Origin: Actinomycetaceae bacterium
GTDB taxonomy: Bacteria; Actinomycetota; Actinomycetes; Actinomycetales; Actinomycetaceae
Direction of reading: 5' to 3'
DNA: 64,000 nt
NCBI GenBank assembly: GCA_030532405.1
Contig: JAUNLF010000003.1
Location: 124,001-188,000 of the forward strand
This document shows, one piece after another, positions 1 through 64,000 of the stretch. The notes under the pieces are model-generated. The model saw only the letters and a list, made by a program, of their open reading frames with translations, was not told the origin of the DNA and ran no database searches. The position numbers and the translations under genes were made by a program. The first letter of the stretch is position 1. Every line of letters begins with the position of its first letter.

Positions 1-336
1 TCGCCCGTGTCATCGCTATCCGGTGGTAATCAGCAAAAAGTCGTTCTTGCGAAGTGGTTATTTACAGAACCCGAGGTTCTCATACTTGACGAGCCGACAC
101 GCGGTATTGACGTCGGTGCAAAGTACGAGATCTACTCCCTAATCAACGATATGGCAGCTAAAGGCAGGGCTGTCATCGTTATTTCCTCGGAGCTTGAGGA
201 ACTATTAGGTGTTGCTGACCGAATTTTCGTTATCGCCTACGGACGTATGACAGGCGAGGTACCTCGCGAAGACGCGACCCAAGAATCGTTAATGGAGCTC
301 ATGACACAGGAGCCCGAGATGGAGCCAATAAAATGA
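1..336 (+). CDS. Sugar ABC transporter ATP-binding protein, C-terminal part (5' end outside window)
   Basis: The reading frame is open from the first base, so this is the 3' end of a longer gene. It contains the ABC signature LSGGNQQK, a Walker B segment [16 protein letters not shown] and the switch-His-equivalent region VISSELEE. The NQQK signature and TRGIDVGAK are typical of the second nucleotide-binding domain of the duplicated monosaccharide importers (RbsA/XylG/MmsA type, about 500 residues). The stop overlaps the ATG of the permease gene by 4 bases, so the two are translationally coupled. The substrate cannot be told from this fragment; a pentose or galactose-type sugar is likely from the family. 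Confidence 0.9.
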
Positions 337-1508
337 GTATGAAAACTCTTACTTCCAACTTTGTAGGAAACTTACGTCAGAGTGGTATTTTCTTGGCTCT
401 GATCGTAATCGTCATATTTTTCGCAATACTAAATGCGAATTTCTTAAGCCCTGGAAACCTAACCAATATTGTTCTTCAATATTCCTACATTCTCATCTTG
501 TCAATGGGTATGCTCATGGTCATTGTTCTAGGACAAATTGACCTTTCTGTGGGCTCACTAGTTGCAGTTACCGGCGCGGTATCCGGCGTTCTAGTGATCA
601 AGCAAGGAATGCCCTGGTGGGTCGGTGTAGTTGCCGCCATCTTGATGGGTGTACTTGCGGGAGCATTCCACGGATTCTGGGTAGCCTTCATGGGTATCCC
701 TGGATTCATTGTCACGCTTGCCGGCATGCTCCTATTTAGGGGTCTTACCTACAAGATCCTTGACAACGTATCGCTATCACCGTTCCCGAACGAGTACTAC
801 AACATTGCAAACGGGTTCTTTAACGGTTTATTGGGTGGTAGGGGAGTCGACGTATTCACTCTCTTGATTTTCGCCATTGCTCTGGTTGGTTACATTTACA
901 CGAAGTTCCGCGATCGTAAGCGCAGGATTGAATACAAACAGCCCGTTCCACCAGTAGGAATTGAGATTGCAAAGATTGTTGTCCTCGGCCTCGCAGTGAT
1001 GTGGTTCGGATACCAGCTATCAATCTCGCGCGGTCTGCCAGTTATCTTGGTTATCCTCGCGATCCTCGTGCTGCTGTATGGAATCGTGACCCAAAAAACC
1101 ACCTTTGGTCGAAGCATCTACGCGATTGGCGGCAACATTGATGCGGCAAGGCTATCGGGTATCAACGTACGCAAAATTACGTTCCTTACCTTTGTCAACA
1201 TGGGCTTCCTAGCCGGTGTTGCTGGCGTTGCCTTCTCCGCAAGAATGAACGGTGCCCAACCCGGTGCTGGAAACATGTTCGAGTTGGATGCTATTGCGGC
1301 ATGTTTCATTGGTGGTGCTTCCACTACCGGCGGTACCGGCCGGATTTCAGGGGCGCTGATCGGTGGTTTGATCATGGCTGTACTCTCTAACGGTATGCAG
1401 CTAATGGGTGCCGATACTGCAACCCAGCAGATCGTCAAAGGCCTGGTGCTAGTTGTGGCTGTTGCGTTCGACGTTTACAACCGTCGCCGCGCTGGCTTGA
1501 CTAAGTAG
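333..1508 (+). CDS. Sugar ABC transporter permease (XylH/MmsB type)
   Basis: This 391-residue polytopic membrane protein has about ten hydrophobic segments and the BPD_transp_2 motif [18 protein letters not shown] near residues 67-84, typical of monosaccharide importers. A hydrophilic stretch (about 190-210, rich in Lys/Arg) lies between the halves, as in the longer XylH/GguB permeases. The EAA-like segment with [17 protein letters not shown] lies near residues 262-279 and a Gly-rich segment [19 protein letters not shown] near 329-347. It forms the membrane channel with the ATPase encoded just upstream. Its sequence is visibly AT-richer than the genes that follow, as is the ATPase fragment. 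Confidence 0.92.
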
Positions 1509-1564
1509 CTCCGACAACTAATAAGGCCATGTCTTAGGCTGGTCTTCTTACGATCATCAAACCG

Positions 1565-1621
1565 AAAGTGCCCTTCGCAAATGGACTGTGTAGCTGTCTA
1601 AATCTTGCGGAGGGCACTTTT
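1565..1621 (+). terminator. Stem-loop terminator after sugar ABC operon
   Basis: AAAGTGCCCTTCGCAA pairs with TTGCGGAGGGCACTTT with one mismatch across a 24-base loop, ending in a short T run. It sits 57 bases after the permease stop and closes that operon. I saw no tRNA or other gene in 1509-1744. Confidence 0.7.
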
Positions 1622-1744
1622 CAATGCATTAAGTCACCTTTAGGCCTACCTGGTTCCGCAAAGGGATACCGGTTGAAGTAGTATTTACATGTTGTAATCG
1701 GCCTAAACGGCCATTTTTGTCTAGATACTTTGGAGTGCGTGTAC

Positions 1745-3100
1745 GTGAAGAGCACTGTCGAAAATCTCGAACCCACGCGGGCAAAGGTCACCGTCGAGGT
1801 TCCTTACGAGGAATTGAAGAAGGACATGGACGCCGCCTACCGCGACCTCGCGAAGCAGGTTGACGTCCCCGGTTTCCGCCGCGGCAAGGTGCCCCCGCGC
1901 GTTATTGACCAGCGATTCGGTCGCGTTGTCGTAATCGAGCAGGTAATCAACGACGTCCTGCCGAAGTTCTACGCCGACGTCATCACCGAGAACGACCTGC
2001 GCGTCATGGCGCAGCCCGAAATCGAAGTCACCGAAATCCCGAACGCAACCGGACAGCCCGGCGGCCAGCTCGTCTTCGTCGCCGAAGTACCCGTCATTGC
2101 GCCGTTCGAAGTTCCCTCCGTTGAGGGCGTCGAACTCGAAGTCGACCCGATCTCCATCGAAGATGCAGACGTCGACCAGGAACTCGAAGAACTCCAAAAC
2201 CGTTTCGCCTCCCTCAAGCCCATCAAACGCAAGGCTAAGAAGGGCGACTTCGCCACCATCGACATGGTCGCAAAGATCGGTGACGAAGAAGTAGACTCCG
2301 TCTCCGACGTCTCCTACGAAATCGGCTCCAACTCCATGCTCCCCGGCATGGACAAGGCCCTCACCGGCATGAAGGCCGACGAGGACGTAACCTTCACCAC
2401 CACGCTTGCCGGCGGTGAGCATGAGGGCGAAGAAGCCGAAGTCACCATCAACGTGACCGCCATGAAGGCTCGCGAACTACCCAAGGCAGACGACGACTTC
2501 GCACAAATGGTGTCCGAATTCGACACCATCGAAGAACTTCGCGAAGACCTCAAGACCCAAGCCGAAAAGCGTAAGCGCGCAGACCAGGCACTGCAGGCCC
2601 GCGACCGCCTCATGGACCACCTCATCGACGCCGTGAAACTCGAACTTCCCGAATCCGTCGTCGAAGAAGAGGCCAAGAAGAACTACGACGACAAGGCCAC
2701 CAAGAAGGAAAAGACCGAAGCAACCGAGAAGGCAACGCGCCGCATCTCCGAGCAGGTCATCCTCGAAGAAATCGCCGCCGACGTCAAGCCCAACATCTCG
2801 CAGCAAGAGCTGTTCGACTTCATGATGCAAACCGCTCAGATGTACGGCATCGACCCGGGCCAGATGTTCCAAGACCAAAACCAGATCCAGGCAATGGTCG
2901 CCGAACTCACCCGCACCAAGGCGCTAGCACTAACCCTCGCCAAGGTCACGGTCAAGGACACCGAAGGCAACGAAGTTGACCTCTCCGAGTTCACCCGTGA
3001 CCCCGCCGAAGAAGCCGACGAGTTCACCACCGCCGAAGAAGGCGCGGACACCGAAGCTACCGAACAGGCCGAGGACGCCGAGGAAACCGAAGACAAGTAA
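1745..3100 (+). CDS. tig: Trigger factor, ribosome-associated peptidyl-prolyl isomerase/chaperone
   Basis: Trigger factor binds the ribosome exit tunnel and shields nascent chains. The GTG start at 1745 gives MKSTVENLEPTRAKVTVEV, the usual actinobacterial N terminus, with GGAG nine bases upstream; a TTG at 1730 is open but has no site. The ribosome-binding signature GFRRGKVPPRVI is at about residues 44-55, an FKBP-type PPIase domain follows (about 160-245), then the helical C-terminal arm domain. The final 40 residues are very acidic (EEADEFTTAEEGADTEATEQ), a low-complexity tail also common in actinobacterial homologs. It lies directly before clpP1-clpP2-clpX, the conserved order, but has its own terminator. 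Confidence 0.97.
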   Translation: MKSTVENLEPTRAKVTVEVPYEELKKDMDAAYRDLAKQVDVPGFRRGKVPPRVIDQRFGRVVVIEQVINDVLPKFYADVITENDLRVMAQPEIEVTEIPNATGQPGGQLVFVAEVPVIAPFEVPSVEGVELEVDPISIEDADVDQELEELQNRFASLKPIKRKAKKGDFATIDMVAKIGDEEVDSVSDVSYEIGSNSMLPGMDKALTGMKADEDVTFTTTLAGGEHEGEEAEVTINVTAMKARELPKADDDFAQMVSEFDTIEELREDLKTQAEKRKRADQALQARDRLMDHLIDAVKLELPESVVEEEAKKNYDDKATKKEKTEATEKATRRISEQVILEEIAADVKPNISQQELFDFMMQTAQMYGIDPGQMFQDQNQIQAMVAELTRTKALALTLAKVTVKDTEGNEVDLSEFTRDPAEEADEFTTAEEGADTEATEQAEDAEETEDK

Positions 3101-3116
3101 CCAATAACTGTCACAC

Positions 3117-3150
3117 AAAGCAGGGGCCCACGAAAGTGGGTCCCTGCTTT
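3117..3150 (+). terminator. Intrinsic terminator after tig
   Basis: AAAGCAGGGGCCCAC and GTGGGTCCCTGCTTT form a 15-pair stem (one G-T pair) closed by a GAAA tetraloop. It separates tig from the clp genes. Confidence 0.88.
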
Positions 3151-3247
3151 CAAATGCGCCAACAGCGAAAATTCAGCCCCACGCAAGCAATTCGGACTTA
3201 CGGCGACTAAGCTAAAGAAAGCTTTAAGTCGAGAAGTAGGAGAAGAA

Positions 3248-3883
3248 ATGATCACCACTCCACAAGGGCGCGGTGAAGCCAGCTCCGACATGGACACCAA
3301 GTCAATGGCAATGGGAGACGCCGTATTCGGACGCCTCCTCAAAGAGCGCATCATCTGGCTAGGCGGTCCAGTCGAGGACGAGAGCGCCAACCAAATCTGT
3401 GCGCAAATGCTCCTGCTGGCCGCAGAAGATCCAGAAAAGCCAATCTACCTATACATCAACAGCCCCGGCGGCTCCGTAACCGCAGGCATGGCAATCTACG
3501 ACACCATGCAGTTCATCAAACCAGACGTCGTAACCGTAGCCATGGGTATCGCGGCCTCCATGGGCCAATTCCTGCTAACCGCAGGAACCCCCGGCAAACG
3601 CTACGCAACCCCGCACGCACGCATCCTCATGCACCAGCCGTCCGGCGGTGTCGGAGGCACAGCAGCTGACATCCGCATCAACGCGGACCTCATCCTGCAG
3701 ATGAAGCGCGAACTCGCCGAAATCACGGCCGAGCGCACCGGCAAAACCGTCGAACAAATCAACGCCGACGCGGACCGCGACCACTGGTACACCGCAAAAG
3801 AAGCCCAAGAATACGGCTTCTTTGACCACATCGTCACCACGGCTGATTCCGTCTCCGGTGGCGGAATGAACCACAGCGAGTAG
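3248..3883 (+). CDS. clpP1: ATP-dependent Clp protease proteolytic subunit 1
   Basis: Serine peptidase subunit of 211 residues that assembles into the ClpP1P2 double ring and degrades substrates fed by ClpX or ClpC. The nucleophile Ser104 lies in GIAASMGQ, the catalytic His129 in [10 protein letters not shown], and the Asp lies in the ADADRDHW segment near residue 176. The start has AGGAG eight bases upstream. A second, diverged clpP follows 11 bases after the stop, as in most Actinobacteria, where the two proteins form a mixed tetradecamer. A roughly 20-residue N-terminal stretch before the conserved domain probably includes a short propeptide. Confidence 0.97.
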
Positions 3884-3894
3884 GAGGACCCGGC

Positions 3895-4557
3895 ATGAAC
3901 GCACTAAACGCAAACATGGCCCAACAAATCGGTGGTGCAGCCCCCGCGATGCCTTCCGCACGCTACGTGCTACCCCAATTCGAAGAACGCACCGCGTACG
4001 GATTCAAACGACAAGACCCCTACGGCAAGCTATTCGAAGACCGCATCATCTTCCTCGGCACCCAGGTAGACGACGCATCCGCTGACGACATCATGGCGCA
4101 ACTACTAGTCCTAGAGTCACAAGACCCGGACTCGATGATCACCATGTACATCAACAGCCCCGGTGGATCCTTCACCGCGATGACCGCTATCTACGACACC
4201 ATGCAGTACATAAAACCGCAGATCCAAACCGTCTGCCTCGGACAGGCCGCATCCGCAGCCGCCGTACTGCTAGCCGGAGGATCCGAAGGACGCCGCCTCG
4301 CACTACCGAACGCGCGCGTCCTCATCCACCAGCCCGCCATGGAAGGCATGCGCGGCCAAGCATCCGACATCGAAATCGTTGCCGAAGAAATCGACCGCAT
4401 GCGCACCTGGCTCGAAGACACGCTGGCCAAACACTCGGGTCGCACACCGGAGCAAGTCCGCCGCGACATCGACCGCGACAAGATCCTGACCGCCAACCAG
4501 GCCCTCGAATACGGCCTCATCGACCAGGTATTGACCTCGCGAAAAGCTGAACAGTAA
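3895..4557 (+). CDS. clpP2: ATP-dependent Clp protease proteolytic subunit 2
   Basis: Second ClpP paralog, 220 residues. The catalytic Ser120 is in LGQAASAAAVL and His145 in VLIHQPAMEG; GQAASAAAVL and the longer N terminus (about 40 residues before DPYGKLFEDR) are typical of the actinobacterial ClpP2 class. A strong AGGAGG overlaps the clpP1 stop and serves this start. It is expected to pair with ClpP1 and dock ClpX, encoded next. The pair is usually controlled by ClgR in Actinobacteria; I could not confirm a ClgR box upstream of clpP1. Confidence 0.97.
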   Translation: MNALNANMAQQIGGAAPAMPSARYVLPQFEERTAYGFKRQDPYGKLFEDRIIFLGTQVDDASADDIMAQLLVLESQDPDSMITMYINSPGGSFTAMTAIYDTMQYIKPQIQTVCLGQAASAAAVLLAGGSEGRRLALPNARVLIHQPAMEGMRGQASDIEIVAEEIDRMRTWLEDTLAKHSGRTPEQVRRDIDRDKILTANQALEYGLIDQVLTSRKAEQ

Positions 4558-4584
4558 ACAAATCAGCGCGCCTGATTAGCCGCC

Positions 4585-4620
4585 GTGCCCAACGTTGCCT
4601 AAAGTAGTAGCGTTGGGCAC
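4585..4620. repeat. Perfect 10-bp inverted repeat between clpP2 and clpX
   Basis: GTGCCCAACG (4585-4594) and CGTTGGGCAC (4611-4620) are perfect complements across 16 bases. No T run follows, so it looks more like an operator or an mRNA hairpin than a standard terminator. It lies 45 bases upstream of the clpX start. Confidence 0.6.
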
Positions 4621-4665
4621 AGCCAATTTCGACCAACAAATCTGACCAAGCGAAGGGAAAGGTCG

Positions 4666-5925
4666 TTGACTCGCTTCACGGATTCAACAGAGCTCCTCAA
4701 ATGCTCGTTCTGCGGCAAAAGCCAAAAGCAGGTCGTCAAACTCATCGGCGGCCCCGGCGTCTACATCTGCAACGAGTGCGTAGAGCTGTGCTACGACCTC
4801 ATCCAAGAAGAGGTTCAAGAAACAAAGAAGTCCGAACTAAGCGAGCCTCCGCGCCCTCAAGAAATCTACGACTTCCTAAACGACTACGTCATTTCACAAC
4901 ACGACGCCAAGAGGGCGCTAGCCGTCGCCGTGTACAACCACTACAAACGCCTCCACGCGTCAATGCGCTCCGGCGAGCCGCTAGACATGGAAATGACCAA
5001 GTCCAACATCCTCCTACTCGGCCCCACGGGCACAGGCAAAACACACCTCGCACGGTCACTCGCCAGAATGCTCGAAGTGCCGTTCGCAATCGTTGACGCC
5101 ACCGCACTCACCGAAGCCGGTTACGTAGGCGAGGACGTAGAGAACATCCTGCTCAAACTCATTCAAGCCGCAGACGGCGACGTCGAAAAAGCACAACGCG
5201 GCATCATCTACATCGACGAAATCGACAAAATAGGCCGCAAAGCCGAAAACGCGTCCATCACGCGCGACGTCTCCGGCGAAGGCGTACAACAAGCCCTACT
5301 GAAAATCATCGAGGGCACCAAAGCATCCGTACCCCCACAGGGCGGACGCAAACACCCGCACCAACAATTCCTAGAAATCGACACGTCCGGCATCCTCTTC
5401 ATCGCCGCCGGCGCGTTCGCCGGCCTAGACGACATCGTCAAAGCACGCCTCGGCAAACGAACCACAGGATTCGGCTCCGACCTAAAGTCCGCCTCCGAAC
5501 TAGGCGACCTCTACAAGCAAGTCACCCCCGAAGACCTACACAAATTCGGCATGATCCCCGAATTCATCGGCCGACTACCCGTCGTCACCACCGTCTCAGA
5601 GCTAGACGAGGAAGACCTGGTACGCGTCCTCACGGAACCAAAAAACAGCCTAATCCGCCAATACCAGCACCTATTCGACCTCGACGGCGTAGAACTAAAC
5701 TTCACCAACGAAGCCCTACGCGAAATCGCAAAAGCCGCAGGCGAACGCGGCACCGGAGCCAGGGCACTGTCTTCCATATTGGAAAAGACACTCTCCGACA
5801 TCATGTTTGAGGTACCGTCAATGCCACACGTAGCCAAAGTAACGGTCACGTCCGCAGTCGTCACCGACGGCGCCGACCCCGAATACATTGGCAACGACTA
5901 CGCACAAAAGACGCAAACCGCCTAA
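4666..5925 (+). CDS. clpX: Clp protease ATP-binding subunit ClpX
   Basis: AAA+ unfoldase of 419 residues that recognises tagged proteins and threads them into ClpP. The N-terminal zinc-binding domain has Cys13, Cys16, Cys35 and Cys38 (CSFC and CNEC). Walker A GPTGTGKT is at 119-126, the pore loop GYVG at 152-155, Walker B IYIDEID at 181-187, and the RKH loop in GGRKHPH follows. The start is a TTG with AAGGGAAAGG just upstream; it gives [17 protein letters not shown], matching the family N terminus. It follows clpP2 after a 108-base gap holding an inverted repeat, so it may have its own promoter. Confidence 0.97.
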
Positions 5926-6018
5926 AACACGCCAAGCGCAAACCCGCGAACAAAACCCACCAAGACCGCGGGCCCGCGCATGTCGGACGGCGGTTAACGA
6001 ACCGGCAGGGGAGGGCCC

Positions 6019-6327
6019 ATGACCGACATTCCACGCGAACTATCCGAAGCACGCCAAACCATCGACAACATCGACGCGGCACTGGTTCACATACTCGCCG
6101 AACGCTTCCGCTGCACCCAAGACGTTGGCCACATCAAAGCTCGCTACGACCTACCACCCGCAGACCCCGCACGCGAACGCGAACAAGTCAAACGACTGCG
6201 AGCACTCGCCGAAGAATCCGGACTCGACCCCGTCTTCGCCGAAAAATTCCTAGGATTCATCGTCACCGAAGTAATCCGACACCACGAAGTCATCAAAGAA
6301 ACCTACCGGTCCGGACAATCGGAATAA
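6019..6327 (+). CDS. Chorismate mutase (AroQ class)
   Basis: This 102-residue all-helical protein has the CM_2 pattern: an N-terminal helix with IDNIDAALVHILAERF, then TQDVGHIKAR and PADPAREREQVKRL. Members convert chorismate to prephenate for Phe/Tyr synthesis. The conserved Arg and Lys positions (R in AERFR, K in HIKARYDLP, R in PAREREQ) are present. The RBS is GGGGAGGG six bases before the ATG. There is no prephenate dehydratase or dehydrogenase fusion, so it is a stand-alone mutase; in Actinobacteria such small mutases are sometimes activated by the DAHP synthase partner. Confidence 0.9.
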   Translation: MTDIPRELSEARQTIDNIDAALVHILAERFRCTQDVGHIKARYDLPPADPAREREQVKRLRALAEESGLDPVFAEKFLGFIVTEVIRHHEVIKETYRSGQSE

Positions 6328-6395
6328 CCGCGCCTTTCCGCCGCGCGGCCCGCGGGCAAACAGGCGGCGCTCGTGAAGCGGACGAAAGCATGCAA

Positions 6396-6429
6396 AAGGG
6401 CTGGCTAGCTTTTACGCTAACCAGCCCTT
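6396..6429. terminator. Bidirectional terminator between chorismate mutase and acyl-CoA ligase genes
   Basis: AAGGGCTGGCTAGC pairs with GCTAACCAGCCCTT (one mismatch) around a TTTTAC loop. It lies between the two convergent genes and has A residues on one side, so it can serve the minus-strand gene as well. Confidence 0.8.
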
Positions 6430-6439
6430 CCGCGTAAGC

Positions 6440-8332
6440 CTACTCGCCAGCCTGGCGGACCGGGCCTCCGTAGATATCGTTGATTTCGTCCTCAAAGTCG
6501 CGAAGTACGACAGCACGTTTTACCTTCAACGAGGGCGTGAGCATACCGTTGGCTTCGGTGAAGTCAGTGGTGAGGACCTTAATCTTGCGGATGGATTCCG
6601 CGCGCGAAACCGCCTGGTTTGCGCGCTCAACCGCACGATTCAGCGCAGCCAACACGCCCGGGTGAGACACCGCCTCAGACACGGTCATCGCCGGCAGATT
6701 ATGGTTCTTCAACCAGCCGGGTAGCATCTCGGAGTCAATCGTAACCAGAGCCGCCACGAACGGACGCTTGTCACCCACAACAACCACCTGCGACACGAGC
6801 GGGTGGCCGCGAAGTCGATCCTCCAAAATGGTCGGCACAACGTTCTTGCCGCCAGCCGTCACCAAGATCTCCTTTTGACGTCCGGTGATCTGCAAGTAGC
6901 CGTCACGATCAAGCGAACCAATATCGCCCGTCTTAAACCAGCGTCCCTCAAAGGCCTCCGCAGTTTCCTCAGGCATGTTGTGGTAGCCGTTGAACACGGA
7001 CGGGCCCTTCACAAGCACCTCGCCCTCATCGGAAATACGAACCGCAACGGTCGAAATCGGCGGGCCGACGGTACCGATCTTGGAAAGTCGGGGAGTGTTC
7101 ACAGCCAGCGGGCCAACAGTTTCAGTCAGACCGTAGCCTTCCAAAACCATCACGCCAACGCCGCGGAAAAAGTGCCCCAAACGTTCACCCAGCGGGCCAC
7201 CACCGGAGATGATGTACTCGCAGTTACCGCCCAGCAGGTTCTTAATCTTGCGGTAAACCATAGCGTCCGCAAGCTGATGCTGAGCCTTCAAAGCCTTCGA
7301 CGGGCCCTCCTCGGTATCAAGGGCACGCGAGTACTCAATAGCCGTCTTTGCCGCCCACCGGAACGTCTTTAATGCCACGCCCGAGCCGGCCGCCTGGTCC
7401 GCAGAGTTGTAGATCTTCTCCAAAACACGCGGCACCGCCAGCAGGTAGCTAGGACGGAACGTCTCGAGGTCCGCCAACAGGTTTCGCGTATTCGGGGTAT
7501 GCCCCAAAACACCGCGACCGGTTAGCTGGAAGACCTCCAAGAAACGCGCGTAGACGTGCGCGAGAGGCAAGAACAGTAGCAGGCGCGAATTGCGCGGCAA
7601 CGCAATCTCGGGCATCCACTCGTGACCGTTTTGCGCAAGCGTCGTAAAGTTACCGTGCGTCAACACAACGCCCTTCGGCGGCCCCGTAGTGCCCGAAGTG
7701 TAAACGATCGTAGCGGTGTCGTTAATCGTCAAGTTCTCGACGCGACGATCCACTTCCGACTCGGGAACATCCCGACCCGCCTCAACAATGCGCATCAGCG
7801 CAGAGTTATCCAGCGAAAACACCTGCAGGCCACCGAGCTCATGATTACGCGCAGCCTGAACCAGCTGAGCCATAACCATCGTCTCGGTTACAACCAGCTT
7901 CACGTCGGCATCTTGCAAGATACGCGCAATCTGATCAACCGACGACGTCTCGTAAATCGGCACAACCGTCAGGCCGGCACTCCAACCCGCAATATCCAGC
8001 AGAGTCCACTCGTAGCGAGTATGCGACATGATCGCAATCGCATCACCCGGCTGTAAGCCCAGCGCAATAAGCCCGCGCGCAACCTGGTTCACTTCAACCA
8101 AGAAGTCATTCGCCGACACGTTGCGCCACGTCGACCCCATCTGCGCCTTACGCGAAATGATGGTTTGACGCGGATGCTTGCGAACGCGTTCGCGAATCAG
8201 CCACGGGATACTCATGTGCTCTTCCGTCCTTACGAGGACGGGCCCGTGCCACTCCAAAACCTCCGAGTCAGGGGACTCCGAGTTCTCGTTTGATGACGTG
8301 TCTGCTGACAACTTCTTCTCAGCGTCGGTCAT
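6440..8332 (-). CDS. Long-chain fatty-acid--CoA ligase (AMP-forming)
   Basis: A 630-residue member of the adenylate-forming enzymes; it activates fatty acids with ATP and CoA. The AMP-binding P-loop motif IVYTSGTTGPPKG is near residues 209-221, then the A5-type motif LEGYGLTET, the motor-hinge segment WFKTGDIGSLDRDGYLQITGRQKE with the conserved Asp and Arg, and a C-terminal Lys-containing lobe. The family (FadD15-like, about 600 residues) fits the length. It starts with ATG only 31 bases from the end of valS, so it may be co-transcribed with it. The N-terminal 25 residues are acidic and not conserved. Confidence 0.92.
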   Translation of the reverse strand: MTDAEKKLSADTSSNENSESPDSEVLEWHGPVLVRTEEHMSIPWLIRERVRKHPRQTIISRKAQMGSTWRNVSANDFLVEVNQVARGLIALGLQPGDAIAIMSHTRYEWTLLDIAGWSAGLTVVPIYETSSVDQIARILQDADVKLVVTETMVMAQLVQAARNHELGGLQVFSLDNSALMRIVEAGRDVPESEVDRRVENLTINDTATIVYTSGTTGPPKGVVLTHGNFTTLAQNGHEWMPEIALPRNSRLLLFLPLAHVYARFLEVFQLTGRGVLGHTPNTRNLLADLETFRPSYLLAVPRVLEKIYNSADQAAGSGVALKTFRWAAKTAIEYSRALDTEEGPSKALKAQHQLADAMVYRKIKNLLGGNCEYIISGGGPLGERLGHFFRGVGVMVLEGYGLTETVGPLAVNTPRLSKIGTVGPPISTVAVRISDEGEVLVKGPSVFNGYHNMPEETAEAFEGRWFKTGDIGSLDRDGYLQITGRQKEILVTAGGKNVVPTILEDRLRGHPLVSQVVVVGDKRPFVAALVTIDSEMLPGWLKNHNLPAMTVSEAVSHPGVLAALNRAVERANQAVSRAESIRKIKVLTTDFTEANGMLTPSLKVKRAVVLRDFEDEINDIYGGPVRQAGE

Positions 8333-8363
8333 TGCATCTACTCGCTTAAATCAGTGCTCGAAA

Positions 8364-11033
8364 TTATTTGCGGGGCTTACGGGCGGGTGGTTCACCAAGC
8401 TCGAAGTCCACGACCTCAACGGAATCTTCCTTCGACGGGCGGATACCAAACTCGCCTTCCACGTGCGTGACCAGTGCGAGGTCTTCACGCGACAGCTCCA
8501 AAAGGTCGACCATACCCGCGGGCACTTCCAAAGTCACGTGTAGGAAGGGCGTGCGCGGCGACACCTTGGCCTCGGACTTCACGCGGCGCATGCGAACCAG
8601 CGCTTCGGAAGCGGCCTCCATTACGGCCGGATTGCCGTCAACGTCTTCCAGGTTCAGCGTGTTGGGCCAGTGCGCGTTGTGGACGGAGCCGGAACGGTAC
8701 CACGACCACACTTCCTCCGCTGCGAACGGCAGGAAGGGAGCGAATAGTCGCACAACATTATCGACAACGAGGGCGAGCGCGGTGCGCGCCGACATTGCCT
8801 GGCTGGGCGTCCACTTGCCATCGCGGTTGTAGGCGCGTTCCTTGACGAGCTCTAGGTAGTCGTCACAGAACGCCCAGAAGAACGTCTCGGTGGTTTCCAG
8901 CGCGCGCGTGTGGTCGTAAGACTCCATCGCCTTCGTGGCGGTCTCGATCACTCCGCGTAGCTGGGCGATAATCGCGCGGTCCAAATCCTCCGTAACGTTC
9001 AGGGGATTCAGATCCAGGTCGGCACCCTGACCCATGGTCAACGCGAACTTCGACGCGTTCAGCAACTTAATCGCGAGGCGGCGACCAATCTTCATCTGCC
9101 CCTCGTCAAACGCCGCGTCAGTGCCCAGGCGAGCCGACGCCGCCCAGTAGCGGACCGCGTCCGACCCGTGCTTATCCAAAAGACCCATCGGGGTTACGAC
9201 GTTGCCCTTAGACTTCGACATCTTCTTGCGGTCCGGGTCCAAAATCCAACCCGAAATCGCCGCGTGCTTCCACGGCAGGCCGTCAAACTCCAAGTGAGCG
9301 CGCAAAACCGTAGAGAACAGCCACGTGCGAATAATGTCCTGCCCCTGCGGACGCAGATCCATCGGGTAGACGTTCGCAAACAGCTTCTCGTCGTGTAGCC
9401 AGCCGCCAGCAACCTGGGGGCTCAGCGACGACGTCGCCCACGTGTCCATAATGTCAACCTCGGGCGCGAAACCGCCCGGCTGGTTGCGCTGAGACTCCTC
9501 AAAGCCCTCCGGGACATCCGTCGTCGGATCGATCGGCAGCGCATCTTCAGAGGGTGTCAGCACGTCCTCATAATCGACATTGCCATCCTCATCAATGCGG
9601 TACCACACGGGAATCGGCACGCCGAAGAACCGCTGACGCGACACCAGCCAGTCCGAGTTCAACCCCTGCACCCAGTTGTCATAACGCACGCGCATGAAGT
9701 CAGGGTGGAACTGCAGCTGCTTTCCGCGCTCCAACAGTTCGTCGTTCAGATTCATCTGCGAGGACGGACGCGTGAACTCTTTACCACCATTGCGGATGTA
9801 CCACTGGCGTGAAGTAACAATCTCGAGCGGCTTGTCGCCCTTCTCGAAGAAGTTCGTCATACGCTTAGTAGCTTCGGGCTCGCCAATCATCTCACCCGAT
9901 TCAGACAGCGCGTCCACAATCGTCTGACGCGCCGAGAACGTCGTTGCGCCCTCACACTTCTTGTACAGCTCACGGCCGGCCTCGTCGGTAATCCACTCCG
10001 GAACGCCGCGCTGAATACGACCGTCCTTTTCCAACACCGATCGAAGCGGGAGGTCGAGTTCGCGCCACCACTGGACGTCCACCAAGTCGCCGAACGTACA
10101 GCACATGGCGATGCCCGAACCCTTGTCCATCTCGGCAAGCGGGTGCGCCAAAACGGGGACCTCAACGCCAAAGCCAGGCGAAGTCACCGTCGTGCCGAAC
10201 TTATCCTTATAACGCTCATCATCAGGGTGAGCAATGAGGGCAACACACGCGGGGAGCAACTCCGGACGCGTCGTCTCAATTACGATGTCCTCGCCGTCCT
10301 CACCGTGGAACGCAAAAGAGTGGTAGTGGCCGGGGTACTCGCGCGGCTCCAACTCCGCCTGCGCAACAGCCGTCTGGAAAGTCACGTCCCAAAGGCCCGG
10401 CGCCTCCGCCTGGTAGGCCTCACCGCGCGCTAGGTTACGCAAGAAACCGGCCTGCGCGACCTTCTGCGCACGCTCGCCAATCGTCTGATAGGTGTGGCTC
10501 CAATCAACCGAAAGCCCCAGCCTGCGCCACAGCTCTTCGAAGCCCTTCTCGTCCTCAACGGTGAGGGTCTGGCAAAGCTCAATAAAGTTCTTGCGCGAGA
10601 TCGGCAGCTGGTCCTTATTCTTAACGGACTTCGCGGTGCCCTTAAACGGAGGCTCGAAATCCTCCTCGTAAGGCAGGCTGGGATCGCAACGAACGCCGTA
10701 GTAGTTCTGAACGCGGCGCTCGGTAGGCAAACCGTTGTCGTCCCAACCCATCGGGTAGAACACGTTCTTGCCGCGCATACGCTGGTAGCGCGCAACCGTG
10801 TCAGTGTGGGTGTAAGAGAACACGTGGCCAACGTGAAGTGAACCCGAAACCGTGGGCGGGGGAGTATCAATCGAGTAGACATCCTGACGCGTCGTGTCTT
10901 CGTTAAACGCGTAGATGTCACGCTCATCCCACTGTGCCATCCACTTTTCTTCAAGGCCATCTGCACTGACGCGATCCGGAACAGTCGGAGCCGGTAGCTT
11001 CGTGCGGTGTGCCTCGTCGTTGGCTGGTGCCAT
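8364..11033 (-). CDS. valS: Valine--tRNA ligase
   Basis: Class I synthetase of 889 residues that charges tRNA-Val. The HIGH motif appears as GSLHVGH after PPPTVS near residue 60, and the KMSKS motif as KKMSKSKGN near residue 580. Between them is the CP1 editing domain (about 200-400). An anticodon-binding domain follows. The C-terminal coiled-coil arm seen in the E. coli enzyme is not evident: the protein ends in a short beta-rich segment after residue 830. The ATG has GGGAG eight bases upstream. I found no T-box motif in the leader. Confidence 0.96.
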   Translation of the reverse strand: MAPANDEAHRTKLPAPTVPDRVSADGLEEKWMAQWDERDIYAFNEDTTRQDVYSIDTPPPTVSGSLHVGHVFSYTHTDTVARYQRMRGKNVFYPMGWDDNGLPTERRVQNYYGVRCDPSLPYEEDFEPPFKGTAKSVKNKDQLPISRKNFIELCQTLTVEDEKGFEELWRRLGLSVDWSHTYQTIGERAQKVAQAGFLRNLARGEAYQAEAPGLWDVTFQTAVAQAELEPREYPGHYHSFAFHGEDGEDIVIETTRPELLPACVALIAHPDDERYKDKFGTTVTSPGFGVEVPVLAHPLAEMDKGSGIAMCCTFGDLVDVQWWRELDLPLRSVLEKDGRIQRGVPEWITDEAGRELYKKCEGATTFSARQTIVDALSESGEMIGEPEATKRMTNFFEKGDKPLEIVTSRQWYIRNGGKEFTRPSSQMNLNDELLERGKQLQFHPDFMRVRYDNWVQGLNSDWLVSRQRFFGVPIPVWYRIDEDGNVDYEDVLTPSEDALPIDPTTDVPEGFEESQRNQPGGFAPEVDIMDTWATSSLSPQVAGGWLHDEKLFANVYPMDLRPQGQDIIRTWLFSTVLRAHLEFDGLPWKHAAISGWILDPDRKKMSKSKGNVVTPMGLLDKHGSDAVRYWAASARLGTDAAFDEGQMKIGRRLAIKLLNASKFALTMGQGADLDLNPLNVTEDLDRAIIAQLRGVIETATKAMESYDHTRALETTETFFWAFCDDYLELVKERAYNRDGKWTPSQAMSARTALALVVDNVVRLFAPFLPFAAEEVWSWYRSGSVHNAHWPNTLNLEDVDGNPAVMEAASEALVRMRRVKSEAKVSPRTPFLHVTLEVPAGMVDLLELSREDLALVTHVEGEFGIRPSKEDSVEVVDFELGEPPARKPRK

Positions 11034-11162
11034 CTCAAAGTCTCCCTATTGGAAAATGGTCAATCAAGTCCTAAAAGCATGAACTTAAAGGCTATCGCCA
11101 ATGCTACCAACCGGCCTAATCATCTGAAACTCTGAGGGCCCAAGGCCGCCGAAAAGAGGGGA

Positions 11163-11174
11163 ATCATATACGAA
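11163..11174. promoter_or_regulatory. Weak copy of the TATAC operator motif
   Basis: ATCATATACGAA differs at two positions from the consensus ATCGTATACGAT found elsewhere in the region. It is the farthest of three copies upstream of dctP1. Confidence 0.4.
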
Positions 11175-11268
11175 ATATAACGATACGGTAACGATGTAAA
11201 ATCTGACGCGCGTTAAATTTGAAAGCCTATTGCAAGGGCTGATTTTGCTGGGTAACTTAACTGCATCG

Positions 11269-11282
11269 CATCGTATACGATG
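11269..11282. promoter_or_regulatory. Perfect 14-bp palindrome, candidate GntR operator
   Basis: CATCGTATACGATG is its own reverse complement and contains the best match to the shared motif. It lies about 143 bases before the dctP1 start codon. FCD-type GntR proteins bind short palindromes of this size. Confidence 0.65.
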
Positions 11283-11378
11283 TCAGTTCTCACGATTCCT
11301 AAAGGGTGCAAAGCTGCATCCTTTTGAAATCAAATCCTTGTCAAACCCGTATTCCGTGTACCCAAAGCAGTCAATACA

Positions 11379-11390
11379 CGTGTATACACG
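11379..11390. promoter_or_regulatory. Perfect 12-bp palindrome near dctP1 start
   Basis: CGTGTATACACG is a perfect palindrome with the same GTATAC core, 35 bases upstream of the dctP1 start, where a bound repressor could block transcription. Confidence 0.5.
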
Positions 11391-11424
11391 CAACGCTTAG
11401 TTGCATTAAGAACTGGAGTAACCA

Positions 11425-12570
11425 ATGAAGAGACGTCCTCTTGCCCTTGCCTCAATTATTGGTGCCGCAGCCCTTGTAGTCTCCGCGTGCGGCGGCGGAA
11501 CCGAAGGTGGCGCCGCATCCGGTGGTGGAGCTGCCGAACAAGAACTAACCCTGGCAACCATGGCCCTCGACACCACGCCGCAGGCATACGCCGCGCGCTG
11601 GTTCTTCGACGAACTCGAAACCCGCACCGACGGCCGCGTAGTCGTCGACCAGACCGGCCCCGAAGAAGTCTGCAAGGCCGCAGAAATCGCCGAATGTGTT
11701 CGCGACGGCCGCGCCGACATCGGAATCTCCGTTGCCGACTACACCGCCCAGCTGTTCCCGGGCGAAGTAATCGTATCCGTACCGTTCCTCTCGAACTCCT
11801 CGCAGCAAGCAGTCATGAACGCCCTATGGCAGACGCACAAGCAGCACGAGGGTTCGCAAGCCAAGTGGGATGAAATCGGCCTCACGCCCGTTGCACACTG
11901 GCCCGCCGGCCGCCTAACCCTTGGCTCCAAGGACGAAATCCGCAACGTCAACGACATCAACGGAATGAAGTGGCGCGTATCGGGCCCGTACCTGGTCAAA
12001 GCATTCGAACAGGTCAACGGCAACCCGGTATCAATGCCCTCCTCCGAAACCTACGAAGCCCTGCAACGACAGGTCGCTGAAGCAGCAGCCTTCGCCATCG
12101 ACGGCGCAGTCGACTACAAGCTAGTCGAAATCCTCCCCGAATGGACCGACCCGGGCGTAGGCCACTACAACACGTTCGGCATGTGGATCAACAGCGACGT
12201 CCTCGACGGGTTCTCTGAAGAAGACCGCGCCATCTACGACGAACTCGTAGAAGAATTCAACGCCGGCAAGGGCATGGAGCTCTTCGCGGAAGGCGCATCC
12301 GAACAGTGCCAGTTCATGCTCGACCACAACAACGTCAGCAAGTTCAACCGCTGGGATGACGCCGACACCGAAGAATGGTCCAACAAGGTCCTCGACGGCC
12401 TAGTAGAAGAGTGGATCGCAGAAGCCGAGAAGAACGGCCTCACCGATGCACGCTCCTACTACGAAACCTACAAGGAACTCGTCCAAGACGTAACCCAGGA
12501 AGACCTCGATAAGGACCCGGTTATCGCCTGCGTCAACGAGTTCTACGACCAGGGCCGAAACGAGCGCTGA
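11425..12570 (+). CDS. TRAP transporter substrate-binding lipoprotein (DctP family), copy 1
   Basis: A 381-residue secreted receptor for a carboxylate. The signal peptide ends with the lipobox VVSAC, so Cys22 is the lipid anchor, followed by a Gly/Ser linker. The DctP core has DTTPQAYAARWFFDELETRT near 49-68 and the conserved Arg in the GMKWRVSGPYL segment, which in the family salt-bridges the ligand carboxylate. Two Cys (83 and 91) and further Cys in SEQCQF and VIACVN are shared with the second copy downstream and may form disulfides. It leads an operon with the two permease subunits. The nearby aromatic pathway suggests an aryl acid as ligand, but that is inference. Confidence 0.9.
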   Translation: MKRRPLALASIIGAAALVVSACGGGTEGGAASGGGAAEQELTLATMALDTTPQAYAARWFFDELETRTDGRVVVDQTGPEEVCKAAEIAECVRDGRADIGISVADYTAQLFPGEVIVSVPFLSNSSQQAVMNALWQTHKQHEGSQAKWDEIGLTPVAHWPAGRLTLGSKDEIRNVNDINGMKWRVSGPYLVKAFEQVNGNPVSMPSSETYEALQRQVAEAAAFAIDGAVDYKLVEILPEWTDPGVGHYNTFGMWINSDVLDGFSEEDRAIYDELVEEFNAGKGMELFAEGASEQCQFMLDHNNVSKFNRWDDADTEEWSNKVLDGLVEEWIAEAEKNGLTDARSYYETYKELVQDVTQEDLDKDPVIACVNEFYDQGRNER

Positions 12571-12576
12571 TAACCC

Positions 12577-13131
12577 ATGGAGCGCTTCATACGATCGATC
12601 GTATCGGGGCTCGGAATCCTAGCAACTATCGCGACCGTCATCATGATGTTCTCGATATCTGCAGATGTTTTCTATCGAGTGTTCTATAACAAGTCACTGC
12701 CCGGACTTCTGGAGATCTCGGAAACCGCACTGGTCGCGGCAGTATTCCTCGGAATGGGATACACCGCCCTCACGAACTCGCACGTTGCAGTTGACCTGCT
12801 GGTCACACGCATCAAACCAAAAATCGCGCACGTACTAATCACCATCGCCTGGGCCCTAACCTCCGGCATCGTGGGATGGATGCTATACGCAACAGTCGGG
12901 CGCGCAATGCAATCAACCGCCGAGAAAGAGGTCCGCATGGGCCTCATCGCTTGGCCACAATACCCAGCCCGCTGGATCATCGTCGTCGGACTAGCCGCAA
13001 TGTTCATCGTCGCCGTACTAAACGTCATTCGACTGCTGCGCGGCAAGAACATCTACGGTGACTCCGGCCTGGCAGAACACGAGCGCGTAGTCCAAGAAGC
13101 ACGCCAAAACGAGGAAGGAGTACAGGCATGA
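12577..13131 (+). CDS. TRAP transporter small permease subunit (DctQ family)
   Basis: A 184-residue protein with four hydrophobic segments (about 8-30, 47-65, 85-105, 128-153), the usual DctQ fold. The family motifs appear as SADVFYRVFYNKSLPGLLEISE and FLGMGYTALTNSHVAVDLL. It begins six bases after the binding-protein stop with no clear ribosome binding site, so translation is likely coupled. Its stop overlaps the large subunit start by 4 bases. DctQ joins DctM to form the sodium-driven carrier. Confidence 0.92.
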   Translation: MERFIRSIVSGLGILATIATVIMMFSISADVFYRVFYNKSLPGLLEISETALVAAVFLGMGYTALTNSHVAVDLLVTRIKPKIAHVLITIAWALTSGIVGWMLYATVGRAMQSTAEKEVRMGLIAWPQYPARWIIVVGLAAMFIVAVLNVIRLLRGKNIYGDSGLAEHERVVQEARQNEEGVQA

Positions 13132-14609
13132 GTAGCGGCGCAATCGTCCTCTTTGTCCTAATCCTCCTCATCGTCCTGCTAGCAATCCGCATGCCCGTTG
13201 CGTTCGCTCTGGGCCTGTCGGGCGCCACCGGTCTGCTCATCCTAAAGGGCGCGGGGCACACCACCAACGTGCTCGGCTCCCTACCATTTACCGAAACCGC
13301 GTCGTTCTCGCTCACCATCATCCCCATGTTCACCCTCATGGGCATGCTGGCAGTGAAAGCGCGCATCGCGGAACAAGTCTTCGCCGTAGCCGCCTACATC
13401 TTTAAGAAGGTCCCCGGCGGCCTCGGCGTAGCAGCCATCATGGCGTCAGCAGGCTTCGCGGCCGTGTCCGGCTCCTCAATCGGCACCGCGGCAACCATGT
13501 CGAAACTGTCGATCGGCCAGATGCGCAAGTACGGTTACCCGATTCCGCTTGCCTCCGCAGCCGTTGCAGTTGCAGGCACCCTGGGCGCACTAATCCCGCC
13601 CTCGGTATTCCTGGTTCTGTACGCAATCATGGTTGGCGAATCGGTCGCACAAGTGCTGGCTGCAGGTATCGTTCCCGGTATCCTCTCCGCGATCGTTTAC
13701 GCGGCGTACATGAGCTTCGCAGTAAAGCGCCACCGCGCTAAGAAGCAGGCGATTGTTGACGCTCCCGACCTGGAGTCCGCACTAGCGATTGCCTCCAACC
13801 GCGCAACCGAAGCGGATGTGAGGGCGATCCGGGAAGCTCACGTCTCTGACGGCTGGTCCTACCAGCAGCGCAACATCTCATCGGCCCCCGTACCGGACGC
13901 GCCGATGGAAGGCATCGACATCTCTAAGATCACCCGTCTTCGCGAACTGCCGTGGCGCGGTATCGCACGCTTGATCATCCTGTTCGTCATCGTGCTGGGT
14001 GGCATGTACTCGGGCGTATTCACGCCCACCGAGTCCGCCGCAATCGGCGCGCTGGCAGCCGGCATCATGCTCGCGATTGAAATGTTCCGCGACGGGCCGC
14101 GCTCCATGATTGGCGCGTTCATCGAGGCATTCAAGGAAACGGCGTCTACAACGTCGATGGTCTTCTCGATCATTGTCGGATCGGCAGTGCTGTCATCCTT
14201 CTTCGTCATGGCGAAGGTGCCGCGCATGCTCACCAACGCCGTCCTCGGCTGGGGCCTACCCGGACACCTAACCCTGGGAATCATGCTCCTCGCCCTCATC
14301 CCACTTGGAATGGCACTGGAATCAATCTCGATTCTGGTAATCACGGTTCCGCTGATCTACCCGGTCGCAATGGAACTCGGATTCTCCGGTGTTTGGCTGG
14401 CGGTCCTGATCGTCAAGCTCATCGAGATCGGCATGGTCACCCCGCCGGTTGGCATCAACTGTTTCGTTGTCGCCGGCACCGCGAACGTCAAGACCGAAGA
14501 CGTGTTCAGAGGCGTACTGCCTTTCGTTCTGCTGGACATGGCCGTACTGGTGGTCTTGTTCTTCATCCCGCAGATATCCCTGTGGCTTCCTTCGCTCGTA
14601 CAGGTTTAA
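13128..14609 (+). CDS. TRAP transporter large permease subunit (DctM family)
   Basis: A 493-residue membrane protein with the DctM pattern: MPVAFALGLSGATG near the start, GSSIGTAATMSKLSIGQMRKYGYP, PPSVFLVLYAIMVGESV, and GVFTPTESAAIGALAAG in the second half. It is longer than the usual 425-440 residues because of a hydrophilic loop at about residues 200-275 (KRHRAKKQ to RLRELPWRG) between the two inverted halves. The start codon ATG overlaps the dctQ stop. It forms the transport channel used by the two DctP proteins encoded on either side. Confidence 0.93.
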   Translation: MSSGAIVLFVLILLIVLLAIRMPVAFALGLSGATGLLILKGAGHTTNVLGSLPFTETASFSLTIIPMFTLMGMLAVKARIAEQVFAVAAYIFKKVPGGLGVAAIMASAGFAAVSGSSIGTAATMSKLSIGQMRKYGYPIPLASAAVAVAGTLGALIPPSVFLVLYAIMVGESVAQVLAAGIVPGILSAIVYAAYMSFAVKRHRAKKQAIVDAPDLESALAIASNRATEADVRAIREAHVSDGWSYQQRNISSAPVPDAPMEGIDISKITRLRELPWRGIARLIILFVIVLGGMYSGVFTPTESAAIGALAAGIMLAIEMFRDGPRSMIGAFIEAFKETASTTSMVFSIIVGSAVLSSFFVMAKVPRMLTNAVLGWGLPGHLTLGIMLLALIPLGMALESISILVITVPLIYPVAMELGFSGVWLAVLIVKLIEIGMVTPPVGINCFVVAGTANVKTEDVFRGVLPFVLLDMAVLVVLFFIPQISLWLPSLVQV

Positions 14610-14652
14610 CACCTTCGAGCCAAGGTAAATAAACGTCCTGGGCAGAGGGCGG

Positions 14653-14682
14653 GCCCCCTCGGTGCGAAAGCGCCGAGGGGGC
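14653..14682 (+). terminator. Hairpin between dctM and the second dctP
   Basis: GCCCCCTCGGTGC and GCGCCGAGGGGGC pair fully (one G-T) around a GAAA loop, followed by ATTATTAC. The T tail is weak, so it may be a partial terminator or a stabiliser that lets the downstream binding protein be expressed at another level. Confidence 0.65.
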
Positions 14683-14721
14683 ATTATTACAACCAAATCC
14701 AACGAATACAAAGAGTGGAAT

Positions 14722-15846
14722 ATGAAAACCCGAATTGCAGTAGCGGGTCTGACCGTAGGCGCAGCGATCGCTCTCAGCGCCTGTAGCGGCACGACCTCCG
14801 GAACTGGAACAGCACCCGAACACGACCTCATTCTTGCAACGATCACTGTAGACACGACCCCGCAAGCCGCTGCTATCAAGTGGTTTTTCGAAGAAGTAAA
14901 TGAACGCACCGACGGGCGCATCAATATTGACATGACGTCCCCGCAGGAAGTTTGCAAGGCGACAGAAACAGCCGAATGCGTTCGAGACGGCCGCGCTGAC
15001 ATCGGTGTCGCGCTGACCGACTATACGGCCCAACTTTTCCCCGCGGAAGTCATTGTCTCGATTCCGTTCCTATCGAACTCCTCCCAGCAGGCCACGATGA
15101 ATGCCCTTTGGCAGGCGTATAAGGAACACGAGGGCGTGCAGGCTAAGTGGGAGCAGGTCGGCCTCATCCCGGTAGGACATTGGCCGGCAGGACGACTAAC
15201 GATCGGTGCGAATCACGAGATCAACAATGTTGCCGACATGCAGGGTGACAAGTGGCGCGTGCTGGGCCCGTACCTGGTGGAGGCCTTCGAATCGATCAAC
15301 GGTAACCCCGTCTCGCTACCCGGCGCCGAGACGTACGAGGGCGTGCAGCGCGGTGTTGCAGACTCAATCTCGTGGGCAATCGACGGCGCGGTTGACTACA
15401 ACCTTGCCGAGCTTCTATCCGAATGGGCCGACCCGGGAGTCGGACAGTACAACACGTTTGGCATGTGGCTAAACCCCGACACGTACGAGCGCTTCTCTGA
15501 TGAAGACAAGAAGATCTGGGACGAGGTCGTAGAGGAGTTCAACTCCGGCAAAGGCATGGAAGTATTCGCCGAAGGAGCCGCCCACCAGTGCGACTACATG
15601 CTAGAGCACCAAAACGTGAACTCTTTCGTCAGGTGGGACGACTCCGCGGCAAAGGAATGGGAAGAAAAGATCGGCGATTCCCTGGAAAAGCAGTGGATCA
15701 GCGAAGCCGAACGCAACGGCCTCGAAGACGCGGAAGGATACCTCGAGCTCTACAAGAAGTACGTCAACGACGTTACCGCTGAAGAGCTCGAGAAAGACCC
15801 CGTCATCGCGTGCGTAAACCGCTTCGAAGCGGAGGGCAGGAATTAG
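14722..15846 (+). CDS. TRAP transporter substrate-binding lipoprotein (DctP family), copy 2
   Basis: A 374-residue receptor that aligns end to end with the binding protein at 11425-12570; by eye well over half of the residues match. The start ATG at 14722 gives a signal peptide ending in the lipobox ALSAC (Cys21); an upstream GTG at 14662 is rejected because it lies in a hairpin and gives no signal peptide. The ligand Arg segment is KWRVLGPYLVEAF, and the Cys pair EVCKATETAEC is kept. Differences near the ligand pocket (for example PGAETYEGVQRGVADSISW) suggest a different but related ligand. Its stop overlaps the convergent symporter gene by 4 bases. Confidence 0.88.
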   Translation: MKTRIAVAGLTVGAAIALSACSGTTSGTGTAPEHDLILATITVDTTPQAAAIKWFFEEVNERTDGRINIDMTSPQEVCKATETAECVRDGRADIGVALTDYTAQLFPAEVIVSIPFLSNSSQQATMNALWQAYKEHEGVQAKWEQVGLIPVGHWPAGRLTIGANHEINNVADMQGDKWRVLGPYLVEAFESINGNPVSLPGAETYEGVQRGVADSISWAIDGAVDYNLAELLSEWADPGVGQYNTFGMWLNPDTYERFSDEDKKIWDEVVEEFNSGKGMEVFAEGAAHQCDYMLEHQNVNSFVRWDDSAAKEWEEKIGDSLEKQWISEAERNGLEDAEGYLELYKKYVNDVTAEELEKDPVIACVNRFEAEGRN

Positions 15847-17258
15847 TAGCCCGCACCGAGCTCGAAGGTGGCCGGCGTGCCCGTGACCTTCTTGGACTCC
15901 ACGGCCGCCTCGAGCTCGATGTTGCCCGGAATGTCGTTCGCGTTCTTGCTCAGGTCCATCCCCGTACGGTCCTTAATGGTCGAAGTTCCGATCAGCGCGA
16001 TAAGCGTGAAGACGAACAGGTACGTGGACACCGCGAGCGTGGTGTTGAACTTGCCGAACAGGTACGTTGCGATCAGCGGCGAGAAAGCACCACCCAAAAT
16101 CGCGCCCATCGCGTAGGCCAGGCCTGCACCGGAGTAGCGCACGCGCGCCGGGAAAATCTCGGCGAACATTGCTGACTGCGGGCCGTAAGTCAGGCCAAGG
16201 CCAATGGTGAGCGGCAAAATCGCGAGGATAATCATGCTCCAACGGCCCGTGTTGATAAGCATAAATAGGGGGAACACCCAGATTAGATTCAGTACGAACC
16301 CGATCTGATACGTCCTCACACGGCCAATGCGGTCAGACAACCACGCCGAGAACATTGTGGTTACGATCCACGCTGCCGAAGCGAGCGTAATAATGTTCAG
16401 CATCCTGTTTTGATCCAGGCCCATGCCGTTAGAACCGGACGTGTAAGCCAGGATGAATCCACCCGTAATCATGTAGCCAACCACGTTGTTACCCATGAAT
16501 GCGAGGGCGCCTTGCACCAACTGTTTGCCGTTGTACTTGAACATCTTGAACAGGGGCAGGCGAAGCTGAACGTCGTCCTTCGCGACCTCTTCAAAGATGG
16601 GGGACTCGGCAACGCCAAGGCGAATAAACATGCCGACCACGATCAAAATGATCGAGAACAGGAACGGTACGCGCCAGCCCCACACGTTGAACTGGTCGCC
16701 TGAAATCGCGTGGACAACCGACAGGACGCCGGTCGCGGTCAGCATGCCTAGCGGAACGCCAACCTGCGGGAAACCGCCGTACCATCCGCGCTTGTCCGCG
16801 GGAGCGTGCTCAACAGCCATCAGGGCTGCGCCGCCCCATTCGCCGCCGGCGGAGAATCCCTGGATCACGCGCAGCAGGATCAGCAAGACCGGCGCCCACA
16901 TGCCAATGCTTTGGTACGTGGGGAGCAAACCGATTAGGACGGTAGCCGCACCCATCAGAATCAGGGTTGCGACCATCATGATTTTGCGGCCCAGCTTGTC
17001 ACCCAAATGGCCGGCAACGAGGGCGCCGAGAGGGCGGAAGAAGAAGCTGATACCAACGGTTGCGAAACCGATCAGCTGACCGAGGAACGCGTTGTCGTTG
17101 GATAGCGGGTCAAAGAACAGCGGGCCAAAGATCAGCGCTACTGCGTTTGCGTAAATGAAGAAGTCGTACCATTCAACGGTAGTACCCACCAAGGTTGCGA
17201 CGGCAACGCGGCGGTCTTCCTTCTTCTTGGTGCTCAGAATTAGGCGATCGCTAGACAC
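15843..17258 (-). CDS. MFS transporter, metabolite:H+ symporter (MHS) family
   Basis: A 471-residue protein with about twelve membrane segments. The N-terminal VATLVGTTVEWYDFFIYANA and the loop GHLGDKLGRKIMM are hallmarks of the MHS family (ShiA, ProP, KgtP); RVIQGFSAGGEWGGAALMAVEHAP is the other family signature. Members import organic acids, shikimate, proline betaine or aromatic acids by proton symport. The start is GTG with AGGAG upstream. Two or three copies of the TATAC motif lie in its promoter region, linking it to the hpa regulon. The substrate could be homoprotocatechuate or 4-hydroxyphenylacetate; that is inference. Confidence 0.9.
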   Translation of the reverse strand: MSSDRLILSTKKKEDRRVAVATLVGTTVEWYDFFIYANAVALIFGPLFFDPLSNDNAFLGQLIGFATVGISFFFRPLGALVAGHLGDKLGRKIMMVATLILMGAATVLIGLLPTYQSIGMWAPVLLILLRVIQGFSAGGEWGGAALMAVEHAPADKRGWYGGFPQVGVPLGMLTATGVLSVVHAISGDQFNVWGWRVPFLFSIILIVVGMFIRLGVAESPIFEEVAKDDVQLRLPLFKMFKYNGKQLVQGALAFMGNNVVGYMITGGFILAYTSGSNGMGLDQNRMLNIITLASAAWIVTTMFSAWLSDRIGRVRTYQIGFVLNLIWVFPLFMLINTGRWSMIILAILPLTIGLGLTYGPQSAMFAEIFPARVRYSGAGLAYAMGAILGGAFSPLIATYLFGKFNTTLAVSTYLFVFTLIALIGTSTIKDRTGMDLSKNANDIPGNIELEAAVESKKVTGTPATFELGAGY

Positions 17259-17408
17259 TTTAAACTCCTGTCCTTGGGCAGAGGGACCGACTAACCCGCC
17301 TTCAAATTGTCCCGGAGTTGTCCGATATAAAGCTGAAATCTATATGGGTGTGGCTATGCGGATCAATCGGATTCGGTATAGCTTTTCCAGGGCTGATTTG
17401 GAGTTGGG

Positions 17409-17420
17409 CTCGTATACATC
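17409..17420. promoter_or_regulatory. TATAC motif upstream of the MHS symporter (distal)
   Basis: CTCGTATACATC keeps the core TCGTATAC of the shared motif. Between it and the next copy lies a further partial match, TCGTATCGAT at 17422-17431. Confidence 0.4.
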
Positions 17421-17436
17421 GTCGTATCGATTAGAG

Positions 17437-17450
17437 CTTCGTATACGATT
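17437..17450. promoter_or_regulatory. TATAC palindrome in the symporter/regulator intergenic region
   Basis: The site TTCGTATACGAT (17438-17449) has one mismatch to ATCGTATACGAT. It lies about 180 bases upstream of the minus-strand symporter start and 78 bases downstream of the end of the GntR gene. The rest of 17259-17527 has no gene. Confidence 0.6.
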
Positions 17451-17527
17451 CTTAGTCTACCCCGCAGTGCAGGAGTCATGTTCAATTTTTAGAAGCGATT
17501 TGTTCAAATGCGTGCACGGATGTGCAT

Positions 17528-18205
17528 TTAGTATGCGGGTCGGTGTTCCACCGAAATGTATTGGCGCATTGTGCGCAGTTTGTGGTCACGAACCAGTACT
17601 TCAATATCTAACGAGGGCGCCCCTTCTTGGATGGCCTTCAAGATTTGAGCGTGCTCATTAACGGACCGCTCGGAGTACTTCGGATCAAACGCAAACGCCG
17701 ACCTACGAATGATGGTAATGCGATCCCACTCGCGCTCGAGCAGGTCGAACAGGCGGTAGTTCGGGCACCTGTGGGTAAGTAGCCGGTGGAACCGGTTATT
17801 AAGCGTGGTGAACTGGCGCGGGTCAAAAGAATCGCGCAGCATGTCTCGCATTTTTGCGTTTAGTTCTGCGGCTTCCGCCAGGTCGTCCTTTGTAGTATGC
17901 GGCATTGCGAGGGCGGTGGCATAACCTTCAAGCACGGCCATGGTTTCCATGGTTACCGCGTAATCCTTCGTGTCCACACCGGTGACAATCGCGCCGACGT
18001 TGCGCTGGAACTCGACCAGGCCTTCGGCTTCTAGGAGGCGTACCGCTTCGCGGACGGGAACGGGGGAGACGCCTAACTCGCGTGCGATTCGGTCTAGAAC
18101 TAGGCGGTATCCGGGGGAGTACTGGCCAGAGAGAATCCCCTCGTGTAGCGAACGGTAGACGCGTTCGGACTTGGAGATACCCTTTGCTTCAGCTTTTCCA
18201 GCCAT
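17528..18205 (-). CDS. GntR-family transcriptional regulator, FCD (FadR) subfamily
   Basis: A 225-residue regulator from the ATG at 18205, chosen because GTAGG precedes it; an ATG nine codons further up has no site and lies inside a palindrome. The winged helix has SKSERVYRSLHEGILSGQYSPGYRL then LDRIARELGVSPVPVREAVRLLEAEGLV. The C-terminal FCD domain carries likely metal-binding positions in NNRFHRLLTH and NEHAQILKAI. FCD regulators bind organic acids and usually repress catabolic genes. Its position between the transporters and the hpa cluster, and the repeated palindromes at their promoters, make it the best candidate regulator of the whole region. Confidence 0.9.
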   Translation of the reverse strand: MAGKAEAKGISKSERVYRSLHEGILSGQYSPGYRLVLDRIARELGVSPVPVREAVRLLEAEGLVEFQRNVGAIVTGVDTKDYAVTMETMAVLEGYATALAMPHTTKDDLAEAAELNAKMRDMLRDSFDPRQFTTLNNRFHRLLTHRCPNYRLFDLLEREWDRITIIRRSAFAFDPKYSERSVNEHAQILKAIQEGAPSLDIEVLVRDHKLRTMRQYISVEHRPAY

Positions 18206-18225
18206 CGTGCCTACTTTCCAATCGC

Positions 18226-18241
18226 ACCCCAACGTTGGGGT
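18226..18241. promoter_or_regulatory. Perfect 16-bp palindrome upstream of the GntR gene
   Basis: ACCCCAACGTTGGGGT is its own reverse complement and starts 21 bases before the chosen start codon. It differs from the TATAC motif and could be an autoregulatory operator or an mRNA hairpin. Confidence 0.55.
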
Positions 18242-18272
18242 CTGCGGTTATTCGGGTCATGTGCCGATTCAT

Positions 18273-18292
18273 AATATAGGAATTTCTATATT
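18273..18292. promoter_or_regulatory. Inverted repeat in the GntR gene promoter
   Basis: AATATAG and CTATATT form 7-bp arms around six bases, in an AT-rich stretch 68 bases before the regulator start. It probably marks the promoter and could be an operator. Confidence 0.45.
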
Positions 18293-18325
18293 CTTTGTGA
18301 AAACGCCTTGGGCGCTTTGATAAAA

Positions 18326-18363
18326 AGAAGGCGCGCCAGTTTAGTAATACCGGCGCGCCTTCT
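18326..18363 (-). terminator. Intrinsic terminator of the hpaG-hpaE-hpaD operon
   Basis: AGAAGGCGCGCC and GGCGCGCCTTCT are perfect 12-bp arms. On the minus strand the hairpin is followed by a T-rich tract (complement of TAAAAA), so it stops transcripts coming from hpaD before the GntR gene. Confidence 0.88.
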
Positions 18364-18387
18364 CTATTTCAGTTCAGATCGTGCGAT

Positions 18388-19470
18388 CTAGAGCTGCTCG
18401 CCGACCTTGAAGCCCTTCTCCTGGTCGCCCTTGCGGGTGTAGGAGAAGCCGTCAGCACCAATGGTGACGTCGATTTCCTTCGGCGACTCGCGCTCGATGA
18501 GCGGAACCACGTTGCCATCCATGTCCAGCACGCGAGATGCGTCGGTGTACCAGGACGGAACGACCTGGTGGCCCCACCAGTCGCGGCGCTGGTTGTCGTG
18601 AACATCCCAGGTTACTAGCGGGTTGTCCGGGTCACCGGTGTAGTAGTCCTGAGTGTAAATCTCAACGCGGTGGCCATCGGGGTCGCGCAGGTACAGGTAG
18701 AACGCGTTGGAAACGCCGTGGCGTCCCGGGCCGCGCTCAATGTGGTCCGACATGCGCATTGCGCCGAGCTTGTCACAAATGTAGAGAATGTTGTGCTTCT
18801 CGTACGTTGCGAAAGCTACGTGGTGCATGCGCGGGCCGTCGCCGCCGGTGAGGGCGGTGTCGTGCACGGTGTGCTTGCGGCAGAACCAGGCGGCGTAGGT
18901 GACGCCGTCCTCGTCCTTAATGTCCTCGGTGCGCTTGAAGTTCAAGCCCTTTTCGAGGTATTCCGCGCCGTGTACGACGTCGGGGAACACCTGGTTGAAG
19001 TGGTCTAGACGTACGAGGGCGCCTGCACCCTGCTTGTCGTAGTCCCACATCATGCGGTGCTGGTGCTCCGTGTCGTAGAAGAACTCGTACGGGAAGCCCA
19101 GCGGGTCCTGCACGCGAACCGAGTCGCCAATGCCCTTTACGAAGCCGTCCTTCTCGCGGCGGACGTCGCAGCCCATCGCCTTGTAGAAGGCCTCCGCCTT
19201 ATCCAGCTCTTCGGGTGATCGAACGCGGAAAGAGAACACGCGGACCGCGGCCTCGTCGCCCTTGCGAAGAATCAGGTTGTGGTGGATGAATTCTTCGAAG
19301 GAACGCAGGTAGATGACCTCGTCGTCCTCGTAGGTTACGACTAGCCCAAGGGCGTCTACATAGAACTCGCGCGACTTAGCAAGGTCGGTAACGATCAGTT
19401 CCATGTAAGCGCAACGCAAAATGTCCGGCGCGGGCAGGTCGGGCAAATCGATTGCCTGGATTTCGTTCAT
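18388..19470 (-). CDS. hpaD: 3,4-dihydroxyphenylacetate 2,3-dioxygenase (homoprotocatechuate extradiol dioxygenase)
   Basis: This 360-residue enzyme opens the ring of homoprotocatechuate next to the two hydroxyls. The start at 19470 has AAGGAGG; an upstream in-frame start has none. It belongs to the two-domain vicinal oxygen chelate class, like the well studied Brevibacterium iron and Arthrobacter manganese enzymes (about 365 residues). The metal ligands expected from that family are present as His157 (RLDHFNQ), His217 (RMHHVAF) and Glu270 (GHRVEIY). Second-shell residues known from the Brevibacterium enzyme also match: Asn159, Trp195, His203, Arg246, His251, Tyr260 and Arg296. Fe or Mn cannot be told from sequence. 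It is the last gene of its operon. Confidence 0.95.
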   Translation of the reverse strand: MNEIQAIDLPDLPAPDILRCAYMELIVTDLAKSREFYVDALGLVVTYEDDEVIYLRSFEEFIHHNLILRKGDEAAVRVFSFRVRSPEELDKAEAFYKAMGCDVRREKDGFVKGIGDSVRVQDPLGFPYEFFYDTEHQHRMMWDYDKQGAGALVRLDHFNQVFPDVVHGAEYLEKGLNFKRTEDIKDEDGVTYAAWFCRKHTVHDTALTGGDGPRMHHVAFATYEKHNILYICDKLGAMRMSDHIERGPGRHGVSNAFYLYLRDPDGHRVEIYTQDYYTGDPDNPLVTWDVHDNQRRDWWGHQVVPSWYTDASRVLDMDGNVVPLIERESPKEIDVTIGADGFSYTRKGDQEKGFKVGEQL

Positions 19471-19546
19471 TGTCAGCCTCCTTTGGCTGTTTTGTGGGTT
19501 CCGGTCGGGCCCGTCCATCTTTGGAGAGCCATGTTGATTGGGTCAG

Positions 19547-21079
19547 TTAGGCGCTCGGGCCGCCGAGGCCGAGGTCGTTGTCGGCGTATCCAGTTGCACC
19601 AAAGCGCGTGGTGTGCACGTCGCCCAGTGTTACGTGGATAGCCTGCTGGTCGGAGTAGAAGTCAAGCGAGCGGTAACCGCCCTCCTGGCCGAGGCCAGAT
19701 GCCTTCACGCCGCCAAACGGGGTGCGCAAATCGCGAACGTTGTGGGAGTTAATCCACACCATTCCCGACTCGATTGCTCCCGCAAAGTTGTGCGCACGCT
19801 GGACGTTGGAAGTCCAAACGTATGCAGCGAGGCCGTATTCGACGCCGTTGGCAAGTTCGAGGGCCTCTTCTTCGGTGTCGAACGGCGTGATCGCCACGAC
19901 GGGGCCGAAAATCTCTTCCTGGAAGATACGCGCGTCCTTCGGAACATCCGCGAACGCGGTGGCCTGAACGTAGTTGCCCTTGTCCATGCCTTCGGGACGC
20001 TCACCACCTGCAATCAGGCGGGCTTCCTGCTTGCCGATCTCGATGTAGCTCATGACCTTGTCGTAGTGCTCGGGGTGAACCAGAGCGCCAATCTCGGTCT
20101 TCGGATCGGACGGGTCACCAACGATGACCTTCTTGGTGCGCTCAGCGTATGCCTCGACGAACTTGTCGTAGATTGGACGCTCAACGAGGATGCGCGAGGA
20201 CGCCGTGCAACGCTCACCGTTTAGCGAGAACACGCCGAACAGGGTGGAGTCCAGGGCGGCCTCAAAGTCAGCGTCAGCGAAGATGACGGCGGGGGACTTG
20301 CCACCGAGCTCCATAGACATCGACTTCATGTTCGGCGCGCAGTTGCCGTAAATGATCTTGCCGGTGCCAACTTCACCCGTGAACGAGATCAGGTTGACGT
20401 CCGGGTGCTTCACCAGGGAGTCACCCGCGGTCTCACCGAAACCGTGAACCATGTTGAACGCGCCCTTGGGCAGGCCCGCGCGCTCAAAGATTCCCGGCCA
20501 GAGCGATGCGGAAGTCGGGGTGAACTCCGCCGGCTTCAAAATGACGGTACAACCCGACGCGAGGGCGGGAGCAAGCTTCCAAGACTCCTGCATGAACGGG
20601 GTGTTCCACGGCGTGATCAGACCGGCAACGCCCTTCGGCTTGCGGTTCACGTAGTTGATCTGGCGGCCCGGCATCTTGAATGCGTTGTCGTGCTGGGCGA
20701 CGATCAGGTCAGCGAAGAAGCGGAAGTTCTCCGCAGCGCGGTTCGCCTGACCCTTTGCCTGGCGGATCGGAAGACCGGAGTCGAACGACTCGATAGCTGC
20801 GAGCTCTTCGTTTACCTTCGAGACCTCATCGGCAATCCGGTACAGGATCTGTGCGCGCTGGCGGGGAAGCATGCGGGGCCATTCGCCCTCATCAAATGCT
20901 TTACGCGCAGCCTTGGCGGCGCGGTCGACGTCTTCCTTGTCGCCGGATGCGCACTTGATGTAAGCCTCGTTGGTGGTCGGCTCGATTACGTCAAAGGTTT
21001 CGCCGCTTACAGAATCAACGAACTCGCCGTCGATGTAATGCTGTACGCGGTCAGGTAGGTTCTGGGGGCGCTTAGACAT
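19547..21079 (-). CDS. hpaE: 5-carboxymethyl-2-hydroxymuconate semialdehyde dehydrogenase
   Basis: A 510-residue NAD-dependent aldehyde dehydrogenase that oxidises the HpaD product. The cofactor region has GLITPWNTPFMQESWKLAPALASG, the general base Glu lies in MELGGKSPAVIF and the nucleophile Cys in NGERCTASSR. The ending with GLGQEGGYRSLDFYSDQQAIHV is typical of HpaE rather than SSADH or BADH. The ATG has AGGAGA nine bases upstream. It sits between the dioxygenase and the fused FAH-RraA gene, 37 bases after the latter, so the three form an operon. Confidence 0.93.
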   Translation of the reverse strand: MSKRPQNLPDRVQHYIDGEFVDSVSGETFDVIEPTTNEAYIKCASGDKEDVDRAAKAARKAFDEGEWPRMLPRQRAQILYRIADEVSKVNEELAAIESFDSGLPIRQAKGQANRAAENFRFFADLIVAQHDNAFKMPGRQINYVNRKPKGVAGLITPWNTPFMQESWKLAPALASGCTVILKPAEFTPTSASLWPGIFERAGLPKGAFNMVHGFGETAGDSLVKHPDVNLISFTGEVGTGKIIYGNCAPNMKSMSMELGGKSPAVIFADADFEAALDSTLFGVFSLNGERCTASSRILVERPIYDKFVEAYAERTKKVIVGDPSDPKTEIGALVHPEHYDKVMSYIEIGKQEARLIAGGERPEGMDKGNYVQATAFADVPKDARIFQEEIFGPVVAITPFDTEEEALELANGVEYGLAAYVWTSNVQRAHNFAGAIESGMVWINSHNVRDLRTPFGGVKASGLGQEGGYRSLDFYSDQQAIHVTLGDVHTTRFGATGYADNDLGLGGPSA

Positions 21080-21116
21080 TTTTCTCCTAACAGGTGTGGT
21101 GGCGCGGGGTGAGGTT

Positions 21117-22610
21117 TTAGTTACTTTGACGCTTAGTGGAGGGCAGCGGGTTGTCCTTTAGCCACTCCTCGTAGCGTTCCTTCCATTGCGGGCTGCGAAT
21201 GGGGTAGAGACCATCGACGCTGGCACCGTTTGCCACCATGTCGGCGATGAACTCTTCGCGGTGTTCTTGATCCTCTGCGGCTGCGACGACCTCTTCAACG
21301 AGGTGACGCGGGATCACGATTGCGCCGTCATCGTCAGCAACGATCACGTCGCCAACCATTACGGTCGCACCGCCGCAAGAAATCGTTACATCGTGCTCGT
21401 ACGGCACGTGACGGCGGCCCAGCACAGCGGGGTGCTGGCCTCCGCAGAAGACGGGGATTCCAACTTCCGCAACGGCAGCTGCGTCGCGGACGGCACCGTC
21501 GGTAATAATGCCGGACGCTCCGCGAACCTTGGCGCGCAGGGCGAGGATGTCACCGAGCGTGCCTGCGGTCGGGTCGCGGCGAGCTTCCATGACCAGGACT
21601 TCGCCCTCGCCAACCTTGTTGATGGCCTGCTTCTGGTGGTTGTATCCACCGCCCATCTTGTCGAACAGGTCCTTGCGGTAGGGGATGTAGCGCAGCGTGC
21701 GTGCGGTTCCGACAATCTTCATGCCGGGGCGAAGCGGGGCGACACCGTCAAAGGAGACCTCGTTGTATCCGCGGTTACGTAGCTGCACAGACAAGGTAGC
21801 GACGTGTACGTTCTCGATGCGCTTACGAAGCTCGGGATCCAGCGGGGCGGTCTGCCTTGCCTTCTCCTCTTCTTCACCAATGGGGTACCCCCACGCGTCG
21901 GAGCGCTGCTTGTCGTCAACCTTCGGCGGGTTTCCAATGTCAGCAAGTGCGGGGCCCGATACAACCTCCGTGCGAAGTTTGCCGGTGGTTACGTCCTCAT
22001 TGTCGAGGTCGAAGACCTCAACCTCGATAACCTGACCGGGTTCTGCAACGGACGCTCCCGCGGGTACGCCGGTAAGGATAATGTCGCCCTCTTCCAAAGT
22101 CAGCATGCGCGACAGGTCGGCGACCATAGTAGAGATGGAGAACAGCATGCCGGCGGTGGAGTCATCAGAGACGAGCTCGCCGTCAAGCCACGTGCGAACA
22201 CCGATGCGGTCTTCGGAAAGCTCACGGGCGTCAAGTAGCTTCGGGCCGACCGGAGTGTAACCGTCACCGGACTTGGAACGAACGTTCGAGCCCTTGTCGG
22301 CGTAACGCAGATCGTGCAAGCCCAGGTCGTTAGATGCGGTAATCCAGCCGACGTGGCTCCAGGCATCTTCCACGCTTACATTGCGTGCCGTTTTGCCGAT
22401 TACAGCGGCAACCTCGCCCTCAAAACCCAAAAGTTCGGTGCCTTCGGGACGGACGACAACATCCGAACCGGTCAGCGAAGACGGTGCCTTGAAGAAGTAG
22501 GAGGGGTGCGCGGGAGTGCGGCCCCTTTGCTCGGCACGAGACTTGTAAGACAGATGAACGGCAAAAATTTTGCCTGGGCGCTTCTTGAGAGTTTCAGTAA
22601 TGATGTCCAT
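21117..22610 (-). CDS. FAH-family hydrolase/decarboxylase fused to an RraA-like aldolase/decarboxylase domain
   Basis: A 497-residue two-domain protein. Residues 1-220 are an FAH domain like HpaG, with the metal-binding Glu64 and Glu66 (FEGEVAAVI) and Asp95 (TASNDLGLHD), then GDGYTPVGP. Residues about 260-470 are an RraA/HMG-aldolase domain with an exact D-x20-R-D motif (Asp354, Arg375, Asp376), the metal and pyruvyl site of class II RraA-type aldolases and oxaloacetate decarboxylases. An acidic linker (228-258) joins them. In E. coli HpaG two FAH repeats do decarboxylation and isomerisation; here only one FAH repeat exists, so the RraA half probably supplies a second activity. No separate HpaF isomerase is in the window. 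First gene of the hpa operon; RBS GAAGG. Confidence 0.88.
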   Translation of the reverse strand: MDIITETLKKRPGKIFAVHLSYKSRAEQRGRTPAHPSYFFKAPSSLTGSDVVVRPEGTELLGFEGEVAAVIGKTARNVSVEDAWSHVGWITASNDLGLHDLRYADKGSNVRSKSGDGYTPVGPKLLDARELSEDRIGVRTWLDGELVSDDSTAGMLFSISTMVADLSRMLTLEEGDIILTGVPAGASVAEPGQVIEVEVFDLDNEDVTTGKLRTEVVSGPALADIGNPPKVDDKQRSDAWGYPIGEEEEKARQTAPLDPELRKRIENVHVATLSVQLRNRGYNEVSFDGVAPLRPGMKIVGTARTLRYIPYRKDLFDKMGGGYNHQKQAINKVGEGEVLVMEARRDPTAGTLGDILALRAKVRGASGIITDGAVRDAAAVAEVGIPVFCGGQHPAVLGRRHVPYEHDVTISCGGATVMVGDVIVADDDGAIVIPRHLVEEVVAAAEDQEHREEFIADMVANGASVDGLYPIRSPQWKERYEEWLKDNPLPSTKRQSN

Positions 22611-22678
22611 GCAACTGTACCTTCCCGCCTGCTGGCTCGCGGGGGCTACCTTGCCCCTCTTCAGTCATGATTCATCAT

Positions 22679-22690
22679 ATCGTATATGAT
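22679..22690. promoter_or_regulatory. TATAC operator in the divergent hpaG/SSADH promoter
   Basis: ATCGTATATGAT matches ATCGTATACGAT at 11 of 12 positions and is embedded in a longer imperfect palindrome (22675-22694). It lies 69 bases before the fused hpaG-type gene on the minus strand. Confidence 0.6.
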
Positions 22691-22782
22691 ATGAGCACAA
22701 CATTAGGTGAAAATGTGACCTACGTCAATAGTAGTCCGTAACTGCTCATATTTTGTGGCTAAAAGTCAGATGAAACGAACGG

Positions 22783-22794
22783 ACCATATATGAT
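22783..22794. promoter_or_regulatory. Second TATA-centred site, adjacent to the SSADH start
   Basis: ACCATATATGAT matches the motif at 9 of 12 positions and contains the palindrome CATATATG. It is about 30 bases before the plus-strand dehydrogenase start. No gene is seen in 22611-22823. Confidence 0.4.
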
Positions 22795-22823
22795 GGACAT
22801 GACGTCAAGCAAAGGAGCTACAC

Positions 22824-24290
22824 GTGCCAAACATCGACAAAGATGAGTTACTGAAGAGCATTCCTAATCAACTATTCATCAACGGTGAATGGCGAGATTC
22901 TGCCGATGGGTCGACCCTCGACGTAATCAACCCGGCCACTGAAGAAAAGCTTGCCACCATCGCTTCGGCAAAACCCGAAGACGGAATGGACGCCCTCGCG
23001 GCGGCAAGTGAAGCGCAAAAAGAGTGGGCCCGAACCTCCTCGCGCTACCGTGCAGAACTACTTCGAGACGCGTTCGAACTCGTAATGGAACGCAAGGACG
23101 ACTTCGCGGCAATCATGACCCTAGAAATGGGTAAGCCGCTGGACCAGGCTTACGGCGAAGTCACCTACGGCGGCGAGTTCCTGCGCTGGTTCTCCGAAGG
23201 CGCCCCGCGCGTCATGGGTAACTACTACCCGACGCCGGAAGGGTCGATTCAGGTAATCACCCACAAGCGCCCGGTTGGCCCGTCCCTGCTTATTACCCCC
23301 TGGAACTTCCCGTTCGCAATGGCGACCAGGAAGGTGGCGCCCGCGCTCGCGGCCGGCTGTACCACTATTTTGAAGCCCGCCGAGATCACTCCGCTCACTT
23401 CGCTACTGTTCGTCAAGATTCTTGAGGACGTTGGCGTGCCCAAGGGTGTTGTCAACATTATTCCGACGTCGTCCACGCCGGAAATGACCGGCCCGATGAT
23501 TGCGGATGCGCGCCTGCGCAAGCTGTCCTTCACTGGATCCACGCAAGTTGGTCGCGCACTGCTGAAGGAAGCGTCGCAAAACGTACTGCGCACGTCCATG
23601 GAGCTGGGTGGTCTCGCACCGTTCATCGTGTTTGAGGACGCCGACGTTGACCTCGCGGTCGAGGCTGCGCTCGCAACGAAGATGCGCAACATGGGTGAGG
23701 CTTGCAACGCGTCCTCGCGCTTCTACGTCCACTCCGACGTGGCTGACGAGTTCACGCAAAAGTTCAGCAAGGGCATGTCCGAGCTGGTCGTTGGCGATGG
23801 AATGGAAGAGGGCGTGGATGTCGGCCCGATCGTGTCGGCAAAGCAACTGGCATCTGTTGAGGATCTGGTTACCCGCTCGCTCCAGTCGGGTGCCCGCATC
23901 GAGGTTGGCGGTCAGCGTCTGGATCGCCCGGGCTTCTTCTTCCCGCCCACAGTGCTGTCCGTGGACAGCGCGGATAACCCGCTACTGGAAGAAGAGGTGT
24001 TTGGACCGGTTGCTCCCGTGTACTCCTTCGATACCGAAGAGGAAGTGCTAGAGCTTGCAAACAAGTCCCAGTACGGCCTCGCGGGCTATGTCTACACCAA
24101 CGACATGCAGCGCGTCATCCGCCTGGGGGAGGAGCTCCAGGTGGGCATGATTGGTGTGAACTCCGGCACCATCTCGAACGCCGCGGCACCGTTTGGAGGC
24201 GTCAAGGCTTCGGGTCTGGGACGCGAAGGTGGTACGGAAGGAATTGAAGAGTTCCTAGAGACGATTTATATCGGTACTCCGCGCGGCTAA
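22824..24290 (+). CDS. Succinate semialdehyde dehydrogenase
   Basis: A 488-residue aldehyde dehydrogenase of the GabD type, oxidising succinate semialdehyde to succinate. The cofactor segment is LLITPWNFPFAMATRKVAPALAAG, the base Glu is in MELGGLAPFIVF, and the nucleophile Cys in NMGEACNASSRF, all in GabD form. The start is GTG with AAGGAG. In the homoprotocatechuate pathway HpaI releases succinate semialdehyde, so this enzyme would finish the route to the TCA cycle. It is transcribed away from the hpa operon across a shared operator region, which supports the assignment over GABA catabolism; no GabT is nearby. Confidence 0.9.
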   Translation: MPNIDKDELLKSIPNQLFINGEWRDSADGSTLDVINPATEEKLATIASAKPEDGMDALAAASEAQKEWARTSSRYRAELLRDAFELVMERKDDFAAIMTLEMGKPLDQAYGEVTYGGEFLRWFSEGAPRVMGNYYPTPEGSIQVITHKRPVGPSLLITPWNFPFAMATRKVAPALAAGCTTILKPAEITPLTSLLFVKILEDVGVPKGVVNIIPTSSTPEMTGPMIADARLRKLSFTGSTQVGRALLKEASQNVLRTSMELGGLAPFIVFEDADVDLAVEAALATKMRNMGEACNASSRFYVHSDVADEFTQKFSKGMSELVVGDGMEEGVDVGPIVSAKQLASVEDLVTRSLQSGARIEVGGQRLDRPGFFFPPTVLSVDSADNPLLEEEVFGPVAPVYSFDTEEEVLELANKSQYGLAGYVYTNDMQRVIRLGEELQVGMIGVNSGTISNAAAPFGGVKASGLGREGGTEGIEEFLETIYIGTPRG

Positions 24291-24305
24291 ACCAAGTACC
24301 CTAAC

Positions 24306-24373
24306 GAACTGCGCCCACGACTGGCTATCCCCACTGTGATGGGAATAAGTCCAGATTCACGTGGGCGCAGTTC
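24306..24373 (+). terminator. Long-loop terminator after SSADH gene
   Basis: GAACTGCGCCCACG and CGTGGGCGCAGTTC are perfect 14-bp arms 40 bases apart, with a smaller inner hairpin (ATCCCC with GGGAAT) in the loop. A short T-rich run follows. Confidence 0.75.
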
Positions 24374-24593
24374 ATTTGTAATTAATGGGGGTAAAGATTA
24401 AACAATAAATCGCAATTTTGATTGCTATTTTTATTTGATTTTCGGATTGTCTGCAATATCTGTCAGCGAGGCAAAAACGCGGGTTAACGGCGGGTTAACG
24501 CGGTTGTGAAGAGTTTCAAAAAAGCTGTGAAAGCTATTTTTCCTTATTAGACTACATTTCGGGAGAACTTTATTTCTCGAGCGAAGGAAGATT
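24374..24593 (+). promoter_or_regulatory. AT-rich promoter region of betB with a tandem 11-bp repeat
   Basis: This stretch, with no gene, is the most AT-rich of the region. It carries GCGGGTTAACG twice in immediate tandem (24479-24489, 24490-24500), each with the palindrome GTTAAC. One 11-bp period places both on the same DNA face, as expected for an operator or activator site of the bet operon. No TATAC motif is present. Confidence 0.55.
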
Positions 24594-26084
24594 TTGGAGA
24601 CTCTGGAATTATTTATCGATGGCAAATTTGTACCTGCGAAATCTGGCGACGAACGCGAGATTGAGTACCCCGCTAACGGGCAGATCCACATCCGCGCAGC
24701 GGAGGCAGGTAAGGAAGACGCGAAAGCGGCCATCGCTTCCGCCCGCAAAGAGTTTGACACCGGAAACTGGACAAAAACTACCTACGCGCAGCGCGGCGAG
24801 ATCCTGCGTAAAGTTGCGAATCGCTTGATCGCCGAACGCGACGAGATCGGCCGCATGGAGTCTATGGACACCGGTAAAACCTACGCTGAAGGCAAGGCTG
24901 ACGTGGATGACGTGGCCTCGGTGTTTAACTACTACGCGGACATGGCGTACGCGGATGGGGGCCGCGTCGTGGAGCCCTCCATGGACGGCATTTCCTCGAA
25001 GATTGTGCATGAGCCGGTTGGCGTTTGCGCCCTCATTATGCCGTGGAATTACCCGCTATTGCAGGCATCCTGGAAGGTCGCGCCCGCACTGCTGGCAGGT
25101 AACACGATCATTATGAAGCCCTCTGAGCTCACCCCGTCCACGACCCATTACTTGACCAAGATTTTGATTGAAGAGGGCGTGGAGCCCGGCGCGGTGCAGC
25201 TACTTCTAGGCTCCGGCGCGGAGGTCGGCCCGGTCCTCACGGAGTCGCCGGACGTCGACATGGTTTCGTTTACCGGTGGCCTGGTGACGGGCCGTTCGAT
25301 CATGGCGTCCGCCGCGGGCACCGTGAAGCGCGTCGCCCTCGAACTTGGTGGCAAGAACCCGAACGTCATTTTTGCCGACGCCGATATGGAGGCCGCAATC
25401 GACAATGCCCTAACCGGCATCTTCTTGGATTCGGGCCAGGTCTGCTCCGCCGGATCGCGTCTGATCGTTGAAGAATCCATCAAGGACGAGGTCGTAAACG
25501 AGCTGGTAAAGCGCGCGGCAAACATCAAGATGGGCGCCTCCTTTGACGAAGGCGTCGAGACCGGTCCGCTCATTTCCAAGGAGCACCGCGAAAAGGTCAT
25601 GGCGTACGTTGACCGCGCCATCGAACAGGGCGCCAAGGTGCTTGTTGGTGGTGAAATTCCCGAGGGCGAACTTGCCGAGGGTTACTTCTACCCGCCGACC
25701 ATCCTGGGTGAGTGCACCCGCGACATGGACTGCGTGCACGATGAGTCCTTCGGCCCCGTCCTCACTGTCGAAACTTTCAGTGGCGACACGGATGAGGAAA
25801 AGGAAGCAAACGCACTCGAAATCGCAAACGACACCTACTACGGTCTTGCCGGCGCTGTTTGGACTTCGAACGCGGGACGCGCAGAACGCATGGCCCGCGC
25901 GATGCGCCACGGCACGATCTGGATCAACGACTACCACCCGTACGTCGCACCCGCGGAGTGGGGCGGCATGAAGCAGTCGGGTAACGGCCGCGAACTAGGC
26001 CCCACCGGCCTTGCCGAATACCAAGAAATCAAACATATCTGGCACAACACCAAGCCCGCTCCGGCCGGCTGGTTCAAGAACTAA
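24594..26084 (+). CDS. betB: Betaine-aldehyde dehydrogenase
   Basis: A 496-residue aldehyde dehydrogenase oxidising betaine aldehyde to glycine betaine, an osmoprotectant. The base Glu is in ALELGGKNPNVIF and the nucleophile Cys in DSGQVCSAGSRL, the GQVCSAGSR form usual in BADH. The C-terminal INDYHPYVAPAEWGGMKQSGNGRELG is characteristic of actinobacterial BetB. The start is a TTG with AAGGAAG five bases upstream; the next in-frame start would remove conserved N-terminal strand residues. It is followed by betA and betT. Confidence 0.92.
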   Translation: METLELFIDGKFVPAKSGDEREIEYPANGQIHIRAAEAGKEDAKAAIASARKEFDTGNWTKTTYAQRGEILRKVANRLIAERDEIGRMESMDTGKTYAEGKADVDDVASVFNYYADMAYADGGRVVEPSMDGISSKIVHEPVGVCALIMPWNYPLLQASWKVAPALLAGNTIIMKPSELTPSTTHYLTKILIEEGVEPGAVQLLLGSGAEVGPVLTESPDVDMVSFTGGLVTGRSIMASAAGTVKRVALELGGKNPNVIFADADMEAAIDNALTGIFLDSGQVCSAGSRLIVEESIKDEVVNELVKRAANIKMGASFDEGVETGPLISKEHREKVMAYVDRAIEQGAKVLVGGEIPEGELAEGYFYPPTILGECTRDMDCVHDESFGPVLTVETFSGDTDEEKEANALEIANDTYYGLAGAVWTSNAGRAERMARAMRHGTIWINDYHPYVAPAEWGGMKQSGNGRELGPTGLAEYQEIKHIWHNTKPAPAGWFKN

Positions 26085-26089
26085 AGGCT

Positions 26090-26114
26090 AGCGCTCGGAA
26101 TGGATCCGAGCGCT
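26090..26114 (+). repeat. Stem-loop between betB and betA
   Basis: AGCGCTCGGA and TCCGAGCGCT pair perfectly around ATGGA. No T run follows, so it may protect the upstream message or reduce read-through within the operon. The remaining bases to 26241 are GC-rich with an RBS-like AGAAAGGC before betA. Confidence 0.6.
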
Positions 26115-26241
26115 TAACCTTGTAGCGCTCATCGCGCCCGCGGATGCAGTTTGCGGGCTGTGCGCGGCGGGGCAGCCCCACACGCGGGGGCGCGGCCTTT
26201 GCCGAAACTTTGAAAATTGAAGGTTAGACAGAAAGGCACTC

Positions 26242-27987
26242 GTGAAATATTACGACTACATAATCGTAGGCGGAGGTTCAGCAGGATCGGTTCTTGCTAA
26301 CAGACTGTCCTCTGACCCTGAGACTTCAGTACTGGTACTAGAAGCCGGTCGCGCCGACTGGGCACTTGATCCGTTGATCAACATGCCGGCCGCACTACCT
26401 TTCCCAATCGGAAACCCGCTTTACGACTGGAAGTACGTAACAGAGCCCGAGCCTTACATGAACGGCCGTCGGATCGAGCACGCGCGCGGAAAAGTGCTCG
26501 GCGGATCGTCCTCAATTAATGGCATGATTTTCCAGCGCGGTAACCCGATGGACTACGAGCGTTGGGCGCAAGAAGACGGCATGGAAGAGTGGGACTACGC
26601 CCACGTGCTGCCGTACTTCAAGCGGATGGAGACCACTTTGGCTGGCGCGGACGCGTGGCGCGGTGGCTCCGGCCCGCTGAAGCTCAGCCGCGGACCGGCG
26701 GACAAGCCGCTGTTCGGCGCGTTCTTTGAGGCCGTCCAGCAGGCCGGCTACCCGCTGACCGACGACGTGAACGGCTACCGTCAGGAAGGCTTCGCGAAGT
26801 TTGACCGCAACGTGGTGAACGGGCGTCGCCTGTCCGCCTCGCGCGCATACCTGCACCCGGTCAGCGACCGCAAGAACCTGCGCGTCGAAACCCTGGCGCA
26901 CGTAACCGGCCTCAAGACCGAAGGCAACCGCGTGGTCGGCGTTGACTACCTGCGCTTTGGTCGCAAGAAGGAATCCGCGAAGGCCGGCGAGGTCATTTTG
27001 GCCGGTGGCGCGTTCAACTCTCCGCAAATCCTGCAACTAGCGGGCATTGGCGACCCGAAGCTGATGGAAAGCCTCGGAATCCGCACGATCATGGACCTGC
27101 CCGGCGTTGGCCAGAACATGCAGGACCACCTGGAGGTCTACATTCAGCACGAGGCCAAGCAGCCCGTGTCGATTGGCCCGTGGTTCAACATGGCACTTGC
27201 CCCCATTATTGGTGCGCAGTGGCTGTTTGCACGCAAGGGTGTCGGATCGTCCAACCACTTCGAAGCCGGTGGCTTCATTCGTTCCAACGAGGACGTGGAT
27301 TGGCCGAACCTCATGTTCCACTTCCTGCCGATCGCAGTGCGCTACGACGGTACGCAGCCGGCCGCAAAGCACGGCTACCAGGTACACATCGGCCCGATGT
27401 ACTCCGACGTTCGCGGCGAACTCAAGATCAAGTCGCGCGACCCGTTCAAGCACCCGGCCATCCAGTTCAACTACCTGTCCACCGAGAACGACCGTCGCGA
27501 GTGGATCGAAATGGTTCGCGCCGCACGCAACATTTTGAACCAGGACGCGTTCAGCGCAATCTCCGCCGGTGAAATCTCGCCGGGCCGCGCCGTTGAGACC
27601 GACGAGGAAATCCTCGAATGGGTCCGCAACGACGCTGAAACTGCACTTCACCCGTCGTGTACCGCCAAGATGGGTACCGACGACATGTCCGTGGTGGACC
27701 CGAAGTCCATGAAGGTTCACGGCATGGAAGGCCTGCGCGTAGTCGACGCATCCGTATTCCCGTACGTCACCAACGGCAACATTTACGCACCCACCGTCAT
27801 GGTTGCAGAACGCGCAGCCGACCTGATCGCGGGCAACAAGATGCTTGACCCGCTCACCGAAGTTCCGTTCTACAAGGCAAAACAGGGCATGCCCCTGTAC
27901 CCCGAGGGCGACCCGCGCAACAACGCGTGGAACGCTCGCACCGATATCCCGTCAGCCGCTAAGGCCAACCAGGCCGCCACGGAGTAA
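26242..27987 (+). CDS. betA: Choline dehydrogenase (GMC oxidoreductase)
   Basis: An FAD enzyme of 581 residues, oxidising choline to betaine aldehyde. The dinucleotide-binding motif [17 protein letters not shown] is at about 6-22, the GMC signature [21 protein letters not shown] at about 79-99, and the second signature [15 protein letters not shown] at about 256-270. The catalytic His is in [13 protein letters not shown] and the C-terminal [17 protein letters not shown] closes the FAD site. It is the middle gene of betB-betA-betT, five bases before betT. Length fits BetA (about 560 residues). Confidence 0.93.
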
Positions 27988-27992
27988 AACCA

Positions 27993-30059
27993 GTGTCTTC
28001 CCAAACACAAACAAAACCCGAAGTCGAAAACAAGCAACGAGTAACAGTTAACTGGCCCGTGTTCATCGGGTCAGCACTCGGCATTTCCGCGATTGCCCTG
28101 TGGACGATCATCATGCCCCAGTCGGCGGGCGACGTCCTCACAGTCGTTGTCGGATGGATTTCGAAATGGTTCGGATCCTTCTACATCGTCCTCGCAACAG
28201 TAATCGTCGTGTTCGTAATCGGACTAGCACTTTCGCGCTTCGGTAAAATCCGGCTCGGCCCACCGAACTCAAGGCCCGAGTTCTCAACATTTTCTTGGGC
28301 ATCCATGCTGTTCGCGGCCGGCATCGGCACGGACATCATGTTCTTCTCGGTAGCCGAACCGGTAGCGCAATACATGCACCCGCCCGTCGGCGACGGCCAA
28401 ACCCTCGAAGCGGCAAGGCAGTCAACCGTGTGGACACTATTCCACTACGGCATCACAGGCTGGGCCATGTACGCCCTCATGGGTATTGCACTGGGATACT
28501 TCGCTTACAGGCGCGGCCTGCCGCTGGCTGTGCGCTCGGCACTATCACCCATCTTTGGTGACAAGCTAAAGGGCGGACTCGGCCACGCCGTTGACGGCGC
28601 CGCAGTGCTCGGCACGATCTTCGGTGTTGCAACCACCCTCGGTATCGGCGTTGTCCAGCTGAACGTCGGCCTGGACATCCTGTTCGGCATCGAGCAGGGC
28701 ATCCCGGCACAGATCGGACTGGTAGCGCTCGCGGTCGTCGTAGCGACGGTTTCTGCGACCTCGGGAATTAACAAGGGTATTCGTATCCTGTCGCAGCTGA
28801 ACGTAATCCTCGCGGTGTTCCTATCCGCGTGGGTGCTGGTGACGGGTAAGACGGACTTCCTGCTGAACGCGATCGTCATGAACATTGGCGACTTCGTGGC
28901 CGGATTCCCGGGAATGACGATGGAGACGTTCGCGTACTCCGACGTGTCCGCCTGGATGGCGGGTTGGACCCTGTTCTTCTGGGCATGGTGGGTTGCGTGG
29001 GCATCCTTCGTTGGCATGTTCCTGGCGCGCATTTCGCGCGGCCGCACAATCCGCCAGTTCGTTGCGGGAACCATGACGATTCCGTTCCTTTACATCCTGA
29101 TGTGGATTTCGATTTTCGGTAACTCCGCGATTGATTACATTCGTAATGAGGGCGCAATCGACTTTGCTGAGAAGACTGTAGAAATCCCCGAGTACGGTTT
29201 CTACACGCTTCTGCAAGAGTTCCCGGCCGCTGTTTTGCTGGTCGCAATCGCCACGTTTGTTGGCCTGCTGTTCTACGTGACTTCGGCTGACTCCGGCGCG
29301 CTTGTGATGGCGAACCTGTCGGCACACTTGCCGAGCGTTCACGACGACGCTCCCGCCTGGATGCGAATCTTCTGGGCTGCGGTCACCGGTATTTTGACGA
29401 TCGGCGTGCTACTGGTGGGCGGTATTCCCGCGCTTCAGAACGCAACGATCGTGATGGGTCTGCCGTTCAGTTTCGTCATGATCCTGGTGATGCTCGGCCT
29501 CATTAAGGCATTGAATGAGGACGATCGTACGCAAAAGTCGCGCGAACGCTCCATGCGAAACATCATTACCGGTGCTGGTTCTGTAGGTGAGCTCGCGAAT
29601 GCTTCGTGGCGTGACCGCCTGGCTCGCACGTTCGACCAGGTGACGCCCGCACAGGCCAGCAGGTACTTGGACCGCGTTGCGGAACCCGCGTTGAAGGCGG
29701 TTGCTGAAGAGCTGCGTAAGCAGGGCTACAGTGCCGACGTGATCCGCGGCGGCGACGAAGCGATTGAGGACGTCATGGAATCCGTGCCGATCCTGGACCG
29801 CCTGAAGTTCGTCGCCGGTGAAGGCAACGAGCAGTTCATCTACCGCATCCTCGCGATCGACGCGCTCACCCCGGTTTACGGTGGCCGCATGTCGAAGTCC
29901 TCCGACACCTCCACGCGCCTGGAGGTCCACCTTCCCGAAGGCGGCCAGGACTACGACGTCATGGGCTACAGCGCCGACGCCCTGATCCACGACGTGTTGG
30001 ACCAGTTCGACCGTCACCAGGATTACTGGCGCGTTAAGGAAGAAGTCCTAGACAACTAG
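27993..30059 (+). CDS. betT: Choline transporter of the BCCT family
   Basis: A 688-residue, twelve-segment importer. The GTG start is five bases after betA. The substrate loop has AAGIGTDIMFFSVAEPVAQYMHPP and the BCCT signature region reads AGWTLFFWAWWVAWASFVGMFLARISRGRTIRQF. The roughly 180-residue hydrophilic C terminus (from about residue 510) is like E. coli BetT, where this tail senses osmotic stress, and longer than the short tail of betaine carriers such as OpuD. With betA and betB it makes a complete choline uptake and oxidation unit. Confidence 0.93.
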   Translation: MSSQTQTKPEVENKQRVTVNWPVFIGSALGISAIALWTIIMPQSAGDVLTVVVGWISKWFGSFYIVLATVIVVFVIGLALSRFGKIRLGPPNSRPEFSTFSWASMLFAAGIGTDIMFFSVAEPVAQYMHPPVGDGQTLEAARQSTVWTLFHYGITGWAMYALMGIALGYFAYRRGLPLAVRSALSPIFGDKLKGGLGHAVDGAAVLGTIFGVATTLGIGVVQLNVGLDILFGIEQGIPAQIGLVALAVVVATVSATSGINKGIRILSQLNVILAVFLSAWVLVTGKTDFLLNAIVMNIGDFVAGFPGMTMETFAYSDVSAWMAGWTLFFWAWWVAWASFVGMFLARISRGRTIRQFVAGTMTIPFLYILMWISIFGNSAIDYIRNEGAIDFAEKTVEIPEYGFYTLLQEFPAAVLLVAIATFVGLLFYVTSADSGALVMANLSAHLPSVHDDAPAWMRIFWAAVTGILTIGVLLVGGIPALQNATIVMGLPFSFVMILVMLGLIKALNEDDRTQKSRERSMRNIITGAGSVGELANASWRDRLARTFDQVTPAQASRYLDRVAEPALKAVAEELRKQGYSADVIRGGDEAIEDVMESVPILDRLKFVAGEGNEQFIYRILAIDALTPVYGGRMSKSSDTSTRLEVHLPEGGQDYDVMGYSADALIHDVLDQFDRHQDYWRVKEEVLDN

Positions 30060-30065
30060 CCGCAG

Positions 30066-30097
30066 CGCCGGCCCGGGCAGTTTTGCCTGGGCCGGCG
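30066..30097 (+). terminator. GC-rich hairpin after betT
   Basis: CGCCGGCCCGGGCA and TGCCTGGGCCGGCG pair with one mismatch around a GTTT loop, starting six bases after the betT stop. Confidence 0.6.
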
Positions 30098-30146
30098 TAG
30101 GCCGGCTATTTGCTCGCCAGTTTCGCCTGGTACCGGCTGGTAGGTA

Positions 30147-30202
30147 GCGAAAATCCCCTTCAAGTTTTCCGTCAAGTTGCGGATTCTTGAAGGGGATTTC
30201 GC
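30147..30202. terminator. Bidirectional terminator between betT and hpaI
   Basis: AAATCCCCTTCAAG (30151-30164) and CTTGAAGGGGATTT (30186-30199) are perfect arms with a 21-base loop, flanked by GCGA/TTCGC that nearly extend the stem. It lies between convergent genes and has A/T tracts on both sides. Confidence 0.75.
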
Positions 30203-30260
30203 GTTTGAGGGCGAGCCTCGGCTCGGGTGGGCAGACCCGTGGCCCCGGCTCGCGCTTTGG

Positions 30261-31070
30261 TTAGTATCCGGCGGGCTCGGGGCCTCCGGAGTCGCCCAGG
30301 AACTCGGCTGCCAGGGCTTCGGACCCGCGCGCGAGGATCGTGACGTCCGCGCCAACTAGCACGAAGTCCGCGCCGGCCTCAATGTATTCGCGGGCAACGT
30401 CGGGGTTGAACGCGTTGGTGCCGACCGGCTTTCCGGCCGCCTTGGCGGCTGCGATGCAGTGCTTGACGCGCGACTTGACCTCGTCGTCAGTGGCCTGCCC
30501 GATAATACCCAGGTCGGCCGCGAGGTCCGCGGGCCCCACAAAGATTGCGTCCACGCCGTCCACAGCCAGGATTTCTTCAACTTGTTCCACAGCCTGCGCG
30601 GATTCAATCTGACAAATCAAGGTGATGGTCTCGCGCGCCCTCGTCAAATAATTCGGAATACGATTCCACATTGACGCGCGTGCGAGGGCGGACCCAACTC
30701 CGCGAACGCCCGTGTCAGGGTAGTCCACGCGCTTCGCGGCGAGTTCCGCCATCTCCTTGGTGTGAACCATCGGGACAAGCAGGTTACGCACGCCGAGGTC
30801 CAAGTATTGCTTTATGAGGCGCTCATCGTTGATCGGCACGCGCACAATCGTCGACGACGGGTAGGCCTGCACCGCGTGAAGCTGGTGGAGCAAACTCGTG
30901 AGGTCGTTGGGGGAGTGCTCCGCGTCAATGAGGACGTAGTCAAGCCCGGCCGAAGCGCAGATCTCCGCGGTAAGCGGGGACGCCGCGCACGCCCACATAC
31001 CGATCAGGGCGCGGCCCTCGTCCTCAATATGTTGAACGAGAGTGCGGGGAGGTTCTAGTTGAACTGGCAT
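30261..31070 (-). CDS. hpaI: 4-hydroxy-2-oxoheptane-1,7-dioate aldolase (HpcH/HpaI)
   Basis: A 269-residue metal-dependent class II pyruvate aldolase, cleaving the hydrated intermediate to pyruvate and succinate semialdehyde. The start at 31070 gives [10 protein letters not shown] and overlaps hpaH by 16 bases; earlier in-frame codons add residues not found in the family. The catalytic His52 is in VLIDAEHSPND, Arg77 in STIVRVPI, the metal-binding Glu in LICQIESAQAV and Asp in DAIFVGPADLAAD. Length fits E. coli HpaI (about 262). It is the distal gene of a two-gene operon with hpaH. Confidence 0.93.
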   Translation of the reverse strand: MPVQLEPPRTLVQHIEDEGRALIGMWACAASPLTAEICASAGLDYVLIDAEHSPNDLTSLLHQLHAVQAYPSSTIVRVPINDERLIKQYLDLGVRNLLVPMVHTKEMAELAAKRVDYPDTGVRGVGSALARASMWNRIPNYLTRARETITLICQIESAQAVEQVEEILAVDGVDAIFVGPADLAADLGIIGQATDDEVKSRVKHCIAAAKAAGKPVGTNAFNPDVAREYIEAGADFVLVGADVTILARGSEALAAEFLGDSGGPEPAGY

Positions 31071-31840
31071 GTGATTGTTCCTAGCTGTCCGTAGTCGGCA
31101 ACAACCGAGTCGCCCTTGTAAACCCACATTGGCCTCGTGAACGATCCGGCCAGGATGATCTCGCCGGCACCCAGGAAGTCGTCGTGCGGCGCAATCTTGT
31201 TCGCCAGCCAGTGCACGCCGGCTGCCGGGTGGTTTAGAACGCCCGCGGCAACACCGGTTTCCTCGATCTCCTGATTGCGGTAAAGCATTGCAGAAATCCA
31301 GCGAAGATCGACCTCATTCACGCGAATCGGACGACCGCCGATAACCATCGCACCCATCGCCGCGTTATCCGAAATGGTGTCGACGATTGTGCGCCCCTCC
31401 ATTTCAATGCGCGAATCCAAGATCTCAAGCGCGGGAACAATCCACTTTGTGGAATCGAGGACGTCAAAGATGGTCGCGTTCGGACCCTTAATATCTTTTT
31501 CGAGGACGAACGCGAGCTCAACCTCGATACGCGGATGGGTGTAATCATCCCAGTTGAACACGGACCCGGTTTCAAAGACCATGTCATCAAAAATGACGCC
31601 GTAGTCGGGCTCGTCGATTCCGGTTGCGTACTGCATCGCCTTTGAAGTCAGGCCGATCTTACGACCGACCAGTTTGCGGCCGCGCTCCTCGTTACGCGCG
31701 CGCCACAGGCGCTGGACCGCGTAGGAATCTTCGACCACCATGTCCGGGTAGCGGGCGGTAAGTAGCGGAACGGGTTTGCGATCTTCTTTAGCTTTAACTA
31801 GCTCATCCGCGATGGATTCGATCGTTTTCGGATCCAGCAT
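31055..31840 (-). CDS. hpaH: 2-oxo-hept-4-ene-1,7-dioate hydratase
   Basis: A 261-residue enzyme of the hydratase/decarboxylase branch of the FAH superfamily (MhpD/HpaH). It hydrates the diene acid before aldol cleavage. The metal ligand pattern is in [14 protein letters not shown] and later [32 protein letters not shown] is the family N-terminal motif. HpaH proteins are about 265 residues. It is the first gene of hpaH-hpaI, transcribed from a promoter with a near-perfect TATAC-type site, so it probably belongs to the same regulon as hpaG-hpaE-hpaD although bet genes lie between. Confidence 0.93.
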
Positions 31841-31931
31841 GACGCCTCCTTGAGTCTGTGGATTTGGGTTCCCGGGCGCTCTTTCTGGGCGGTTGCGCAG
31901 GTGGGGCCGGTGAACCCTGTGGGCTTATTTG

Positions 31932-31947
31932 AAATCGTACACGATTT
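31932..31947. promoter_or_regulatory. Operator-like palindrome upstream of hpaH
   Basis: AAATCGT and ACGATTT are 7-bp arms around AC; the inner 12 bases ATCGTACACGAT differ from ATCGTATACGAT at one position. It lies about 92 bases before the hpaH start, between hpaH and proC. Confidence 0.6.
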
Positions 31948-31970
31948 GCGATTGGGGTTGGCTAAAAGTA

Positions 31971-32783
31971 TCAGGCCAGTTCTCTATCGCGGCGAACAGC
32001 GGCATCCACCGCGCTGACCAGCACGGGGGTGAGGCCGGCCTGTTCGGCGGCCAGCAGACCCGCTATAGTGGTTCCGCCGGGGGAGCACACGCGGTCAACC
32101 AGGTCCGATGGCGTGGCGCCCTCACTGGCGGCCTGGTCGAGAATCATTTGCGCCGAACCGGCCATGGACTGCGCGACGATTGCGACGGCCTGATCTTTTG
32201 TGAGGCCGTGTTTGACGCCGGCGCGCGCGAACGACTCCACGATCTGGTACATCCACGCCGGGGAGCTGCCCGCGAGCGCGGCGAAAATGGAGAACTCTGA
32301 TTCTTCTATAACCAGGTAGCGTCCGACGGTGCTCATGATTTGTTTGGCCTGCGAGATGTGCTCTGCGGTTGCGTGTGTTCCGGCGGCGATGCCGGTCATG
32401 GATTCACCGATTGCGGCGTTCACGTTTGGCATGACGCGGATGACGGGGATTTCACCGCCGGCGGCGCGTTCGAGGGCGGCCAGGGGCTTGCCTGCGGCCA
32501 GCGAGATCACTAGTGCACCACTGTCGGCCAGTGCGCCCGAGATTTCGGTTAGGACGCCCTCAATCGCGTATGGCTTAACGCCAAGGACAACAACGTCAAC
32601 GCTTCGCGCGAGGGCTTCGTTTGATTCAGAAACGTTCGCTCCGACTTCTTCGGCGAGCTTCGGGGCGCTCTTGCCCGACCTGTCCGTTAGGTAAATGTCG
32701 GAGGCTTTTAGGCCTTCCGATGCCACTGCTCCGCGAACTATTGCGCCAACCATGTTTCCAGCGCCGATGAATCCAACCTTCAT
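31971..32783 (-). CDS. proC: Pyrroline-5-carboxylate reductase
   Basis: A 270-residue NAD(P)H enzyme, the last step of proline synthesis. The Rossmann motif GFIGAGNMVGAIVRG is at 4-18, the conserved VVLGVKPYAIEGVL at about 66-79, RVMPNVNAAIGESMTGI in the middle, and the C-terminal signature DLVDRVCSPGGTTIAGL at about 227-243. AAGGAG precedes the ATG. It is transcribed in the same direction as hpaH but the intervening operator suggests separate control. Confidence 0.95.
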   Translation of the reverse strand: MKVGFIGAGNMVGAIVRGAVASEGLKASDIYLTDRSGKSAPKLAEEVGANVSESNEALARSVDVVVLGVKPYAIEGVLTEISGALADSGALVISLAAGKPLAALERAAGGEIPVIRVMPNVNAAIGESMTGIAAGTHATAEHISQAKQIMSTVGRYLVIEESEFSIFAALAGSSPAWMYQIVESFARAGVKHGLTKDQAVAIVAQSMAGSAQMILDQAASEGATPSDLVDRVCSPGGTTIAGLLAAEQAGLTPVLVSAVDAAVRRDRELA

Positions 32784-32887
32784 AAGGGCTCCTTCCTACT
32801 TATTCACAAGCGTAACGCGCACCCCGGTATCCACGCCCTACGTTGGGCGGGCTAAGTTTGGGGCGGACCGCGTGGGAGTCTTTGCTC

Positions 32888-33748
32888 ATGTTGCGCATAC
32901 TGAACCTTCGGCGAAAGTCGACCCTGCGGAGGCTACGGCAAAAGGCTTACGACTCCGCAATGAAAGGGTCGTCCGAAAAGTCGCCGCCGCCCGCGGTCAG
33001 GATTTTCCCATCGCCGGTCACCACCGTGGCGCTTGCGATCGCTTTGATTGCGGCCGTTTTGTTTTCATTCATGCGTTTGGGGGCGCCCGCCGATGATGCC
33101 GTGTTGGAGGGCGAGCCTGCAACCTCTCAAGGTGCGGAGGCGGGGTACTCGGAAGGTGTGGAGGCAACCTCTCAGGGGGCGGAGGGGGAGTACTCGGATG
33201 GTGTGGAGGAAACCTCTCAGGGGGCGGAGGAGGCGAACGCGGAAGGTGCGCGCGGTGGTTTTGTGATGGTCCAGGTGACGGGTGCTGTTAGGACACCTTC
33301 TGTGGTGCGCGTGCCCGCAGGGTCTCGCGGTGTGGATGCGGTGAATGAGGCCGGTGGGCTGACCGAGGATGCATCCCTGGCCAGTGTTAACCTCGCCGTG
33401 CAAGTTGTTGATGGCCAGCACATTCACGTACTCACAACCGAGGAGGCCAGCGATGCCGGCATTGTCGGCGGCACAGCTCCTGGCGGCGCGGGTGGGACGA
33501 GTGGGGCGGTCGGCGTGGGCGGCTCGGGAGGGGGAGTCGCGGTGGCCGGACCGGGCGGCTCGTGCATCGATGTGCGAACCGCCGACCAGGTGACGCTGCA
33601 GTTACTGCCCGGCATAGGCCCGGCCCTCGCCGCGCGCATTGAGGCGTACCGGGCGGAGAACGGCCTCCAAAATCCTGAAGACATAAGGGGAGTTTCTGGA
33701 ATCGGTGCGAAAACCTACGACGGTTTCAAGGACATGCTGTGCCCGTAA
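32888..33748 (+). CDS. comEA: ComEA-family competence DNA-binding protein with SLBB domain and tandem repeats
   Basis: A 286-residue membrane-anchored DNA receptor for transformation. The ATG at 32888 follows GGGAG; an earlier TTG has no site. One membrane segment lies near residues 45-65, then three 15-residue acidic repeats (TSQGAE...GVE), an SLBB domain (FVMVQVTGAVRTPSVVRVP onward), a Gly-rich linker and a C-terminal double helix-hairpin-helix (LLPGIGPALAARIEAY and VSGIGAKTYDGFKDML) that binds DNA. The stop overlaps the comEC start by 10 bases, as in the usual comEA-comEC order. Confidence 0.9.
   Translation: MLRILNLRRKSTLRRLRQKAYDSAMKGSSEKSPPPAVRIFPSPVTTVALAIALIAAVLFSFMRLGAPADDAVLEGEPATSQGAEAGYSEGVEATSQGAEGEYSDGVEETSQGAEEANAEGARGGFVMVQVTGAVRTPSVVRVPAGSRGVDAVNEAGGLTEDASLASVNLAVQVVDGQHIHVLTTEEASDAGIVGGTAPGGAGGTSGAVGVGGSGGGVAVAGPGGSCIDVRTADQVTLQLLPGIGPALAARIEAYRAENGLQNPEDIRGVSGIGAKTYDGFKDMLCP
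33119..33253 (+). repeat. Three tandem 45-bp repeats inside comEA
   Basis: Units at 33119-33163, 33164-33208 and 33209-33253 each encode 15 residues beginning A/E-TSQGAE. Unit three has diverged at its end. They lengthen the acidic stalk between the membrane anchor and the SLBB domain. Confidence 0.85.
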
Positions 33749-35274
33749 AACGAAAGGGATACCGCGATTTAAGACTCGTCGCGCCGGCCGTACTCGCGTG
33801 GTTAGCGGCCTCCGGAAGCCTGCGCTGGATAATAAGCGGCGGCAATCCCGCGGTGGTGGTCGGCCTCGTATTTGGCGCACTACTGCTCAGCTCCGCGGCA
33901 TTCGCATTCACCCCGAAAACGCCCCGGGCCAGGCACGCGCACTACCCGGTGGGATCCGTGCGGGCACTGATAGCCCTGGCCTTGCTGGCGGTCAGCTTGG
34001 CGGCAATCTCCGCGGTCGCGCACGGCATACAGTATCGCGACCACCGCGCTCACGACGCGTGCCGTACCAAATGCGTGTTGGAGGGCGAGGTCGCCCGCAA
34101 CTCCCGCGAGGTAGCCGGCAGCACGCAAACTTGGATAACCCACGTGAAACTTCGCGAAAGCTCAGCCACGCTGCTACTCATCACGCCAGCGCAAGTGCAA
34201 GCGCGAGTGGGGGATAAGGTCACGGTTTCAGGGCGAGTCCGGCCCGGGCTCAGTGCCCCCATGATCGGCTCAATGAAACCCGAAAGTATTCAAGTGCGCC
34301 GCACCGTAACTTCCAGGTCGATGTTTCGCGTCCGCCTAGATGAAGCACTGGAAGGCTTCGACCGGGACACGCACGGACTCATCGCCGGCATGAGTATTGG
34401 CGACTTTTCGAAAATGTCACCGGAAGCAAAAGACGCGATGGTCTCCACAGGAACAAGCCACCTAACCGCAATCTCGGGAACCCACCTGGCGATTGTGATC
34501 GGAACGATTCACGCGCTAATCCCGGGGCGCTCGCGGTTCAAGATAGGCGTAGTCTCCGCGCTAGTGGCAGGGCTGGTAGCGGTAGTTGGGCCAACGCCCT
34601 CAATTATTCGATCCGCGTCAATGGCTGTCATTCCAACTTGGGGAGTCATGATCGGACGCGGGGGACAGTCGATTAACTCGCTGGCGTTGGTCGCACTCAC
34701 GTGGGTGATTATCGACCCGTGGCTGTCAGTTTCGATGGGATTCATCCTGTCTACGCTCTCCACAGCCGGTGTGCTGATCGCCGTGTCGGGCGTAAAACCG
34801 GTCAAAATAAAACTGCGCCGGCCAGCACCGATTTACACGCTCAAACCACTATTTCGGTTGATAGCCAAAAAACTCGGATTCGTGATCGCGGTTCCAAGCG
34901 CGGCAACCATAGCAACCGCGCCCGCGCTACTACACATGACAGGAGAACTCGCACTATATTCAGTGCCGGCAAACATTGCGGTCAGCCCACTCGTCGCACC
35001 CGCAACACTCAGCTCGCTCGCAACCGCAATAACCGCGCAGATAGACCCGGCGCTCGCGGCAATGCCGGGCCGCGTGGCCGCGTGGTGTGCGGGCTGGATC
35101 CTTACATTCACGCAAAAGTTTGCCGGGCTACCCCACGCGATGTTGGGGCAACCCGGCGCTCTAATCCTCATCCTCGCCCTGGACCTTGCGGCCCTGGTGT
35201 GGATCGTGTGGAAACTACTACCACTCCTCGTGCGTCATTGGATCCCAAGCGAAGCGATCCGCGGTATCAAGTAG
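33739..35274 (+). CDS. comEC: ComEC/Rec2-family DNA channel protein without beta-lactamase domain
   Basis: A 511-residue polytopic protein that would form the DNA import channel. The N-terminal half has membrane helices and an OB-like DUF4131 region (KCVLEGEVARNS to VSGRVRPG), then the Competence domain with GTSHLTAISGTHLAIVIG near 238-255. Full-length ComEC proteins are about 700-800 residues with a C-terminal metallo-beta-lactamase-like nuclease domain; here the protein stops after the last membrane helix. Many actinobacterial homologs lack this domain too, so it need not be broken. The GTG start overlaps comEA; the 3' end overlaps the convergent reductase gene by 57 bases. Confidence 0.88.
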   Translation: MPVKRKGYRDLRLVAPAVLAWLAASGSLRWIISGGNPAVVVGLVFGALLLSSAAFAFTPKTPRARHAHYPVGSVRALIALALLAVSLAAISAVAHGIQYRDHRAHDACRTKCVLEGEVARNSREVAGSTQTWITHVKLRESSATLLLITPAQVQARVGDKVTVSGRVRPGLSAPMIGSMKPESIQVRRTVTSRSMFRVRLDEALEGFDRDTHGLIAGMSIGDFSKMSPEAKDAMVSTGTSHLTAISGTHLAIVIGTIHALIPGRSRFKIGVVSALVAGLVAVVGPTPSIIRSASMAVIPTWGVMIGRGGQSINSLALVALTWVIIDPWLSVSMGFILSTLSTAGVLIAVSGVKPVKIKLRRPAPIYTLKPLFRLIAKKLGFVIAVPSAATIATAPALLHMTGELALYSVPANIAVSPLVAPATLSSLATAITAQIDPALAAMPGRVAAWCAGWILTFTQKFAGLPHAMLGQPGALILILALDLAALVWIVWKLLPLLVRHWIPSEAIRGIK

Positions 35275-36051
35275 GTCCAAAGCCCGCATCTGCGCATCGG
35301 AGAGCTCGAAGTCAAAGATATTCAGATTTTCCTTATTGCGCTCCCGCTTCGACGACACCGCGATCGGCAAAATACCGTGCTGCACGGCCCAGCGAAGCAC
35401 AACCTGCGCGGGCGACTTACCCGCTTCCCGCGCGATGTTTTCGACAAGAACCTGACCCAGCAGGTTCTCTTTTGGCCCCAAAGGACGCCACGCCTCGGTG
35501 ATAATGCCGTGGGGTTCGTGGAACTCGCGCGACTGGGCCTGGCCGATAATCGGGCTCAGCTGAATCTGATTCAACACCGGCCACACTCCCGTGGCCTCGT
35601 GAATCTCTTCTAGCTGCGCGGGTAAAAAGTTGGACACGCCAATGTGCTTCGTGAGCCCCTGGTCTTTCAGTTCAATCAGTTCCCGCCAGGTGTCCAAGTA
35701 CAAGCCGCGCGACGGGTTCGGCCAGTGAATCAGCACCAGGTCCACGTAGTCCATATCTAGCCTGCGCAAAGATTCCTTTAACCCACTGGTAGTAGAACCC
35801 TTACCCTGGTCGCCGCCCGCAATCTTGGTCGTAATGAACAGTTCAGAGCGGTCCACGCCCGCGTCCTTCACAGCCTGACCAACTGCGGCCTCATTGCCGT
35901 ATTGCGCGGCGGTGTCGATTAGGCGATGACCATCTTCAATAGCCTGCGCAAACAGCTTCGCGGCGTCGGCACCCTTGTGTCCGGATGTGCCGAGCCCCAT
36001 CGCGGGGATTTCGCCGCCATCATTTAGCTTGAGCATTGGTAGTTCAGTCAT
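35218..36051 (-). CDS. Aldo/keto reductase
   Basis: A 277-residue NADPH-dependent reductase of the 2,5-diketo-D-gluconate reductase type (AKR5-like). The catalytic tetrad can be seen as Asp and Tyr in LIDTAAQYGNE, Lys in FITTKIAGG and His in VLIHWPNP. The cofactor site includes IGVSNFLP, NQIQLSP and the C-terminal PIAVSSKRERNKENL. The true substrate is unknown; these enzymes reduce many carbonyls. The gene overlaps the end of comEC on the opposite strand by 57 bases, and has GAGAGGA before the ATG. Confidence 0.9.
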   Translation of the reverse strand: MTELPMLKLNDGGEIPAMGLGTSGHKGADAAKLFAQAIEDGHRLIDTAAQYGNEAAVGQAVKDAGVDRSELFITTKIAGGDQGKGSTTSGLKESLRRLDMDYVDLVLIHWPNPSRGLYLDTWRELIELKDQGLTKHIGVSNFLPAQLEEIHEATGVWPVLNQIQLSPIIGQAQSREFHEPHGIITEAWRPLGPKENLLGQVLVENIAREAGKSPAQVVLRWAVQHGILPIAVSSKRERNKENLNIFDFELSDAQMRALDLLDTADRFAWDPMTHEEW

Positions 36052-36148
36052 AGATCGTCCTCTCTAAGCGTCCCTTCCAGCCTAAGTGGTGAGTAGCGGG
36101 TGCGAAACCGGATGAGAAATGTCCCCGTAGTGTGGCACCCTTGTAACC

Positions 36149-37129
36149 ATGGCAGCAAGAGGAAAACGCGCGAGTGAACCGCAGTGGTTCCAAGCTAAGA
36201 TCGCACCGGTTGTGCTAATCAAGTCCAAGGAGCCCTTGCTGGCCGAACGCGCAATCACACAGCTACGGGATCAGGCGCGACAAAGTGACCCCGCCACCGA
36301 GATCCACCGCGTGGACGCCTCTGGCTACGAGTCCGGACAGCTTTCCATTTACACGTCCCCAAGCCTTTTCGGCGAGGCACGTTTCATTTACGTTCCCGAG
36401 GTCGAGTCCGGCACGGCCTCATTCTTTGACGACGTCGCAAAATACGTGGAACACCCCGAACCCGACGTCGTGCTGGTTCTGCGCCACAACGGCGGTAACT
36501 CTGGCCGTAAAGTTTTGAATGCGTGTTCAAAGGCGAACGTGCCAACGTACGTGGCGTCGGAAATGAAGTCAGTTTCGGACAAGATGTCTTTGGTTCGTGA
36601 GGACGTGCGCCGCGCGAAGCGTCAGATTGAGCCCGAGGCGGTGCAGGCGCTTGTGGATGCGCTGGGCTCTGACCTGGCGGAGTTAGCGGCGATGACGCAG
36701 CAGTTGCTCGCAGACGTGCAGGGGACGATCACGCAGCAACACGTGCACAAATATCAGGCCGGACGCGTTCAAGCCACGGCGTTTGCGGTGGTAGATGCGG
36801 CTATAGCGGGCAACTCGGCGAGGGCGCTCACTTTGCTTCGGCACGCTTTGGCGACGGGCGCGGCTCCGGCGGCACTCGTGGGCGCCTTTGCCCATAAAGT
36901 TCGCCAACTGGCGAAGGTGTCGATCCGCCCGGCGCCTCCGGCTAAAGAACTCGGCATGCAGGCGTGGCAACTCGACCGGGCGCGCCGCGACCTGCGGGGC
37001 TGGAACGAAACACGCCTTCGAGGCAGCGTGCTGGCCCTGGCGCAAGCGGACGCGGACGTGAAAGGTGGATCGCAAGAGCCGCAATACGCGCTAGAAAAAC
37101 TTGTACTAACCATCGCCGGCAAAGCGTAG
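36149..37129 (+). CDS. holA: DNA polymerase III subunit delta
   Basis: A 326-residue clamp-loader subunit that opens the sliding clamp. It shows the HolA pattern: an N-terminal AAA-like domain without Walker A (APVVLIKSKEPLLAERAI), SLFGEARFIYVPEVE near residues 72-86, and a C-terminal collar domain with AFAVVDAAIAGNSARALTLLRHAL. Actinobacterial HolA is usually 310-330 residues. It is often placed after comEC and before rpsT, as here. No strong RBS is seen before the ATG. Confidence 0.92.
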   Translation: MAARGKRASEPQWFQAKIAPVVLIKSKEPLLAERAITQLRDQARQSDPATEIHRVDASGYESGQLSIYTSPSLFGEARFIYVPEVESGTASFFDDVAKYVEHPEPDVVLVLRHNGGNSGRKVLNACSKANVPTYVASEMKSVSDKMSLVREDVRRAKRQIEPEAVQALVDALGSDLAELAAMTQQLLADVQGTITQQHVHKYQAGRVQATAFAVVDAAIAGNSARALTLLRHALATGAAPAALVGAFAHKVRQLAKVSIRPAPPAKELGMQAWQLDRARRDLRGWNETRLRGSVLALAQADADVKGGSQEPQYALEKLVLTIAGKA

Positions 37130-37138
37130 AGCTGGCTA

Positions 37139-37240
37139 GGAAAAACTTCAGGCCGGCCGGGCTTGGGCACAGCCTCAGGCCGGCCGGGCACAGCGTAGGC
37201 CGGGTTAAGTGAACTCTCACCGGCTGCAAGCCGGGGTTAG
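37139..37240. repeat. GC-rich extragenic repeats with GGCCGGCCGGGC
   Basis: The unit TCAGGCCGGCCGGGC occurs twice (near 37149 and 37179) followed by a related TAGGCCGGGTTA, and a shorter inverted pair CCGGCTGCAAGCCGG near 37220. Similar GGCCGG-rich short tracts are found at 30060-30120 after betT. They may be REP-like elements or decayed terminators. Confidence 0.45.
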
Positions 37241-37247
37241 AGGGCAT

Positions 37248-37285
37248 AAAAATAGTGGGCCAGATCAGTCTGGCCCACTATTTTT
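37248..37285. terminator. Bidirectional terminator between holA and rpsT
   Basis: AAAAATAGTGGGCCAGA and TCTGGCCCACTATTTTT are perfect 17-bp arms around TCAG, with A and T tracts on both sides, so it serves both convergent genes. Confidence 0.93.
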
Positions 37286-37295
37286 GGTCTAAGCG

Positions 37296-37559
37296 TTAGT
37301 CCATCTTCGCAATCTGCTTTGCGAGCTTGGACTTACGGTTAGCAGCCTGGTTGCGGTGAATAACACCCTTGCTGACTGCCTTGTCGAGCTTGCGTCCAGC
37401 CAGACGCAGAGCTTCGTCTGCCTTCTCACGGTCACCGGCAGCAATCGCTTCACGAGTGCGACGAACGTAGGTCTTCAGTTCCGACTTAACGGCCTGGTTA
37501 CGCTGGCGACGCTTCTCGTTGGTCTTATTGCGCTTAATCTGGGACTTAATGTTTGCCAC
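37296..37559 (-). CDS. rpsT: 30S ribosomal protein S20
   Basis: An 87-residue basic helical protein that binds 16S rRNA. The GTG start at 37559 gives [20 protein letters not shown], the standard S20 N terminus; in-frame codons further upstream add a non-conserved extension. The family ending [20 protein letters not shown] is present. The 264 bases upstream (37560-37823) hold its leader and promoter; I see no gene there. Confidence 0.96.
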
Positions 37560-37823
37560 AGTTTTACACTCTCTTTTTCGATTACAGGGTCGGTGAGGGC
37601 TTGCTGAGCCTTGGACTCCAGTGGGGGACACTCGATTGCGAATGGCTCAGCGTTGGACTCGCACCCGACCAGGGCGAATCCAAACGACTATGCTACCAGC
37701 CGTGAAAGGCCTAAACCAAGCACTAAAGCTCGTGCCATTGGGTGATGATGAACACCATTGCCCCGCCGCTTTTCCAGACGGCCTTAACATGCGGCGTAAC
37801 AGATGCCTTTAGCAGACGGCCGG

Positions 37824-38465
37824 TTACATTCCGGAAAGTAATAGGGCGAACGTCGTTAGAACAATGAAGAAGCCCGTTACAGGGATGACGAGGACGGTCG
37901 CGATAAACGACACTAGCGTCGGGCGAATGTCTAACTCTAACCAGGCCGCGTCGTAGCTGGGATCAACCATTTGCTTCATAGCGCGCTGTAGTGCCTCTAC
38001 GCGCGGGAAGTACCGAGCCGATCGGTTTTGGAACTCTTCGCGCGCCCGGCGCACCTTCTCACCCTCGCGCTGAGCCATGTCGTGAAGCTGTTGCTCAGTG
38101 GAAGCCCGCTCGCCCTCCGAATCGGAATGAATGACAATGCTGGTTTGTTCGCCAACGACGGTTCTGGGCCCGGACCGTTTAATCGCGTCCTGCAGGAGCT
38201 TGCGGCGAAGCGCAAAGAATCCCGTAATGCCTAGGCCAGCTACGCCGACAATCAGCGGAATCCACCAGCCCCAAGTGCCGTACGCGAAAACTCCGATTGC
38301 GGCCAGCACAAGGAGCAACAAGCTACTTGCAAGCGCCATGCGGATCAGTAGGCGACCGGGAACAGTGGAGATACTGCGCGTGACCCGCTGCCGGCGCGTC
38401 GCGTCACTATTTGGGGGCAACAGGTCGTCGGGGCCGAAGCCGTGAGGGCTGTTTTGGTCTGGCAT
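37824..38465 (-). CDS. Predicted membrane protein, unknown function
   Basis: A 213-residue protein I cannot assign. It has two membrane segments at about 41-63 and 66-85, a charged, probably helical cytoplasmic stretch (about 86-175, with EREHDMAQREGEKVRRAREEFQ-like composition) and a third segment at about 184-211. The ATG is the first possible start because an in-frame TAA lies three codons before it; AGGAG is 13 bases upstream, which is long. It is divergent from the next membrane-protein gene and separate from rpsT. Confidence 0.75.
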   Translation of the reverse strand: MPDQNSPHGFGPDDLLPPNSDATRRQRVTRSISTVPGRLLIRMALASSLLLLVLAAIGVFAYGTWGWWIPLIVGVAGLGITGFFALRRKLLQDAIKRSGPRTVVGEQTSIVIHSDSEGERASTEQQLHDMAQREGEKVRRAREEFQNRSARYFPRVEALQRAMKQMVDPSYDAAWLELDIRPTLVSFIATVLVIPVTGFFIVLTTFALLLSGM

Positions 38466-38549
38466 CGTTTCGGTTTACGCTCCTGTCCGACTCATGGACT
38501 AGATTGGTTAAAGCTTGTCACAGTTTAGGCGCTCAGGCTGGGAGGACCC

Positions 38550-39386
38550 TTGGAAAATCAGGACCTTATATCAATGTCGGCAGTACGATCCGCAATGAAA
38601 GTGATCTACACGCCCGGCCTCAATTTGAAGTCGCCAATCGGCCTTAGAAACGACCCGCACACCGCCACAATCTTGCATTTCGGGTCGCAGTATCAAACCG
38701 AATTCGAACAGGCCATCGAGCAGATTCCACCGTTTGAACGTCGCGATTTTGACGCGTGGTACGACTCCGAGGACGGTGCTGCGTTCCGGCAGTGGTCCAA
38801 CCGCGCGTTCGCCATGGCAAGCGCTTTGAACATCGTCGAACAGGCGTGGGAACAAGACGCGCCAGAAGAGGTCGAAGAGGACGAGGTGGACCCCACCTTG
38901 CAAAAGCTCGTCGACATCAACTGGTACCTCGAAACTCACGGCGTGTGGCTGGTCATCATCGCGTTCATCATCGGGTTTGTCGCATTTTTCGGAACGGGCG
39001 GGCTTGAAAGCGCGCTCGCGGCCACGATCCGACTGGTCGCATTCAGCGGCTCCGCGGTGCTACTACTAGCTTGGGTCGGAACCAAACTACTACCCGGCGT
39101 GATCCGCGTGCAGGCACGCAAACGCGGCGTGCAAATCCCCACCCGCGAAGTTCAACAGGCGCAGCAAATGCCGCTTTGGACCCAAGAATCGGAACTGACC
39201 TCAGCAAAAATCCTGAACTACGCAAACTGGGTCATGCTCGCCCAGCCGGGCGCGGGCGGCCTCATGGAACTCACAGCCCCGAATCCAACCCCACCCACCG
39301 ACGCGCACACGGACCGGCAAACCAAAATACTTGAAGCCGCGAAGCGATGGCGAGATGATAGCCCGCTTCGCCCTCATAAATCGTGA
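38550..39386 (+). CDS. Predicted membrane protein, unknown function
   Basis: A 278-residue protein with a TTG start and GGGAGGA well placed upstream. Residues 1-125 are hydrophilic with an acidic run (EEVEEDEVD near 106-114), two adjacent membrane segments lie at about 131-150 and 155-180, and the C-terminal 95 residues are soluble. No motif known to me is seen. It is transcribed toward lepA, 93 bases before it, and divergent from the other membrane-protein gene. Confidence 0.75.
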   Translation: MENQDLISMSAVRSAMKVIYTPGLNLKSPIGLRNDPHTATILHFGSQYQTEFEQAIEQIPPFERRDFDAWYDSEDGAAFRQWSNRAFAMASALNIVEQAWEQDAPEEVEEDEVDPTLQKLVDINWYLETHGVWLVIIAFIIGFVAFFGTGGLESALAATIRLVAFSGSAVLLLAWVGTKLLPGVIRVQARKRGVQIPTREVQQAQQMPLWTQESELTSAKILNYANWVMLAQPGAGGLMELTAPNPTPPTDAHTDRQTKILEAAKRWRDDSPLRPHKS

Positions 39387-39479
39387 TATAGGCTTAAAGC
39401 CAGCCCTAAAATTCGTCCCCAACCCCAAGGGAGTGGGACAATTGCAGAACTTACAAGGATTTTGAAAGGTAAGGTCCGA

Positions 39480-41330
39480 GTGGCCACACTCTCACCAGCC
39501 CAGATGAAGACGATCGAACCGGCGAACACCGACCCGGATCGCATTCGCAACTTCTGCATCATTGCGCACATTGACCACGGCAAATCCACGCTGGCCGACC
39601 GCATGCTGCAGCTGAGCGGCATCGTCGAACAGCGCGTCATGCGCGACCAGTACCTGGACCGCATGGATATTGAGCGCGAACGCGGCATCACCATCAAGTC
39701 GCAAGCCGTGCGCATGCCGTGGCAGTCAGGCGGTGAGGCGTACGCGCTCAACATGATTGACACGCCCGGGCACGTGGACTTTTCCTACGAAGTGTCGCGC
39801 TCGCTCGCGGCGTGCGAGGGCGCCGTCCTGCTTGTCGACGCCGCGCAAGGTATCGAAGCGCAGACGCTCGCGAACCTGTACATGGCGATGGCGCACGACC
39901 TCACGATCATTCCGGTGCTGAACAAGATCGACCTGCCGTCCGCACAACCTGAAAAGTACGCCGCTGAAATCGCAAGCCTTATCGGGTGCGAAGAGGACGA
40001 TATTTTGCAGGTCTCCGGCAAAACCGGCGTGGGTGTGGAGGAGCTGATGAACGAGATTGTTCGCCAGGTTCCACCTCCAACCGGTGAGCAGGATGCGCCC
40101 GCGCGCGCCATGATCTTTGACTCCGTGTACGACACGTACCGCGGCGTCGTCACCTATGTTCGCGTGGTTGACGGCGAGCTTAGCCCGCGCGAAAAGGTCC
40201 GCATGATGTCGACCGGCACCGATCACGAAGTGCTTGAAATCGGTGTTATCTCACCCGAGCCGACCCCGACGGGAGGCCTCGCGGCCGGCGAAGTGGGTTA
40301 CCTTATTACCGGCGTTAAGGACGTTCGCCAATCCAAGGTTGGTGACACGGTTACCGAGGCGATTCGCGGCGCTAGCGAACCGCTGGCCGGCTACGAGGAT
40401 CCAAAACCCATGGTTTATTCGGGCATTTACCCGATCGACGGATCCGACTTCACGAACTTGCGTGAGGCCCTTGAAAAACTGCAGCTCAACGACGCGGCCC
40501 TCACTTTTGAGCCCGAGTCGTCCGCGGCGCTGGGCTTCGGTTTCCGCTGCGGCTTCCTCGGCCTTTTGCATCTTGAAATCGTGCGTGAGCGCCTGGAACG
40601 CGAGTTCAACCTCGACCTGATCGCAACAGCACCTAACGTAATTTACGAGGTCGTAGCCGAGGACGGCTCGATCATCACGGTTACTAACCCGTCCGAATAC
40701 CCTGACGGTAAGGTCAGCGAAGTTCGCGAACCGGTTGTAAACGCAACGATCTTGACGCCGTCGGACTTCGTTGGCTCCGTTATGGAACTGTGCCAGTCTA
40801 GGCGCGGAACCATGGGTGGCATGGAGTACCTGTCCGAAGACCGCGTGGAACTTCACTACACGCTACCGCTGGCAGAAATCGTTTTTGACTTTTTCGACTC
40901 GCTGAAGTCGCGAACCCGCGGTTACGCGTCACTGGATTACGAGTCGGCGGGCGACCAGGCTGCGGATCTGGTGCGCGTGGATATTTTGCTAAACGGTGAG
41001 CAGGTTGACGCGTTCAGCGCGATTGTTCACCGCGATGCCGCGTACGCGTACGGTTTGAAGATCACGAAGAAGCTGAAAGAACTTATTCCAAGGCAGCAGT
41101 TCGAGGTGCCCGTCCAGGCGGCGATCGGTTCGCGCATTATCGCCCGCGAAACTATTAAGGCCCTGCGTAAAGACATGCTCGCCAAGTGTTACGGCGGCGA
41201 TATTTCGCGTAAGCGCAAGCTACTGGAGAAGCAGAAGGAAGGTAAGAAGCGCATGAAGTCGATCGGCCGTGTCGATGTGCCGCAAGAAGCCTTCATCTCT
41301 GCGCTCACCTCCGAGGCCCCGTCAAAGTGA
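39480..41330 (+). CDS. lepA: Elongation factor 4 (LepA)
   Basis: A ribosomal GTPase of 616 residues that back-translocates or helps stalled ribosomes under stress. G1 is [15 protein letters not shown]2 region [15 protein letters not shown]3 [14 protein letters not shown] and G4 NKIDLP. The C-terminal unique domain ends with [28 protein letters not shown]. The GTG at 39480 is chosen because AGGTAAGG lies at the right distance; a TTG six codons earlier is possible. Its stop overlaps the trmB start. Confidence 0.96.
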
Positions 41331-42178
41331 CGTCGCCACAGACACCGAGCGCAGACTCGCCCTCGAACAATATTGCGGGAGTGGACTATCCGGCGCGGAC
41401 GAAATCGTTTACGCGTCGAGGACGCCCCCTGCACGCGTCGACCCAGCGCACTTGGGACGAGCACGCGCACAAGTACGTGATCGACGTGGTTCGCGACGGT
41501 GGATACACCACTGTGGACCAGTCGTTCAGGGTGGATTTGGAGGCCGAGTTTGGCCGCCGCGCTCCTTTGATTATTGAGGTCGGGATGGGTAATGGCGAGC
41601 AGATCGTCGACTACGCGCAAAAGCACCCCGAAGTGGATCTGCTTGGCGTCGAGGTGTACCGGCAGGGCATTGCGAAGGCGATCTCGCGCGCCGCATCCGC
41701 GGGCGTTGACAACGTTCGTTTCATCGAGGTTGACGCCGCCCAAGCGCTGCCGATCATGCTGCCCGCGAAGTGTGCGACGCAGGTGTGGACGTTCTTCCCC
41801 GACCCGTGGCGCAAGTCTCGTCACCACAAGCGGCGCCTGGTAAACGACGCGTTTGCGAGCACAGTTGCGCGCCTGCTGGTTGACGGCGGCGTGTGGCGCC
41901 TGGCAACGGATTGGCAAAACTACGCGTGGCAGATGCGCGACGTCGTGGAGGCCAGTCGCTTTTTTGAAAACGTGTATGAGGGCGAGCGGCCCGATGCTGA
42001 GGACCCCGATCCGAGCCGAGGTGGTTTCGCGCCGCGCTTTGAAGATCGCGTGCTGACTCACTTTGAACAGCGCGGTCAAAAGGCGGGTCGCGGCGCTTAC
42101 GACATAGTGGGCCGCCGTCTGCCGCGGGAGGCGGCACCCGACCCCGATGGGGACGACGACGCTGAGGGCGAGTCGTGA
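41327..42178 (+). CDS. trmB: tRNA (guanine-N7-)-methyltransferase
   Basis: A 283-residue SAM-dependent enzyme that makes m7G46 in tRNAs. The SAM motif is [16 protein letters not shown], with [13 protein letters not shown] next and the family signature [17 protein letters not shown] near 164-180, then [12 protein letters not shown]. The GTG start overlaps the lepA stop by 4 bases. About 60 N-terminal residues before the core are longer than in E. coli, as in other actinobacterial TrmB. The acidic tail is GDDDAEGES. Confidence 0.94.
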
Positions 42179-43416
42179 GCCCGGCCCTGCCGGATGGTAC
42201 CCCGTGGCCCCGAGCCGACGAACTGGACCCGGCGAAGGTGGGGGAGCACGCCCGCGACCTCGCGCTTTACATCCACGTGCCGTTTTGCACGGTGCGATGC
42301 GGGTACTGCGACTTCAATACGTACACGGTCGGGTTCGGTGCGGGAGCGGACCGCTCCACTTACGACCAGTCGGTGACGCAAGAAATTGAGCTAGCCGCCC
42401 GGGCACTCAAGCCCTTTGAACACCGTCCGGTTAAGTCAATCTTCTTTGGGGGCGGCACGCCGACCCTGCTTCAACCCGCGCAACTGACTGGAATCCTGGA
42501 GGTAGTGCGCGAAAACTTCCAGCTCGCCGGCGACGCGGAAGTCACGGTTGAGGCAAACCCCGACACCGTGGATAAGGCGGCTTTGCAGGCCTTAGCTGAC
42601 GGCGGCGTCACGCGCATTTCGTTTGGAATGCAGTCGGCCGTACCCCACGTTTTGCGGACCCTGGACCGCACGCACAACCCGCAGGTCGTGCCGGACGTGG
42701 TGCGCTGGGCGCGCGAGGTGGGGCTTGACGCCTCCGTGGACCTCATTTACGGAACGCCGGGCGAAACCATCGACGACTGGCGCGAGTCCTTGGAAGCCGC
42801 GATAGCGCTAAATCCTGATCACATTTCCACGTACGCCCTCGTGATCGAAAATGGCACGAAAATGTGGGCGCAGGTGCAGCGCGGCGAGCTTCCCATGCCG
42901 GACCCCGATGATGAGGCCACCAAGTACGAGATCGCCGACCAGCTCCTTAGCGAAGCCGGGTTTGCGTGGTACGAAATCTCGAACTGGGCTCGCCTAGAGC
43001 CCGGCGAATCAGCAGGAGGCACGGCTCTTACGCACGCGTCCAAGCACAACTTGGCGTACTGGTTCGACTGGGACTGGTGGGGGATTGGCCCCGGAGCGCA
43101 CAGTCACCTCGGCAACCTTCGCTGGTGGAACCGCAAACACCCGCGCGCGTGGGCTGACGCCCTGCTGGATGACTCACCGGCGCAAGCCGGAGAAGTTTTA
43201 GAACTCGCGGACCGCGCCTTGGAGGCCGTCCTACTAAAAATCCGCACCGCCGACGGCATCCGAACCGATCAGATCGACCCGTCCGTACGCGGCCGCATCC
43301 CCGGCCTCGTTAATGAAGGTTTGATTGAAGAGGGCGCAGCCGCGCGCGGCACTGTGAAACTGACTCTGCGCGGGCGCCTGCTGGCCGACTACGTTACCCG
43401 CGAACTCACCGTCTGA
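42175..43416 (+). CDS. hemW: Radical SAM coproporphyrinogen III oxidase-like protein HemW
   Basis: A 413-residue radical SAM protein. The iron-sulfur cluster Cys are Cys38, Cys42 and Cys45 in HVPFCTVRCGYCDF. HemW proteins bind heme and deliver it to respiratory enzymes; the true HemN extra Cys is absent (the motif is CxxxCxxC followed by DF), so HemW is the better name. FFGGGTPTLLQPAQL and EANPDTV are family motifs. The GTG start overlaps trmB by 4 bases, so lepA-trmB-hemW is one operon. Confidence 0.93.
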   Translation: MSPALPDGTPWPRADELDPAKVGEHARDLALYIHVPFCTVRCGYCDFNTYTVGFGAGADRSTYDQSVTQEIELAARALKPFEHRPVKSIFFGGGTPTLLQPAQLTGILEVVRENFQLAGDAEVTVEANPDTVDKAALQALADGGVTRISFGMQSAVPHVLRTLDRTHNPQVVPDVVRWAREVGLDASVDLIYGTPGETIDDWRESLEAAIALNPDHISTYALVIENGTKMWAQVQRGELPMPDPDDEATKYEIADQLLSEAGFAWYEISNWARLEPGESAGGTALTHASKHNLAYWFDWDWWGIGPGAHSHLGNLRWWNRKHPRAWADALLDDSPAQAGEVLELADRALEAVLLKIRTADGIRTDQIDPSVRGRIPGLVNEGLIEEGAAARGTVKLTLRGRLLADYVTRELTV

Positions 43417-43487
43417 ACGGGGCACAGAGCGTCGAGCCTAGGGAAAGCCGCCGGAGCGCGGCACACCTGCCCCAGCGCGCCAGCGCA

Positions 43488-44372
43488 TCACTGAATCCCG
43501 GAGGCTGAGCCAACCGTGGTGAAGTCGATGAGTTCTTCGACGCGCCCAAGCAGGGCGGGCTCAAGGTCGCGGTAGGAGCGCACTCGGGCGAGGATCGCTT
43601 TCCACCCCAGGCCAATGTCTTCGCGGGTTTCGTGCGGCAATCCCAGGGCGCGCAGCGTGCCCACCTTGATGTCCGTGCCGCGCGGAATATCCGGCCACGC
43701 TTTTAGGCCGACGCGCGCGGGTTTCACCGCCTGCCAAATGTCGACAAACGGGTGGCCCACAACCAGTACAGAATCCGGCCAGCGTGCCATAACATCGGCT
43801 GCGATCCGGCTTTCCTTTGACCCGGGAACCAGGTGGTCAACCAGCACGCCCACCCGACGTTTAGGGGTTGGCCCGAAGACTTCCAGAACGTCAGCCAGGT
43901 GGTCAACGCCCTCCAGGTATTCAACGACGACGCCTTCAACGCGCAGGTCGTCGCCCCAGACTTTTTCAACAAGTTCAGCGTCGTGGGTACCTTCCACAAA
44001 AATGCGGGACGGGATTGCAACGCGCGCTCGCTGTAGTTTCACGGCCCGCGATCCAGATGCCGTTAATTTTGATTTTTGAGGGCGCTTCGCAGGTGTGGGT
44101 GGGGTTAGCTCCACGGGTTTACCGTCCACCCAGAATCCGCCGCCCAGCGGATAGCTGCGGCGCCGGCCGCGACGGTCTTCAAGTTCCACCAGGTGAACTC
44201 CACCGGATTTTTCAACCCGAATGACGGCGCCGACAAAACCGGAGGAAGGGTCTTCAACCACGAGGCCGCGTTCCGCCGGCATCTTCTGGGAACGCGGCCT
44301 GTGCGCGAACGCCCCGTCACGGTGGGGGTCAGAGGCGAAAATATCAGTTCCGTACCTGTCAATCACGCCCAA
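43488..44372 (-). CDS. DUF3097 family protein, possible Toprim-like fold
   Basis: A 294-residue actinobacterial protein of unknown function often found beside hemW. A beta-rich N-terminal segment (GLVVEDPSSGFVGAVIRVE to YPLGGGFWVDGKPVEL) is followed by RIFVEGTHDAELVEKVWGD near 130-148, then VGVLVDHLVPGSKESR and VLVVGHPFVDIWQAV. The EG..DAE and LVDH pattern resembles the Toprim motifs of RNase M5 and primases, although the second acidic pair is not the usual DxD. Convergent with hemW, divergent from the L,D-transpeptidase. Confidence 0.88.
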   Translation of the reverse strand: MGVIDRYGTDIFASDPHRDGAFAHRPRSQKMPAERGLVVEDPSSGFVGAVIRVEKSGGVHLVELEDRRGRRRSYPLGGGFWVDGKPVELTPPTPAKRPQKSKLTASGSRAVKLQRARVAIPSRIFVEGTHDAELVEKVWGDDLRVEGVVVEYLEGVDHLADVLEVFGPTPKRRVGVLVDHLVPGSKESRIAADVMARWPDSVLVVGHPFVDIWQAVKPARVGLKAWPDIPRGTDIKVGTLRALGLPHETREDIGLGWKAILARVRSYRDLEPALLGRVEELIDFTTVGSASGIQ

Positions 44373-44554
44373 ATGTTAGGCAGAGCCCGCGCCACGCCGC
44401 TGCCGCCACGCCCTCGGATACATAAAATGCTATAAAAGTGACCAACTGCAAAGTCCGCGGACGTGTTTACGATTGAATGACGGCCATGTGCCAACCACAA
44501 TGGATTAAGTAGCCCATCCGATGCGCTTCGACGCAGTGTTTCGAGGTTGATTAA

Positions 44555-45982
44555 ATGTCACGTGCCACCAAATGGATCGTCGGTTTGATTGCCGCCGTGG
44601 TAGTCGTGTTAGGCGGCTCGACCGTTGCCTACGCGTCTTACTACAGTGAGCGCGCGGTTCCCGGCAGTAAGGTTGCCGGCGAATCCGTTTCCAACATGAC
44701 CCACGACCAGATCGTTCAGCGCATCGAAGAACGCGTGAGCGACCTGACGGCGAACATCACGGTTGACGGCAAATCTTTCGAACCGAACCTTGCCGACCTG
44801 GGAGTGAGCGTTGACGCTGACGCCACTGCCACCGCGGTCATGTCGCAGTCGGCGGACGCTTGGTCACGAATCAAAGGACTTTTCGATTCCGGTGATACTC
44901 CGGCAGTAATTTCGCTGGATGAGGGCGTGCTTGACGCTTACGCTCACGAGTTGATTAAGGATCTTGGTGAGCCCGCGAAGAACGCGAGCGTGAAGTTTGA
45001 CGAAGCCGCGGAAGCTTTTGTGGCGGAGCCCGCGAGTGTTGGTCACGGCCTCGATATGGATGCTCTGCGTGAATACGCAAACCAGGCCGGCAAGAACTTG
45101 AGCGGTGAGGCCGCGGCGTTTGAGTCTTTGGAGACCGAACCTGAAATCACGACTGAACACGCCGAGCAGGTGGCGGCATCCGCTAACCAGATGATGGGTA
45201 TTCCGGTTGTTATTTCGACGGGTAACCGTGAAATCACGCCTACGGCAGCGGACCGGGCAAAGTGGGTTAACCTGCTGGGAGACGACGGGGAACTTTCAGA
45301 CAGCGCGCTCGATGAGGCCAAGATCAAGGAGTGGCTACTCGCGACCGCGGAATCCACGAACGACGATCCTATCCCCGGCATTCATAACATCAACTCCCGC
45401 GGTGATGTCGTATCGACACCGGAAGAGGGCGTACCCGGCTTTTATGTAAATAATGCCGAGGACGTGTCCACCGGCTTGATTGCTGCCTTGAAGAAGGGGG
45501 AAGCCTTCGAGGGGCTTTTCCAGTACGACCAGGTTGAGCAAGAGTTCGAAGAACGCCTAATCGCTGACGGCGCTGAAGACTTGCCGTACCAGGCGGCTCC
45601 CGGCGAGAAGTGGATCGACATTAACCTGTCCAACGCCACAACGTCCGCGTACGAGGGCGCAACAATCGTGCGCGGCCCCGTCCCGATGGTTCCGGGTGAA
45701 CCCGGCACCGAAACGGTTACGGGTGTCTTTAAGGTCTACCTGCAGTACGAAGTTCAAACCATGCGCGGCCTGAACCAAGATGGCACCACGTACGAGACGC
45801 CGAACGTCCCGTGGGTCACCTACTTCCACGGCAGCTACGCCCTGCACGGAGCCCCGTGGCGATCTAGCTTCGGATGGAACGGGCCGGGTGGCTCCCACGG
45901 CTGTGTGAACATGCCCGTCGGTGAAGCGAAGTGGTTCTACGACTTCGTTGAAATGGGCACGACAGTCGTCAGCCACTACTAA
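44555..45982 (+). CDS. L,D-transpeptidase (YkuD domain) with membrane anchor
   Basis: A 475-residue cell-wall enzyme that would make 3-3 peptidoglycan crosslinks or attach proteins. One membrane segment is at residues 7-29. Two repeated domains follow (about 35-150 and 165-290), like the VanW/peptidoglycan-binding-4 type seen in similar Gram-positive proteins. The YkuD catalytic site is at the end: His431 in ALHGAP, His448 and Cys450 in GSHGCVNMP. The ATG has a weak RBS-like AGGT. Leader region 44373-44554 is AT-rich with TATAAA; no gene seen. Confidence 0.92.
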   Translation: MSRATKWIVGLIAAVVVVLGGSTVAYASYYSERAVPGSKVAGESVSNMTHDQIVQRIEERVSDLTANITVDGKSFEPNLADLGVSVDADATATAVMSQSADAWSRIKGLFDSGDTPAVISLDEGVLDAYAHELIKDLGEPAKNASVKFDEAAEAFVAEPASVGHGLDMDALREYANQAGKNLSGEAAAFESLETEPEITTEHAEQVAASANQMMGIPVVISTGNREITPTAADRAKWVNLLGDDGELSDSALDEAKIKEWLLATAESTNDDPIPGIHNINSRGDVVSTPEEGVPGFYVNNAEDVSTGLIAALKKGEAFEGLFQYDQVEQEFEERLIADGAEDLPYQAAPGEKWIDINLSNATTSAYEGATIVRGPVPMVPGEPGTETVTGVFKVYLQYEVQTMRGLNQDGTTYETPNVPWVTYFHGSYALHGAPWRSSFGWNGPGGSHGCVNMPVGEAKWFYDFVEMGTTVVSHY

Positions 45983-45988
45983 AACGTG

Positions 45989-46022
45989 AGAGCACCCACC
46001 TCGAAATCGAGGTGGGTGCTCT
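45989..46022 (+). terminator. Hairpin terminator after the L,D-transpeptidase gene
   Basis: AGAGCACCCACCTCGA and TCGAGGTGGGTGCTCT are perfect 16-bp arms. The following bases are not T-rich, so termination may be partial. Confidence 0.75.
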
Positions 46023-46049
46023 GGCATGTGAGGGGCGATAGTACTAGAG

Positions 46050-46076
46050 TTAGCACTCGGACACTTTGAGTGCTAC
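46050..46076 (+). promoter_or_regulatory. CIRCE operator for HrcA
   Basis: TTAGCACTC, nine bases, then GAGTGCTAC matches the CIRCE consensus (TTAGCACTC-N9-GAGTGCTAA) in all but the last base. It is 75 bases before hrcA, so HrcA should repress its own operon with dnaJ. A possible promoter just before it is CTGGCA with an 18-base spacer to TAGAGT (46021-46050). Confidence 0.93.
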
Positions 46077-46150
46077 CTTTGAGGGCTTACCGGCAAACAC
46101 GCGGGTACGTCCTCGTGTAGTTGGCGCGGAAATGCTAAGGGGAGGTCACG

Positions 46151-47170
46151 ATGGCGACAGCTGATAGACGACTAGACGTTCTACGCGCGATTGTGTCGGA
46201 CTACGTAGCTACCCGCGAACCCGTAGGGTCAAAAGCGCTAGCGCAACGCTACGAACTGGGCGTATCACCCGCAACGATTCGTAACGACATGGCGGCGCTG
46301 GAAGAAGCGGGCCTGATCTACCAGCCGCACACTTCAGCGGGACGCATCCCGACCGTGCAGGGATACCGCACGTTCGTGGATCGCCTGGCCACACTAAAAC
46401 CAATGTCCCTGCCGGAACGCAGGGCAGTGGAATCGTTCCTGTCCGACGCCGTTGATATTGACGACGTCGTAGAGCGAACGGTCCGCCTGCTCGCGCAACT
46501 AACCAGGCAGGTCGCGATCGTGCAGTACCCGCACTACGACTCGGCGACGCTCGTGCGCGTCGAACTCGTAGACCTGGGGCCCGGTCGCACACTGGTCGTG
46601 GTGATTACAGACGACGGCCAGGTAGAACAGCGCGTCATCCCGGACTACTCGGTGGAAGCTGACGACCTGCGTAGCCTGCGCGACCAGATCAACGAGGTTT
46701 GCGTCGGCACCGACCTGCAAGCCCTGCCGAACCTACTATCGCCGCTTAGCATTATCGGAAACGAACAGGAACGCCAGTTCCGCACCGCCGTGTGCCAGGC
46801 CGTCACAGACCTTACGCGCCGCGGTGAAGAAGAACGGATCCTAGTTGCCGGCACCGCTAACCTCGCGCGATCGGGCGTGGACTTCACGCGCTCAATCGTG
46901 CCCGTGCTGGACGCCCTCGAAGAACAAGTCGCACTACTACGCCTGTTCTCCGCGGCATCCACCGACGACGTGACTGTCTCGATCGGCGAAGAAAACCTCC
47001 ACGACGGCTTAGTCGAAACCGCGGTAGTATCCGGCACCTACAGTTCGGAAAACTCCAACGCGCACCTAGCCGTCGTAGGCCCCGTCCGAATGGACTACGT
47101 CAACGCAATGAGCGCAGTCCACGCCGTCGGCGCCTACCTCACGCACTTCCTGCACGGGCGAGGACAATAG
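46151..47170 (+). CDS. hrcA: Heat-inducible transcription repressor HrcA
   Basis: A 339-residue repressor of heat-shock genes. The N-terminal winged helix contains RLDVLRAIVSDYVATREPVGSKAL and GVSPATIRNDMAALEEAGLIYQPHTSAGRIPT, both family signatures. The C-terminal GAF-like and dimer domain includes RSIVPVLDALEEQVALLRLF and VSIGEENLHDGL. HrcA binds CIRCE, found upstream of this gene, and is made active by GroEL. RBS is AAGGGGAGG. dnaJ follows after 108 bases. Confidence 0.96.
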   Translation: MATADRRLDVLRAIVSDYVATREPVGSKALAQRYELGVSPATIRNDMAALEEAGLIYQPHTSAGRIPTVQGYRTFVDRLATLKPMSLPERRAVESFLSDAVDIDDVVERTVRLLAQLTRQVAIVQYPHYDSATLVRVELVDLGPGRTLVVVITDDGQVEQRVIPDYSVEADDLRSLRDQINEVCVGTDLQALPNLLSPLSIIGNEQERQFRTAVCQAVTDLTRRGEEERILVAGTANLARSGVDFTRSIVPVLDALEEQVALLRLFSAASTDDVTVSIGEENLHDGLVETAVVSGTYSSENSNAHLAVVGPVRMDYVNAMSAVHAVGAYLTHFLHGRGQ

Positions 47171-47278
47171 CCGGGCTGGCCGGAACGCGGCAAACGCAGG
47201 CGGGGCACGCGCCCAGCACGCCCTCAAAAATGGACACGCAAACTTAAAAACAAGAAAAACAACTAAGGAACGAACTCG

Positions 47279-48394
47279 GTGAGCGAAGACTATTACGAAA
47301 TCCTCGGAGTAGACCGCGACGCGTCGGCTGACCAGATCAAACGCGCCTACCGCAAGCTGTCTCGCAAATACCACCCCGACATTGCCGGGCCGGAACACGA
47401 GGAAATGTTCAAGAAGGTCTCGGTAGCCTACGAAACGCTATCTAACCCGAAGAAACGCCAAAGCTACGACATGGGCGGCATGCCCGGCATGGGAAACATG
47501 GGCGGCATGGGCGGTTTCGGTGGGTTTGGTGACCTGTTCGAAACGTTCTTCTCGGCGGCAGGCGCGGGCGGCGGCCCCGTTCCCAGGGGCAGGCGCGGCC
47601 AAGACACGCTGACCGTTATTGAGGTCGGACTCGAAACGATCGCGTTTGGATCGCGCGAAGAAATCACGATCGACACGGCCGTTCGCTGCCCCACCTGTGA
47701 CGGCACGTGCTGTAAGCCGGGCACCTCCCCGCGCACGTGTACCGCGTGTAACGGGTCGGGTACGGTCCGCCAGGTGCAGCGCTCGCTGCTGGGCAACATC
47801 ATGACGCAAGCCCCGTGCCCCACGTGTGGCGGTCACGGCACGATCATTCCTGAGCCTTGTGAAGAATGCGCCGGTGAAGGCCGCGTTCACGCTAAGCGTC
47901 CGATCTCGTTTGACGTGCCCGCGGGTATTGAACACGGCACGCGCATCCGCCTGTCCGGCCAGGGTGAAGCCGGCCCCGGTGGCGGTGCCAACGGTGACCT
48001 TTACGTGGAGATTCGCGAAAAACCCCACCCCGTCTTCCGTCGCCAGGGCGACGACCTGGTTGCGGACCTGTACGTGCCCATGACGGCGGCAGCACTTGGC
48101 ACGACGATCGAACTTGAAACTCTGGACGGCCCCGAAGACATCGTGATTGAACCGGGTACCCAGCCAGGTGATGAAGTCTCGATCGACGGCCTGGGTGTTG
48201 GTCGTCTACATCGTCGAGGGCGTGGTCGCCTGCGCGCACGCATCAACGTGGAGGTACCAAAGGGTCTGTCCGACAAGGAGCGCGACCTGTTGCAACAACT
48301 CGCCGCATCGCGCGGTGAAGAGCGCGTGGAAGCGAAGACGGGTGCGGAGTCATCCGGGTTCTTTTCAAACCTTCGAGACAAGTTCACGAAATGA
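47279..48394 (+). CDS. dnaJ: Chaperone protein DnaJ (DnaJ2 type)
   Basis: A 371-residue DnaK cochaperone. The J domain (1-65) has the HPD motif in KYHPDIAG. A Gly/Met/Phe-rich linker follows ([16 protein letters not shown]). The zinc region has four repeats: [24 protein letters not shown] and CEECAGEG; the first ends in Cys where Gly is usual. The C-terminal substrate domain has [32 protein letters not shown]. The GTG start has AAGGAAC upstream. Position after hrcA is the standard actinobacterial dnaJ2 locus. Confidence 0.95.
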
Positions 48395-49125
48395 CAACCC
48401 CGGTTTTCTTCGCTGACAGCCTTGAGGGCGTCGCCGCCGGCTCCAACCTAACCGTGGAGGGCGGCGACGCCAAACACATCCGCGTAATGCGAATCGAAGC
48501 GGGGGAGAGGCTCGACCTGGTTGACGGCCGCGGCACTCGCGCCAAGGCGCGCCTGGTGGAATCCGAAGGCGCCCTCGTCGTCGTATCAATCGAAGAAGTC
48601 GTACAGGAGCCCGAAGGGAAACCGCGGATCACCCTCGTGCAGGCCCTCGCCAAATCCGGGCGAGACGAGCTCGCCATCGAAATGGCGACCGAGCTTGGGG
48701 TCGACCGGATCATCGCGTGGCAGTCACAGCGCGCAATCGTGCGGTGGACGGGCAAAAAGCGCGAGAAAAACCTCGACAAGTGGCGGAACGTGCTACGCGC
48801 AGCAACCAAACAGGCTCGCCGCGCCAGAATCCCGCGCCTAGACTTCGCGGACTCCGCAAGCAACGTCATCGACCTTTTGCAAGACGACCAAATAATCGTC
48901 ATGCACGAATCCGCATCCACCCGGGTGTCCGAGGTCGACCAGGCCTGGGACGGGCCCGGATACGCCCTCGTGGTCGGACCAGAAGGTGGGATCACGGACG
49001 CCGAACTGGACGCGTTTAGGGAAGCGGGCGCGCAGGTCGTCCTCGTAGGCGACACCGTCATGCGCGTATCAACCGCGGCGGCCAGCGGCATTACAGTGCT
49101 GAATTTATTGACGGGCAAAGTCTAA
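48391..49125 (+). CDS. rsmE: 16S rRNA (uracil(1498)-N(3))-methyltransferase
   Basis: A 244-residue SPOUT-fold methyltransferase. It has the N-terminal PUA-like part ([20 protein letters not shown]) and the C-terminal knot with [51 protein letters not shown] and [16 protein letters not shown]; the usual motif is LG..ILR.ETA, so [13 protein letters not shown] is a small variation. The ATG overlaps the dnaJ stop by 4 bases. Conserved operon position between dnaJ and phoH. Confidence 0.94.
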
Positions 49126-49189
49126 ACTGGCAGTGGAAGTTAAAGACTCATTGGAGACAAACTTTAGGAGACGCGGTAAATCCGAGCCC

Positions 49190-50197
49190 ATGTCTGAAAA
49201 CGATCAGCTTTTGAAGCAAGAGACAGTTCAGCTCACGATTCCTCAAAACCTAGACCCGGTGACCGTGCTGGGGCCGCAAGATGAAGTCCTGCGAACCCTG
49301 GAAAACAGCTTCCCGGGCATCACCGTGTCAGCACTTGGTAACACTCTTTCGATTACGGGTGAACCCGAAGCCGTCGCTCTGACCGCCGACCTGGCGCGCG
49401 AACTTATCGGCCTGGCTCGCAGCGGCCAATATTTGAGTGCAGAAACCGTTGAACACGCGATCGGGCTGCTTGCTAAGACGGGTACGGCAACCGCGTCAAA
49501 CGAAACGATCCTGACGGTCAAAGGGCGCGACATTCGCGCTAAGACGCCCGGCCAGCAGGCGTACGTCGACATGATCGCCAAAAACACCGTCGTGTTCGGC
49601 ATTGGACCTGCCGGCACCGGTAAAACGTACCTGGCGATGGCCATGGCCGTGAACGCCCTCCTAAGCGGAGAAGTGCGCCGCATCATCTTGACGCGCCCCG
49701 CCGTCGAAGCGGGGGAGAACCTGGGCTTCTTGCCGGGTACGCTAACAGAAAAGATCGACCCGTACCTGCGCCCTCTGTACGATGCGTTAAACGAAATGAT
49801 CGACTCCGAAGCCCTACCGCGCCTGCTCGCGGCCGGCACAATCGAAGTCGCGCCGCTCGCCTACATGCGCGGCCGCACGCTAAACGACGCGTTCATCATT
49901 TTGGACGAGGCTCAAAACACGACGCAGTCGCAGATGAAAATGTTCTTGACGCGCCTGGGCTTTCGCTCCAAAGTGGTCGTCACCGGTGACGCGTCGCAGG
50001 TGGATCTGCCGCACAATGCGACCTCGGGCCTTAAAACTGCCCACCAGATTTTGGAAGGCATCGAAGATATCGAGTTTTGCCAACTGACATCCAAGGACGT
50101 TGTTCGACACCGCCTGGTGGGCGATATCATTGACGCCTATGAGCGCTTCGATGAAGCACACGTCCAATCCACGAAGCGAAGCAGGAGGCCGCGGTGA
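49190..50197 (+). CDS. PhoH-like ATPase
   Basis: A 335-residue P-loop protein from the ATG at 49190; a GTG at 49133 is possible but lacks a site, and AGGAG at 49166 is too far for a clean choice. The Walker A motif is [17 protein letters not shown], followed by [17 protein letters not shown] and the Walker B region [23 protein letters not shown]. Its role is linked to ribosome and RNA metabolism by its conserved place before ybeY; direct biochemistry is limited. A KH-like N-terminal region is seen before the ATPase. The stop overlaps ybeY by 4 bases. Confidence 0.92.
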
Positions 50198-50667
50198 GTG
50201 TTGAAGTAGTTAACGAAACCGAGTTTGACATCGACGTGTCGGAGTTTCGCGACATCGCAGAATACGTCATGACGCAAATGCACGTGTCGACCGGCTCTGA
50301 GCTGTCGATCATCTTCATCGACCCCGAACCCATGGAAGAGCTGCACATCAAGTGGCTCGACCTGGAGGGACCAACCGACGTTATGAGCTTCCCGATTGAC
50401 GAGCTTCGCCCCGGCACAGCCGACAAGATCACGGGCGCCGGAATGCTCGGTGACATCGTTATTTGCCCGCAGGTCGCGCGCCAGCAATCCATCAACGCGG
50501 GGCATTCCTCCGTTGAAGAGATGCTCCTGCTGACCGTGCACGGCATTTTGCATCTGCTCGGATTCGATCACGCGGAGCCCGAGGATGAAAAAGTCATGTT
50601 CGGCCTGCAGCGCCGACTTCTGCTTACCTTCCTCGCAACCCGTGGGACGGAGCCCGTGGATGGGTAG
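50194..50667 (+). CDS. ybeY: Endoribonuclease YbeY
   Basis: A 157-residue metal-dependent RNase needed for 16S rRNA 3' end maturation and ribosome quality control. The zinc site is [11 protein letters not shown] near residues 116-126, the HGxLHLxGxDH motif. [16 protein letters not shown] is the other family signature. GTG start inside the phoH stop. It overlaps the following CorC-type gene by 8 bases. Confidence 0.96.
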
Positions 50668-51952
50668 CATCCCACTTGGATTCCTAATATCGACCTCAAT
50701 AATCGTTGTTTTCGTCGCGGCCATCCTGGTTGCGGCGGAGTCGTCGATTTCGCGTCTTTCAAAAGCGGCCGTTGAAGATCTGATTGAAGATAAGCGCAAG
50801 AGGGCGAGGCGCCTGGACGCGTTGCTTGATGATCGCCGCCGCACCGCACTGTCTGCGCGGGCGGGCAGAATCGCGTTGCAAACTGCCGCCGCCGTTGCGA
50901 TCACCATTGCATTGACGGAGGGCGGGTGGCCGTGGTGGGTCATCCTGCTCCTTTCGATCGGTGTGAACTGGTTGGTTGCCTACGTGATCATCTCGGTGAT
51001 TCCGCAGCAGATTGCGTGGCGTAACCCCGAGGGTGTAGCGCTGGCCACCACACCGCTGATGGAGTTCTTGCGCAAACTCAGCCGGCTTGGCGAACCCGTG
51101 ATGCGCCTGCTTCGCAAGTTCCTGCCCGCCTCCCCGCAGACCGCGGCTGAAGCGCGCGCCGAAATGACTGAAGAGATGCGCGAGGTCGTCGACCAGGTTG
51201 GCGAAACCGAAGGGTTTGAGGACGAGGACCGCGAAATGCTACGCGCGGTTTTCGAGCTCGGCCACACTTACGTTCGTGAAGTCATGGTCCCGCGCACCGA
51301 CATGGTCACGATCGGGGCGGACACACCGCTTCGCAAGGCGATCACACTGTTTGTGCGTTCGGGCTACTCGCGTATTCCCGTGATTGGTGAAAACACGGAT
51401 GATGTCGTTGGAATCATGTACTTCAAGGACGTCGTCTCCAGGTTGCACTACCGTCCGCAGGACGAGAACAAGCTGGTGCGCGACATTTGCCGCGAACCGC
51501 ACTTTGTACCCGAGATGACTCTTGCCGACGACGAGCTGCGCCGCATGCAAAATGCGCGCGTTCACATGGTGTTGGTCGTCGACGAATACGGGGGCATTGC
51601 CGGCCTGCTCACCATCGAGGACCTGATCGAAGAGATCGTGGGCGAAGTGAACGACGAACACGACCGCAACGTCGTCGAACCCGAAGAAGTAAGCCCCGGA
51701 GTGTGGCGCGTCCCCGCCCGTTATCCGATTGACGAACTTGGCGAATTGCTTGGCATGGAAATCGAAGATGAGGACGTTGACTCCGTTGGCGGCCTACTCC
51801 AAAAGGCAATGGGCAAGGTACCCCTGCCCGGTGCGCGTACAATCGCTCTAGGAGTCGACATGACCGCTGAAGAGGCCATTGGGCGCCGCCGCCAGATTGG
51901 CACAATCGTCGCCACTAAAGCCACCATCCAAAACGAAGAAGAAAGCGAATGA
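50660..51952 (+). CDS. CNNM/CorC-type membrane protein with CBS pair
   Basis: A 430-residue protein of the hemolysin-C/CorC group. The ATG at 50660 ([12 protein letters not shown]) is preferred since it follows GGAG and begins the DUF21 membrane region; an upstream in-frame ATG would read through the ybeY tail. Membrane segments are at about 5-25, 75-95 and 100-120. The CBS pair starts at [19 protein letters not shown] and continues through [24 protein letters not shown], and the C-terminal CorC domain has the [18 protein letters not shown] pattern. Family members are linked to magnesium or cobalt transport. Confidence 0.92.
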
Positions 51953-52953
51953 CCGTGCGCTTCCCATCCGATGATGAACTAATGGACGGCCCGAACGCCG
52001 CCGAAGATGCCGACGGCAATTTTGAAGGACTTATCGAACGCGATTGGGATGAGGACTTCCGCGCGGGTTTCATCGCCATCGTGGGGCGTCCCAACGTTGG
52101 TAAATCCACGCTCACAAACGCGATGGTAGGCGAGAAGATCGCGATTACCTCAATGCGCCCCGAAACTACGCGCCACGCCGTTCGCGGGGTTGTGCAGGGC
52201 GACGACTATCAGTTGGTCTTGGTGGATACACCGGGCTATCACCGTCCTCGTACACTTTTAGGACAGCGACTAAACGACGAGGTGCGCGAATCGCTGTCCA
52301 GTGTTGACGCGATCTTGTTCTGCCTGCCCTCCGACCAAAAGGTAGGCCCCGGCGACGAGTTCATTGCCCGCCAGCTGCGCGGCATCAAAGTCCCGATCAT
52401 CGCGGTTGCAACAAAAACCGACATCGCCGGCAAAGAACGCGTCATGAAGCACCTGATCGACATCGACAAGCTGGGGGACTGGGAAGAAATCATCCCAGTC
52501 TCCGCGGTCAAGGGCGAACAGATCGACGTGCTGAAAGAACAGCTCGCGAAGCGCATGCCCCTGTCGCCGCCGCTGTACCCGCGCGACATGACCACCGACG
52601 AATCGCGCGAAGTCATGATCGCCGAGCTGATCCGCGAAGCCGCGTTGGAGGGCGTGCGGGACGAACTTCCACACTCGCTCGCGGTCCAAGTTGAGGAAAT
52701 CGTAGAGCGGAAGAAGAAGCCGAACCAGAACTACCCGGCGATGCTTGACATTCACGTGAACCTGTACGTGGAGCGCGACTCGCAAAAGGCGATCATCATC
52801 GGCAAGGGCGGATCGCGCCTAAAGCACGTTGGCATGCGTGCGCGCCGCGAAGTGGAGGCGTACCTGAACCGCCGCGTTTACCTGCACCTGCACGTTCGCA
52901 CGGCTAAAGACTGGCAGCGCGATCCGAAGATGCTCGGTAAACTCGGGTTCTAG
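51949..52953 (+). CDS. era: GTPase Era
   Basis: A 334-residue GTPase that binds the 3' end of 16S rRNA in 30S assembly. G1 is GRPNVGKST (46-54), G3 DTPGYHRPRT, G4 TKTD (in place of NKxD, usual in the actinobacterial branch) and the KH domain ends with AIIIGKGGSRLKHVGMRARREVEAYL. About 38 acidic residues precede the G domain, longer than in E. coli Era. ATG overlaps the previous stop by 4 bases. End of the hrcA-to-era cluster. Confidence 0.96.
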   Translation: MTVRFPSDDELMDGPNAAEDADGNFEGLIERDWDEDFRAGFIAIVGRPNVGKSTLTNAMVGEKIAITSMRPETTRHAVRGVVQGDDYQLVLVDTPGYHRPRTLLGQRLNDEVRESLSSVDAILFCLPSDQKVGPGDEFIARQLRGIKVPIIAVATKTDIAGKERVMKHLIDIDKLGDWEEIIPVSAVKGEQIDVLKEQLAKRMPLSPPLYPRDMTTDESREVMIAELIREAALEGVRDELPHSLAVQVEEIVERKKKPNQNYPAMLDIHVNLYVERDSQKAIIIGKGGSRLKHVGMRARREVEAYLNRRVYLHLHVRTAKDWQRDPKMLGKLGF

Positions 52954-53021
52954 CCAGCACGCCCTCATCCACAATATGAAACAAAAATAACTCGTAGATG
53001 GAAGCGTCGTAAGTTAGAGGC

Positions 53022-53066
53022 GTGCGCTTTTCTTGGCTACTCCTTAGTTGCCGCGTTGAGGCCTAA
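53022..53066 (+). CDS. Putative leuA leader peptide
   Basis: A short frame encodes MRFSWLLLSCRVEA with three consecutive Leu codons (CTA CTC CTT). It ends at a TAA inside the stem of a large hairpin that lies between it and leuA, the layout of ribosome-mediated attenuation. AGAGG is only one base before the GTG, so either that site is not used or the transcript is leaderless: TAAGTT at 53010-53015 would place the first transcribed base near the GTG. Leader control of leuA has been predicted in Actinobacteria. Confidence 0.55.
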   Translation: MRFSWLLLSCRVEA

Positions 53067-53092
53067 AAGTCCTTTGGGCCCCCTCGACGCGG
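53051..53092 (+). promoter_or_regulatory. Attenuator-like hairpin upstream of leuA
   Basis: CCGCGTTGAGG (53051-53061) pairs with CCTCGACGCGG (53082-53092), one mismatch, with further inner pairing between CCTAAA and TTTGGG. It overlaps the end of the leader peptide so that a ribosome stalled at the Leu codons could change the fold. Confidence 0.6.
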
Positions 53093-53136
53093 AGTTTGCC
53101 ACGGCCTGAACCCCGTTATAACAATCTGGAGTAAAA

Positions 53137-54897
53137 ATGCGGACTTCACCGCGAATCTCGGCGCAAAAGCCGTCAAACATGCCAATCGAAAAGTATCGCC
53201 CGTTCCTGCAAACAAACCCGGTTTCGCTGCCCGATCGACAGTGGCCAAATAAGACGATTACGAGGGCGCCTCGCTGGCTGTCCACCGACCTGCGCGACGG
53301 TAACCAGGCGCTGATCGAACCCATGGATCCGCATCGCAAACGCGAAATGTTCGACCTGCTGGTTGCCCGTGGGTTCAAGGAAATCGAAATCGGATTCCCC
53401 GCCGCGTCGCAAACCGATTACGACTTCGTACGTTCCCTGATCGAAGATGATGCGGTTCCCGAGGACGTTACCGTGTCGGTGCTGACCCAGTCGCGCACCG
53501 AGATCATCCACCGCACGATCGAGTCGCTGGAGGGCTTCCACCGCGCGAACGTGCACCTGTACAACGCGACCGCCCCGGTCTTCCGTGACATTGTGTTCCG
53601 CAACGACAAGGCCGCCACGATCGACCTTGCCGTGACGGGCACGCGCGAAGTCATCGCGCATGCAGAGAAGATCCTGGGTGATGACACGATCTTCGGATTC
53701 CAGTATTCGCCGGAGATCTTTGTAGACACAGAACTTGAGTTCGCCCTCGAAGTATCCGAAGCGGTAATGGATATTTGGCAACCCGAAGAAGGGCGCGAAA
53801 TCATTTTGAACCTGCCCGCAACTGTGGAGCGTGCAACGCCGAATATTTACGCCGACCAGATCGAATGGATGTCGCGAAACCTGTCGCGGCGCGAACACAT
53901 CGCACTTTCCGTGCACCCGCACAACGACCGTGGAACCGGCGTTGCCACGGCGGAGCTGGCAATGATGGCCGGCGCTGACCGCGTGGAAGGTTGCCTGCTG
54001 GGGCAGGGTGAGCGCACCGGCAACGTCGACCTCATCACGCTGGGCATGAACCTGTTCTCGCAGGGCGTTGACCCCGAAATCGACCTGTCTAACATCGACG
54101 AGATGCGACGCACAGTTGAACACTGCACTCGCATGCAAACCCCGGCCCGCCACCCGTACGTTGGGGACCTGGTGTACACGTCGTTCTCGGGCTCGCACCA
54201 AGACGCCATCAAGAAGGGATTCGCGGCCCGCGAAAAGAAAGTCAAGGCGGCGGGCGGCGACGAGAACGCCGTCATCTGGGAAGTCCCGTACCTGCCCATT
54301 GACCCGCACGACATCGGACGCGACTACGAGGCCGTTGTCAGGGTGAACTCCCAGTCGGGCAAGGGCGGAGTTGCCTACCTCATGCAAACCGCGCACAACC
54401 TGGATCTGCCCAGGCGCCTGCAAATCGAGTTCTCTCAGGCAATTAAACGCCACACCGATACCTTTGGCGGCGAGATCGACGCGGCAACCCTTTGGACTGT
54501 GTTTGCCGACGAGTACCTGCCGGCCTCATTCGCGGAAGGTTTGAAACCGTGGGGCAAGTTCTCGCTGGATCGCGCAAAAATCATTGCGCATGACGAAGAT
54601 AACGACGACGTCAAACTGTCGATCGACATCCACAGGAGCGGCGAGGCCGTGCACGTGGAATCGAAGGGTAACGGCCCGGTCGATGCGTTCGTAAGCGGTA
54701 TGAACGACATTGGCGTAGACGTGCGCGTGCTGGACTACGCCGAACACGCCATGAGCCAGGGCGGTGACGCGAAGGCGGCCGCATACATCGAAGCCGCGGT
54801 TGAGGGGCAAATCGTGTGGGGCGTTGGCATCCACCCCTCGATCACGCAGGCCACGATCCTCGCCGTGCTATCTGCCATAAACCGCGCTTACCGCTGA
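53137..54897 (+). CDS. leuA: 2-isopropylmalate synthase
   Basis: A 586-residue enzyme for the first step of leucine synthesis, joining acetyl-CoA and 2-ketoisovalerate. The catalytic TIM barrel begins with STDLRDGNQALIEPM (metal Asp), with HPHNDRGTGVATAEL carrying two metal His and GCLLGQGERTGNVDL following. The C-terminal leucine-sensing domain covers about residues 470-586. It is the long actinobacterial form (LeuA type 2) rather than the 515-residue proteobacterial type. GGAG precedes the ATG by six bases. A Leu leader peptide lies 70 bases upstream. Confidence 0.96.
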   Translation: MRTSPRISAQKPSNMPIEKYRPFLQTNPVSLPDRQWPNKTITRAPRWLSTDLRDGNQALIEPMDPHRKREMFDLLVARGFKEIEIGFPAASQTDYDFVRSLIEDDAVPEDVTVSVLTQSRTEIIHRTIESLEGFHRANVHLYNATAPVFRDIVFRNDKAATIDLAVTGTREVIAHAEKILGDDTIFGFQYSPEIFVDTELEFALEVSEAVMDIWQPEEGREIILNLPATVERATPNIYADQIEWMSRNLSRREHIALSVHPHNDRGTGVATAELAMMAGADRVEGCLLGQGERTGNVDLITLGMNLFSQGVDPEIDLSNIDEMRRTVEHCTRMQTPARHPYVGDLVYTSFSGSHQDAIKKGFAAREKKVKAAGGDENAVIWEVPYLPIDPHDIGRDYEAVVRVNSQSGKGGVAYLMQTAHNLDLPRRLQIEFSQAIKRHTDTFGGEIDAATLWTVFADEYLPASFAEGLKPWGKFSLDRAKIIAHDEDNDDVKLSIDIHRSGEAVHVESKGNGPVDAFVSGMNDIGVDVRVLDYAEHAMSQGGDAKAAAYIEAAVEGQIVWGVGIHPSITQATILAVLSAINRAYR

Positions 54898-54916
54898 CGT
54901 ATGCGACAATACGGGC

Positions 54917-55636
54917 GTGAAGACTTACCGGGATGAAGCGATCGTTTTGCGCACCCAAAAACTGGGTGAAGCCGATCGCATCATCACGGTCTTAACGCGC
55001 AACAACGGGTTAAAACGCGTCGTCGCGAAAGGCGTGCGCCGCACGTCCTCAAAGTTCGGGGCGCGCCTGGAACCCTTCACGGTCGTGGACGCACAGTTTT
55101 ATTTGGGGCGCAGCTTGGACGTGCTCACGCAGGTGCAAACCCTGCGACCCTACGGCCTGCAGATCGCGCAGGACTATGAGCTGTACACGCGCGCAAACGT
55201 CATGGTCGAAATCGCCGAGCGCCTCTCCGAAGAAGAAGCGCACCCACCCATGTACCTGCTGCTACTCGGGGCGCTACACGCGCTTGCCAACCGCCGGCAC
55301 GGCGCCGACCTGGTGATGAACTCGTTCATACTGCGAGCCATCGCCATGAGCGGGTGGGCGCCCTCCTTCTGGGACTGCGCGGCGTGCGGACACCCCGGAC
55401 CCAACACGGGTTTCAACGTGTCCGTGGGCGGCGCGGTGTGCGACGCGTGCAGGCCACCGGGCTCACTGGCCCCCTCACCGGAAGCCATGATGCTGCTCGG
55501 CGACCTACTGTCCGGGGACTGGGCCAGCGCCGACGCTTCCGAACCCTTCGCCAGGCGTGAGGCATCCGGCCTCGTCGCCGCATGGGTGCAATGGCACGTT
55601 GAGCGCCGCATAAAGTCGTACAGTCTGATTAAATAA
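54917..55636 (+). CDS. recO: DNA repair protein RecO
   Basis: A 239-residue mediator that loads RecA on SSB-coated DNA. The N-terminal OB fold has YRDEAIVLRTQKLGEADRIITVLTR. The C-terminal part has a four-Cys zinc site: CAACGHPGP and VCDACRPPG. RecO is usually 235-270 residues. A weak GTG start with no clear RBS lies 19 bases after leuA; the transcript may continue from leuA. Followed by uppS, a common actinobacterial order. Confidence 0.94.
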   Translation: MKTYRDEAIVLRTQKLGEADRIITVLTRNNGLKRVVAKGVRRTSSKFGARLEPFTVVDAQFYLGRSLDVLTQVQTLRPYGLQIAQDYELYTRANVMVEIAERLSEEEAHPPMYLLLLGALHALANRRHGADLVMNSFILRAIAMSGWAPSFWDCAACGHPGPNTGFNVSVGGAVCDACRPPGSLAPSPEAMMLLGDLLSGDWASADASEPFARREASGLVAAWVQWHVERRIKSYSLIK

Positions 55637-55670
55637 GTCGCCTAACAGCCCGTTTCATATCGGAGGACGC

Positions 55671-56441
55671 ATGAGCACCACGCCCGGTCCCGGTGAAGGC
55701 CGATCCAAGGCCCCGCAAATCGAGGACGTTCCCGCACACGTCGCCATCATTATGGACGGCAACGGCAGGTGGGCAAACGCGCGCGGACTGCCCCGCACGG
55801 AGGGGCACCGCGCCGGTGAAGAGGCGCTGATGGATACGATCGCGGGCGCCCTCGAAATCGGTGTTAAACACTTGACCGTGTACGCGTTTTCTACGGAAAA
55901 CTGGAAGAGGTCGCCGGCCGAAGTGCGCTTCCTGATGGGCTATTCGCGCGATGTGCTGCGTCGCCGCCGCGATGAACTAAACGAGTGGGGGGTTGGCATC
56001 CACTGGTGGGGCAGGCGGCCGCGACTGTGGAAGTCCGTAATCAACGAGTTGCAAGCCGCGGAAGCGTTGACGCGTGGAAACGACAAGCTTCATTTCAACA
56101 TGGCCGTAAACTACGGGGGCCGCGCCGAAATCGCGGACGCCGTTCAAAAAATCGCCGGTGAGGTCGAGTCTGGCGCGCTTACCGCAAAGGGAATCACCGA
56201 GGATACGGTGCGCCGACGGCTGTACGCGCCGGACTCGCCGGATGTTGATTTGCTGATTCGCACCGGCGGCGAACAGCGGATCTCAAACTTTTTGCTGTGG
56301 CAGTGCGCGTACGCGGAGTTCGCGTTCAACCCGGTTGCGTGGCCCGAATACGGGCGCGAACAACTGTGGGACGACATTCTTAACTACACCGGGCGCGACA
56401 GGCGCTTCGGGGGCGCGATCGACCGCGTCGCAAAGCAGTAG
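55671..56441 (+). CDS. uppS: Isoprenyl transferase (polyprenyl diphosphate synthase, Z-type)
   Basis: A 256-residue cis-prenyltransferase making the lipid carrier for peptidoglycan and other envelope sugars. The catalytic Asp is in AIIMDGNGRWANARGLPRTEGH; FSTENWKRSPAEV, AVNYGGRAEI and the C-terminal LLIRTGGEQRISNFLLWQCAYAEF are family motifs. Actinobacteria may make decaprenyl or undecaprenyl chains, and length cannot be told here. RBS GGAGGAC. It follows recO by 34 bases. Confidence 0.95.
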   Translation: MSTTPGPGEGRSKAPQIEDVPAHVAIIMDGNGRWANARGLPRTEGHRAGEEALMDTIAGALEIGVKHLTVYAFSTENWKRSPAEVRFLMGYSRDVLRRRRDELNEWGVGIHWWGRRPRLWKSVINELQAAEALTRGNDKLHFNMAVNYGGRAEIADAVQKIAGEVESGALTAKGITEDTVRRRLYAPDSPDVDLLIRTGGEQRISNFLLWQCAYAEFAFNPVAWPEYGREQLWDDILNYTGRDRRFGGAIDRVAKQ

Positions 56442-56447
56442 GTGGGT

Positions 56448-56987
56448 TTACTGTTCAACCTCGACAGTGGCGAGGCTGCGCTTCTTGGCGGCCTCGTTTC
56501 GCCGATGCAAGATGAACAGCCCCAGCATGGTCACGAACACCGTGGACACGACGATCGCCCAAGTCTTACCGGCGGTCGCAGCCTGGCCGGTCTTGAACAA
56601 GCCGATAAACACGGCCGCGTACAGCGTGCCCCACGCAATGTAGCCCGGGATCGCAACCAGGGTGTACAGCCACCAGCGCAGACGCAAAACACCCGCGCCC
56701 GCATGCACCACGGTTTGGAAGCCGATGGTCAAAAACGACAGCGGAATGATGATCAAACCCCACTTGTCGACAGCATCCACACCCTTGCGCACCGAGGCGC
56801 CCTCAAGCCATCGACGCAACTTCAAAACCCACGCCTTGTCACTATTTTGCGACTTCGCTAGGAAGCCGTACGTGCCAAGCCACGCGATCCAGTAGGTTGC
56901 CTGAGACCGCAAGAACACAATCACCGTCAAAAACATGGCAATCCCGATGAAGGGCCCGTCCGCGATCCACTGGGGTACTCCCGGCAT
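56448..56987 (-). CDS. Predicted membrane protein with DedA/VTT-like segment
   Basis: A 179-residue protein with four or five hydrophobic segments. The start at 56987 has AAGGAG six bases upstream. The segment GFQTVVHAGAGVLRLRWWLYTLVAIPGYIAWGTLYA resembles the VTT/DedA core (Gly-x-x-x-Gly followed by R..R and PG...W), but the first conserved Arg of typical DedA proteins is replaced. DedA members are lipid scramblases or flippases; here that is only a suggestion. It ends 6 bases after the convergent uppS stop. Confidence 0.7.
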   Translation of the reverse strand: MPGVPQWIADGPFIGIAMFLTVIVFLRSQATYWIAWLGTYGFLAKSQNSDKAWVLKLRRWLEGASVRKGVDAVDKWGLIIIPLSFLTIGFQTVVHAGAGVLRLRWWLYTLVAIPGYIAWGTLYAAVFIGLFKTGQAATAGKTWAIVVSTVFVTMLGLFILHRRNEAAKKRSLATVEVEQ

Positions 56988-57063
56988 TCCTACTCCTTTA
57001 TTGTTCGAGGGCGAGCTACTCTCGCGATTTTGTGACGCCACCGCACAGGTTCAGGCGCGCCCC

Positions 57064-57480
57064 TTAGGACTCGCCCGCACCCGCGCGTTGACACTGCGGG
57101 CACAGGCCGAAAATCTCTAAAGAGTGCTCCAGGTCTGAAAACCCGTACTTAGCTACTAACGCATCAAGCAGGCTTTCCATTTCCTTCCCGGTGACTTCGA
57201 TGCTTTTTCGGCAGTTTCGACACACCAGGTGGTGGTGATGGCCGTCCAGGTCGCAGCGCCGGTACAGGGACTCTCCGTCCGGAGCCATCAGCATATCTAT
57301 ACTGCCATCTTCAGCTAAAGACCGCAGGTTGCGATACACCGTTGCGAGCCCGACCTTTTCGCCGTTTGCGACCATGTCCATGTGGATTGTTTGCGCCGAA
57401 CGGAACTCGCCGGAGTCTTTCAGCGCGTCAATAACTAGCTGCCGTTGGCGGGTGTTGCGCTTTCCTGTACTCATTTTCAC
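57064..57480 (-). CDS. zur: Fur-family regulator, probable Zur
   Basis: A 138-residue metalloregulator. The winged helix contains NTRQRQLVIDALKD and LATVYRNLRSLAEDGSIDML. The metal region has CDLDGHHHHLVCRNCRKSIEV, with the C-terminal structural Cys pair GLCPQC. It is translationally coupled to znuB (GTG overlapping its TGA) at the end of znuA-znuC-znuB, so zinc sensing is likely. A 15-bp box in the znuA promoter fits a Zur site. Confidence 0.9.
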   Translation of the reverse strand: MKMSTGKRNTRQRQLVIDALKDSGEFRSAQTIHMDMVANGEKVGLATVYRNLRSLAEDGSIDMLMAPDGESLYRRCDLDGHHHHLVCRNCRKSIEVTGKEMESLLDALVAKYGFSDLEHSLEIFGLCPQCQRAGAGES

Positions 57481-58454
57481 CGAACCTGTTCGTTTACTGC
57501 TTTTTGTTCCCGTTCGGGATGCATTACGTGAAGTGGGTCCACTTTAACGCGTCTGCGCCCTCGTACGCGTTCAATTATGGGTCGGAGGGCGAACACGAGC
57601 GCGTAGATGGCAATCGCTAGTACGACGATCGCAGCGCCCGGGGAGAGGTCGTAGAAGTACGTGAAGGTCAGTCCGACTACGGTTGTGACGACTCCGATTC
57701 CCATTGCGAGGGCCATTGTTGCGCGGAAGGAGCGCACAACGATCTGCGAGATTGCGACCGGCACAATCATCAGGGCGGACACCAGCAGGGCACCGACAAC
57801 GCGCATGGCAACCGCGACGGTCGCCGCGGCAAGTAGTGCGATGATTAGCGACAAGAGGTTGACGGGCAGGCCCGTGGAGCGGGCGAACTCCTCGTCGTTT
57901 GCGACCGAGTACAGCGCGGGGGACAGGCCGACTCCAACCAGCAGGATGAACGCGGCCAGTGCGACCGTGGACCAAATGTCCGTTGTCGTGACCGTCGCAA
58001 TCGAGCCAAACAGGTAGGAGTTCAGTTGCGAGGACGTTCCTCCGGCAACACCGATCAGTAGTACGCCACCGGCAATACCGCCGTAGAACAGCATTGCGAG
58101 CGCCACGTCGGAGGACGTCTTACCCGCGATGCGAATGACCTCCAGCGTGACTGCGCCGAGCACGGCAATAACGAAGGCACCCGGGATCGCGAAGGACTCG
58201 GGCTCGGCAACGTTCAGCCACGATCCAACCAGCCAGCCGAGCGCAACACCCGTGAGGGCGATGTGTCCAATACCGTCACCCAGCATTGCTAGGCGGCGGT
58301 GGACCAGGTACGTGCCAACAACGGGCGCGGACAGGCCAACTAGGATCGCCGCAATAAACGACCGTTGCATAAGAGGGGACTGCAGCATCGTCACCAGATC
58401 GGTGCCAAGTCCGCTTGCCACAACAGATGAAACTTGCATTGCTGTACTAATCAC
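57477..58454 (-). CDS. znuB: Zinc ABC transporter permease
   Basis: A 325-residue ABC-3 family permease. The GTG start at 58454 has GGAGG six bases upstream and overlaps the znuC stop by 8 bases; upstream in-frame codons run inside znuC. Family segments include YLVHRRLAMLGDGIGHIALTGVALG and SIATVTTTDIW, and about eight membrane helices are visible. It forms the membrane channel for zinc or manganese; the ZnuA-type binding protein and Zur make zinc likely. The C-terminal tail is basic and cytoplasmic. Confidence 0.92.
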   Translation of the reverse strand: MISTAMQVSSVVASGLGTDLVTMLQSPLMQRSFIAAILVGLSAPVVGTYLVHRRLAMLGDGIGHIALTGVALGWLVGSWLNVAEPESFAIPGAFVIAVLGAVTLEVIRIAGKTSSDVALAMLFYGGIAGGVLLIGVAGGTSSQLNSYLFGSIATVTTTDIWSTVALAAFILLVGVGLSPALYSVANDEEFARSTGLPVNLLSLIIALLAAATVAVAMRVVGALLVSALMIVPVAISQIVVRSFRATMALAMGIGVVTTVVGLTFTYFYDLSPGAAIVVLAIAIYALVFALRPIIERVRGRRRVKVDPLHVMHPEREQKAVNEQVR

Positions 58455-59265
58455 GGTGACCTCCGGTGAACTTGTCATCAAACTTGGGCTCGCCCCTGTG
58501 CGGGTAGTGGTGGTGCTGGGGCGGCATGGAAGGAAGTTCGCCGGGTAGCCCATCAAAATCCACGTGACCATTAGTCACTTGGATAACTCTGTCCAGGTGC
58601 GGCTCGAGCGGGCCGAGTTCGTGCAGGATCAAAATAATTGTCTTCCCCTCGGCCTTCAGGTCCGCCACAATATCGGCGAGCCTGGACTGCGAGTGCCGGT
58701 CAATACCCGCCAAAGGCTCATCCATGATCAGCAGGTCGGGGTTGCGAACCAGTGCCCGCGCGATGCGCACGCGCTGATGCTGACCGCCGGACAGCACTTG
58801 GATGGGAGCATCGTTGCGGTGCAGTAGGCCAACCGTGTTTAGAGCCTTTTCAGAGGCCTTCTTCGATCCGATTGGGAACCACCACTGGCGCGGCCCAAGC
58901 AAACCCGTGCGTACGACCTCAAACGCGGATGATGAAACACCCGCACCGGTTGCGGGACGCTGCGGTACGTAACCGATGCGCTTCCACGGCACGGAACCAC
59001 CGGCCTTACCGCGCCCGTGGGCGGCCTGGCCAAACAGTTTCACTTCACCGCTGGTTATCGGCGCGGACCCCATCAACGATTTCACGAACGTGGATTTTCC
59101 CGACCCGTTAGACCCCGTAATGGCCACAACCTGGCCGACCGGAATCTCCACGTCAACACCGTGCAAGATCACGTTGCTTTCGTACGCAACGTGAAGATTA
59201 TGCGTATATACGGCTAGGGCCGCGTCTTGTGGACGTGACCCTAGCGTGGACTGACTCGTATTCAC
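58447..59265 (-). CDS. znuC: Zinc ABC transporter ATP-binding protein
   Basis: A 272-residue ATPase. Walker A is GSNGSGKST (near 51-59), the Q loop IGYVPQRP, the signature LSGGQHQRVRIARAL, Walker B LLIMDEP and the switch His in ILHELGPLE. The tail has PPQHHHYPHRGEP, a His-rich segment that could bind metal. GTG start overlaps the znuA stop by 4 bases, so the four genes form one operon. Confidence 0.94.
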   Translation of the reverse strand: MNTSQSTLGSRPQDAALAVYTHNLHVAYESNVILHGVDVEIPVGQVVAITGSNGSGKSTFVKSLMGSAPITSGEVKLFGQAAHGRGKAGGSVPWKRIGYVPQRPATGAGVSSSAFEVVRTGLLGPRQWWFPIGSKKASEKALNTVGLLHRNDAPIQVLSGGQHQRVRIARALVRNPDLLIMDEPLAGIDRHSQSRLADIVADLKAEGKTIILILHELGPLEPHLDRVIQVTNGHVDFDGLPGELPSMPPQHHHYPHRGEPKFDDKFTGGHRD

Positions 59266-60284
59266 TTACAGCCCAAACCCTTCTGCAAATTCTCAAGATT
59301 TTGCTTCATAATGTCGACGTAATCGCTGTGCGGATCATTCTGCGTGGCAGCCGGATCCAGCGTCATTGTTTCCACACCGAGGTCGTCAGCTAAGACTTCG
59401 ATCACCTTCGGAGAAATGTTCACCTCGGTGTAGATCACCTTCGAACCCGTTTCCTTAACCAGGTCAGAAATCTGCTTCAAACGCTCCGGGGAAGGCGTGA
59501 CTTCCGGGTCAATCCCCGAAACACCCACCTGCTTCAAACCGGTTAGCTGAGCCAGGTAGCCAAACGCCTCGTGAGACACAATAAACGTGTCATGCTCACA
59601 CGTTGTGAGCTCACTTTGAATCTGGCCTGCCAAATCTTCCATCTGCGCGGCAACATCCTTCGCGTTTGCCTTGTAGAAGTCAGCGTTTTGCGCATCAACC
59701 TCGGACAGGAAGTCACCCAGCTCAATCGCCACTAGCGCCATGCGCTGCGGGTCCAACCAAAAGTGCGGATCGCCCTCCAAATCGTGCGCGTGACCGTGAT
59801 CGTCACCCTCGTGTGCGTGCTCTGCGTGTTCTTCGGGGGTTTCGCCCTCGTGGCCTTCTTCCGCGTGCTCTGCGTGTTCTTCGGGGGTTTCACCTTCGTG
59901 GTCGTGGGCTACGCCGGTCTCGGCAAGTTTCGCCGCGTCAGTGACATCGAGGACGTGGCTCGGCCCGGCCTCCGCAATGGCCGCATCCACCGAGCTTTGG
60001 AAGCCCTTCAAGTAAACGACCGCGTCGGAAGCGGAGATTTCAGCAACACCCTTCGGGGATAGCTCCAAGGAGTGCGCGTCGGCTCCCGGGGGAGTGAGCG
60101 AATCAACGGACACCTTGTCGGCGCCTACCTGCTCAACCAAGTACTGCAACGGGTAGAACGAAGCCTTGACGTCAAGCGCTCCGGAATCGGAGTTACCAGG
60201 CTCGCCCTCGCTCGCGGTGCCACAGCCGGCAAGAATCAAAGCCGCGGAGGCTCCCAGTGCGATGAAAGATTTACGAATGTTCAT
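59262..60284 (-). CDS. znuA: Zinc ABC transporter substrate-binding lipoprotein
   Basis: A 340-residue cluster A-I receptor. The ATG at 60284 is chosen because it begins the signal peptide ending in LAGC (Cys21 lipid anchor). Metal-binding positions are His in PPGADAHSLELSP, His in EGDPHFWLDPQRM, His in IVSHEAFGYLA and Asp/Glu near VETMTLDPAA. A His/Glu-rich loop (about 145-185: HDHEGETPEEHAEHAEEG and relatives) lies between the first two, as in zinc-specific proteins. No RBS is present; promoter elements suggest a leaderless transcript. Confidence 0.93.
   Translation of the reverse strand: MNIRKSFIALGASAALILAGCGTASEGEPGNSDSGALDVKASFYPLQYLVEQVGADKVSVDSLTPPGADAHSLELSPKGVAEISASDAVVYLKGFQSSVDAAIAEAGPSHVLDVTDAAKLAETGVAHDHEGETPEEHAEHAEEGHEGETPEEHAEHAHEGDDHGHAHDLEGDPHFWLDPQRMALVAIELGDFLSEVDAQNADFYKANAKDVAAQMEDLAGQIQSELTTCEHDTFIVSHEAFGYLAQLTGLKQVGVSGIDPEVTPSPERLKQISDLVKETGSKVIYTEVNISPKVIEVLADDLGVETMTLDPAATQNDPHSDYVDIMKQNLENLQKGLGCK
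59815..59891. repeat. Direct 29-bp repeat encoding the His-rich loop of znuA
   Basis: The same 29 bases occur at 59815-59843 and 59863-59891, encoding ETPEEHAEHA twice with a 16-residue period. The repeat can expand or contract by slippage and change the metal-binding loop length. Confidence 0.85.
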
Positions 60285-60320
60285 GACAACCATTATCACT
60301 AAGAGTTTTGTGGATGCCAA
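60284..60320 (-). promoter_or_regulatory. znuA promoter with overlapping Zur box
   Basis: On the minus strand TTGGCA (60315-60320) and GATAAT (60292-60297) are 17 bases apart, and the A of the znuA ATG lies eight bases after the -10 box. TGATAATGGTTGTCA (60284-60298) overlaps the -10 box and start, with symmetry TGA-N-AA-N3-TT-N-TCA, like known Zur/Fur boxes. This would make the message leaderless and zinc-repressed. Confidence 0.7.
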
Positions 60321-60473
60321 GTTAAATTTGTGCGATCTACGTCGCACGTCCGTATCTGGCTCATTATTTTGAAATGACCACAATCGAACTACACTTAAAG
60401 GCGTTCGCGTCAGGACGGCGCGAAATGTGAACCGCACCAGCCAGGTGCGGTATCGAAAATAAGGAGAATACCT

Positions 60474-61865
60474 GTGGCAAACGAGCCTTCACGTCTAGAT
60501 TCCGTCATCAACCTCGCGAAACGTCGCGGTTTTGTTTTCCCATCCGGAGAGATCTACGGCGGAACCCGTTCGGCGTGGGACTATGGCCCACTCGGAGTCG
60601 AGCTAAAAGAAAACATCAAGCGAGCATGGTGGTCACGCATGGTCCGCATGCGCGACGACGTAGTCGGACTAGACTCCTCAATCATTCTTCCCACCGCAGT
60701 GTGGGAAGCATCCGGACACGTAACCGCGTTCACCGACCCGCTAATCGAATGCTTGTCCTGCCACAAGCGCCAACGCGAAGACCAGCTAATCGAAAACTAC
60801 GCTGAAAAGAACGGCGTCGACGAAGCGGACGTCACCATGGACGACGTGGCCTGCCCCCACTGTGGCAACCGGGGCAACTGGACCGAGCCGCGCGCATTCT
60901 CCGGCCTCATGAAAACCTACCTTGGTGCCGTTGACGACGAGACGGGCCTACACTACCTGCGCCCCGAAACCGCCCAGGGCATTTTCGTAAACTTCGCCAA
61001 CGTCATGACCGCTGCCCGCATGAAACCGCCGTTTGGCATCGCCCAGATCGGTAAATCGTTCCGCAACGAAATCACGCCGGGCAACTTCATCTTCCGCACC
61101 CGCGAGTTCGAACAGATGGAACTAGAATTCTTCGTCGAGCCGGGCACCGATGAGGACTGGCACCAGTACTGGATCGACGAGCGCCTGAACTGGTACACCG
61201 ACCTTGGCATCAACCGCGACCACCTGCGCCTGTACGAGCATCCGCAAGAAAAGCTCTCGCACTACTCCAAGCGCACCGTCGACATCGAGTACACCTTCGG
61301 ATTCAAGGGCTCGGACTGGGGCGAACTTGAAGGTATCGCGAACCGTACCGACTACGACCTCGGAACACATCAAAAAGAATCCGGCGCCAAACTGGACTAC
61401 TTCGACCAGCAGTCGAGCGAGCGTTGGACGCCGTACGTAATCGAGCCGTCCGCGGGCCTTACCCGCTCGCTAATGGCATTCCTAGTCGAGGCGTACACCG
61501 AGGACGAGGCTCCGAACACCAAGGGCGGAGTCGACAAACGCACGGTCTTGAAGCTGGATCCGCGCCTCGCACCCGTCAAGGCCGCAGTACTGCCGCTGTC
61601 GCGTAAGGAACAGCTGACCGGCCCCGCGCGCGAACTAGCCATGCAGCTACGCCGCCGCTGGAACGTCGACTACGACGACGCCGGCGCCGTTGGCCGCCGC
61701 TACCGTCGCCAAGACGAAATCGGCACGCCGTTCTGCATCACCTACGACTTCGACACGCTGGACGACAACGCCGTGACCATTCGCGATCGCGACACCATGG
61801 AACAAGTCCGCGTACCCATCGACGAGGTCGAGTCCTACCTGAGCGAGCGTCTGCCGCTGTTCTAA
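60474..61865 (+). CDS. glyS: Glycine--tRNA ligase (homodimeric type)
   Basis: A 463-residue class II synthetase of the alpha2 type. The N-terminal motif is [31 protein letters not shown]; motif 2 is near [21 protein letters not shown], motif 3 at [16 protein letters not shown] four-Cys segment (ECLSCHKRQ and [12 protein letters not shown]) probably binds zinc. The GTG start has AAGGAG. It is divergent from znuA. An 8-bp hairpin lies in the leader (60431-60451). Confidence 0.96.
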
Positions 61866-61897
61866 ACCCTTCCGCAACCCACGGAGCCTAACAGAGC

Positions 61898-63142
61898 TTG
61901 AATACAACCTCCGCAACAACCACCGGGGCCCTACAGATCGGACCGATCCGACTGTGGACCCCGGTGGTTTTAGCGCCCATGGCGGGCGTCACCGACGTGC
62001 CCTTTAGGCGCCTATCGCGCGAATACGGCGAGCGCGGCCTAAACAGCGAACTCCAGTCCGCCCTCCAACATGCAAAAAAGGGTGAAGACGCGCCTGCAGG
62101 GCTTTACGTGTGCGAAATGATCACCGCGCGCGCCCTGATTGAAGGCAACGAAAAAACCCAGCGCATGATCGAACCGGACCCGCAGGAACGCGTGCGATCC
62201 GTGCAACTGTACGGCGTGGACCCGGACACTATGGGACGGGCCGCAGAGCTCATGGTGGATCAGGACTTAGCGGACCACATTGATTTGAACTTTGGATGCC
62301 CCGTGCCGAAGGTAACCCGCAAGGGTGGAGGCGCGGCGCTGCCGTGGAAGCGCGACCTGCTCGAAGACATTTTGAAAGCCGTCGTGAGCGGCGCGGAGCG
62401 GGCCGGTAAGCGGCAAGGCCGTGACATTCCGGTGACGATCAAGATGCGCGTCGGCATCGACGACAAGCATCAAACCTACCTGGACGCGGGCCGCATCGCG
62501 CAAAACACCGGTGTCGCCGCGGTCGCTCTGCACGGGCGCACGCAGGCGCAGTACTATTCCGGCCACGCCGACTGGGAAACTATCGCGCGACTAAAAGAAA
62601 CTGTCAACATTCCCGTCATGGGCAACGGCGACATTTTCAAGGGCAGCGATGCTACCTCGATGATGGAGCAAACCGGGTGCGACGCGGTCGTAATCGGACG
62701 CGGATGTCAGGGCCGGCCCTGGCTGTTCACCGACATCACCTCCGAGTTCACCGGCGCCGGCCTGGAGCCCACGCGGCCCGACCTGCGCGAAGTTGTCCGC
62801 GTTATTCGCGAACACAGCGAGCTCATGATCGAACACATGGGCAATGAAGAAAACGCGATGCGCAACATGCGCAAACACATCGGCTGGTACCTTCGCGGAT
62901 TCGGAATCGGCGGAGAATCCCGCATGAAACTCGGCCGAGTTAGTAGTATCGAAGAACTAGACGAACTCGTAGCGCAGTTGGATTTGGACCAGCCCTACCC
63001 CAAGTCTGCGGATGGTCCAAGGGGCCGCAAGGGCCACGCCCGCCGGCCACACCTGCCGGACGGCTGGCTCGATTCGCAAACAATCGATTCCGCGTCGAGG
63101 GCGGACGTAGCGGCTAACGAGTCCGTCGCCGACGGCGGCTAA
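61898..63142 (+). CDS. dusB: tRNA-dihydrouridine synthase (DusB type)
   Basis: A 414-residue flavoprotein that reduces uridines in tRNA D-loops. VVLAPMAGVTDVPFRRLSREYG is the N-terminal FMN motif, the catalytic Cys lies in DLNFGCPVPKVTRKGGGAAL, and HGRTQAQYYSGHADW, IPVMGNGDIF and RPWLF follow. About 60 disordered residues form the C-terminal tail (PRGRKGHARRPH onward). The TTG start has GGAG 11 bases upstream. It follows glyS by 32 bases. Confidence 0.93.
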   Translation: MNTTSATTTGALQIGPIRLWTPVVLAPMAGVTDVPFRRLSREYGERGLNSELQSALQHAKKGEDAPAGLYVCEMITARALIEGNEKTQRMIEPDPQERVRSVQLYGVDPDTMGRAAELMVDQDLADHIDLNFGCPVPKVTRKGGGAALPWKRDLLEDILKAVVSGAERAGKRQGRDIPVTIKMRVGIDDKHQTYLDAGRIAQNTGVAAVALHGRTQAQYYSGHADWETIARLKETVNIPVMGNGDIFKGSDATSMMEQTGCDAVVIGRGCQGRPWLFTDITSEFTGAGLEPTRPDLREVVRVIREHSELMIEHMGNEENAMRNMRKHIGWYLRGFGIGGESRMKLGRVSSIEELDELVAQLDLDQPYPKSADGPRGRKGHARRPHLPDGWLDSQTIDSASRADVAANESVADGG

Positions 63143-63219
63143 CAGCACGGTGGCTTTCGCGGTCAACGGCCGCTACGCCAAAGTGGACCGGATTTTCGGG
63201 CCGAATGTAAGGAGCAAAC

Positions 63220-64000
63220 ATGGCACTGGTTAACCTCAAAGGACACGGGGCAACGCGGGCTCAGAGTGTGACCCTGGGGGCGGGCCGCTCCGCCCTCATC
63301 GTGCCAATTACCGGTGCGAATGCTTCCCAGATCGCGTCGCGAGCCCGCGCAATTGAACGCTCCGCTGCTGACATTGTGGAGTGGCGTGTCGATGGTCTCG
63401 GATCGCTTGACACCGCGATCATTCAGGGCGCCCTGCAAGTTCTGCGCCGCGAAACGTCCCGCCCGATCCTGGCGACCTACCGAACTCGCGTGCAGGGCGG
63501 CGAGGGTAATCCAACCGATTCGCTGCGCGTCGCGAAAGTAGTGTTGGAGGCCGGCGTTGACGCCCTCGATATCGAAGAAACGGACCCCAATGCTGACGAA
63601 ATCGCCGCATTAGTGTACGAGGGCGGGGCTGTACCGGTGCTGTCGGTGCATGATTTTGAGCGAACTCCCGGCGTGGAGGCGCTGATCAAAAAACTGACCG
63701 AAATGCAGGCACGCGTAGAATCTTGGTTTGAACGCGCCCAGCAAGACGCCGGCAAGCTGGACGCGCTTAATCGGGCGTCCGATAGTTCCAAGGAGCTAGC
63801 CGAGCGCGGCCCGGGCGTCATCAAGATTGCGTGCATGGCGAACGAGCCGATGGACGCTTTGAAAGTCGCGGTTGCCGTGCGCCGTTTCGCCGATGCGTAC
63901 CAGCAACTGCCCGCGATCGCTCTTGCGATGGGGGAGGACGGGGAGCTCACCCGCGCGTTTGCCGGCGCGATCGGTAGCGCCGCGACCTTCACAATGCTGG
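63220..64000 (+). CDS. aroD: Type I 3-dehydroquinate dehydratase, truncated by the window end
   Basis: The frame is open from the ATG (AAGGAG nine bases before) to the last base, so the gene continues beyond the window. It is the class I aroD with DIVEWRVDGL (Glu54, Arg56, Asp58), the catalytic His144 in LSVHDFERTP, and the Schiff-base Lys202 in IKIACMANE. In E. coli and Salmonella these two catalytic residues are 27 apart; here they are 58 apart, because a charged helical segment (about 163-199) is inserted. ALAMGEDGELTRAF near 234-247 is the usual end region. It makes 3-dehydroshikimate for aromatic synthesis or runs in quinate breakdown. Confidence 0.9.
   Translation, partial: MALVNLKGHGATRAQSVTLGAGRSALIVPITGANASQIASRARAIERSAADIVEWRVDGLGSLDTAIIQGALQVLRRETSRPILATYRTRVQGGEGNPTDSLRVAKVVLEAGVDALDIEETDPNADEIAALVYEGGAVPVLSVHDFERTPGVEALIKKLTEMQARVESWFERAQQDAGKLDALNRASDSSKELAERGPGVIKIACMANEPMDALKVAVAVRRFADAYQQLPAIALAMGEDGELTRAFAGAIGSAATFTML

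Follow-up and report, generated by a model that had tools for sequence, protein, structure and literature searches.

A palindrome predicted to be the operator of an FCD-type GntR repressor marks transport, homoprotocatechuate and distant monooxygenase genes in Gleimia

HpaR is a MarR-family protein, and VanR has a role in the catabolism of aromatic acids. The homoprotocatechuate cluster of Escherichia coli C is regulated by HpaR, with 4-HPA or homoprotocatechuate as the inducer, according to the accessible part of the report (PMC3053370). In Corynebacterium aurimucosum, where the genes are arranged as hpaGLEDHI, hpaL, a regulatory gene, was proposed by the authors to help control the pathway; it lies between hpaG and hpaE, which is the place of gntR in most of the clusters compared here, though not in Gleimia, and in the accessible part of that paper the word GntR has no occurrence and no operator is given for hpaL (PMC2830990). 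VanR of Agrobacterium fabrum (Atu1419; PDB 6z74, 6za3), titled a repressor, has a GntR and FCD fold and forms a complex with palindromic DNA.

The present analysis concerns a window of 64 kb, the whole stretch of DNA under study, from a Gleimia genome. The regulator encoded in it likewise has the GntR and FCD fold, with 25-27% identity to VanR in a fold alignment, whereas the VanR pathway is a different one. Like HpaR it is tied to a homoprotocatechuate cluster, but an HpaR-type MarR regulator was rejected, as no MarR domain was found and GntR and FCD are its only domains. A palindrome with the consensus (A)TC(G/A)TATA(C/T)GA(T) is very probably the operator of this regulator, a putative repressor that would be relieved by a pathway acid, and the regulon would combine transport, the hpa genes and a distant monooxygenase. 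What was computed here is where the sites lie, how specific and how conserved they are and how they go together with gntR. In the open-licence PMC literature, judged by titles and the starts of abstracts, none of the matches listed was about this regulator or operator, the C. aurimucosum paper with its mention of hpaL excepted, and the word Gleimia was absent from the ten listed of 24,685 matches to one query.

The transport genes of the locus are dctP, a TRAP solute-binding protein (11425..12570, plus strand, PF03480), dctQ, the small permease (12577..13131, plus, PF04290), dctM, the large permease (13128..14609, plus, PF06808), a second dctP-like solute-binding protein (14662..15846, plus, PF03480) and an MHS-type MFS symporter (15843..17258, minus, PF07690), for which the best NCBIfam model, TIGR00883, falls short of its cut-off (381.5 against 443.45 bits). 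The GntR/FCD regulator gene gntR (17528..18205, minus, frame open from 18232) is followed, in window coordinates, by hpaD, a homoprotocatechuate 2,3-dioxygenase of the glyoxalase-fold type (18388..19518, minus), hpaE, the CHMS dehydrogenase (19547..21079, minus), an hpaG-like gene (21117..22610, minus) and a succinate-semialdehyde dehydrogenase-like gene, SSADH (22824..24290, plus, PF00171; best NCBIfam model TIGR01780, 538.6 against a cut-off of 646). Farther on lie an hpaI-like aldolase gene (30261..31127, minus, PF03328) and hpaH, coding for 2-oxo-hept-4-ene-1,7-dioate hydratase (31055..31840, minus). HpaD, HpaE and HpaH all exceed the curated cut-offs (TIGR02295, 412 against 321; TIGR02299, 648 against 638; TIGR02312, 360 against 351). 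TIGR02311 is the best-scoring model for HpaI but its cut-off is not reached (294.5 against 368.8). The hpaG-like product is a fusion of an FAA hydrolase with an RraA-like domain (PF01557 and PF03737; PRK12764, 718 against 444) instead of the two-domain protein of the E. coli type (TIGR02303, 131.5 against 276.4). For the HpaF isomerase (PF02962) no match was obtained in the genome, and the control genomes were equally silent.

The regulator comprises an N-terminal GntR winged helix (PF00392, 56 bits against a cut-off of 27) and a C-terminal all-helical FCD domain (PF07729, 71 against 24), with helices from 79 to 218 in an AlphaFold2 model of mean pLDDT 84. FCD regulators have a metal site of an Asp and three His residues, and the operators of FCD-type GntR proteins are palindromic with a GT..AC core. 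In the present protein H140, H185 and H208 of the FCD domain are invariant, while the first metal-site position looks like N136 and not Asp. The matrix of the TCGTATACGA type, built from 38 sites, fits such a palindromic GT..AC-core operator, as predicted from sequence, and the nearest folds include that of VanR in complex with a palindrome. The best NCBIfam match, PhnR (TIGR03338), was rejected at 87.8 against a cut-off of 271.5.

The 38 training sites of the position weight matrix (PWM) all come from outside Gleimia; each is the best match per region, with at most three mismatches, to the consensus of the sequence-only reading, and the matrix thus favours that consensus. Over the 64 kb it finds six strong sites, all in four promoters, and the next best position scores 7.0. 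The TRAP promoter carries two, ATCATATACGAA (11163..11174, PWM 17.4) and ATCGTATACGAT (11270..11281, 143 bp before dctP, PWM 20.4), and the MHS promoter one, TTCGTATACGAT (17438..17449, 179 bp before the gene, PWM 16.3). In the divergent hpaG/SSADH promoter ATCGTATATGAT lies 68 bp before hpaG (22679..22690, PWM 22.2) and ACCATATATGAT 29 bp before SSADH (22783..22794, PWM 11.7), and ATCGTACACGAT precedes hpaH by 93 bp (31934..31945, PWM 17.4). The claim that one palindrome marks both the transport and the homoprotocatechuate genes is borne out by these six sites, and ATCGTATACGAT, TTCGTATACGAT, ATCGTATATGAT and ATCGTACACGAT, named as the best copies, were found in their places. Eight copies had been proposed, the third TRAP and second MHS copy without stated places; candidates for these two (11375, 11378, 17406, 17410 and 17422) score from -27 to -59 and the highest score elsewhere in the window is 7.0, so that six of the eight stand. 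No position around the bet operon reaches a PWM score of 8, in agreement with the earlier statement that the motif was not seen upstream of the bet operon or other genes.

A chance origin of the palindrome, or a role as a promoter element common to AT-rich upstream regions, could be argued from the loose consensus: with up to three mismatches the window has 20 matches where 14.7 are expected, a count equalled or exceeded in 13 of 100 shuffles, so that by itself this consensus is not significant. The outgroup matrix speaks against it, since only one of 500 column-permuted palindromic matrices gave at least six matches (mean 0.49, largest 8), as does the recurrence of the motif across bacterial families, and we give this explanation hardly any credence. 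In the source genome the cluster holds all four sites that have no more than one mismatch, and the motif does not occur at equal density in unrelated promoters. Among the 1024 ten-base palindromes TCGTATACGA ranks first in 47 hpaG upstream regions from outside Gleimia, being present in 18 regions against a mean of 0.86, and in the same ranking a GC-rich palindrome reaches 17.

The palindromes are invariant amid otherwise diverged Gleimia promoters. Eleven of the 12 positions of the hpaG operator are the same in 6/6 Gleimia, ATCGTATACGA of the second TRAP operator is invariant in 5/5 aligned Gleimia and TACACGATT of the hpaHI operator in 7/7, including G010, which itself is devoid of hpaH. The SSADH operator has a counterpart scoring at least 15 in all five other hpa-bearing Gleimia, and the pair of TRAP sites, 107-110 bp apart, is also seen in G002, G003, G007 and G008. 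TRAP and MHS are exchanged between species, each with an operator; G001 carries GTCGTATACGAT (PWM 11.8) before its mhs.

The local GntR protein had been named as the regulator, and the distribution of the motif across genomes is in line with this. Among 47 hpaD-bearing genomes, in which the hpaG upstream region was usable in 41 clusters with gntR and in five without, the operator precedes hpaG in 37/41 of the former and 0/5 of the latter, a co-occurrence, with the gntR-less control made up of five loci of one genus. Counting any site of the locus with at most one mismatch, the figures are 33/42 and 0/5. Three loci (L135, L197 and L211) have gntR and no site within two mismatches upstream of hpaG. 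The gene accompanies homoprotocatechuate genes in Actinomycetaceae, Micrococcaceae, Microbacteriaceae and Nocardiaceae. In Geobacillus loci, genes near hpa encode GntR homologs with 40-43% identity, and no site within two mismatches was present upstream of the hpaG match in the five loci measured (5/5). In two of the Geobacillus loci (L057 and L059) a site lies just before gntR, and L059 has others farther off.

The palindrome could instead be bound by another regulator, encoded elsewhere, with the GntR of the operon controlling something else. The pairing of GntR with the operator is a prediction from sequence, and G054, where no GntR match is obtained at E 1e-30, carries three exact copies of the motif and nine at up to one mismatch, so that a similar word may serve another regulator. 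This is countered by the lack of the motif in the clusters devoid of this gntR (0/5), the position of gntR inside or beside the hpa genes in the hpa-bearing loci, and G004, where gntR has an in-frame stop and 40 kb hold no site scoring at least 8; another regulator is consequently considered improbable. The motif has a background of about 0-5 sites per genome at up to one mismatch, also in genomes without the pathway. G011, G026, G027 and G033 have three such sites each and no gntR match. In the six hpa-bearing Gleimia, 21/30 of these sites precede genes of the cluster or that of the distant monooxygenase; in G001, 5/9 do not.

Binding and repression by GntR, the acid it responds to and the compound on which the monooxygenase acts are inferred. 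The regulator encoded behind hpaG, hpaE and hpaD would most likely be a dimeric repressor, which without substrate would occupy its operators, one of them overlapping a -10-like element at hpaG, and keep in check the genes for uptake (TRAP, MHS) and those for ring cleavage and the later steps (hpaGED, hpaHI, SSADH), along with a distant MobA-like FAD monooxygenase supplying homoprotocatechuate. A pathway acid, most likely homoprotocatechuate or a hydroxyphenylacetate, would enter the FCD pocket and release GntR. The protein might also be an activator or act in a dual mode: the spacing of the TRAP pair (about 107-110 bp) would suit activation or looping, as would the TRAP and MHS sites at 143 and 179 bp before the start codons. 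We hold this to be unlikely, as the hpaG operator (22679..22690) overlaps a -10-like TATCAT, in a promoter scan whose promoter-like sites are no commoner than in shuffles, the SSADH operator is only 29 bp from the start codon, and VanR, of related fold, is titled a repressor in its PDB entries.

The regulon extends beyond the window, which corrects the sequence-only reading. A further copy of the operator lies 59 bp before the gene of the MobA-like FAD monooxygenase, which is distant from the cluster, has FAD_binding_3 (197 bits) and Phe_hydrox_dim (166 bits) domains and scores 908 against the cut-off of 560 with PRK08294, a family model named phenol 2-monooxygenase. By sequence, the solved structure closest to it is that of the 3-hydroxybenzoate hydroxylase MobA (2dkh); the likeness is near full-length (E 9e-168), but the substrate would differ, the present enzyme being linked to homoprotocatechuate catabolism. 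None of 11 Gleimia genomes gives a match for HpaB hydroxylase (PF11794), which exceeds the cut-off in 1/59 genomes (G031), with seven others below it, whereas 6/14 control genomes are positive. The monooxygenase and hpaD are confined to the same 19 of the 59 genomes, one of these 19 having HpaB above the cut-off, and in 14 of them an operator precedes the monooxygenase by at most 450 bp. Of 105 stretches scanned, among them some without hpa genes, 56 contain the gene, and 22 of the 56 have a site within the same distance. In the accessible part of a genome report on Arthrobacter arilaitensis, the gene for 4-hydroxyphenylacetate 3-monooxygenase was not located though the strain uses tyrosine (PMC2991359).

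Judging from this distribution, the distant monooxygenase is probably the missing ring hydroxylase. It may have a job of its own, for example on 3-hydroxybenzoate or phenol, as its nearest solved relative and the name of its family model would suggest, and share the operator as its product enters another route; its presence in exactly the hpaD-bearing genomes, its count among the scanned stretches and the near absence of HpaB argue against this, and we regard it as a minority prospect. The plasmid clusters of Paenarthrobacter aurescens TC1 (pTC2) and Rhodococcus sp. NBC_00297 contain an FAA-type protein, GntR, hpaE, a hydratase, an aldolase and a divergent FAD monooxygenase, with one site scoring at least 8 per 18.6-kb stretch, in the divergent promoter; there the monooxygenase adjoins the cluster, whereas in Gleimia it lies elsewhere in the genome.

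Further targets may include sucC and, less surely, sdhC. A site lies 34 bp upstream of sdhC in G000, G001, G002 and G010 and is absent from that position in G003-G008; G007 and G008 show a weak match alone, 142 bp upstream (7.0 and 5.9). A flavin reductase gene (PF01613) of the source genome has a site 31 bp upstream (C18:57255, PWM 18.4), but four relatives with the gene (G001, G002, G007 and G008) have none within two mismatches, and the gene is therefore not claimed as a target. Sites inside coding frames, judged by eye to be those of an ABC permease (CTCGTATACGCT in G001 and G010) and, in the source genome, of gyrB/parE (C12:40133) and pth (C4:23700, PWM 15.8), were taken as chance, and C12:74669 (PWM 9.5) and C12:148928 (PWM 4.3) of the same genome are weak.

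Gleimia forms a small natural experiment on the decay of a regulon after loss of its pathway. G010 has a gntR without stops and keeps the sites at sdhC and sucC; G004, with its interrupted gntR, has none of the sdhC/sucC sites, and in G005, G006 and G009, where gntR evolves fast, none was present where looked for. We tentatively suggest, at somewhat less than even confidence, that the FCD-GntR of Gleimia governs a scattered regulon from substrate to energy, which would comprise uptake, a single-component MobA-like flavin monooxygenase replacing HpaBC as the actinobacterial entry hydroxylase, meta-cleavage, and sucC and perhaps sdhC, whose enzymes use the end product succinate, and which would erode stepwise once the pathway is lost. 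An operator for a regulator linked to homoprotocatechuate provides a tool for locating genes of the pathway at a distance from the cluster, and following it has pointed to the probable missing ring hydroxylase.

The window belongs to a genome of 2.23 Mb, the closest named relative of its source among the searches being Gleimia europaea UMB0652, and carries a cluster of homoprotocatechuate breakdown (hpa) genes. Family models identify hpaD, hpaE and hpaH above the curated cut-offs, an hpaI-like aldolase scoring below the cut-off, an SSADH-like dehydrogenase, a TRAP system, an MHS-type symporter and a GntR-FCD regulator (17528-18205, minus strand). The hpaG position (21117-22610) is occupied by a fusion of an FAA hydrolase with an RraA-like domain, which differs from HpaG of the E. 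coli type and whose RraA part may be the decarboxylase. No match to HpaF was found, the control genomes being silent as well. A choline/betaine operon (choline dehydrogenase, aldehyde dehydrogenase and BetT; 24594-30059) lies mid-cluster between SSADH and hpaI, and its genes are found at the equal position in three other Gleimia (G003, G007 and G008). This block has no operator, as the sequence-only reading had stated.

That reading had also proposed eight copies of a palindrome, for which the analysis gives the consensus (A)TC(G/A)TATA(C/T)GA(T), at four promoters. Loose matching to the consensus of that reading (up to three mismatches; 20 matches in the window versus 14.7 expected) is not convincing as evidence for the sites, while strict matching (at most one mismatch) gives four sites in the whole genome, all inside this cluster. 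A position weight matrix (PWM), whose 38 training sites came from hpaG upstream regions of relatives at order level with all other Gleimia excluded, yielded six scores over the 64-kb window, descending from 22.2 to 11.7 at 22679 (hpaG/SSADH), 11270 (TRAP), 31934 (hpaH), 11163 (TRAP), 17438 (MHS) and 22783 (hpaG/SSADH), the next score being 7.0; six of the eight copies were thus recovered and two lack support. Column-permuted matrices gave a mean of 0.49 window matches, with six or more in 1 of 500. Since the training sites were the best matches to the consensus of the sequence-only reading, all 1024 ten-base palindromes were ranked, without such a choice, by their count among 47 non-Gleimia regions upstream of hpaG; TCGTATACGA ranked first (18 of the 47 regions; mean 0.86), followed by a GC-rich palindrome (17 regions).

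The association of the operator with gntR was examined among 198 genomes of the order, of which the 47 with hpaD were kept, making the selection independent of gntR; 46 upstream regions of hpaG were usable, one (L195) being cut. An operator with at most two mismatches occurs within 400 bp upstream of hpaG in 37 of the 41 clusters with gntR versus none of the five without it (Fisher p 9e-5), all five gntR-less loci belonging to one genus. The assignment of the local GntR protein as the probable regulator draws on this co-occurrence, and the sequence-only reading as a whole was right in substance. Of the four exceptions, L133 carries its site before hpaH, which opens the operon there, and the other three gntR-bearing loci (L135, L197 and L211) have no site with up to two mismatches in the 400 bp upstream of hpaG. 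Many clusters share the order hpaG-gntR-hpaE-hpaD-hpaH-hpaI, with the operator directly 5' of hpaG, and in two named clusters on plasmids, from Paenarthrobacter aurescens TC1 and from a Rhodococcus, the 18.6-kb stretch holds a single site, in the divergent promoter.

Alignments of four Gleimia promoters (hpaG-SSADH, 6 sequences; hpaH, 7; TRAP, 5; monooxygenase, 5), with mean column identities of 36 to 63%, have the palindromes invariant or nearly so in all four; the remaining long invariant blocks are at start codons and ribosome-binding sites. The operator pair is spaced 107-110 bp in all five species where TRAP was found, and that of hpaG-SSADH 102-104 bp in five of six Gleimia and 134 bp in G003. 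Transporters vary by species: of these two systems, the fetched clusters have MHS alone in G001 and TRAP alone in G003, G007 and G008, the window has both, and each of these carries an operator. G001 has two additional sites, one scoring 11.8 in the interval from mhs to leuS and a weak, more distant one of 8.2; G007 and G010 have one weak extra site apiece. In the fragmented assembly G002, gntR was not found; the three sites that it has within one mismatch all precede hpaG, dctP and hpaH.

An operator (C31:264198, PWM 17.2) also lies outside the window, on contig C31, 59 bp upstream of a 640-residue FAD monooxygenase of the phenol hydroxylase/MobA type (L136:2270-4192). All six hpa-bearing Gleimia possess this gene with an operator (up to two mismatches) 58-73 bp upstream; in G003 gene and cluster share a contig, some 390 kb apart. 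The distribution of the gene is exactly that of hpaD (19 of 59 genomes, this one included), and 14 of the 19 have an operator in the 450 bp preceding it. In other actinobacteria the monooxygenase often adjoins the cluster, as in Nesterenkonia loci such as L029, where it follows hpaI; it is present in 56 of the 105 stretches scanned, some without hpa genes, and in 22 of the 56 the 450 bp preceding the gene contain a site. HpaB exceeds the cut-off in one of the 59 genomes (G031, which also has the monooxygenase), and four further hpaD-bearing genomes give sub-threshold matches at most. The monooxygenase would convert a hydroxyphenylacetate into homoprotocatechuate, and is the probable entry hydroxylase of the pathway, reached via the operator.

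Sites within one mismatch also form a background in the group: 34 of 59 genomes have at least one, some of them lacking a gntR match, and G011, G026, G027 and G033 carry three apiece without such a match. In G054 (L216-L218), three exact ATCGTATACGAT sites and nine with at most one mismatch were observed with no GntR match at E 1e-30, and the word may serve another regulator there. The six hpa-bearing Gleimia together hold 30 sites within one mismatch, of which 21 stand 5' of cluster genes or the monooxygenase (G000, the genome of the window, 4/4; G001 4/9; G002 3/3; G003 2/2; G007 4/5; G008 4/7); a further 11 are spread over the five Gleimia that lack hpaD. The exact core TCRTATAYGA occurs at 10 places in the genome of the window: four in the window, one each before the monooxygenase and sucC, two within coding frames and two low-scoring. 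This search covered the exact cores and the listed part of 147 one-mismatch places, a coverage below that of a full matrix scan.

The regulon possibly extends to sucC. The operator-like block (C29:12486; L285:1986-1997; PWM 14.6) is 67 bp upstream of the sucC open frame and about 190 bp upstream of the start suggested by conservation. At about the equal place it scores 14.2 in G003, 11.3 in G007, 9.6 in G002, 9.3 in G010, 8.7 in G001 and 3.6 in G008, that is, at least 8.7 in six of the seven Gleimia with the hpa cluster or a close stop-free gntR, and at most 0.5 in the four others (G004, whose gntR has a stop, G005, G006 and G009); 22 of 2100 block shuffles scored 8.7 or more. The site is absent in the three hpaD-bearing non-Gleimia relatives examined (G015, G040 and G041). 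For sdhC, also a possible member, the case is weaker. On contig C18 (L138:1756-1767), a flavin reductase gene (PF01613) is preceded at 31 bp by a good operator match, which was not seen in the four Gleimia relatives where this gene was found.

Among Gleimia without hpa genes, G010 (L116-L117) has a stop-free gntR frame and a site retained at the former hpaH place, whereas the gntR of G004 (L118-L119) is interrupted by one in-frame TAG and its 40 kb contain no site scoring 8 or more. In G005, G006 and G009 (L120-L122), orphan fast-evolving copies in the order leuS-gntR-proC have neither hpa genes nor a site of 8 or more within 20 kb, and may have taken a new role or be in decay; they group with the Gleimia regulators (support 80/97), the stem leading to them being long at 1.44 changes per column.

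The AlphaFold2 model of the GntR protein (mean pLDDT 84, pTM 0.65) has a winged helix and an all-helical FCD domain. The closest solved folds include Listeria Lar, PmiR and A. fabrum VanR, the last solved in complex with palindromic DNA; the TM-scores are about 0.5, probably because the two domains are arranged differently or their arrangement is uncertain. The regulator has three invariant histidines. Such proteins usually act by repression released by a pathway acid, and the GntR protein would likewise repress the regulon until such an acid releases it. The hpaG operator overlies a -10-like TATCAT, which suits this mode, the promoter scan overall being not above chance. This is a new regulon with a defined predicted operator, belonging to a kind of system already known. 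Two parts of the finding go beyond the ordinary: the operator served as a guide to the probable entry hydroxylase, and the regulon decays where the pathway is lost.
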